A DNA stretch of 33,503 nucleotides from Bacteroidia bacterium (GTDB lineage Bacteria; Bacteroidota; Bacteroidia; SpSt-205), in assembly GCA_025062295.1 (NCBI GenBank), contig JANXAJ010000016.1, positions 1 through 33,503 on the forward strand, given 5' to 3'. The translations under genes were made by a program, and so were the position numbers. Below, piece by piece: positions 1 to 33,503 of this stretch; within the stretch, counting starts at the first letter, position 1, and every line of letters starts with the position of its first letter. The notes under the pieces are model-generated. The model searched no databases. It was given only the letters and a program-made list of their open reading frames with translations, and was not told the DNA's origin.

Positions 1-84
1 CCCCCTCCCAGCCCTGCATTGCCGACCTCACATCAGAACAAAAGTCAATTCCCACAAGCTTGAAGGAGCTATACTACAAAGGTG

Positions 85-121
85 TGCCTCAGAAATAGAG
101 GCAACCTGAGCACAAGCTCAG
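85..121. other. Two adjacent small hairpins upstream of first operon
   Basis: Two perfect 6-bp inverted repeats lie side by side: TGCCTC/GAGGCA (85-90 with 98-103, 7-base loop) and CTGAGC/GCTCAG (106-111 with 116-121, ACAA loop). They precede the putative promoter at 159-166, so they would lie outside the downstream transcript. They could belong to an RNA from off the window's left edge or be an operator. No T-run follows, so a simple terminator is not supported. Confidence 0.3.
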
Positions 122-158
122 CTCCTACCAAGAAGCGAGGACCTCCCAAAGAAGGCTG

Positions 159-166
159 TATCTTTG
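159..166 (+). promoter_or_regulatory. Putative -7 box TATCTTTG, leaderless-type
   Basis: TATCTTTG matches the Bacteroidota TAnnTTTG -7 element and ends 5 bases before ATG 172. A TAA stop directly precedes that ATG in frame, so the gene cannot start upstream. No convincing -33 TTG is visible. Confidence 0.6.
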
Positions 167-171
167 GATAA

Positions 172-768
172 ATGAAAGAGCTTTTTCTGGTGGTATGGGC
201 GCAGATGCAAGTGGGTCTTGAAGGCAGTTTAGGAATAGCCCATCGCATTCCCGTGCCTCGCAGCCAGCCTTGGAAAAATGTATTTCTTCGGGTTGGCGGA
301 GAGCAACGCTATCCTGGACTCCATGCAGGAGGGGGGGTCAGCCTTCGCTACCTCTACGAAAAGCGGCGATTCTTAGGATCCGGTGGTCTTCTTCGGCTCT
401 ACGAGGTGAAAGTAGGGGGCCGAGAAGAGCGGTTTCTTGTAGCAAGTGTGCCCGTGCATTGGGGCACCCAGATAGGCTCCTCCGCATGGCGACTATGGGG
501 CGGACTCCTTGCCTCCTTCCTTTTGCAAGCCCAAAGTCAGCCCGAGGCAGTTCAGGTCTATCGCTTCTTGGATTATTTTAGCTCTTCCCAGCTCCAGCTT
601 CATTCAGGTATAGAATGGCGATGGACCTCCCGAAGAACGATAGGACTTCAGACCCTCTGGGACATCACCCCAGCATGGGATCGGATCCTCTTTCAGTCCA
701 GCCGGACCTTAGCTCATCATCTGGTGATTTCTCTCTCTATGCAATATGCGATATGGGAGGGGCAATGA
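172..768 (+). CDS. Exported beta-barrel-like outer-membrane protein, hypothetical
   Basis: This 198-residue protein is unrecognised at family level. It begins with a very short hydrophobic stretch ending in Ala10-Gln11 (VVWAQ), a minimal signal peptide. The rest alternates polar and aromatic/hydrophobic residues in short Gly-rich strands, as in small outer-membrane beta-barrels (for example LHSGIEWRWTSRRTIGLQTLWDI). It ends with hydrophobic residues plus a polar tail rather than a clear C-terminal Phe. The start at 172 is fixed by an in-frame stop just upstream and by the -7 box at 159-166. It heads an operon: its stop overlaps the next start in an ATGA junction. An outer-membrane location is inferred from composition only. 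Confidence 0.6.
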   Translation: MKELFLVVWAQMQVGLEGSLGIAHRIPVPRSQPWKNVFLRVGGEQRYPGLHAGGGVSLRYLYEKRRFLGSGGLLRLYEVKVGGREERFLVASVPVHWGTQIGSSAWRLWGGLLASFLLQAQSQPEAVQVYRFLDYFSSSQLQLHSGIEWRWTSRRTIGLQTLWDITPAWDRILFQSSRTLAHHLVISLSMQYAIWEGQ

Positions 769-1436
769 TACAGGCGGGATGGAAGTATCTGAGGTGGTAT
801 CTCTCCCCCCAGCCCTCCCCTTCCCCTTCCCTCAAAGCTGTAAAAAAGTTATACCATCGTCTCGCTCAAGCTAGGAACTTTGAGATTTCCATTGAGCTTT
901 TTGGTGCTCGTTCTCAAGCTCTTGGTCAAAGTGAATCTTTCTCCCTAGCAGAGCTACTTCAACGCAGTGCTTCGCCTCCTTGGAAAGGCGCCCTCTTGTA
1001 CAGCTTAGTCCGTCGGAGCTCGCCTCGGTACGCCCTTGAGCTGGGGACACACATGGGCTTCGGAACCCTCTACATTGCAGCAGCTGCACCAACGGTAGAG
1101 ATTCATACAATTGAAGCCTCTATTGGACTGGCAAAAATAGCTCAGAGACACTTTCGCCTGCTGGGTGTAAAGCCTCACCTTCACATTGGCTTGTTTGAAG
1201 ACATCCTGCCTCGCCTCCCTGCTCCTTGGGACTTCGTTTATATTGACGGGGACCATCGTGGGGAAGCTTTGCGCACCTATGGACTTTTCCTATATGAGCG
1301 CCTTGCCCCATCAGGACAAATCGTGTGTGATGACATATTTTGGAGTATAGACATGTACCGAGGATGGAAAGAGCTCGTAAGGATGACCCAAGGACGGGCA
1401 GAAATAGTAGGTCCTTTCGGGATTCTTTATAAATGA
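765..1436 (+). CDS. Class I SAM-dependent methyltransferase (Methyltransf_24-like)
   Basis: The predicted protein has 223 residues. Motif I (ALELGTHMGFGT, about residues 88-99) binds S-adenosylmethionine, and an acidic residue follows in HTIEAS. YIDGDHR near residue 159 is typical of Methyltransf_24-type O-methyltransferases. The ORF track begins at 615, inside the preceding gene; I chose ATG 765 because it overlaps the upstream stop as ATGA, has a purine-rich GGGAGGGG just upstream, and starts the conserved part. The substrate is unknown. Its place in an envelope operon suggests a glycan or lipid-linked substrate, which is inference. Its own stop overlaps the transglycosylase start, again as ATGA. 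Confidence 0.8.
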   Translation: MIQAGWKYLRWYLSPQPSPSPSLKAVKKLYHRLAQARNFEISIELFGARSQALGQSESFSLAELLQRSASPPWKGALLYSLVRRSSPRYALELGTHMGFGTLYIAAAAPTVEIHTIEASIGLAKIAQRHFRLLGVKPHLHIGLFEDILPRLPAPWDFVYIDGDHRGEALRTYGLFLYERLAPSGQIVCDDIFWSIDMYRGWKELVRMTQGRAEIVGPFGILYK

Positions 1437-3148
1437 AGCGGTGGTCATTCCTTCTACTTTTTGCTGGATTCCTTTTAGGAATAACATGGCTATGGCTCTT
1501 CCGCCTGTCTCTACTACCCTTTTTTATCTCTATTATAGCCACATGGTACGGCATTGATAGAGTGCGCTATACCGAAGCACATTGGAAGAGACCCCAAGAA
1601 ATCATTTTCTATGAATTGCAAATTGACAAAGGGGGATGGCGTCTAAGCACGGATTCCCTTCGGATTAAGCTTGACATAAGCCGTAAAATTCAGATCCGCC
1701 GGGGTACCCTTGAAGCGATCCTTTCCTCTCCCACAAAGTCTGCTTTAGCAGAAAGGGACTTCTCATCTTATCCCCTTTTACGGGCTCTTCGTCTGCTTTC
1801 CAGCATAGATACACTGGAGTGGCAAGAACTATGTCTTCCTCAAGATTTTGAACTATCTCTTCTGAAAGAGGGTGATACTTGCCGATTCATCTTATCTAGG
1901 GCTGGATCGCTTATTAGGGGAGTAGCAGAAATAAAAGCTTCATCAGTGAATTTCTCCTTACAGAGGGGCAGCTATAGAACAGCTAAAGGGGACTACATGT
2001 CATGGGAGCAGATGGAGGGATTCGTAGAAGCCCAACCGATGGAGATTTTGATGGAGGTATGCGCTCAGCAGCTGACGATATATCATCGTTACTTAGCTCA
2101 GCGGGTCTTAGGGTATTCACAAGTTGGTCTTTACATCCACGGGAAAGCAGAAAAGGATACTTTGAGACTTCAGATAGACCCCTTACTTCTTCCTCTCACT
2201 GCTCGGCTATCCGTATGGGGACACAAAAGAGGAGCCCCTCTCTATTTGCGGCTTCAAGTACCAGCTCAGTCTCATCAGGCATACATTCAGGCTTTTCCAA
2301 AAGGCTTCCTCACCTGTCTCTCCGAAGCAACCTTGGGGGGGACTTCCGCTTTGGACCTTTTCCTACAATATGATCCTAAGTTAGAGGATACTTTGGAGAT
2401 GAGAGTTGACTGGCGCCCCGCAGGGTTTGCTATCTACCATTGGGGGGGGCGTAATCCCTTGACCCTGCGGGAGAGTTTTCTCTATCAGCCCTACGCTTCT
2501 AATCGACTGCTCTGGATAGGACCTGAATCGCCAAACTACCTAAGTTTTTATCAAATTACCCCCTATGTGCTCCATGCCGTGCTCCATAGTGAAGATGGCA
2601 TTTTTTTCTACCATGAAGGGTTTCAAAAAGAGCGTTTCTTGAAAGCGCTTTTAGAAAATTGGCGTTGTCGCTGCTTCCGACGCGGCGCTGGAACTATCAC
2701 GATGCAGCTCGTTCGTAATCTTCTTTTGACCCGAGAAAAAACTTTAGCCCGCAAGGTAGAAGAAATCCTCCTCACAGCGCTAATAGAGCGATTTAGACTG
2801 CTGTCAAAACAGCGGATCGCCGAACTATATCTAAATATCGTTGAATGGGGACCCGAGATTTACGGCCTGACAGAAGCTGCTCGTTTTTACTTCGGTAAAG
2901 AGCCCCATGAACTGACTATACCCGAAGCTATCTTCTTAGGAATGCTTCTGCCAAGTCCGAAAGCATACCTTTTTTTCGTGGACAAAGAGAGAGGATGTGC
3001 TCTTCCCAACCTGAAAACACACTTTCAAACCATAGCTCGGTTTCTGGTACTTCAAAACTACCTTGCTGCTGATTCTGTAGAAGCAATAATCCCCGAGCGG
3101 GTCTGCCTGCAGCCACCTGCTTGGTCCCTTCCCCCTTCACTCAACTAA
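1433..3148 (+). CDS. GT51 peptidoglycan transglycosylase with large N-terminal extension
   Basis: This 571-residue protein polymerises lipid II into glycan strands at the outer face of the inner membrane. Residues about 5-37 are a long hydrophobic anchor. The GT51 domain is C-terminal: SEDGIFFYHEG with the catalytic Glu near 387, RRGAGTITMQLVRN around 416-429, KVEEILLTALIER, and ELYLNIVEWG from about 464. No transpeptidase domain follows, so it is monofunctional, but it is more than twice the length of a typical MtgA. About 330 residues between anchor and catalytic domain look like AsmA-type beta-rich sequence (for example LRIKLDISRKIQIRRGTLEA); that assignment is inference. Start ATG 1433 overlaps the previous stop, and the end overlaps the AsmA-family gene as TAATG. 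Confidence 0.85.
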   Translation: MKRWSFLLLFAGFLLGITWLWLFRLSLLPFFISIIATWYGIDRVRYTEAHWKRPQEIIFYELQIDKGGWRLSTDSLRIKLDISRKIQIRRGTLEAILSSPTKSALAERDFSSYPLLRALRLLSSIDTLEWQELCLPQDFELSLLKEGDTCRFILSRAGSLIRGVAEIKASSVNFSLQRGSYRTAKGDYMSWEQMEGFVEAQPMEILMEVCAQQLTIYHRYLAQRVLGYSQVGLYIHGKAEKDTLRLQIDPLLLPLTARLSVWGHKRGAPLYLRLQVPAQSHQAYIQAFPKGFLTCLSEATLGGTSALDLFLQYDPKLEDTLEMRVDWRPAGFAIYHWGGRNPLTLRESFLYQPYASNRLLWIGPESPNYLSFYQITPYVLHAVLHSEDGIFFYHEGFQKERFLKALLENWRCRCFRRGAGTITMQLVRNLLLTREKTLARKVEEILLTALIERFRLLSKQRIAELYLNIVEWGPEIYGLTEAARFYFGKEPHELTIPEAIFLGMLLPSPKAYLFFVDKERGCALPNLKTHFQTIARFLVLQNYLAADSVEAIIPERVCLQPPAWSLPPSLN

Positions 3149-5439
3149 TGCGGCGGTTCCTTCGCTTCATAGGAGGGGTCCTACTTGCAATAGGAGGAAT
3201 GTTTGGCTTACTCCTGCTTCTCCTTTATGCCTCACGAAAGACTCTCATAGACTGGGTACTAGCAGAGATAGGACGGTCATTTTCCGCACAAATTCAGCTC
3301 CGAAGCATACAGCTTGTAACCCTACATACCTTCCCAAACGTGGGTATCAGGCTTTATGAACCTCTTTTCCAAAGTAAGAGGGGAGATACGCTTTTCTCAG
3401 CCCAAATAGTGGACCTTCACTTCAATCTCTGGGAAGTCCTTATGAGACCGACCCCTTATATCCGAGCCCTCACTCTGATAGGCCCAGAAGTCTGGATTTT
3501 CTATGATAGAAAGGGGTATTCTCCATGGGAGTCGGTGTTTGATGAAAAGAGCCAGCAAACGCCCTCCAGAAAGCCTTCCTCTATGTGGGCTTTAGAAAAA
3601 GTTCGGGTAAGAAAAGGCAAACTTATCTACAAGGATGCGAAAGCGGGAATACACTTCTGTCTCTTTTTAGCGCGGCTTGAAGCACGAGTAGAAGGGAAAG
3701 GAGAAGAGCTCAAGATTCGAGGGGAAGGGGAAGGACATATAGAATATCTGAAACATCATCAGGGCGTATGGCTAAGGGGACAGCCTTTCATGATTCAGGG
3801 GGGGCTAAGTCAAGAGGAAGGGTGGCTGGTATCCTCAGGGCTTAAGCTTCACCTTGCAGGGCTTGCCCTTCATTTAGAAGGAGGGATTCACACCGCTGTG
3901 TCTCCCCCAGAACTCTCTCTAAGAATTCCTTCTATAGAGCTAGACCTTAACTATCTACATCATTGGGGGATAAAGGTGCCCGTCGCTCTTGCTTATTCTT
4001 CGGGAATACTTCGGGGAGAGGGAACTATCTTAGGACCAGCTGGACGAGGCAAGCTACCTCGGCTGCGCCTCAAAGCTGAACTCTCTACCGATAAGCCTTT
4101 CTCAGTAGAAGGGTACCCCTTCCACCGCCTCTATGCTCGCGGTTCGCTGTACTGGGATCTTCAAATGCCTGCCAAAAGCCTGCTAAAAATAGATACATTT
4201 TTTTTCGCTGGCGGCGAGCACGACACCCTTAGAGGACGACTCACCTATGGCTTGCTTGCCCCCCAACTCTCATCCGCTTTTCAAGCTCACATAGATCTGG
4301 AAGCCCTTCGCTTCTTTTCTCTCCCTTATGGACAGAATTTCTCAGGCAAGCTTTCCACACAAGGAGAAGTCTCTCGTGATCAGAAAAGATGGAGCATCTC
4401 TGCAAGTGGAGAGATGAGAAAGATTCGCTTCCCGAAAGGGATCATTGAAGAGGCTTCTTTCACTATGACGCCTTCTCAACTGAACCTTCAGGATCTCCGA
4501 CTTATCCTTGAAACTACTCAAGTCCATAGCCCCGCACTGAGAATACAAAATTACACCAGACTCTGGGACACTACTGCCCCACCCTTGCATGTAACCGGGA
4601 AAATTTTTATTCCAGCTTTTGCTTATGCCCCTGACACCTCTCAAAGCAGCCACCTGCCCTGGAACGGCGAGTTAGAGGTGAAGGTAGAGACCCTATACGC
4701 CATGGAGCAGAGGTATGGACCTCTTCATGCTCGCTTCATGAAGAAGAATGATACTCTCAAAATAGACTTCCTTCGTTTGAGAGGGGTAGGGGGAGGAGGA
4801 TTAGGAGGGCAAGGGCTTTTCCTTCCGCACCTCATCTACGGGGAGGGAGAATTTGACCAGATAGACCTTCATCAGCTCTCGCTTCAGGCCCCCATGCTGG
4901 ATACCCTCTTCCCTTTGCTTCGCCATTTGAGGGGAAAGGCTAACGGTCGCTTTCGCTTTTCCCTTCCTTTCCAAGGCGAAAAACTTCGTTGGGCAGACGC
5001 AGAAGCAGAACTGACTCTCAAAATCCGGGACCTAGTCGTGGTAGAGAGTCCCTACACCTACGAACTATTTTCTATTATCCCTCTCACGGATTTCCGCCGA
5101 ATAGAAGTGGGAGAAGTAGAGACTCGGATCTCTCTTCGGGAAGGAGTGATCCGAACAGATACAACTTGGCTGCGAGCGAATCGCTGGATAATGCGAGTAT
5201 CTGGTGCTCATACTCTCCAAGGCGAGCTTTCATATGATTTGTTGGTAGAAGTACCTCGTATTTTGTTAGACAAAAGCCCTGAACGCACTAAGGCTCTTAT
5301 AGAGGAAGCAGAAGGGGAAAGAGTGCGTTTAGTTGTGACGGTCTCAGGCACGACCCAAAAGCCGCTCTTTCATTGGAAACCTGCAAGGCGAGTTTCTCCC
5401 TCAAAAGGACGCACTCCCCCCCTCATAGAAGAGCGATGA
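3148..5439 (+). CDS. AsmA-family protein
   Basis: This 763-residue inner-membrane-anchored periplasmic protein has one N-terminal transmembrane helix (about residues 4-27, GGVLLAIGGMFGLLLLLLYA). Next comes the AsmA-style opening, in which a short amphipathic segment is followed by strands (FSAQIQLRSIQLVTLHTFPNVGIRLYEP). The rest is beta-rich with an AsmA C-terminal-like end (ANRWIMRVSGAHTLQGELSYDLLVEVP). AsmA/TamB/YhdP proteins form elongated hydrophobic grooves and are linked to phospholipid transport to the outer membrane and to outer-membrane homeostasis. The ORF track starts at 3121; ATG 3148 is preferred because it overlaps the upstream stop (TAATG) and directly precedes the membrane helix. 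It is last in the four-gene operon. Confidence 0.8.
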   Translation: MRRFLRFIGGVLLAIGGMFGLLLLLLYASRKTLIDWVLAEIGRSFSAQIQLRSIQLVTLHTFPNVGIRLYEPLFQSKRGDTLFSAQIVDLHFNLWEVLMRPTPYIRALTLIGPEVWIFYDRKGYSPWESVFDEKSQQTPSRKPSSMWALEKVRVRKGKLIYKDAKAGIHFCLFLARLEARVEGKGEELKIRGEGEGHIEYLKHHQGVWLRGQPFMIQGGLSQEEGWLVSSGLKLHLAGLALHLEGGIHTAVSPPELSLRIPSIELDLNYLHHWGIKVPVALAYSSGILRGEGTILGPAGRGKLPRLRLKAELSTDKPFSVEGYPFHRLYARGSLYWDLQMPAKSLLKIDTFFFAGGEHDTLRGRLTYGLLAPQLSSAFQAHIDLEALRFFSLPYGQNFSGKLSTQGEVSRDQKRWSISASGEMRKIRFPKGIIEEASFTMTPSQLNLQDLRLILETTQVHSPALRIQNYTRLWDTTAPPLHVTGKIFIPAFAYAPDTSQSSHLPWNGELEVKVETLYAMEQRYGPLHARFMKKNDTLKIDFLRLRGVGGGGLGGQGLFLPHLIYGEGEFDQIDLHQLSLQAPMLDTLFPLLRHLRGKANGRFRFSLPFQGEKLRWADAEAELTLKIRDLVVVESPYTYELFSIIPLTDFRRIEVGEVETRISLREGVIRTDTTWLRANRWIMRVSGAHTLQGELSYDLLVEVPRILLDKSPERTKALIEEAEGERVRLVVTVSGTTQKPLFHWKPARRVSPSKGRTPPLIEER

Positions 5440-5562
5440 ACCCCTCCTTGCTATCTTATGCTACTCTTCTCCGAAAGCAAGTATAAGCAAATGGGAACCT
5501 GGCTAAACCTAAAGCCATCCCATCACCAAACTAAAAGCATGACAAGGTAGCATACTCCCCTC

Positions 5563-5570
5563 TATCTTTG
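5563..5570 (+). promoter_or_regulatory. Putative -7 box TATCTTTG, leaderless-type
   Basis: A perfect TAnnTTTG match ends 7 bases before ATG 5578, at the end of the 138-base gap after the AsmA-family gene. No clear -33 element is visible. It would drive the exporter operon. Confidence 0.6.
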
Positions 5571-5577
5571 CCCTTAA

Positions 5578-6396
5578 ATGAGCGAGTTCCTGACCGTTAT
5601 TCGTCCCTCTCCGAGGTTCCATTTAGGTCTGAAAGAGCTCTGGGACTATCGGGAACTGATCATTTCACTAGTTGAGCGAGAGATAAAGGTACGCTATAAG
5701 CAAACTCTTATTGGAGTTTTATGGGTAGTGATTCAGCCACTGGCAACAATGACGATATTCACCCTATTTTTTGGACGATTAGCAAAGATTCCTTCAGGCG
5801 AGCTGCCCTATCCTATATTCGCATTGAGTGGGGTTATTCTCTGGAGCTACTTCGCTTCTGCACTCTCGGGCGCCTCTCACTCTTTAGTGGAGCACAAACC
5901 CCTTCTTTCGAAGATTTACTTTCCCCGCTTAGCCCTCCCTCTATCTGCCGTCTGTGTAGGAGTGGTAGATTTTGGGATTAACCTCATTCTCCTTATAACC
6001 TTGATGATAGGATATGGGGTTACACCGCATTTCACTCTCATATTTGCTCCTATTTTCTTAGTACTGACCATGCTGACAGCGCTCAGTGTGGGACTCTGGC
6101 TAGCGGCTCTGAATGCTTTTTATCGGGATGTCCGATATGTAATTCCATTCTTGATTCAGCTTTGGATGTTTGCTTCCCCTGTAGTGTATCCCTCTTCCAT
6201 AGTTCCCGAGCGGTGGCAGTGGGTTTTTGCTCTAAACCCTATGGTAGGTCTGATAGAGGGCTTTCGCTGGTGTATCTCAGGTCATGGCGCTCTGCCCTCC
6301 CTGATGTTATTTTCTATGGGAGTGATACTAATACTCCTTATTGGAGGCATCGCCTACTTTCGGCACATTGAACGCACCTTAGCAGATTGGATATGA
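5578..6396 (+). CDS. wzm: Polysaccharide ABC exporter permease (Wzm/ABC-2 type)
   Basis: This 272-residue membrane protein is the permease of an ABC exporter that moves lipid-linked polysaccharide, such as O-antigen, teichoic acid-type glycan or capsule, across the inner membrane. The N-terminal cytoplasmic part carries the family's WDYRELIISLVEREIKVRYKQT segment, followed by about six membrane helices. FYRDVRYVIPFLIQLWMFASPVVYP is the characteristic segment of the Wzm/TagG/KpsM family. The length is normal. The stop overlaps the ATPase start (ATGA at 6393), so the two subunits are translationally coupled. The exported glycan is not known; the downstream ATPase carries a C-terminal domain of the kind that recognises a modified glycan end. 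Confidence 0.92.
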   Translation: MSEFLTVIRPSPRFHLGLKELWDYRELIISLVEREIKVRYKQTLIGVLWVVIQPLATMTIFTLFFGRLAKIPSGELPYPIFALSGVILWSYFASALSGASHSLVEHKPLLSKIYFPRLALPLSAVCVGVVDFGINLILLITLMIGYGVTPHFTLIFAPIFLVLTMLTALSVGLWLAALNAFYRDVRYVIPFLIQLWMFASPVVYPSSIVPERWQWVFALNPMVGLIEGFRWCISGHGALPSLMLFSMGVILILLIGGIAYFRHIERTLADWI

Positions 6397-7637
6397 GCCA
6401 GACCCCCATAATTCAAATCGTAGAGCTGAGCAAAAAATACCGCATTCGTCCAAGAGAACGGTATATAGCGGCGCGAGAACGGCTCAACCTAATTCTTACT
6501 CGTCCATGGAAGGCATTTCGGTTCTCCGCCCGAGAAACCTTTTGGGCTTTGCGGGACATAAGCTTTGAGGTAGAGGAAGGGGAAGTTATCGGCATCATCG
6601 GTCGCAATGGAGCGGGTAAAACTACCCTCCTCAAACTCCTTTCTCGGATTACAGAGCCAACAGAAGGCTACGCTATCTTGCGTGGGCGAGTGGGAAGCCT
6701 ATTAGAAGTGGGCACAGGGTTTCACCCAGAACTTACAGGCAGGGAGAATATCTACTTCAACGGCGTTCTTTTAGGAATGTCTAAAGAAGAGGTAAGAAGA
6801 AAACTGGATGAGATTGTTGAATTTGCTAATGTAGGAGAATTTTTGGATATGCCAATCAAACATTATTCCAGTGGTATGGCATTTCGTCTCGCCTTTTCCG
6901 TAGCTGCCCATTTAGAACCAGAAATTCTAATAGTAGATGAGGTCTTGGCTGTAGGCGACATAGAATTTCAGAAAAAATGCTTGAATAAGATGGAAGAAGT
7001 TTCTCGTCGTGCTGGACGCACTGTTCTTCTCGTGTCTCACCAGCTCAATCAGATTCGGCAGCTCTGCACTCGCGTAGTCTGGCTAGAAGCAGGACGCATC
7101 CGCATGATTGGTCCGACCTTAGAAGTTACAGCCGCCTATGAAAAATCCATAACAAGTGAAGATGAACGGCTCAGTCCAGGACAGCGGACTTCCTCCCAAA
7201 AAGGAAGTTTCCGCCGATGGAGGCTCATTCAACCCTCAGAAGCTCCTCACATCCTCTCTACATTCGGACCTGTTTCCGTAGAATTTCAGCTTGAGATAAA
7301 TAAACCATTGCGAGGCTTAGTCCATGGAGTCGCTCTAATGACTCTAGACCAGAGAGTCCTATGGTCAACCTACAACAATTTTACCTCCCTGAAACCGGGA
7401 GTATATCATTTGCTTTACAACTTTGAAATGCTTCCCCTCAATACTGGAATGTACCTCTGGCGAGTCAGCTTATACGATGAGGATGGACTGGTAGATGTGT
7501 GGGATGGCTTGCCTTATATGGAAGTTCAACTTCCTAACTTTCAACATATGTATGACAACTGGATTGGACCTATGAATTTACCTCATAGGAAGGAGGTAAG
7601 ATATGAAGAAAGTCTCTATCCGACAACGATATCTTAG
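6393..7637 (+). CDS. wzt: Polysaccharide ABC exporter ATPase with C-terminal Wzt-like domain
   Basis: This 414-residue ATPase powers the permease encoded just upstream. The Walker A motif GRNGAGKT is at about 70-77, the signature segment YSSGMA at about 158, Walker B ILIVDEVLAVGD around 178-189, and the H-loop in VLLVSHQLNQ. About 140 residues follow the nucleotide-binding domain (from about 275), with beta-sandwich character like the Wzt C-terminal domain, which binds the modified non-reducing end of O-antigen in characterised systems. The ORF track starts at TTG 6387, but ATG 6393 forms an ATGA overlap with the permease stop. The FkbM methyltransferase gene begins inside its 3' end (35-base overlap); a methylated glycan terminus as export signal is an attractive inference. 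Confidence 0.93.
   Translation: MSQTPIIQIVELSKKYRIRPRERYIAARERLNLILTRPWKAFRFSARETFWALRDISFEVEEGEVIGIIGRNGAGKTTLLKLLSRITEPTEGYAILRGRVGSLLEVGTGFHPELTGRENIYFNGVLLGMSKEEVRRKLDEIVEFANVGEFLDMPIKHYSSGMAFRLAFSVAAHLEPEILIVDEVLAVGDIEFQKKCLNKMEEVSRRAGRTVLLVSHQLNQIRQLCTRVVWLEAGRIRMIGPTLEVTAAYEKSITSEDERLSPGQRTSSQKGSFRRWRLIQPSEAPHILSTFGPVSVEFQLEINKPLRGLVHGVALMTLDQRVLWSTYNNFTSLKPGVYHLLYNFEMLPLNTGMYLWRVSLYDEDGLVDVWDGLPYMEVQLPNFQHMYDNWIGPMNLPHRKEVRYEESLYPTTIS
7588..7597 (+). promoter_or_regulatory. Strong Shine-Dalgarno sequence (GGAAGGAGGT)
   Basis: GGAAGGAGGT lies 5 bases before ATG 7603 and inside the end of the ATPase gene. It is close to a full anti-SD match, which is unusual here: most first genes in this window have no room for a ribosome binding site. 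It fixes the FkbM start. Confidence 0.75.
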
Positions 7638-8433
7638 GCTTTTAGACATTTTGAGGATTCCAATCACTACTCCCTATGGATTTAGATGGTTTCCCTGCCC
7701 AGATGAGAATTCTCTTCTTCTGTTAAGCCAGAAGCATGAAGAAGCGGATATTCAATTTGTCAAAAAGCTTCTTAGGCCAGGAGATGTGTTTATAGATATA
7801 GGAGCTCATCATGGAATGTATTCCCTACTTGCAGCACTTGAAGTAAAACCAAGTGGTAGAGTTATCAGTTTTGAGCCTTCTCCAAGAGAGCGAGAAAGAT
7901 TAGCTCGTCATGTCAAGCTGAATCGTCTGTCATCAATCATTCACATAGAAGCCTATGCTCTTTCTGATGAGGGCGGTACTACTACATTGTTTTTGGCTCC
8001 AAAATTCTATAGTGGGCTCAATAGCTTGCGCCCTATAAACGAGAATATAAGCGAGATTTCGCAAGTGATCGTAAATAAGATCACCTTGGACGAGTATGTA
8101 ATTCAAAGAGGAATTGAGCAGATACGCCTCATAAAGATAGATGCAGAGGGCGGTGAGCTAAGTATTCTGCAGGGAAGTTCATATGTGATTCATAAGCTGC
8201 GCCCCGTGTGGCTAATAGAAGTTGCTGATGTTCGGACTGCCCCTTGGGGCTATCCTGCTCGCGCTATTTTAGAGTACCTGCAGGAGAGAGGATATAGGTG
8301 GTACATGGCAGAGCTTGAAGGGATTTATCCCTTCTCTCTTGAGACAGACATTCCCTTAAGCCGCAATTTTATAGCCCTACCTATAGAAAAAGAGTCTGAG
8401 ATTTTGAAGGAGATAACCTCATCTCCTTCCTGA
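7603..8433 (+). CDS. FkbM-family SAM methyltransferase
   Basis: This 276-residue FkbM-family methyltransferase typically O-methylates sugars or polyketides. Motif I DVFIDIGAHHGMYS is at about 61-74, the acidic motif II is in VISFEPSPRERERL, and the FkbM hallmark KIDAEGGELSILQG is at about 178-191. The start is set by a strong Shine-Dalgarno sequence inside the preceding ATPase gene. Co-transcription with a Wzm/Wzt exporter suggests it modifies the exported glycan, possibly as the terminal cap read by the ATPase's C-terminal domain; this is inference from context. A 9-bp hairpin overlaps the last codons. Codon choice looks somewhat more AT-rich than in neighbours, as is common in glycan loci. 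Confidence 0.9.
   Translation: MKKVSIRQRYLRLLDILRIPITTPYGFRWFPCPDENSLLLLSQKHEEADIQFVKKLLRPGDVFIDIGAHHGMYSLLAALEVKPSGRVISFEPSPRERERLARHVKLNRLSSIIHIEAYALSDEGGTTTLFLAPKFYSGLNSLRPINENISEISQVIVNKITLDEYVIQRGIEQIRLIKIDAEGGELSILQGSSYVIHKLRPVWLIEVADVRTAPWGYPARAILEYLQERGYRWYMAELEGIYPFSLETDIPLSRNFIALPIEKESEILKEITSSPS
8406..8429 (+). terminator. Possible hairpin terminator at end of exporter operon
   Basis: GAAGGAGAT (8406-8414) and ATCTCCTTC (8421-8429) form a perfect 9-bp stem with a 6-base loop, overlapping the last codons of the FkbM gene. Only a broken T-rich stretch (TGTTTGTCCTTT) follows, so intrinsic termination is possible but weak. Confidence 0.4.
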
Positions 8434-8496
8434 ATGTTTGTCCTTTCTCCAAGTAGAGGCGAGAAAAAAGTTGAAAGGTCAAAGTCAGATTTTTTA

Positions 8497-8504
8497 TAAA
8501 TTTG
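8497..8504 (+). promoter_or_regulatory. Putative -7 box TAAATTTG, leaderless-type
   Basis: TAAATTTG ends 3 bases before ATG 8508. The TTG start used by the ORF track (8502) lies inside this box. A TTG at 8471-8473, 23 bases upstream, could serve as the -33 element. Confidence 0.6.
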
Positions 8505-8507
8505 GGC

Positions 8508-9707
8508 ATGACTTGTAGGTGGGTTGGATGGATTGCAGGATACCTCCTTGCTCAGGGTACAGGGGATTTAGTGGTCGTCTCTGAGACAGGGGAGCCCTTT
8601 CGCCTATACCTCAATGGTGAATGGCTTTCTGAAGCCCCTGTAACTCGTGTAGAAGCTCACGAGGTTCCTGAAGGAGTTCAAAAAGCTACCTTTTACATTT
8701 ATCCTTCAGAAGGGAAGGTGGTTCAGTTTAGAAAAAGCTTACATGTAGAAGCAGGATATGTAGAGTATTACGCCATTCGCAAACGAAAGGGACAATACAA
8801 TGTGGTTTTATACAACCGCACTCTTCGGCAGGAAGAAGAAACCCCTCTGCCTACACCGCCACCCTCCCTTCCTCCTCAGCCTTCCCCACCTACGCCACCC
8901 TCGAGCCAAACCCAAGGCACAACCATCATTTTCAATCCTACAATACAAGTTCAGACAGGAAATGGGACTCAGATTAGTGCTCCCCCTGCAGTTCATTCTC
9001 CCCCTCCCTCTTCCCCACCCGGAGGAGGGAGTTCTTACAGCGGACCCTGTAATTGCCTCACACCCATGAGTCGAGAAAGCTTCGCTCAAGCACGGAGTAG
9101 CCTCCTTCGGGAGCCTTTTGATGAAATAAGACTAGAAATAGCCAAAGGCATCGCCCGACAGAACTGTCTCCTTGCTCAGGATGTGCGAGAGCTTGCAGAG
9201 CTCCTTAACTTTGAAGAGAACCGATTGGAGTTTGCTGAGTTTGCTTATGACCACACTCATGATGTCTCCAATTACTTCACGGTAGGAGAGGCATTTCAGT
9301 TCTCTTCCACTCGTGAGAGGCTTATGCAGTTCCTTCAGTCTCGGAAAGCCCGCTATACCTGCAGTGGTGAGAGTCCTACTTTACCCCCTAACCCTTCTAG
9401 AGCCTGTATGCCTTGTATGAACAATTCTGACTTCATGCGAGCCCTCAATACCCTACGAGCCACAGCGAGTGAGAATGCTCGCCTTGAGATAGCAAGGCAA
9501 ATCGCCACGACTAACTGCTTATCCGCCGAGCAGGTACGCGATATATGCAGAGCCCTAAGCGCAGAGCCCAATCGCTTAGAGTTTGCGAAATATGCCTATT
9601 CTCGGAGTTGTGATCCTCAGAACTACTTTATAGTCAATCAGGCATTTGCTTCGACTTTGAGTCAGGAGGAGCTAGCCCGATATATCCAAAGCAGGGGAGG
9701 AAGGTAA
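8508..9707 (+). CDS. Exported protein with two DUF4476 domains
   Basis: This 399-residue protein has a short signal peptide ending Ala15-Gln16 (GYLLAQ). An N-terminal beta-rich region of about 85 residues follows (VVVSETGEPFRLYLNGEW), then a Pro-rich linker (about 110-185, with runs such as PPPSLPPQPSPPTPP). Two homologous C-terminal helical repeats each begin after a Cys-containing segment; they share LRLEIAKGIARQNCL/ARLEIARQIATTNCL, ENRLEFAEFAY/PNRLEFAKYAY and NYF. This matches DUF4476, a domain frequent in Bacteroidota exported proteins and of unknown function. The start was moved from TTG 8502 to ATG 8508, because the TTG falls within the promoter box. It is likely monocistronic, convergent with the CDGSH gene 20 bases away. 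Confidence 0.8.
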   Translation: MTCRWVGWIAGYLLAQGTGDLVVVSETGEPFRLYLNGEWLSEAPVTRVEAHEVPEGVQKATFYIYPSEGKVVQFRKSLHVEAGYVEYYAIRKRKGQYNVVLYNRTLRQEEETPLPTPPPSLPPQPSPPTPPSSQTQGTTIIFNPTIQVQTGNGTQISAPPAVHSPPPSSPPGGGSSYSGPCNCLTPMSRESFAQARSSLLREPFDEIRLEIAKGIARQNCLLAQDVRELAELLNFEENRLEFAEFAYDHTHDVSNYFTVGEAFQFSSTRERLMQFLQSRKARYTCSGESPTLPPNPSRACMPCMNNSDFMRALNTLRATASENARLEIARQIATTNCLSAEQVRDICRALSAEPNRLEFAKYAYSRSCDPQNYFIVNQAFASTLSQEELARYIQSRGGR

Positions 9708-9727
9708 TCCCTTGTGCCAGCTGGCTT

Positions 9728-9961
9728 TTATATCTGCCTGTGAGTTCCATCACAGAAGGGTGGGGTTTTGGTATGCTTACAGCCGCAGAACCATACCTTT
9801 TTGGATTCATCTATACTCACTTTGATAGGGGAAAAGCCCGTGCCCCTATGACTGCCGTCGCAGAAGGGTTGTTTTGCACTGCGTCCGCATGCACACCAAT
9901 AATAAGTCCCTGGATTAAGCTGCACACCATATGGCGCCTTCTGAGGAACGTGAAACGACAT
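9728..9961 (-). CDS. CDGSH iron-sulfur protein with two CDGSH motifs
   Basis: This 77-residue protein carries two complete CDGSH motifs, CACGRSAKQPFCDGSH (residues 23-38) and CGCKHTKTPPFCDGTH (59-74). Each supplies three Cys and one His for a [2Fe-2S] cluster, so one chain should bind two clusters, as in Miner2/CISD3-type proteins, rather than dimerising like mitoNEET. No signal peptide is present, so it is cytoplasmic. Family roles include redox sensing, electron transfer and cluster transfer; the role here is unknown. A CTTTTG-containing box (AACTTTTG on the minus strand, 9979-9986) lies 17 bases upstream of the start, farther than for most first genes here. Confidence 0.93.
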   Translation of the reverse strand: MSFHVPQKAPYGVQLNPGTYYWCACGRSAKQPFCDGSHRGTGFSPIKVSIDESKKVWFCGCKHTKTPPFCDGTHRQI

Positions 9962-10078
9962 ACGTATGGCGAATAAAACAAAAGTTTTTTATCATGCCGC
10001 AGAGGGTCTCATGAAGAAGAGCTGACGGACACCTCTCACCATACCTGTGAGCTCACCACAATAATCCCTTTAATTCCG

Positions 10079-10086
10079 CATCTTTG
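10079..10086 (+). promoter_or_regulatory. Putative -7 box CATCTTTG, leaderless-type
   Basis: CATCTTTG, one base off TATCTTTG, ends 4 bases before ATG 10091, at the end of the 129-base gap between the divergent CDGSH and barrel genes. The same variant sits before rpe and the SirB1-like gene. Confidence 0.55.
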
Positions 10087-10090
10087 TATT

Positions 10091-10846
10091 ATGCATACAC
10101 TACGTGTAGTAGGAGGGCTGATAGTCTTGGCTTTCGCTCAAGAGACTTCTTCTCCTAGCGATTATGAGAATCCCTCCCAAAAGAAAGCGCGCGGAGGAAT
10201 TCAGTTTTACCAGGAAGTAGCCTACAATTCCCTCTTAGGAAGTCCAGAGACCCTTCAAAGCTCAGTAGAGGGACTCGGCTCTATCAAGATTAATCTCAGC
10301 TTGCTTCCGCGTCTGCGCTTTGGGGCTTTCTATTTTGGGGCAGGTGGGGGTATCGCGATCCGAGAAGTCCGCTTTGAAGAGCCTCTCATCCTTTTCTCTA
10401 CCCCCGAGAAGCGATTTAATTACTTTGTTGATTCCATGCCAGAGAATGTTAGAACAAAAAGTAAATTCCAGCTAGGCTACTTACGGATTCCAATAGAGAT
10501 TGGTATCCTTCGCAGAAACTTTAACTTTGCCGTCTTTGCCTATGGCGAAGCCCTTATTTGGTCAAAGCATAAGCGTAAATACCGAGAAGGAAATGATCTC
10601 AGTCGCTTTATTGTGTATGGAAATCGCAACTTCCAAACAGAAATAGTTCAATATGGAATAGGCGGACGGATTGGATATAGGGGCATCGGTATTTTTGGTG
10701 CGTACAATTTATCGCCTTTATGGAGGTCTGAGAAAGGGCCTAAGAATGTACGGGCACTTCAAGCAGGAATCTACATTTTTCAAACGCTCCACACAGGCTC
10801 TTCTTCTCCTACACGAAAAGCGAGTTTAGTTTTGACTCAGCTGTGA
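10091..10846 (+). CDS. Outer-membrane beta-barrel protein, hypothetical
   Basis: This 251-residue protein has a short signal peptide ending Ala16-Gln17 (IVLAFAQ). The mature part has alternating-hydrophobicity strands typical of an 8- to 10-stranded barrel of the porin/OMP_b-brl type (LRFGAFYFGAGGGIAIREVRF, QLGYLRIPIEIGILRRNFNFAVFAYGEALIW, YGIGGRIGYRGIGIFGAYNLSPLW). The LRIPIEIG segment resembles the 'yLeiPl' strand common in Bacteroidota PorT-like and other small barrels. The start is supported by the CATCTTTG box 4 bases upstream. The pcm start lies 3 bases past its stop, so the two are probably co-transcribed. The C-terminal 20 residues are polar and outside the barrel pattern. Confidence 0.72.
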   Translation: MHTLRVVGGLIVLAFAQETSSPSDYENPSQKKARGGIQFYQEVAYNSLLGSPETLQSSVEGLGSIKINLSLLPRLRFGAFYFGAGGGIAIREVRFEEPLILFSTPEKRFNYFVDSMPENVRTKSKFQLGYLRIPIEIGILRRNFNFAVFAYGEALIWSKHKRKYREGNDLSRFIVYGNRNFQTEIVQYGIGGRIGYRGIGIFGAYNLSPLWRSEKGPKNVRALQAGIYIFQTLHTGSSSPTRKASLVLTQL

Positions 10847-10849
10847 ATA

Positions 10850-11491
10850 ATGGAGGATACCCCCCGACATCAAGGATTGCGTCGTCGGTTAGTTCAGCAC
10901 CTATCGGCAAAAGGCATTCAGGACAAGCGAGTCCTAAAAGCCATGGAAGCGGTTCCACGCCACCTTTTTGTGGAACCGACTCTACGGGAGCATGCATATG
11001 AAGATAGGGCCCTTCCGATTGCAGAAGGGCAGACGATTAGTCAGCCTTACACAGTAGCTTACCAAACGGAACTTCTTGCTATTGAGCCAGGGCAGAAGGT
11101 TCTGGAGATTGGAACAGGGTCGGGCTACCAAGCAGCTATTCTCTGTGAGATGGGAGCAGAAGTGTACTCGGTGGAATTAGAGCGCAACCTTTATGAGCAA
11201 GCAAAGAAACGCTTAGAGAAATTAGGGTATGCTGTCCGTCTGCGCTGGGGCGACGGGCAGTTTGGCTGGCCGACCTATGCTCCGTTTGACCGAATCTTAC
11301 TCACAGCTGGAACAGAAAAGATACCCCCTGCTCTTTTTGAGCAGTTAGCAGAAGGCGGTCTTCTGGTGGCCCCGGTCACGAAGGGCTTTCATGAGGTAAT
11401 GATGCGATTCCGTAAATCTAAGGGAGCCATTATTGCTGAGGAAAAAGGATACTTTCGCTTTGTCCCTCTACGTCGCTTTGAAAGAGGATAA
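10850..11491 (+). CDS. pcm: Protein-L-isoaspartate O-methyltransferase
   Basis: The 213-residue enzyme methylates L-isoaspartyl residues in damaged proteins with S-adenosylmethionine so that they can revert to aspartate. Diagnostic motifs are GQTISQPYTVAYQTELL (substrate-binding loop), VLEIGTGSGYQAAIL (motif I, from about residue 84), VYSVELERNLYEQA, and DRILLTAGTEKIPPALFEQLAEGGLLVAPV. The length is typical. It starts 3 bases after the preceding barrel gene's stop without a Shine-Dalgarno sequence, so translation probably depends on coupling. Its last 24 bases overlap the convergent tatD 3' end. Pcm is often a stand-alone repair gene; the barrel gene upstream gives no hint of a special role. 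Confidence 0.96.
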   Translation: MEDTPRHQGLRRRLVQHLSAKGIQDKRVLKAMEAVPRHLFVEPTLREHAYEDRALPIAEGQTISQPYTVAYQTELLAIEPGQKVLEIGTGSGYQAAILCEMGAEVYSVELERNLYEQAKKRLEKLGYAVRLRWGDGQFGWPTYAPFDRILLTAGTEKIPPALFEQLAEGGLLVAPVTKGFHEVMMRFRKSKGAIIAEEKGYFRFVPLRRFERG

Positions 11492-12250
11492 TCCAAAGAG
11501 CTCAAGGGCATTCTGAGTGGTGATGTTCAGTACAGCTTCTTCTGAGGTGCAGTGTAAAGCAGCAAGCGCCCGAGCCACATAAACTACATAGCTGCTTTCA
11601 TTTCGGCGTCCTCGAAAAGGCACAGGAGCTAAATATGGGCTATCCGTCTCCAAAACAAATCGGTCTAAGGGCAGTCGTTTGACCGCTTCTTGGAGGGCTA
11701 AAGCATTCTTATAGGTAAGAACACCCCCAATCCCCAGGTAAAAGCCTGCCTCTATAATCCGCTTACCCTCTTCATATGAGCCGGTGAAGCAGTGAAATAC
11801 CCCTCTCACTTGGTAGGGGTGAAGTAGATGAAGCGTTTCATCAAGGGCCTCTCGGAAATGAATGGAAAGAGGAAGATTTAATCGCTGAGCCCACTCAATC
11901 TGATAGGCAAATGCTTCTGCTTGCCATTTGAAGGTGTCCCGATGATGAAAAAGATCTATGCCTACCTCTCCAATAGCTACCCAAGGGGCCTCCGCAAGCT
12001 CGGACTCTAAAAGGGCGAGCTGCTGCCGAAAATCTGCCTTGACATAAGCAGGGTGAAGCCCTATCATGCCATAGTAGAAGAAAGGTTCAGAAGCCACCAA
12101 CGCTTTGACCTGCGGAAGGGTATGAACATCAAGATTGGGAAGCAGCACAGCTGCACAAACCTGCCGAGCTCGGTAGGTAAGGAAAGAAAGATCTGCTTCA
12201 AATTCCTTCAAAAACAGGTGCGCATGCGTGTCAATTGCACGGCTTTCCAT
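11468..12250 (-). CDS. tatD: TatD-family metal-dependent hydrolase/DNase
   Basis: This 260-residue TIM-barrel metal-dependent hydrolase of the TatD/YcfH/YabD family generally acts as a 3'-5' exonuclease on DNA or RNA. Visible family motifs are DTHAHL near the N-terminus (metal His residues), GLHPAYV, AIGEVGIDLFH with the bridging Glu, SIHFREA, FHCFTGS and the C-terminal ETDSPYLAPVPFRGRRNE. The length is normal. It is the third gene of a minus-strand unit; its start lies 43 bases inside the gldD 3' end, so the two are coupled. Its 3' end overlaps pcm on the opposite strand. No special functional link to gliding genes is implied. Confidence 0.95.
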   Translation of the reverse strand: MESRAIDTHAHLFLKEFEADLSFLTYRARQVCAAVLLPNLDVHTLPQVKALVASEPFFYYGMIGLHPAYVKADFRQQLALLESELAEAPWVAIGEVGIDLFHHRDTFKWQAEAFAYQIEWAQRLNLPLSIHFREALDETLHLLHPYQVRGVFHCFTGSYEEGKRIIEAGFYLGIGGVLTYKNALALQEAVKRLPLDRFVLETDSPYLAPVPFRGRRNESSYVVYVARALAALHCTSEEAVLNITTQNALELFGLSSFKAT

Positions 12251-12822
12251 GTGATCGTGGGGTAAATTCGGAGGAGCTCATACTTCATACGATCAATAAT
12301 AGGGGCAAGAGAGTCCTCTGCACCAGCAACCTTGAAATAAGAAGCTATCATCAGCGCATACCGAAGAGAATCGGTGTAAAACAAAAGAGCATGCGTTGGA
12401 GCCTCACCATAAATTTCATAAAAAAATCCTTTCCCTCCTGGTCCTCGAATAAATTTTTCTTGAATATCCGTAGCTCTAATAGCATGTTTGTAAATAAGCT
12501 TTCGGTAAGTTTCTAATGCTTTTTGAGGGGTTTTATGCAGAGTCTGCAAATCATGAGCAGTAATATGCCAGTAGGCATCTAACTCAGGAAAGTAAAGGTC
12601 AAACCAACAAGAATCCTTTGGAACATAGTGAAGCTTTGCATAAGCAGGATAGGCGAAGCGCATCGGGCAAATAGCACACTCTAGTGTATCATATTTGCCT
12701 GTATCAGGCATCTCTATACGAGGATAGGCTTTGGGACGAGGAAGCCTCGGCGTTTCGCAGGAGGCGATAAGCCCGAATCCGATCAATCCGATGGGCACTG
12801 CCCTCCACCACTTCAAACGCAT
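12208..12822 (-). CDS. gldD: Gliding-motility lipoprotein GldD
   Basis: The 204-residue protein has a lipoprotein signal ending in a lipobox (GLIASC, Cys at about 22). The GldD-type start of the mature part follows (PRPKAYPRIEMPDTG), then C-x-x-CPMRFAYPAYAKLHYV. GldD is required for gliding motility in Flavobacterium and occurs across Bacteroidota together with GldE; both are associated with T9SS function. The length matches the family. The start lies 119 bases inside the 3' end of gldE, an unusually long overlap; ATG 12822 gives the only good signal sequence. A short AGGA lies just before the start. The order gldE-gldD differs from the order I recall in some flavobacteria. Confidence 0.88.
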   Translation of the reverse strand: MRLKWWRAVPIGLIGFGLIASCETPRLPRPKAYPRIEMPDTGKYDTLECAICPMRFAYPAYAKLHYVPKDSCWFDLYFPELDAYWHITAHDLQTLHKTPQKALETYRKLIYKHAIRATDIQEKFIRGPGGKGFFYEIYGEAPTHALLFYTDSLRYALMIASYFKVAGAEDSLAPIIDRMKYELLRIYPTITWKAVQLTRMRTCF

Positions 12823-13993
12823 AGTCCTGATAAGTCAAAATTTCGCCTTTCTGGGGAATTCTTTTTGCAAGCGAAAGTAAAAACTCGGCTAAGTTTTCCG
12901 CTGTGCGTGCCTCCTCCTGAGTAAAAAAGTCCGTGGGAAGTCCTAAAAGTTCTTGAACCAGCAGAAGAGGGGTCTGGGCCTTGAAACAAAAAGAACCATC
13001 CGAATACATCTCATATAAGGCTTCTGTACCGCGAGCTTCTTCCTCTCCATACCCGAAAACCACCTCTAAGAGTCTCTGGAGAGAAAGAAGCCCAGCAATG
13101 TTCCCAAACTCATCTACTACAATAGCTACATGTTGGCGCTTATTCTTAAGCTCCAAGAGAAGGTCGTATGCATTCTTTGTCTCGGGAACAAAGTAGGCAG
13201 GACGAATGAGAGCTTGCCAATTTTTGAGGTCTTCTTTATCCCAGTGTGGAAGAAGATCCTTGAGAATGAGAATCCCAATAATCTCCTCTTGCTCACTCCT
13301 ATGGACAGGGATGCGAATATAAGGGATATCAGCGACCGCTTTCTTGAGCTCTTCCCATGAAAGATCAGCCGACACACTCCTCATGTCCATTCTGGATATC
13401 ATGAGAGACTTTACAGGAAGCTGCCGAAGTAAAAGGATGTTTTTTAAGATCTTCTTTTCTACGGGAGGAGAGATTTCAGAAGGAAGAGCCTCAACCATCT
13501 GGCTCAGCTTCTGAGGGGAGGCAGAGGGCTGCCAACGCGCTTCTATCCACTGACGAAGTCGGTCTAATCCCCGACTGGCAGGATAGATAAGCCAGAATAC
13601 ATGCTGAATGAGTGGGGTCCCTACTCGGAGAAAGAACCGGGGAAAGCTAATGGCTAAGGTTTTTGGAATAATTTCGCCAAAAAGGACAATACTTCCAAGT
13701 GCTACAGCACCAGCGATCGTCTCTCCTATAGCCCCCCATGGACGCGCTATCCGAAGAAGAATAAGGGTAACACCCAAATTCACTAGCGTATTTCCAATCA
13801 GAATGCTACTCAAAAGCAACTGAGGGCTTTCTGAAAAATATCGCAGCCAGTGTGTCCAAGGTCGATTGCGACCCTCTTGCATCAGCAAAGCTAACTGAGG
13901 AGGACTCAGCGAAAAAAACGCCGTCTCATACCCTGAAAAAAGCGCAGAGGCAAAAAGGAAGCCGATAGCCCCAGCAACTGGTAGGGGATCCAA
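12704..13993 (-). CDS. gldE: GldE, CNNM/CBS/CorC-type membrane protein
   Basis: This is a 429-residue protein of the hemolysin-C/CNNM family in GldE context. An N-terminal four-helix CNNM membrane domain (about 5-165; FSGYETAFFSL, LIGNTLVNLG, FGEIIPKTLA) is followed by paired CBS domains (about 190-310; HVAIVVDEFGNIAGLLSLQRLLE) and a CorC_HlyC domain (about 335-415). GldE is linked genetically with GldD in gliding. The ORF track uses ATG 14065, but a TATCTTTG box at 14001-14008 lies inside that extension. TTG 13993, 7 bases after the box, yields MDPLPVAG, which starts directly at the membrane domain. The 3' end overlaps gldD by 119 bases. Other CNNM proteins act in Mg/Co transport. Confidence 0.88.
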   Translation of the reverse strand: MDPLPVAGAIGFLFASALFSGYETAFFSLSPPQLALLMQEGRNRPWTHWLRYFSESPQLLLSSILIGNTLVNLGVTLILLRIARPWGAIGETIAGAVALGSIVLFGEIIPKTLAISFPRFFLRVGTPLIQHVFWLIYPASRGLDRLRQWIEARWQPSASPQKLSQMVEALPSEISPPVEKKILKNILLLRQLPVKSLMISRMDMRSVSADLSWEELKKAVADIPYIRIPVHRSEQEEIIGILILKDLLPHWDKEDLKNWQALIRPAYFVPETKNAYDLLLELKNKRQHVAIVVDEFGNIAGLLSLQRLLEVVFGYGEEEARGTEALYEMYSDGSFCFKAQTPLLLVQELLGLPTDFFTQEEARTAENLAEFLLSLAKRIPQKGEILTYQDYAFEVVEGSAHRIDRIRAYRLLRNAEASSSQSLSSYRDA

Positions 13994-14000
13994 TTCAAGG

Positions 14001-14008
14001 CAAAGATA
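14001..14008 (-). promoter_or_regulatory. Putative -7 box TATCTTTG for gldE, leaderless-type
   Basis: The plus strand reads CAAAGATA, giving TATCTTTG on the minus strand, ending 7 bases before TTG 13993. It is paired with the divergent box at 14024-14031. Confidence 0.6.
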
Positions 14009-14023
14009 TGTATATCCACTAAA

Positions 14024-14031
14024 TACTTTTG
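14024..14031 (+). promoter_or_regulatory. Putative -7 box TACTTTTG, leaderless-type
   Basis: TACTTTTG ends 7 bases before GTG 14039. It lies 15 bases from the oppositely oriented gldE box, making a very compact divergent promoter. Confidence 0.55.
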
Positions 14032-14038
14032 AAGTGAG

Positions 14039-15976
14039 GTGAAGTGGATCTGGCTCTGGATGCAATTGTGGCTTTTAAAGGGATCCGCAATCCAACCTAT
14101 GGATAGCGGAGGATCGGAGACGCCGCTTATGCATGCCCTTCGCGACATGGATACTCTCCTGCGTCGCTTTAGCAAGCAAGAGACCCTACAGCTCAAGATT
14201 GGAGAAGCTCCCATAGGAGCGGTTACAATCAAGAGGCAAAATGGATTTACGGCAGTGTATGCCTTTGATACAATTCAAGCTGTGGCAGGCCTGTATGCTC
14301 TTTTAGAGGAGAAACACGGACTTGCCTTTGTGCATCCGCTTCACACAGTACAAGTTCCTGCTTTGCGCTCGTGGCGGGAACTAACGATTCAGCCTCGCTT
14401 CGCCTGGAGAGGGTTTCATCTTCACACTCAGCACCCTATAGAACTGACCGAAGCCCTTCATAATCCTGCCTTCCCAAACGCAGAAGACCTTGTGCGCAGG
14501 TATATAGACTGGCTTATTCGGAATCGGCAGAACTACTTTGAGTTTTGCCTTTTGCGAAGTGTGAATCTGAAAGCATGGCTGCCCTATTTCACTCGGATTG
14601 TGAGATATGCGCGCTCACGAGGAGTAGAAGTTGGATTAGATGTATCTCTGCGAATGCAGCAGCAGCGAGCATTTCAGCTCCTACCCCGTTGGCGAACCTC
14701 AGCCAAAGCTCTCTCCACTACCCTTCTTCAGCTTAGCTCCACAGGGATTTCTCGCCTAAATGTAGAACTGACAACAGCTGAGTTTATTGGAAAGGCATGG
14801 GGTGCTTGGATAGATAGCCTCCTCCTCTCTGCCAAGCGGTATGGTATCCACTTAATGACCAGACAGCATGTGGTCCCCCCAGAAGCTTATGCGGTCGGCA
14901 CCATGAATCCTTCGCATCTACCGCCTCAAATGACCCTCTGTGTGCATTCAGTGATGTGCTACAGCCTGAAAGATACCCTCGCTCCTGTCTATCGGTGTCG
15001 CAACTTCTCACACCTTTATCACAGTATTGTAGAGGAGAGGAAGCATCGCCCAGTATGGTACTATCCCGAGACTGCCTACTGGGTCAGCTTTGACAATAGC
15101 GTCCCTGTGTGGCTTTTGTCTTACTTGCGTAGTCGTTTGGAAGATATTTTGCTAGTGGAAGGATCTGTAGAGGGACACCTTACCTTTTCCTCCGGCTGGG
15201 ACATTGGCTACTGGCTCTTTGATTGGAGTGTAGCTCGATGGAGTTGGAAGTACTTTTACGATGGGGAGGCAGAGGCTCCATGCCCTGCAGATGGACTTGT
15301 TAGGCTCTTCCATGAAGATACTCTCCAGTGGCTTCGGCTTATTCGGTTCCAAGATAGTGTGCTGGTAGGACGAGATGGGCTAAGCCTTATCACTCCTACC
15401 ACTGCTATAGATGAAATCAGTTGGAAATATCTACCTGCCTTCCAACCCCGCCTACCAGTCCCTCCTTGGCGACTCTACCGAGCTCCTCATCGGTACCATC
15501 CGCAGTTCGCTCCCCTTCTCCGAGGTCTTCAATCAGCCCTCCAGCAGTGGCCTTCATGGAGCTTTGCCGAACCGCAAGATACCCTCCTCAAGAAGCTTTT
15601 TCAGGAACTCAGATGGGCTTGGAGTCTTACCCATTGGAGGGTAGCTTTTCGATTGCATTGGCTTCAAGCTCTCCTCAGCGAGAGAGAATCTGCTTCCGAA
15701 AAAGCCCACATAGATAGCCTCTTTCAATATTTACATTTAGCCCAGCAGGCAGTCCTACACTTACCCATCCGCTATCCTCATACAATCCAGCGCAAAGTAT
15801 GTCGGGCAGGACACCGAACCTGCAAGCATCCACACCCCTCTTACCGATTCGGATACTTATATCCAGCAATAAGCCTGCACTTCTGGCGCAGGGAATTGGG
15901 TCAAATCACAAATGGACGCTGGGACCCAGGGTATCAGAATATATGGGATATCCCACGCATCATTGGTCTATGGTGA
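14039..15976 (+). CDS. Exported protein resembling GH20/GH67-type glycoside hydrolases
   Basis: This 645-residue protein has a hydrophobic N-terminus (KWIWLWMQLWLLKGSA) that looks like a signal peptide. An alpha/beta domain ending in AVAGLYALLEEKHGLAFVHPL resembles the N-terminal domain that precedes the barrel in GH20 hexosaminidases and GH67 glucuronidases. RFAWRGFHLHTQHP then corresponds to the 'yRG...D' start of their TIM barrel, with barrel-like segments after it (RYIDWLIRNRQNYFEFCLL, ARSRGVEVGLDVSL). I cannot identify a GH20-type Asp-Glu catalytic pair, so activity is unproven. The C-terminal third is rich in Trp and His. GTG 14039 is chosen from the TACTTTTG box 7 bases upstream. It is single-gene, and its 3' end lies 8 bases from nuoC. 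Confidence 0.6.
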   Translation: MKWIWLWMQLWLLKGSAIQPMDSGGSETPLMHALRDMDTLLRRFSKQETLQLKIGEAPIGAVTIKRQNGFTAVYAFDTIQAVAGLYALLEEKHGLAFVHPLHTVQVPALRSWRELTIQPRFAWRGFHLHTQHPIELTEALHNPAFPNAEDLVRRYIDWLIRNRQNYFEFCLLRSVNLKAWLPYFTRIVRYARSRGVEVGLDVSLRMQQQRAFQLLPRWRTSAKALSTTLLQLSSTGISRLNVELTTAEFIGKAWGAWIDSLLLSAKRYGIHLMTRQHVVPPEAYAVGTMNPSHLPPQMTLCVHSVMCYSLKDTLAPVYRCRNFSHLYHSIVEERKHRPVWYYPETAYWVSFDNSVPVWLLSYLRSRLEDILLVEGSVEGHLTFSSGWDIGYWLFDWSVARWSWKYFYDGEAEAPCPADGLVRLFHEDTLQWLRLIRFQDSVLVGRDGLSLITPTTAIDEISWKYLPAFQPRLPVPPWRLYRAPHRYHPQFAPLLRGLQSALQQWPSWSFAEPQDTLLKKLFQELRWAWSLTHWRVAFRLHWLQALLSERESASEKAHIDSLFQYLHLAQQAVLHLPIRYPHTIQRKVCRAGHRTCKHPHPSYRFGYLYPAISLHFWRRELGQITNGRWDPGYQNIWDIPRIIGLW

Positions 15977-15984
15977 GGAGTTAT

Positions 15985-16476
15985 TTAGCTGTACGGCTTT
16001 GGCGGCTCTTTTGGAGGAAGAGGTAGGGTTCCTGGAATTCCCAAGAGGGGAAACTCCTTCCGAAGAGGGTAGTATTCAAAGTCCTCGGGCAGGTAGATGC
16101 GACGCAGGTCAGGATGCCCCCTAAACTGAATTCCCATCATATCATAGGCTTCTCGTTCATGCCAGGCTGCGCCCGGCCAGAGGTCCACTACACTCTCCAC
16201 TATGGGCTCTGCTTCGGGCACCCGAGCCTTAACTCGCACCCGTATGCGCTTACTCAGGCTGACCAAGTTATACACAATCTCAAAGCGCAGCCCCTCTACG
16301 AAATGATCCGTAGCCCCAATATCTACTAAGTAGTCAAATTCATATCTCTCCCTGAGCATTCGCAGAAAAGATTTTAGCTTTTCTCGCTCCACTATGAAGG
16401 TCAGTTCTCCAGCGTATTCTTTGACTTCTAAGGCTTCAGCAGAGAGAGCTTCCTTCAAACTCACTAAGTGAGTCAT
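15985..16476 (-). CDS. nuoC: NADH-quinone oxidoreductase subunit C
   Basis: The 163-residue protein is the 30-kDa subunit of respiratory complex I, in the peripheral arm at the cytoplasmic face of the inner membrane. The family signature is intact: HEREAYDMMGIQFRGHPDLRRIYLPEDFEYYPLRKEFPL. An N-terminal alpha/beta domain precedes it (FDYLVDIGATDHFVEGLRFEIVYNLVS). The C-terminus ends in a short Pro-rich tail. The ORF track starts at TTG 16494; ATG 16476 is preferred. It lies 21 bases after the lptD-like stop on the same strand and no other nuo genes are in the window, so complex I genes appear dispersed in this genome. It is not fused to NuoD. Confidence 0.93.
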   Translation of the reverse strand: MTHLVSLKEALSAEALEVKEYAGELTFIVEREKLKSFLRMLRERYEFDYLVDIGATDHFVEGLRFEIVYNLVSLSKRIRVRVKARVPEAEPIVESVVDLWPGAAWHEREAYDMMGIQFRGHPDLRRIYLPEDFEYYPLRKEFPLLGIPGTLPLPPKEPPKPYS

Positions 16477-16497
16477 AGGTGCAAGGTAGAACAAATT

Positions 16498-18981
16498 TCA
16501 GAGTCCGCTCACGAATCGGTCCTGCCAATCCCGACGCTTAGTTATGCGTAAATCCTGCAGCTTTGGTGAGCGAGCCGATAGAGTGAAAAAGTAGCTCTGG
16601 CGAGGTCCAAAGGGAATCCAACTGAAACTCATCTCCCAACAATGAAGATCCCTGTAAATGTTGATGCTAGTGAAAGCGATGCGCTTCTGGATGAAATCAA
16701 AACCTGAATTGACCTGAAGTCGCCAATTGCGAGTAACATTCACTTCTCCTCCAAAGCCAAGGGTTTGAATCCATTTGTATCTTGCAGAATCGGGAAAGAA
16801 TTGCCGAACTCCAGTCAAGTTATAACTGAGCTCCATCCGCCATGGAAGATTGAAAAACACAAACGTTCCTTCGTTTTCCCCAGGTGGAGCGGGAGGCTTC
16901 TGGGGCATTAGTGTAGTTACTATCGCCCAATTCATCTGAGTAATAGTTCCAACCTTCCTCTCCACTTGCCAGCGGTACAAAGGATATCGTCGTCCAATGG
17001 AGTCATACTGATACACATCTAAAATGGCATTATAGTTGAGATTCAACCACTGACCTAAGAGATTAGTCCGAGCAGAGAGAAGGACAGGGGAGAGGCGAAA
17101 GCTATCTACTGCAAAGTTGTAGCTGGTTGAGAGGCCAACATTATCTAAGAGAGTGATGTACTTGAATTTCCTTCTGAGGGTATCTCGACGGTCTCTGTAG
17201 CGCATCTCCCACAGATTATTGAGGCTAAACTGAAGGGCTTGGAGGCGTCCCGCTGGTGGACTGCCATAAAATCCTTGCGCAAGGGGATTGTATCGCCTTT
17301 CCCTACCATCTTCAGTAGGGAATCTTTGATAAAGCCCCCAGAATTCAGAGGAAAAGTCTGGACGCCATGTAAATGCAATGGTGGGAATAAGAGTATGCCG
17401 AAAAGCAAGCTCGGAACCGAAGCCCACATAGCGAATCCCATAAATTCGCGTAGTGAGAGAGGCACTGAGGGAGAAGTCACGCGCAGTGCGAGGGACTTGT
17501 CGCCTCTCGCCTCGAACAGTCCCCTCCACACTGTCAAGCCTATACACAATCTGTTCGCTATAGAGGTATTCATTGTAGGTGAAATTCGGCGTGAGTTGGA
17601 AATATCGGAAGAGGGTATACCCGCCCGCAATCTGGAGAAGGTGGCGCATGCCCCACTGAAACGTGTCTCGGAAGATGGGCGTAAAAAGTAAGCTCTCAGG
17701 CAGGCTTGCCTGCCCTTGCGCATCTAACCGATAAGTATAGCCTATCCGCTCATACCATTTAGGGGTACCGACTCTTTTTTTGCGCTCAAATGGAAACACC
17801 CTATTTTGATAAAGAGCTATAATCGGAAGCTGAAGAGTCCAGACCCGCTGCACAATATTTTGGTTTTGGAGGGCACCAAGACTGAGCTGCCATGGACTGC
17901 GAGAGAAAGATTTCTGAAGAGTAATCGTGGATTGAAGGTTTGTTGAAAGAAAGTCAGTAGCTGTATAGCTTTGGCGATTGAGGAAAGTGGAGCTACCTAA
18001 TCGGACATTTCCTATGAGAGAAGCGGTGGGAGAGAGTGTCTGGCGATGTTGCCAACTCAGAAACATCATTCTCTGCTCTTGATAGTCAGGATCGCCCGGC
18101 TCATTGAAGAACTGATAAGCATACTGAAGTGAGAACCTTCCTTCGTACCAGTAGCGCTTCCGATAGGTCCATAGAGCTTCTGTCCGAAAGCCGCCTCGGG
18201 TGAAAAGGTCTGCCTCCAATCGAAGGTCCATATACCGATTGATTGCCCAATAATAGCCTAGCCCCCGCAAAAAGAAGCCCCTATCCGCTGCTTGGCCTAC
18301 CAAAGGCAGAATCAGTCCCGAGCTGCGCCTCTCCAAGAGAGGAAAATATCCAAATGGGAGAAAAATTGGTATGGGCACCTCGCCCGCTACCATATAGAGC
18401 GGACCGCTGACCACACGCGTTTCTGGATAGAGCTTGATACGAGAAGAAGCTATATAAAAATGGGGTGGTCGTGCAGTACACGTGGTATAATATGCTCCCG
18501 CTGCATAGAAAGTGCCGTCGGGATTCATCTGAACAATCTGCCCAGCCAAAATCTCATCTGTGAGCTGCTGACGCAGTCCAAAAAGTTGTCCTCGCCTACT
18601 TTTTAGCTCATAGCGAAGGCTGTCTATCTCATATTGCTGACCCTCTAAGAAGAGAAGAGGCAGCTGGTGTAAAGAATCGCCCTGACGATACCCTTGAGCG
18701 TACAGAAGCCCCTGACTCGTCTGAAGAATGACTATCCCACTCTGAAGCCGCATCCTCTCATACCTAAGAGCTGCGCCCCGATACAATCCTATCCTCCCTT
18801 CAGCCACAGAAAAGGAGATGGAATCTTCAGCTTGATAGACGAGTGTATCATTGAAGGGGGTTTGGGCGACTAATGAGTCCCGTAGAGAGGAAGGCAAAGA
18901 ATCCAAACGAGAGCGCCATTCAAGCTGAGCCATCCCTATCCCTAAAAGACCAAGAATGAATATAATTTGCCATCTTCGCAT
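16498..18981 (-). CDS. lptD: LptD-like LPS assembly outer-membrane protein
   Basis: This 827-residue outer-membrane barrel of the LptD (OstA) type, in its Bacteroidota form, would insert lipopolysaccharide into the outer leaflet. A signal peptide ends Ala18-Gln19 (GIGMAQ). An N-terminal beta-jellyroll region follows (about 50-200; GRIGLYRGAALRYERMRLQSGIVILQ). The family segment is YYTTCTARPPHFYIASSRIKLYPETRVVSGPLYM, then VPIPIFLPFGYFPLLERRSSGLILP, which marks the entry to the barrel. The rest consists of amphipathic strands rich in Tyr, Arg and Trp. The Cys pairing of E. coli LptD is not evident. It diverges from the amidase gene with only 9 bases between starts; a TACCTTTG box 14 bases upstream lies inside that gene. 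Confidence 0.85.
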   Translation of the reverse strand: MRRWQIIFILGLLGIGMAQLEWRSRLDSLPSSLRDSLVAQTPFNDTLVYQAEDSISFSVAEGRIGLYRGAALRYERMRLQSGIVILQTSQGLLYAQGYRQGDSLHQLPLLFLEGQQYEIDSLRYELKSRRGQLFGLRQQLTDEILAGQIVQMNPDGTFYAAGAYYTTCTARPPHFYIASSRIKLYPETRVVSGPLYMVAGEVPIPIFLPFGYFPLLERRSSGLILPLVGQAADRGFFLRGLGYYWAINRYMDLRLEADLFTRGGFRTEALWTYRKRYWYEGRFSLQYAYQFFNEPGDPDYQEQRMMFLSWQHRQTLSPTASLIGNVRLGSSTFLNRQSYTATDFLSTNLQSTITLQKSFSRSPWQLSLGALQNQNIVQRVWTLQLPIIALYQNRVFPFERKKRVGTPKWYERIGYTYRLDAQGQASLPESLLFTPIFRDTFQWGMRHLLQIAGGYTLFRYFQLTPNFTYNEYLYSEQIVYRLDSVEGTVRGERRQVPRTARDFSLSASLTTRIYGIRYVGFGSELAFRHTLIPTIAFTWRPDFSSEFWGLYQRFPTEDGRERRYNPLAQGFYGSPPAGRLQALQFSLNNLWEMRYRDRRDTLRRKFKYITLLDNVGLSTSYNFAVDSFRLSPVLLSARTNLLGQWLNLNYNAILDVYQYDSIGRRYPLYRWQVERKVGTITQMNWAIVTTLMPQKPPAPPGENEGTFVFFNLPWRMELSYNLTGVRQFFPDSARYKWIQTLGFGGEVNVTRNWRLQVNSGFDFIQKRIAFTSINIYRDLHCWEMSFSWIPFGPRQSYFFTLSARSPKLQDLRITKRRDWQDRFVSGL

Positions 18982-18990
18982 AAGAAAGCT

Positions 18991-19749
18991 ATGAGCAAAG
19001 GTAGAGTGGGCCTTCTACTCTGTTGCATTCCTGCGCTCCTCTCAGTTCGGTTCATGAAACCTTCTCTTGTCGTGATAGACCCTGGTCATGGGGGTAAAGA
19101 CCCTGGCGCTTCAGGAAAAGTGTATAAGGAAAAAGACATTACTCTTAGTGTCGCTCTCAAGCTATCAGAACTTCTGAAGAAGGACCCCCTTTTTCGTCCC
19201 GTCCTCACGCGAGAGAATGACACCTTTGTAGAACTAATTCGTCGGGCTGACACAGCTAATAAGCTTCATGCTGATTTCTTTATCAGCATCCACTGTAATG
19301 CCAATCCTAAGAAGGAGGTGCATGGTTCTGAAACGTATGCCCTTGGGGAGCACAAGTCCCAAGACAATTTAGCAGTGGTGATGCGAGAGAATTCGGCGAT
19401 TCTCTTAGAGGAAGGCTATCAGCGCACCTATGAAGGGTTTGATCCCAATTCAGAGGAGGCTTATATCATTTTCTCTTTGATTCAGCATGCATATCTCAAG
19501 CAGAGCCTCCGTTTAGCAAGGAAGATTGAAGATAACCTTTCAGAAAAGACGAGTCGCGTCAGTCGGGGGGTCAAGCAAGCGGGGTTCCTTGTACTGTGGC
19601 GGACAGGAATGCCCTCCGTTCTGTGTGAGATTGGCTTTATCACGAATCCAACTGAAGAAAAGTTTCTCGCTTCTGAATCTGGTCAGACTTACATCGCTCA
19701 AGCCCTATATCAGGCGCTTCGGCAGTATATTGCGACCCAACCAGAGTAG
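18991..19749 (+). CDS. N-acetylmuramoyl-L-alanine amidase (Amidase_3)
   Basis: This 252-residue zinc amidase cleaves the bond between N-acetylmuramic acid and the stem peptide, acting in the periplasm in septum splitting or remodelling. Zinc ligands and catalytic residue are visible: VVIDPGHGGKDPGA (His33), the Glu in KEKDITL, SIHCNAN (His101) and CEIGF (Glu213). It is nearly all catalytic domain, without SPOR or AMIN domains. A hydrophobic N-terminus (VGLLLCCIPALLSV) is probably a signal or anchor. The ORF track begins at TTG 18967, antisense inside the lptD-like gene; ATG 18991 is more plausible. Candidate -7 boxes are imperfect (ATAATTTG 18962-18969, CATCTTCG 18971-18978). It heads a plus-strand unit with glycosyltransferases. 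Confidence 0.93.
   Translation: MSKGRVGLLLCCIPALLSVRFMKPSLVVIDPGHGGKDPGASGKVYKEKDITLSVALKLSELLKKDPLFRPVLTRENDTFVELIRRADTANKLHADFFISIHCNANPKKEVHGSETYALGEHKSQDNLAVVMRENSAILLEEGYQRTYEGFDPNSEEAYIIFSLIQHAYLKQSLRLARKIEDNLSEKTSRVSRGVKQAGFLVLWRTGMPSVLCEIGFITNPTEEKFLASESGQTYIAQALYQALRQYIATQPE
18996..19003 (-). promoter_or_regulatory. Putative -7 box TACCTTTG for lptD-like gene
   Basis: CAAAGGTA on the plus strand, within codons 2-5 of the divergent amidase gene, gives TACCTTTG on the minus strand, 14 bases before ATG 18981. This is a longer spacing than for the other boxes. Confidence 0.4.
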
Positions 19750-19774
19750 GGAAGCTCCTTTTAGCCCCCACTCA

Positions 19775-20914
19775 ATGATACGAGTACTTCACTTAGCCCG
19801 TGTAGTCAATCGGTATGACTTCATTGATACGATCGTCCGACATCTTCCCGGTGACACTTTTCATATGGAGGTCCTCACTTTTGAGCGAGAAGCCCCGATC
19901 CATCCACCCAAATATGAGGCAGTAGGGATTCCTCATCATGTGATCCCTGTTCGCTCTCTGCGCTCCTATCCCGCATATGTAAAAGCTGGCATAAAGCTAT
20001 CAAAGCTGCTGCGAGACAGGCATATAGATATCCTTCATGCTCATCATTTTTGGGAGGGACTGACCGCAGCTATAGCCAAATTGCTCCATCAGCGCATACG
20101 CCTAATTCTTCATCGGCATTATACAGAGGATGTGATTCGCATAGGCGGATGGAAAAAGAGGGTTCTTTTAGGGATAGAAAGGCTTAGTTATAGCATGGCA
20201 GATGCCCTTATTGTACCGACTCAGATGATGGCAGAGATAGTTGCGCAGTGGCATGCCTACCTTCCTCCCGTGCATGCTATCCCCTATGGATTTGAATTTG
20301 AAGCTCCTAAATACAAGCCGCTTTCAGAGGATGAGAGAGAGACGATACGGGCTGAGTATGGGGCTAATGCTCAAGCAGTGGTAGTAGTGAATGTGGGCAC
20401 TCATCGCTTGCAGAAAGGTCAGCGCGATCTTGTGCAGGTCTTTCAGGCAGTAGAACAAGAATTACCTCACCTTCGCCTCTGGCTCGTCGGCGAAGGACCT
20501 GACACTCCCTTTCTTCAGCGAGCATGTGCTCAGATAAAGGAGAAGGTTCGCTTTTTTGGTTGGCGAAGCGGCACGGAAGTTCGTCAGCTAATGGGAGCAG
20601 CCGATATTGTGGTTCATCCTACCTACTCAGAAGCCTTTCCACAAGTCATGATAGAAGCTCTTGCGTTAGAGCGAGCTTTGATTATCACAGAAGTTTCAGG
20701 AGTCAAAGGCATCCTTGAGCATCAGGAGCATGCATGGATTATCCCTCGGGGAGATACGAGAGCTCTGTATGAAGGCCTCAGGAGACTGGCGCAAGACCCA
20801 CCCCTTCGTTTCTCACTCGGTAGTAAGGGACGAGACTTCATCCTCAAGCACTTCCACTACAGGCAAATAAATCCTAACTATGAATCCCTTTATCAGCATT
20901 TATGCTCCCGGTAA
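19775..20914 (+). CDS. GT4-family glycosyltransferase
   Basis: This 379-residue GT-B fold retaining glycosyltransferase transfers a sugar from a nucleotide donor at the cytoplasmic side of the membrane. The N-terminal acceptor domain starts MIRVLHLARVV and contains IDILHAHHFWEG. The C-terminal donor domain has VVNVGTHRLQKGQRDL, LWLVGEGPDTPFLQRA, VRFFGW and the EX7E motif EAFPQVMIE (Glu286, Glu294) inside HPTYSEAFPQVMIEAL. The ORF track starts at 19526 inside the amidase gene; ATG 19775 begins the conserved domain 25 bases after the amidase stop. Its last 13 bases overlap the next transferase. The acceptor is unknown; the cluster suggests cell-surface glycan synthesis. Confidence 0.92.
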   Translation: MIRVLHLARVVNRYDFIDTIVRHLPGDTFHMEVLTFEREAPIHPPKYEAVGIPHHVIPVRSLRSYPAYVKAGIKLSKLLRDRHIDILHAHHFWEGLTAAIAKLLHQRIRLILHRHYTEDVIRIGGWKKRVLLGIERLSYSMADALIVPTQMMAEIVAQWHAYLPPVHAIPYGFEFEAPKYKPLSEDERETIRAEYGANAQAVVVVNVGTHRLQKGQRDLVQVFQAVEQELPHLRLWLVGEGPDTPFLQRACAQIKEKVRFFGWRSGTEVRQLMGAADIVVHPTYSEAFPQVMIEALALERALIITEVSGVKGILEHQEHAWIIPRGDTRALYEGLRRLAQDPPLRFSLGSKGRDFILKHFHYRQINPNYESLYQHLCSR

Positions 20915-21960
20915 GTGTGGTTATTCCTGCGCGAAATGAAGCGCATAATATTGCCCGTTTAGTAGAGAGCCTTCGCACACAAACACATCCACCAGCTGAG
21001 ATTATCGTGGTGGATGCGGGTTCAGAGGATGGGACTGCACAAGTAGCAGCGGCTGCCGGAGCTCGGGTGCTGCGAGTGGATCGAGCCTACCCTGGTCAAG
21101 CACGAAATATCGGCATTGCCCACGCAAAGCAGGAGCTCATTGCTTGCTGGGACAGCAGTATGTACCTCCAAGCGGATGCCCTTGAATCCCTTCTTCATCC
21201 CCTTCTATCAGGCACAGCTGAGCTCTCCATCGGGCAATTGAAGATATACCCTCAAACTCTTGCCGCTGCTATCCTCATGCTTGTTATCCTACCACCCTAC
21301 ACCCATCGGCTAAAAGATGGAACTCGCGTCTATCTTCCCTTTATTGTAGCCACTGCCCTCTATAAGCGTCTATGGGAAGAAGTAGGGGGATTTGCTCCTT
21401 GGAGAGCCCGAGAAGATGTAGATTTCCGAGAAAAACTTCTTAGGCTCAACCCACGCATTGCTTATGTGATTGAGTCAGTAACCTATTGGGAACCCTCAGA
21501 GAAGTGGAGGCAGATTGTTCGAAAAATGCGCCTATACGGGAGGCATAATCTCCTCTCTAAAAAACCTATGCTTTGGTATGGGGGAGTCGCCAGAGCTTAT
21601 GGAGCATATATCCTCATAGCTACAAGTGCCGCTATAGCGACGGATGTAACGGCTGGACTCTGCGTATTTGGAGCGGCTGTGCTTGGTGGTGCCCTGCTGC
21701 GAGCGCTTCTGCGACTACTGCGCCATGGATCAGTCTTTCAAGAGAGAACAGGCAAAAAGCCTTTCGCTCCCCTCTCTATCTTTGCTACTTGGGGACTTCT
21801 CCTAAGTATAGAGGCCGCCTTATTTCTTGGATTTATGGATTGGCTTCTTTTAGATAGGCTTGGATTCAAGCCTGAGACGTTTCCAGAGCCTAAGCTCATA
21901 GAAGAGATTAGGCCCACAGAGGCAACGCATGAGCGGGGTGAGCGTAGTTATTCCTGCTAA
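20902..21960 (+). CDS. GT2-family glycosyltransferase, paralogue 1 (altered DXD)
   Basis: This 352-residue GT-A fold glycosyltransferase has the donor-binding start VSVVIPARNEAHNIARLVESL and IIVVDAGSEDGT, followed by YPGQARNIGIAHA. At the position of the metal-binding DXD motif it reads WDSSM (residues 84-86 Asp-Ser-Ser), whereas its tandem neighbour reads WDADM. The catalytic-base region WRAREDVDF is intact. Two hydrophobic C-terminal regions (about 230-270 and 295-320) suggest membrane attachment. It overlaps the preceding gene by 13 bases and the next by 32, and its final residues (SYSC) are read from the start of paralogue 2. Activity may be metal-independent, altered or lost; full length and an intact frame argue against a decaying pseudogene. 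Confidence 0.88.
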   Translation: MLPVSVVIPARNEAHNIARLVESLRTQTHPPAEIIVVDAGSEDGTAQVAAAAGARVLRVDRAYPGQARNIGIAHAKQELIACWDSSMYLQADALESLLHPLLSGTAELSIGQLKIYPQTLAAAILMLVILPPYTHRLKDGTRVYLPFIVATALYKRLWEEVGGFAPWRAREDVDFREKLLRLNPRIAYVIESVTYWEPSEKWRQIVRKMRLYGRHNLLSKKPMLWYGGVARAYGAYILIATSAAIATDVTAGLCVFGAAVLGGALLRALLRLLRHGSVFQERTGKKPFAPLSIFATWGLLLSIEAALFLGFMDWLLLDRLGFKPETFPEPKLIEEIRPTEATHERGERSYSC

Positions 21961-22957
21961 AAACGAAGCCTCTACCCTTCCTTCTCTTTTGGAAAGTCTC
22001 AGGCAGCAGTCTCTGCCGCCCAGCGAGGTCATTGTCGTGGATGCAGGATCTTGTGATGAGACTACACGGATAGCCCGGCAGAAAGGCGCTCGGGTTATAA
22101 GAGTAGATTATGCTTATCCTGGACAAGCAAGAAACATAGGGATTGCTCTGGCTTGCAGCGAGATTATAGCTTGCTGGGATGCAGATATGCGGCTCGCCCC
22201 CTCGGCTTTAGGACATCTTATCCAACCCCTCATGGAAGGTTCGGCAGATATTGCATACAGCCGAATTGAGGTGTATCCTCAAAACCTCCTTGCTGCTTTG
22301 CGATTTAGTGTATTAGAGCCCCCCTATACCCATATCCTGTCCCAGAGAGAGAAGACCTACATTCACTTTGCTGCTGGGGTTGCATTTCGGCGAGAAGTAT
22401 GGGAGCAAAGTGGCGGCTTTCCTCCCTGGCGGGCCCGAGAAGACAATGAGTTTTACGCCCGAGTCTCTGCCCTCCACTTCCAACAGGCCTATGTGCATGA
22501 GGCGATAACTTTCTGGGAGCCCTCGGAGAGGTGGTCTGGTCTCCTCAATAAATTGCGAGTCTATGCTCGTCATAACCTTCTGTCCGGCAAGCCTCAAGAG
22601 TGGTACGGTCGACTCTTCCTTCTCTATCTACTCTATACTGTAGTTGGGATTAGTGGGCTAATAGGAGGAGGTGTGCCCTTCGGGATTTTCCTTTTCTTGA
22701 GTAGCATAGGAGGGGTGACTCTCATGCGAACCTTACGCAGAGTGATTCGTTACCGACACTTTTTGCGTTTTAGATGCAGCCTCAATCCCTATTCTCCTCG
22801 CACCCTACTAGCCGGATGGGCTCTCCTCTTGGGAATGGATGTGGCTTCCCTTGTAGGACTTATAGAATGGATTATTCTGGACAAACTCCGCTTGAAGCCC
22901 GAACGCTTCCCACCGAGTCGCATCCTTGAAGAGCTTTCGCCATCTTTGCCTGAGTGA
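21929..22957 (+). CDS. GT2-family glycosyltransferase, paralogue 2
   Basis: This 342-residue GT-A glycosyltransferase is homologous end to end with the gene before it (VSVVIPAKNEASTLPSLLESLRQQ; VIVVDAGSCDETT; YPGQARNIGIALA; FWEPSERW; YARHNLLSGKPQEWYG). It has an intact DXD-type motif (WDADM, Asp84 and Asp86) and WRAREDNEF. Hydrophobic segments near 230-250 and 295-315 suggest membrane attachment. ATG 21929 starts directly at the conserved VSVVIPA motif and overlaps paralogue 1 by 32 bases. The rpe start and promoter lie inside its last codons. Substrates are unknown; glycan or lipid-sugar assembly is inferred from the neighbouring GT4 gene and amidase. Confidence 0.92.
   Translation: MSGVSVVIPAKNEASTLPSLLESLRQQSLPPSEVIVVDAGSCDETTRIARQKGARVIRVDYAYPGQARNIGIALACSEIIACWDADMRLAPSALGHLIQPLMEGSADIAYSRIEVYPQNLLAALRFSVLEPPYTHILSQREKTYIHFAAGVAFRREVWEQSGGFPPWRAREDNEFYARVSALHFQQAYVHEAITFWEPSERWSGLLNKLRVYARHNLLSGKPQEWYGRLFLLYLLYTVVGISGLIGGGVPFGIFLFLSSIGGVTLMRTLRRVIRYRHFLRFRCSLNPYSPRTLLAGWALLLGMDVASLVGLIEWIILDKLRLKPERFPPSRILEELSPSLPE
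22941..22948 (+). promoter_or_regulatory. Putative -7 box CATCTTTG for rpe, inside upstream gene
   Basis: CATCTTTG ends 5 bases before GTG 22954 and lies within the last codons of the upstream glycosyltransferase. It would let rpe be transcribed independently as a leaderless mRNA. Confidence 0.5.
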
Positions 22958-23607
22958 GAAAGCCGCTCATCGCCCCTTCCCTTCTCTCAGCAGATTTCAG
23001 TCGGTTAGCAGAGGAAATTCAGAATCTGGAACAGCTCGGTGTAGACTGGTTTCATTGCGATGTAATGGATGGAGCCTTCGTACCCAATATCTCATTTGGA
23101 GTACCTATTATAGAGGCTATTCGTCAATGCACGACTCTTCCATTAGATGTCCATCTGATGATCCAAGCGCCAGAAAGATACATCCAAACCTTTGCCGAGG
23201 CAGGGGCAGATATTCTAACCTTTCATTGGGAGGCTACGCCTCATCCAGATCGTCTTATTCAGCAAATTCACAGCTTAGGCAAACAGGCGGGTATTGCCCT
23301 CAATCCAGCTACTCCCGTAGAAGTCCTTGTAGATATCTTGCCAGAGGTAGAGGTAGTGTGCGTAATGAGCGTGAACCCTGGTTTCGGAGGGCAGCGATTT
23401 ATTCCGTACATTACACATAAAGTTCAAAGACTTTGGGAGCTTCGGCAGCGACGAAATGCAAGAGCTCTTATTGAAGTAGATGGTGGCATCTCTCCAGAAA
23501 CAGTCCTACAAATACCTCAAGCAGATGTCCTTGTAGTTGGACATAACCTGCTCCGGGCACCAGACCGAATTAAGGCATTAGAGGCCTTACGCACTGCCTG
23601 GATGTAA
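22954..23607 (+). CDS. rpe: Ribulose-phosphate 3-epimerase
   Basis: The 217-residue TIM-barrel enzyme interconverts D-ribulose 5-phosphate and D-xylulose 5-phosphate in the pentose phosphate pathway. Family motifs are IAPSLLSADFSRLAEEI, WFHCDVMDGAFVPNISFG (metal His and catalytic Asp), LDVHLMI, VMSVNPGFGGQRFI (phosphate-binding loop) and IEVDGGISPET (catalytic Asp). The start is GTG: reading from GTG 22954 gives RKPLIAPSL, and the next in-frame Met is far inside the conserved region. It overlaps the preceding stop by 4 bases and has its own CATCTTTG box. A strong hairpin follows about 95 bases downstream. Confidence 0.97.
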   Translation: MRKPLIAPSLLSADFSRLAEEIQNLEQLGVDWFHCDVMDGAFVPNISFGVPIIEAIRQCTTLPLDVHLMIQAPERYIQTFAEAGADILTFHWEATPHPDRLIQQIHSLGKQAGIALNPATPVEVLVDILPEVEVVCVMSVNPGFGGQRFIPYITHKVQRLWELRQRRNARALIEVDGGISPETVLQIPQADVLVVGHNLLRAPDRIKALEALRTAWM

Positions 23608-23701
23608 AAATCTCCTCTACCTGCACAGCTCTCCATATCACAGAGAAAGACCCGGTATATGGTGTCTAGAGTCGTGGCAAGCCACCCCCTGATTAGACAA
23701 A

Positions 23702-23740
23702 AAGACGGCAGCCGCCCTTTACTTCAGCGGCTGCCGTCTT
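23702..23740 (-). terminator. Strong intrinsic terminator hairpin
   Basis: AAGACGGCAGCCGC (23702-23715) and GCGGCTGCCGTCTT (23727-23740) form a perfect 14-bp GC-rich stem with an 11-base loop. On the minus strand the stem runs into CTTTTTGTC, so it best terminates the T9SS-type gene ending at 23763. It may also stop plus-strand transcription from rpe, although no T-run follows on that strand. Confidence 0.85.
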
Positions 23741-23762
23741 AGGCCTGAATGAAATCTCCTTA

Positions 23763-25052
23763 TCAGTAGGATACGACCACCAATCGCTGATAGCGAGCAT
23801 CCACCCGCAATAGATAGATACCTGTCTGAACTGGCAGCAATAGATGAAACCCTTCGGGTGGAATGCTTCCCGCTGAAATCAGACGCCCATCTGCTGAGTA
23901 CAGAGCGTATTCTCTTCCGCCCCTCAGAAATAAGGTCTCGCCAGCCCGTAGTGGATTGACAGTAAGAGAAGCAGGAGAGACTTGAGCAGAGAGAGCGGTT
24001 GTGTATTGACTATATGCATAGCGTTCCCGAGTCCGAGGGCTACATCCTCCTACGGACAAATCGCATTCTTCTTCTACCTTCTGCAGAAGATTCCCGTTTG
24101 CATCATAGGTGTAGAGGATGCGACCTATTAGGGTATCGGGAGGCTCGTTTTCTTCACCGTACAACACTTGATACGTACTATCATAGGCTGGACTCTGCGT
24201 GGTGGGACCAGAGTAGAAGCGATACAAAATTCCTGAGAGAGCCGGAGAGGTTTGAACCAGCATTCCATTGAAGTATACTTCCACATATGCCGTATCGCGT
24301 TGGCGCTCAAGGCGAGACTGAGCATCGTAGAAACGCTTAGAAAGCTGTATAAACTCTACACTTACGCCACTTGGAAAGGGGAAAAGGAAGCCAAGATTTA
24401 CTCGGATACGAGTAGAGTCAAGTCTGTTTTGACTATCGTAGGTGTTATTTTGGGCAAAGAAAAGTGCCCAATTTCCAAGGCTATCTAATACGAAGGCTTT
24501 CTGACTATCTACAGCCGCCTCCCCTCCCCCCGCCCTTCTCCATACGAGGAAGATGCCAGAGGAGGTCCATTGTCCTTCTTCAAATGCTTCATACAGGATA
24601 GAGTCTTGTCGTCTCCCGCCGGGAAGGGGAGTATATCTGAAAAACCGACGCTCTGCCGGCGAGAAGGGCTGGGTTTCATCCTCCCGTTCTGAGACAAGGA
24701 CAAGGGAGTCTAAACCAGCAAAGGCTCCGCTTGTATACGGGAAATAGGCAGCATGCCCAAGGGCCACCCAGCTTCCCCCAATCTTTTCATATGAGCTGTC
24801 TTGTAAAAGTCTCCCGGCAGAAGAGTAAAAGAAAGTGATGAGTGATATTTCATCCCACTGATTTGTATTAAGATTGAAGGTATCGTTCCAAATGCTGTCT
24901 GGAAGCCAAAGATTGGCAGTTCTAGCATGCCCTGAGGATACATGCTGAGAGGAAGAGTACCGACTGAGAGCTTTATGAATCTGAGACGGTTGAAGCCGAA
25001 GTGTCTGGGCACTAAGGAAGGCCCCTATCATGAGAAGTTGTACCCGAAGCAT
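23763..25052 (-). CDS. Exported protein with T9SS-type C-terminal sorting domain
   Basis: This 429-residue secreted protein is of unknown function. The signal peptide ends Ala15-Gln16 (GAFLSAQ). The central region consists of repeated short beta segments such as YDSQNRLDSTRIRVN, YDAQSRLERQRDTAYVEVYFNG and YTYDANGNLLQKVEEE, similar to the YD-/RHS-like repeats found in many Bacteroidota secreted proteins. The last 70 or so residues look like a type A sorting domain (SLTVNPLRAGETLFLRGGREYALYSADGRLISAG...GIYLLRV), which would route it through the type IX secretion system. It has a TATATTTG box 4 bases upstream of ATG 25052 and a terminator beyond its stop, so it is monocistronic. Confidence 0.78.
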   Translation of the reverse strand: MLRVQLLMIGAFLSAQTLRLQPSQIHKALSRYSSSQHVSSGHARTANLWLPDSIWNDTFNLNTNQWDEISLITFFYSSAGRLLQDSSYEKIGGSWVALGHAAYFPYTSGAFAGLDSLVLVSEREDETQPFSPAERRFFRYTPLPGGRRQDSILYEAFEEGQWTSSGIFLVWRRAGGGEAAVDSQKAFVLDSLGNWALFFAQNNTYDSQNRLDSTRIRVNLGFLFPFPSGVSVEFIQLSKRFYDAQSRLERQRDTAYVEVYFNGMLVQTSPALSGILYRFYSGPTTQSPAYDSTYQVLYGEENEPPDTLIGRILYTYDANGNLLQKVEEECDLSVGGCSPRTRERYAYSQYTTALSAQVSPASLTVNPLRAGETLFLRGGREYALYSADGRLISAGSIPPEGFHLLLPVQTGIYLLRVDARYQRLVVVSY

Positions 25053-25056
25053 GGCG

Positions 25057-25064
25057 CAAATATA
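25057..25064 (-). promoter_or_regulatory. Putative -7 box TATATTTG, leaderless-type
   Basis: CAAATATA on the plus strand gives TATATTTG on the minus strand, 4 bases before ATG 25052. It lies in the 21-base gap between two minus-strand genes. Confidence 0.6.
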
Positions 25065-25073
25065 GAGAGTTTC

Positions 25074-25913
25074 TCAAAGCTGAAGGTTTATACGCTGACG
25101 TAAGGCTGCGTAGAGTTCATATTTGTCGTATTCTTGTTCACGCTCATAGGCTTGTTCTAAGTGCTGAATGAGCCGCAGAATAAGGTATGGATGAGAAAGC
25201 GAGGCATAATGAGCTAGATTCTCTGAAAGGCCTATATTATGAAGGATCTGCTTGAGCTGCTCAGCAAGAAGGACAAGCCCCCGCTGATATGGATCAATGT
25301 AGAAGTGGAGGTTGCCGTCAAAATAGCGAATGAGATAGCGGGAGCCAATGGCAATAGTGCTGACCTGCAGTCCGAGTTCAGAGGCTAAAAGATAGTACAA
25401 GATAGTAAGAGAGAAGCTATTGCCACGGTGAGTGTCTAAGAGCTCATGAAGAAAGTAGTATCGGGGAGCGGAAGGACGAGTCAGCTCTGGTTGAAACTTC
25501 TCTTGAACAAAGAGCTGACGATTGAGAGTCAGAAGCTTTTCAAAGGGGTCTCCATGTGAAGGGAGCTGAAGCCAAGTTGTATGAATAAGACGGCGATAAG
25601 CACTGATGTATTTATTGAGGTTGAGGGAGGGGTAGCGGAGCTGAGCCACTGCCATCAGGGCAGGAAAAAGAGGCTGTTCGGGACTCAATCTCCATTCGTA
25701 AAGGGACTGTCCTATAATTTCTAATTGAATGAGGTCTAATAGCTCTTCTATGCGCTTCTGAAGGTGAGGGTCTGTGGTTTCGAGCCATTTTTGCTCTAAA
25801 AGAGGAATAGCTTGACGTCCTGCTTTCAGGAGGACCTCTTCTAAGTGGGCTTGAACCTGGGGATCCGGATCATCCAAGAGCTGAAGAAGAGCCTTTAGCT
25901 GCTCCACTGCCAT
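25074..25913 (-). CDS. SirB1/transglutaminase-like family protein
   Basis: The predicted protein has 279 residues. The N-terminal 65 residues have HEAT-like helical character (LLDDPDPQVQAHLEEVLLKAGRQAIPLLEQKW). The segment FLHELLDTHRGNSFSLTILYYLLASELGLQVSTIAIGSRYLIRY matches the SirB1-type transglutaminase-like core ('L..R.G.p.sLs.ly..va..lGl...g...p.hfl'). The catalytic Cys/His pair of active transglutaminases is not evident, so it may be non-catalytic. Such proteins are widespread and poorly characterised. The ORF track starts at 25943; I moved the start to ATG 25913 because a CATCTTTG box (25918-25925) lies inside the longer version, ending 4 bases before this ATG. It appears cytoplasmic. 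Confidence 0.75.
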   Translation of the reverse strand: MAVEQLKALLQLLDDPDPQVQAHLEEVLLKAGRQAIPLLEQKWLETTDPHLQKRIEELLDLIQLEIIGQSLYEWRLSPEQPLFPALMAVAQLRYPSLNLNKYISAYRRLIHTTWLQLPSHGDPFEKLLTLNRQLFVQEKFQPELTRPSAPRYYFLHELLDTHRGNSFSLTILYYLLASELGLQVSTIAIGSRYLIRYFDGNLHFYIDPYQRGLVLLAEQLKQILHNIGLSENLAHYASLSHPYLILRLIQHLEQAYEREQEYDKYELYAALRQRINLQL

Positions 25914-25917
25914 GAAG

Positions 25918-25925
25918 CAAAGATG
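25918..25925 (-). promoter_or_regulatory. Putative -7 box CATCTTTG, leaderless-type
   Basis: CAAAGATG on the plus strand gives CATCTTTG on the minus strand, 4 bases before ATG 25913. It is divergent from the box at 25976-25983. Confidence 0.55.
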
Positions 25926-25975
25926 CAAACAAAAGGTTGGCATTCCCTGCGAAAAACATCTGTAAAAGATTTTTC

Positions 25976-25983
25976 TAACTTTG
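25976..25983 (+). promoter_or_regulatory. Putative -7 box TAACTTTG, leaderless-type
   Basis: TAACTTTG ends 4 bases before ATG 25988. No -33 TTG is seen at the usual spacing. Confidence 0.6.
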
Positions 25984-25987
25984 AGGT

Positions 25988-26386
25988 ATGCGACAGGTGT
26001 GGGGGGTTATGATTCTTGCTATGCTCTGGGCGCAAGAAGAGAGTCGGACTCGTGAGAATGTGCAAGGCCTACGACCCAGCGTGGGCAAAGTTCCTCGCTC
26101 AGCTCCAAAAGAGGAGGTTATCGTCATGGAGACTGTAACTGGCGAAGTGGCAGACAAAGCTGGAAAGCCCGTCTCAAATCTAAGGTTATGGATCGTGGAT
26201 AAAGAGTCAGGTAAAGTCTTAGCCGAAACACGGACTGATGAGAAAGGAGGATTTGCACTGGTGATTCCAGCCTCTGCTCAGAAGCTGATTATTCGTATGA
26301 GCCACGAAGGCAAGTCCTTCACTGAGCAAGAATACACTCTATCTGATCTCTTGCAGTTGGAAAGCCCCCTCATATTTGATCCATAG
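25988..26386 (+). CDS. Small exported carboxypeptidase-regulatory-like protein
   Basis: The 132-residue protein has a short signal peptide ending Ala15-Gln16 (AMLWAQ) and a charged, flexible stretch to about residue 45. A single beta-sandwich domain follows (VTGEVADKAGKPVSNLRLWIVDKESGKVLAETRTDEKGGFALVIP), typical of CarboxypepD_reg/Cna-B-like domains. In Bacteroidota this fold often sits at the front of TonB-dependent receptors or stands alone in exported proteins. No catalytic residues are expected. Its stop lies 21 bases before the S8 protease start, so co-expression is possible, although the protease may have its own promoter. Function unknown. Confidence 0.7.
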   Translation: MRQVWGVMILAMLWAQEESRTRENVQGLRPSVGKVPRSAPKEEVIVMETVTGEVADKAGKPVSNLRLWIVDKESGKVLAETRTDEKGGFALVIPASAQKLIIRMSHEGKSFTEQEYTLSDLLQLESPLIFDP

Positions 26387-26394
26387 AGGGTTCT

Positions 26395-26402
26395 TACCTT
26401 TA
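26395..26402 (+). promoter_or_regulatory. Weak -7-like box TACCTTTA before protease gene
   Basis: TACCTTTA departs from TAnnTTTG at the final base and ends 5 bases before ATG 26408. Position fits the pattern, match is imperfect. Confidence 0.35.
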
Positions 26403-26407
26403 CTTTC

Positions 26408-29400
26408 ATGGCTTTAGGATGGATTGTGCTGTGGCTTTTGCTTCAGGCTCAGCCTGAGGTGTGGCAGGGAAGGGTTCTCTTTGAGCTAAAACCAGGCTTT
26501 AGCATTCAGTCCCTTCCAGAAGAGCTAGAAAGTCTAAGAGTATGGGTAGAAGGACAAGTAAGGCCCCGCTTTCCTTCTCTCCCAAGCAAAAGTCCGATAT
26601 ATCTTTTAGAATACGAACGAAGGCTGTCCCCTCTGTATGTAGCCAAACTCTGGCGGCAGAGCCCAGCCGTCCTGTATGCTGAGCCAGAATATATTCCGAA
26701 GCCTTTAAGTGCTTATCCTGCCCCGAAAGAGGACCCCCAAAGGCTCACCTATGAACCCAATGATTTGCATCCTGATAACCACTGTTTATCTCATCTGCGC
26801 ATCCTCTCTGCATGGGACAGTACAAAAGGAGATACTACAGTTGCCGTGGCCATTGTAGATACGGATGTGCGCTGGGATCATCCAGACCTTGTAGAAAACA
26901 TCGCATATAACTGGAACGACCCAATCAATGGTGTAGATGATGATGGGGATGGATATGTAGATAACTTTCATGGATGGGACATAGTGGGAACTACCTATTC
27001 TGGGTCGGGTCCTTTCAGTGGAGATAATGACCCTCGGCTCCCCGGATGGAGCGCTCATGGGACTTGGGTAGCAGGCTTTGCGGGTGCTACGACTGATAAT
27101 GGCATAGGCATAGCTGCGCCCGCCTTCCGATGTCGCCTCCTCCCGATTAAAGCAGGACCGGATGATAATCCTGACTGGCTTTTTGGAGCATATGATGGGA
27201 TATTGTATGCAGCGCAAAAGGGAGCCAAAGTGATCAACTGCTCGTGGGGGGGTACCTTTTATTCACAGGCAGCCCAAAATTTTATCTCGCAAATCCTCAA
27301 TACTTATGATCCCCTAATCGTAGCCGCAGCAGGGAATGTCCCCCCAGATACCCCTACAAAATTTTATCCCGCTCAGTATGAGGGAGTCTTATCTATCACA
27401 GCCGTCAATCCAAATGATGTATGGGAGGGATGGGTTCAGATTGGCTATGATATAGATTTGTCAGCGACAGGAAGTGGCATTACCCTAAGTGGCTTGAGTG
27501 ATTACGTATACTGGGGGTCTTTCACTTCCTTTTCTTCTCCTCAAGCGGCTGGAGCTGCTGTACTTCTGCGCTCATGGCGTCCCGACTTGAATGCTCGACA
27601 GATTACCGAACTCTTGCGCCTTACGGCTGACTCAGTAGAACCTTTCAATCCTTCTCACCTCCGCTATCGGCTTGGACGCCGTATCAACCTTCAGCGCGCT
27701 GTAGCTACTCGCGATACCCCCGCCTGCAGGGTCAGAAGCTGGCGTGTGTTTGACCAAAATGATGATCTTCTTTTTGCAAACGAAACATTCTTTTTGACTG
27801 CTGTCTATACTAACTACCTCTCTTCCGCAACGAATCTCAGCGTCACCATAGAATCTCTTTCCCCTCACGTGGAAGTGCTTCAAGGTACTTACGTTGTCGG
27901 ATCCCTTCCCGCACTTCAGACTCATACCCAAGCTTCCCCTTTTGCTCTCCGTGTCCTTCCTTCCTGCCCCCCTAATACTCGCCTACCCGTCCTTTTCCGA
28001 TTTGTAGCAGATGGAGGGTATGCTGATTATCAGGTGATAGAGATTCCATGGGTCAATCCTTCCTATGTCCATTTAGATTCTGCTCAGATTCGGACGACCC
28101 TCTGTGGCAATGGACGAATAGGGTATTATGACTCTCCACAGAATACTCAAGGGAGAGGGATTCTCTGGGCTTCTCTCACTCAGTCTCTTCTTGCTAGTGG
28201 AGGACTCGTGATAAGTGATGACACGAGTGCTCATCTGAGCACTCAAGCTCCCTTCGGAGCGATGTACGATCACTTTGTTCCGATGAATGCTGCCACTCAT
28301 ACAGCGGATGGACTCTATGAGCGGGGACTGGTCCGGTTTATGGATAGTCGGGGTTTGGGGCTGAATTCACCTGATGGTATTGCTGGAAAAGGCCTCTCTT
28401 TTGAGGCCCACGGGTATGCCATTCGGCGACATCCTGCCAATACTTTTGTTGCATGCCTCTATCGTATAGAGAATACCTCTTCGCAGACTTACCCAAACCT
28501 CTGTATAGGCTGGTGGCTTGATTTGGATTTGGGGAATAATCCTGTCTTTGACCATGCCTTTGTGCACCCTACCTTGCCCCTCGTCTATGCTCGGAATAAT
28601 AGCCAGACTCGCTTCGTGGGTGCAGTGCTTTTATCTGGACACGCTTCTATTAAGAAAATAGGGAGAATGGATACTTTCTCAGCTACACTTCCTGCTTATT
28701 TAGGAATCATGCGAAGTTCTTCCTCTGTATCTTCACTAAATGGCGATGTCTTCATTTTTATAGGTGCTCAGGATGTTTCCCTCTTGCCAGGGGGCGTAGA
28801 TACTGTGGCATTTGCCCTTGTTGGAGGCTACACTCTCGCAGAGTTAGAACTTCGTGCCCAGGAGGCACTGAACTGGTATGCGTGCTTTACTCAAGGTTCA
28901 GCTCCCCTTGTAGATTTGGGAGAAGATCGCCTTCTATGCTTGGGGGATAGCCTACACTTTACTTCTACATCCACGGGTGAGATTGTGTGGTCCACCGAGG
29001 AGACGACCCCTGCAATCGTCCCAACGACAGATGGCCTCTATTGGCTTCTTCTACGGGATGCGGATGGCTGCTGGGGATATGATGAGGTCTATATTACAGT
29101 TCATCGTTTTGCAGAAGCAGAGGTTAGCTTTGAACCAGGACTCACAGTAAGTGTCGGCGAGACCCTTACAGTTAGAGAGACGAGTGGGCTGCCTTACAGG
29201 TATATTTGGCTTCTCGGAGATAGCGTATTTGAAGGCCCTGAACTGAGGTATGTCTTTGCCGAAACTGGGATTTATACTCTCTGGCTCTACAGAGAATCTC
29301 AAGGATGCCGAGACACTCTACGATGGGAGATCACAGTTCAATCCCCTGCAAGCCTTTCTCAGCCTATAAGCAGTGCAGTAGAGATCCATCCAAATCCAAC

Positions 29401-29602
29401 TGGCGACCGCTTTTCCCTCACTTATAGAGGAAACGAACTGCTTGGCGAACGATTTTCTCTTTACAATGCTTTGGGAGAGCAGGTGTGGGAGGTTTTTCTG
29501 CGAGAATCAGGAGCGATGTATGGTCTGCCCTCAGCCCTACCTCCAGGACCTTATTTCTGGCGAGTGGGCAAGTATAGAGGCATCCTCCTGCATGTACCCT
29601 AA
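26408..29602 (+). CDS. Secreted subtilisin-family (S8) protease with T9SS sorting domain
   Basis: The 1064-residue protein has a short signal peptide ending Ala14-Gln15 (LLLQAQ), an inhibitor-like propeptide region to about residue 110 ([22 protein letters not shown]), and an S8 catalytic domain from about 115 to 440. The triad is visible: Asp151 in [15 protein letters not shown], His217 in [10 protein letters not shown], Ser374 in [11 protein letters not shown]; the oxyanion Asn is in VAAAGN. The insert [18 protein letters not shown] is a likely calcium-binding loop. Beta-sandwich and PKD-like regions follow ([26 protein letters not shown]). The last 75 or so residues ([16 protein letters not shown]...[10 protein letters not shown]) form a type A sorting domain, so export through T9SS is predicted. 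Confidence 0.92.
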
Positions 29603-29610
29603 AGAAGCTG

Positions 29611-29618
29611 TACTTTTG
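29611..29618 (+). promoter_or_regulatory. Putative -7 box TACTTTTG for rpmB, leaderless-type
   Basis: TACTTTTG ends 4 bases before ATG 29623, within the 20-base gap after the protease stop. It would separate rpmB expression from the protease gene. Confidence 0.6.
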
Positions 29619-29622
29619 CTGT

Positions 29623-29820
29623 ATGTCCCGAGTCTGTCAGGTGACAGGACGCCGCCCCCAGCGTGGATACAACGTGTCTCATTCAAATCGGCACACGAAG
29701 CGTTGGTTTGCTCTCAATCTTCAACGGAAGCAGCTATCCCTCAATAGGTCTAAGCAGAAGCTCCGCCTTACCACTCGGGCTCTGAAAACGCTTTACCGAA
29801 AAGGTTATTTACCCTCTTGA
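29623..29820 (+). CDS. rpmB: 50S ribosomal protein L28
   Basis: The 65-residue basic protein of the large ribosomal subunit starts with the family signature [34 protein letters not shown] and ends with [17 protein letters not shown]. It is short compared with many Bacteroidota L28 proteins but has the conserved core. The Cys pair found in some L28 proteins is absent apart from Cys5. The usual rpmG partner is not downstream: the convergent nnr gene overlaps its last 16 bases. The start is supported by the TACTTTTG box 4 bases upstream; there is no room for a Shine-Dalgarno sequence on that transcript. Confidence 0.95.
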
Positions 29821-31361
29821 ATAGACTGCAGAGATAGGCCAATGTACTTCAAAAGAGAAGCAGCCGTTAGAGAGGCAGGGTGGGATCGGCGAAGAGCAAA
29901 GCGTGCAGCTAATCCATGCACTTCTACTCCCAAGAGCGTAGCGGCGAGAGGAGCAACTCCTTGCGCTAAAAATCCTGTAATCAACCCTGTCAATACATCT
30001 CCTGTACCTGCCGTAGCTAAGGCAGGTTCCATAAGGGAGAAAAAGTATGACTCCCCCTTGGGTGTAGCCACAATAGGATTAGCGCCTTTGAGAAGGACAA
30101 TTGCATCTGTTTTCTGAGCTAAATGAAGGGCAGATTCTAATCGGCGAGCTTGAATCTGTTCGGCTGTAGTTTTGAGGAGACGAGCCGCTTCACCGGGGTG
30201 AGGGGTCAAGATGGCTTGATTAGGAAGGAGAGAAAGGAGGGTTTGATCTTCTGCAAGGATGTTGAGGGCATCAGCATCAAAGACGCAGGGCACACGGAGG
30301 TGGGGGAGAAGCTCTCTAAGGAAGGCTTGGGTTTCGGGGGTATGTCCTAACCCAGGACCAATCCCAACTGCAGACTTGCCTGAGAGGTAGGGGCGAGCCC
30401 ATAGAGCTGCTGCTTCTGTAAGATAGGGCAGATGTTCATCCCCGTAGGGGAGGCTCATTGCGCTCAGAGTCCTTCGCTGGAAGCTGGCAGCGACAGAGCC
30501 AGGGATGAGAGCAGTAGCGAGCCCTGCACCTGATCGTAAAGCTGCCAAAGTCGCTAAGGCGGCTGCTCCCCCCTTGCCGCGAGAGCCCCCAATCAAAAGA
30601 GCATGCCCAAACTTTCCTTTATGAGCGTCGGGTGGACGCAGAGGAAGAAAGCGGCACAGGCTCCGCCGCTCAACCCAAAACGTCCGAGCTCCAATCCGCT
30701 CTATCACCTCTGGATAGATACCAATATCTATTACATGAACTCGCCCACAATAGAGAGCAGCTGGCGTGACCAAGTGGCAGATCTTAGCAGTCTGGAAGGT
30801 AATTGTGTGCTCACACTGAAGAGGGACATTAATAAGAGCGCCTGTATCCCCACTCAAGCCAGAGGGTAAATCTATAGCAATAACACGCAGATTCAATCCT
30901 CGCAGGAATTCTATCAGTGAAGCCTGCATCGGCTTGAGCGTCTGCTCCAATCCCACCCCTATAAGAGCATCTATTAGGATGGGCTTGGGCTCTGCCTCGG
31001 AAAAGGCCTGAAGCTTCCGAAGAGTGTCTGGAGCCAAAAGATGACAGGTCAAGCCAAACCGAGTAAGAATATCGTATTGAATGCGAGCGAGAGCAGAGAG
31101 CTCAGCAGGAGGCTTTGTCAAGAGAATAAAAAGCTCTTTTCTTTTTTGATAGAGATACCGAGCAATTACAAGTCCATCACCCCCATTGTTTCCGCTTCCG
31201 GCAACAATAACGAAGCGTCGGCTCTCTGGGTAAAGTTTCTGAATCAAATGGGCTGCTCGCCGACCCGCTGTCTCCATCAGAAGCACACCCAAATACCCAT
31301 ACTCAACCTGCATGATCTCATCGGCTCGTCGGGATTGAGCTGAGTTGAAAACAGGCTTCAT
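29805..31361 (-). CDS. nnr: Bifunctional NAD(P)HX epimerase/dehydratase
   Basis: This 518-residue fusion repairs hydrated NADH and NADPH. The N-terminal NnrE epimerase domain (about 1-215) contains [20 protein letters not shown] and IDALIGVGL. The C-terminal NnrD ADP- or ATP-dependent dehydratase domain (about 230-510) contains [67 protein letters not shown] and [15 protein letters not shown]. Both domains look complete and the length is normal. Its ATG overlaps the ubiD-like stop as ATGA, so the two genes are translationally coupled. Its 3' end overlaps rpmB by 16 bases. Confidence 0.96.
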
Positions 31362-33304
31362 TTTTGCTGAGGGGGTATGGCAGGCTTAGCGAAATAGGCA
31401 ACCGCTCCTTCACCTTGCACAAGCAATTTATACTTGAGAGAAGGTGAAGGGATGAACTCCCCAATTCCATACGACTTCCAGCGATTATCCACTAAATGAA
31501 TAATCTCATCTGACATGACGATGACATTTGGCCAGCTGCGAGTAAAGCCGTCAAGTGCGGCTGTTTTAGTACTAGCATCTAAAACGAGGTGAGGACGGCC
31601 ATTCGCATCTTCAACAAGGCTGACATCTCGCCGCATGTCCGTGTTATTAGCAAAGCGCCAGAAGACATCACTGAGAGCTTGAATCGGCATCTCTCCATCT
31701 ATCACGAGGATGACCTTTATACCTGCAAAAGCAGGATGATGAGCTAGCGCTGTACCGAGTCTGAGTCCATGGCGAGGCTGACTCTTCACAAAGCGCCCGA
31801 TCCAGATGGGAATACCCGCTTCAATAAGGCGGAGATTCGCTTCCCTAAGCTCTGGAAAGTCTTGACGAAGAGCCTCAACTGTCAGGGCCTCTCGGTCAGG
31901 GAAAGGGTAAAGCAGAGGCGGCAGCAGTCGCTCTTCCGGCAGCTTGCGCGTGCCGTCTATTCCAAGCTTGCCACCAAAGCCCATTTGACTACAAGAATGA
32001 TCTAAAACATCTATCGGACCTTGAGAAAAGACCAGGTCAGTCCGCAAGTCTGCATTCTCTACCAAAGCCCGAGCTACTTGCCAATAGTCTCTTAGATTCA
32101 CCTCTTTATCCACGATAAGAGCAATTTTTGTAAACATAAGCTGACCCGCTCCCCACAGTGTGTGGATGGCTTTCATGCCCTGCCCAGGATATTCTTTCTG
32201 AATAGAAGCAATGGCTAAATTATGAAAAACACCTTCTACTGGAAGCTCCATATCCACAAGTTCTGGGAGAAAAGTCAGACGAAGAGGAGTCAGAAATATG
32301 CGTTCGGTAGCTTTGCCGAGCCAAGCGTCCTCTTGGGGAGGGATACCTACAATGGTGGCAGGATACACAGCCTCTCGCCGATGAGTAATCGCTGTTACAT
32401 GAAAAGCTGGATAATAATCCGGAAGGGAATAGTATCCCGTATGATCACCGAAAGGTCCCTCTAACACGAGGGGCTCTTTGGGGTCAACAAATCCCTCTAT
32501 CACAATGTCTGCGTCGGCTGGTACCTCTATAGGCTGAGTGAGGCACGAAACAAGTTCAACAGGTTTGCTCCGCAGAAACCCAGCTAAGATATACTCATCT
32601 ATATTTTCAGGAAGGGGGGCTGTGGCGACGTAAGCATAGACCGGATCTCCACCAAGGGCAATTGCCACTGGCATTCGCTCTCCTCTTTCCTTCCAAGCCT
32701 CATAATGGCGACGCGAAACTTTATGAAGCTGCCAATGAATAGCAGTCGTATAGTCGTCAAAGACTTGAACGCGATACATACCCACGTTTCTACTGCGGGT
32801 CTCGGGGTGGTAAGTATGGATGATAGGCAGAGTGATAAAAGGTCCTCCATCTTGAGGCCAGCACTTGAGAATCGGAAGCATGGAAAGGCGAGCTTCCTTA
32901 CCTGTATAAATGACCTCTTGACAAGGGGCTCGTCGCCCACGCCAGCGCCGAGGTAGATAGCGAGCCACTTCGCTCAGAGTAGGGATGAGAGCGAGCTTCT
33001 CCCAGAGCGAAGTTTTGGCTCCTGTGAGCTGCCGAAAAAGAGAAAGGAGGCGATTCGTAATCTCCTCTATCTGCTTCACACCTAAGGCCAAAGCCATCCG
33101 CCGCTCTGAACCATAGGCATTAATCAGTAAGGGGAAGGATGTGCCTGTATTTTCAAAAAGAAGAGCAGGCCCCCCTGCTTTTGTGATTCTATCGGTGATC
33201 TCTGTGATTTCTAATACGGGAGAGACAGGAACAGTGATTCGTTTCAATTCGCCATGAGCTTCCAGCAGCTGGATAAATGCCCGAAGTCCGCTCCCTTTTT
33301 TCAT
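31358..33304 (-). CDS. ubiD: UbiD-family prenylated-FMN decarboxylase
   Basis: This 648-residue member of the UbiD decarboxylase family uses prenylated FMN made by UbiX. Family segments are NVGMYRVQVFDDYTTAIHWQLHKVSRRHYEAW (cofactor and metal binding), VIEGFVDPKEPLVLEGPFGDHTGYYSLPDYYPAFHVTAITHR (catalytic Glu region), and a C-terminal domain with RRDVSLVEDANGRPHLVLDAS. It is longer than E. coli UbiD (about 500) and closer to the size of menaquinone-pathway members in Bacteroidota. A role in quinone synthesis is likely but inferred. The ORF track starts at 33418 in poor-quality sequence; ATG 33304 (MKKGSGLRAFIQLLEAHGELKRI) starts the conserved region. No perfect -7 box is seen; ACCTTTTG lies 12 bases upstream. 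It is coupled to the nnr gene. Confidence 0.9.
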   Translation of the reverse strand: MKKGSGLRAFIQLLEAHGELKRITVPVSPVLEITEITDRITKAGGPALLFENTGTSFPLLINAYGSERRMALALGVKQIEEITNRLLSLFRQLTGAKTSLWEKLALIPTLSEVARYLPRRWRGRRAPCQEVIYTGKEARLSMLPILKCWPQDGGPFITLPIIHTYHPETRSRNVGMYRVQVFDDYTTAIHWQLHKVSRRHYEAWKERGERMPVAIALGGDPVYAYVATAPLPENIDEYILAGFLRSKPVELVSCLTQPIEVPADADIVIEGFVDPKEPLVLEGPFGDHTGYYSLPDYYPAFHVTAITHRREAVYPATIVGIPPQEDAWLGKATERIFLTPLRLTFLPELVDMELPVEGVFHNLAIASIQKEYPGQGMKAIHTLWGAGQLMFTKIALIVDKEVNLRDYWQVARALVENADLRTDLVFSQGPIDVLDHSCSQMGFGGKLGIDGTRKLPEERLLPPLLYPFPDREALTVEALRQDFPELREANLRLIEAGIPIWIGRFVKSQPRHGLRLGTALAHHPAFAGIKVILVIDGEMPIQALSDVFWRFANNTDMRRDVSLVEDANGRPHLVLDASTKTAALDGFTRSWPNVIVMSDEIIHLVDNRWKSYGIGEFIPSPSLKYKLLVQGEGAVAYFAKPAIPPQQK

Positions 33305-33378
33305 ACATGGTCTAAACAAAAGGTTTCTTAGGAGAAGCTCTTCCTTGAGCAGCTTCTGTCTTGGAAGAAGCGTTTTAG

Positions 33379-33503
33379 GGGGTTTGGGGGCCGCCCGGTT
33401 GGGGGGGGGGCAAACCAAAAGAAACCCAAAAAAAAAAAAAAAAAAAAAAAAAAACCAAGGAAAAACAAATAAAGGGAAGTGGTTTTAATTTTTTTTTTTG
33501 TTT
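33379..33503. other. Low-complexity, probably erroneous contig end
   Basis: Composition changes abruptly: runs of G (10 Gs at 33401-33410), 27 consecutive A (33428-33454) and an 11-T run near the end, with little else. Nothing like this occurs elsewhere in the window. It looks like low-quality read ends retained by the assembler, so no biology should be read from it. Confidence 0.75.

Follow-up and report, generated by a model that had tools for sequence, protein, structure and literature searches.

Boxes and genes of the window

The window, that is, the whole 33,503-nucleotide stretch of Bacteroidia DNA that was analysed (contig JANXAJ010000016.1), contains eleven sites at which an earlier note had placed a box resembling the Bacteroidota -7 promoter element a few bases before a start codon. 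All eleven boxes were found in the sequence where that note had put them and with the spacings it gave. They are listed below with the genes that concern us here; Nk denotes k bases between the box and the start codon.

159 to 166, plus strand: -7 box TATCTTTG, a strict box, N5 to ATG172; start independently called
172 to 768, plus strand: operon-leading gene for a 198-residue protein without a Pfam family; predicted leader of about 1 base
5563 to 5570, plus strand: -7 box TATCTTTG, N7 to ATG5578 (ABC-2 membrane protein, PF01061); not conserved in congeners
8497 to 8504, plus strand: -7 box TAAATTTG, N3 to ATG8508 (DUF4476 protein)
10079 to 10086, plus strand: CATCTTTG, N4 to ATG10091
12704 to 13993, minus strand: CNNM/CorC-type gene with a UUG start; predicted leader of about 3 bases
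14001 to 14008, minus strand: -7 box TATCTTTG, N7 to TTG13993 of the CNNM/CorC-type gene
14024 to 14031, plus strand: box TACTTTTG, N7 to GTG14039; unconfirmed, start not called and box not conserved
22941 to 22948, plus strand: CATCTTTG, N5 to GTG22954; within the 3' end of the upstream gene
22954 to 23607, plus strand: ribulose-phosphate 3-epimerase gene, starting at GTG22954
23763 to 25052, minus strand: gene predicted to be leaderless (N4)
25057 to 25064, minus strand: -7 box TATATTTG, N4 to ATG25052; in a 21-base intergenic gap
25074 to 25913, minus strand: transglutaminase-like gene, predicted to be leaderless
25918 to 25925, minus strand: CATCTTTG, N4 to ATG25913
25976 to 25983, plus strand: -7 box TAACTTTG, N4 to ATG25988; divergent from the box at 25918
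25988 to 26386, plus strand: gene predicted to be leaderless (N4)
29611 to 29618, plus strand: box TACTTTTG, N4 to ATG29623 (65-residue open reading frame); unconfirmed, no gene called

Eight of the eleven sites carry TAnnTTTG (159, 5563, 8497, 14001 on the minus strand, 14024, 25057 on the minus strand, 25976 and 29611), and three (10079, 22941 and, on the minus strand, 25918) carry CATCTTTG. A gene caller that was blind to upstream sequence agreed with nine of the eleven proposed starts; it missed 14039, calling 14129 instead, and called nothing at 29623, and these two starts are unconfirmed. There are 28 strict boxes in the window, counting both strands, and six of them lie 3–9 bases before independently called starts, as against about 0.08 expected by chance at that distance before 27 starts.

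Elsewhere on the minus strand of the window, TACCTTTG at 18996–19003 lies at N14 to ATG18981, for which a leader of roughly 10 bases is predicted, and is thus one of the exceptions. A long homopolymer run at approximately 33425–33460 (poly-T on the minus strand) adjoins the upstream side of the minus-strand open reading frame 31358–33418.

Spacing and conservation of the box

The genome to which the window belongs comprises 2.05 Mb in 74 contigs, and 938 kb of it, taken as stretches, was scanned. TAHHTTTG-N(k)-ATG occurred 5, 5, 6 and 9 times for k = 0–3 and 66, 28, 19, 19, 17 and 16 times for k = 4–9, with about 7.7 occurrences per position beyond. It can be seen that the raw counts rise abruptly at N4 and tail off on one side only, to N9, with N0–N3 at or near background. 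Since the G of the -7 box sits at -5 in Flavobacterium johnsoniae (PMC6847099), N4 would make the A of the ATG the first transcribed base, and an onset there agrees with transcription beginning no further downstream than this base. The N3 spacing, which bears on the box at 8497, was weakly enriched genome-wide (19 against 10.8).

Gene calls were made blind to upstream sequence, replacing an earlier codon-only caller that gave poor starts. With these calls the box was found 4 bases before the start in 56 cases, at 5 bases in 21 and at 6–8 bases in 33, with few cases at 10–60, and it stood at N4 before 45 of 329 operon heads as opposed to 6 of 315 internal genes. Applied to the window's own genome, a weight matrix that had been trained on a congener (G006) identified a box at N4–N9 of 38–42% of operon heads, compared with 1–2% in far windows, about 9% of operon-internal genes and 3–4% of the operon heads from 80 further Bacteroidota loci. 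A single pooled model served for gene calling in these 80 loci, which makes their starts rougher; there the box peaks at N16–N25, as in leadered genes, and a start-free count over them revealed no N4 peak. The earlier note had predicted that the box would be enriched genome-wide at a constant small distance from starts, and this was seen by raw scan, by gene calls and by weight matrix.

More than half of the predicted operon heads have no recognisable near-start box. Wrong start calls, wrong operon calls or the use of other sigma factors could account for these, and some may be leadered. Tandem promoters are common in bacteria, and together with the boxless heads this would be compatible with near-start boxes that are real but minor promoters, the main transcripts arising with leaders from promoters further upstream. 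However, the -7 box is slightly enriched at 10–33 bases, at about 3% per 6-base window against 1% far upstream, so a second sigma-A promoter is not evident for most such genes, and we regard this explanation as improbable.

The start calls are imprecise, being exactly the same in 67 of 148 orthologue pairs. Among these 67 pairs the box was within 9 bases of the start in both genomes in 17 cases and in one genome only in 2, so that 17 of the 19 pairs having a box retained it in both. Within the window, TTG13993 and its box at N7–N8 were kept in all eight genomes of the genus with that region (own genome included), while the flanks diverge, and the box at 25976 was kept in four of four genomes, at N4, N4, N4 and N5.

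The CATCTTTG sequence had been put forward as a variant of the box. As a general variant it was rejected, the pattern CA[CT][ACT]TTTG showing no N4 enrichment genome-wide (ratio 1.0), but at two loci it is conserved. CAnnTTTG before 25913 occurs at approximately N4–N5 in several congeners, and one congener has TATATTTG. That before 22954 is likewise kept in congeners, in one of which the overlapping upstream codons are in another register, which speaks for conservation at the DNA rather than the protein level. The sequences at 22941–22948 and 25918–25925 are perhaps members of a weaker or regulated class of promoter.

Identity of the box

A strict TAnnTTTG was present upstream of 14 of the 22 tRNA genes in the window's genome (nearest spacing 4–14) and of 6 of the 8 in congener G006 (nearest spacing 4–9), and most of the remaining tRNA genes in both are directly behind another tRNA. 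In both genomes the box of tRNA-Asn is at N4, from which it follows that transcription starts no more than 5 bases past its final G. Spacing from the mature 5' end is mostly 4–9 in these two genomes as compared with mostly 12–16 in other Bacteroidota loci, suggesting that promoters are nearer the gene starts for tRNAs too and that tRNA leaders are shortened. The N4 enrichment before start codons is base-specific: a mismatch at T1, A2, T5, T6 or G8 removed most of it, and a G at position 3 or 4, which is rarer, retained some. As tRNA genes are led by the same box and the enrichment depends on individual bases, we identify the box as the -7 element of sigma-A, the housekeeping sigma factor of the Bacteroidota, and not as a translational signal.

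In agreement with the earlier note, which had reported no consistent -33 TTG, we found no TTTG or TTG element at -33, and composition is flat upstream of the boxes. Nor has a -33 motif been recognised in F. johnsoniae (PMC7366714), which means that it is no strict requirement.

That note had also raised the alternative of a novel start-proximal element, for example one that binds the ribosome or S1, with the mRNA beginning further upstream. The box does occupy the position of ribosome-binding signals, and the missing -33 element would also suit a translational role, but this reading is disfavoured: the box stands at a similar distance before tRNA genes, is largely missing from internal genes and so marks operon heads, and agrees at each base with the sigma-A -7 consensus in the literature, and N0–N3 lack enrichment, as they should if transcription starts at N4. 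We consider a translational element very improbable. A compositional or gene-calling artefact, which imprecise start calls might have produced, is refuted beyond reasonable doubt, as the N4 peak is seen without gene calls, is lacking at non-start codons and for the reversed pattern run on the same genomes as a control, and gives way to a count of 15 at N20 against 137 at N4 in the window's own genome.

Start codons, predicted leaders and their distribution

At N4, in the window's genome and G006 together, ATG (112 against 10.8) and GTG (38 against 8.5) were enriched, and TTG (5 against 12.6), CTG, ATA, ATT and ATC were not. AUG and GUG are thus the only start codons enriched at N4. TTG is not used at this spacing, although the UUG of the minus-strand gene at 12704–13993 is conserved with its box at N7–N8.

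The box-to-start spacing is fixed, the boxes are concentrated at operon heads, used by tRNA genes and conserved among congeners, and N4 has an ATG/GTG-only signature. Judged from the sequence, a sigma-A -7 box set against the start codon very probably gives rise to leaderless or nearly leaderless mRNAs for a large share of operon heads. We infer the exact transcription start from the Flavobacterium geometry, bounded by the tRNA-Asn genes. The promoter would be so placed that, for many operon-leading genes, transcription starts at the start codon itself (N4) or 1–5 bases before it (N5–N9), the latter producing short leaders rather than none. By analogy with known systems, the 5'-terminal AUG or GUG would be bound by ribosomes loaded with initiator tRNA.

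No excess of Shine–Dalgarno (GGAGG-like) sequences was detected upstream of starts, the frequency being 3–4% in all gene classes, which by our own estimate is about chance. Ribosomal protein bS21 is present. A search for 16S rRNA, at whose 3' end CCUCC would be kept or missing, gave no gene in any of 12 genomes while control genomes gave a signal, probably because these genes had been left out of the data. A lone strong Shine–Dalgarno-like sequence, AGGAAGGAGG, occurs at 7587–7596 upstream of ATG7603, in a genome otherwise without such sequences. The ATGA overlaps that had been noted for internal genes were borne out, being present in 90 of 383 close co-directional pairs (23%) compared with 15 of 273 in other Bacteroidota. 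Internal genes, without Shine–Dalgarno sequences and often overlapping in this manner, may be translated through coupling or reinitiation; the likeness to known termination–reinitiation at ATGA overlaps lies in the 23% of pairs, and it is from the overlap itself that coupling is proposed here. A more far-reaching version, in which heads throughout the family are translated almost only from a 5'-terminal AUG or GUG and internal genes through ATGA coupling, with leadered initiation as the minority mode, is possible but rather doubtful.

A promoter box approximately 10 bases before the start, with a 5' RUG, in a sizeable share of genes is likewise known from Mycobacterium tuberculosis (Actinobacteria), where leaderless transcripts are defined by a 5' RUG (PMC9094748), and from Deinococcus-Thermus (PMC3160421). 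The box in those groups is TANNNT, whereas the family described here belongs to the Bacteroidota, uses the Bacteroidota -7 box TAYCTTTG and is without Shine–Dalgarno genes alongside. The sigma-ABfr promoters of Bacteroides and Flavobacterium share the -7 consensus TAHHTTTG, in which G is disfavoured at the middle two bases, and their -33 element is weak or not found; however, their known members are leadered. About 3.7% of 5' untranslated regions in B. thetaiotaomicron are shorter than 10 nt (PMC7366714), 5.5% of F. psychrophilum is leaderless (PMC9723704), and 87% of leaders in F. johnsoniae exceed 10 nt (PMC6847099).

When 37 Bacteroidetes/Chlorobi genomes were surveyed in 2011, leaderless genes turned up in one of them, and the authors thought it unlikely that large fractions had gone unnoticed (PMC3160421). 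Leaderless mRNAs were considered in 2017 as a possible cause, among others, of the AT-rich bias in Bacteroidetes, a question that study did not settle (PMC5397173). A literature search made mostly outside subscription journals did not turn up any Bacteroidota lineage described as having a dominant leaderless architecture. The family departs from the 2011 survey and from the three mapped Bacteroidota transcriptomes, all leadered. A practical rule also follows, by which gene starts in genomes of this family can be corrected and promoters called from start codons.

N4 counts were 105–190 in all 12 genomes of the family that were examined, with 0–14 in reversed-pattern controls, and the ratio of N4 to N20, determined for five of them, was 9–19, compared with no more than 4.4 in the 21 other genomes. 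In a sample of 396 genomes from the phylum, the window's genome had the highest N4 density over control. One genome that resembled these by raw count (G031, 108 at N4) is not counted as leaderless, since none of 57 classified genes in a 100-kb stretch had a near-start box.

A sister family (G012; L148–L152) showed little N4 excess but had 84 boxes at N7 against 37 at N20, which suggests leaders of about 3 bases, as if the architecture were shifted by three bases; the comparison with this family and with leadered genomes rests on pattern counts and the 80 pooled loci. With the sister family and others showing related shifts, the evolution of leader length can be traced inside a single phylum, and one that was already without Shine–Dalgarno sequences. 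Mixed profiles, in which a partial leaderless-type peak stands beside a leadered one, were seen in G051 (L141–L147, L192–L196) and in the SKYG108 genome (L058), the nearest named relative by RpoD (71%).
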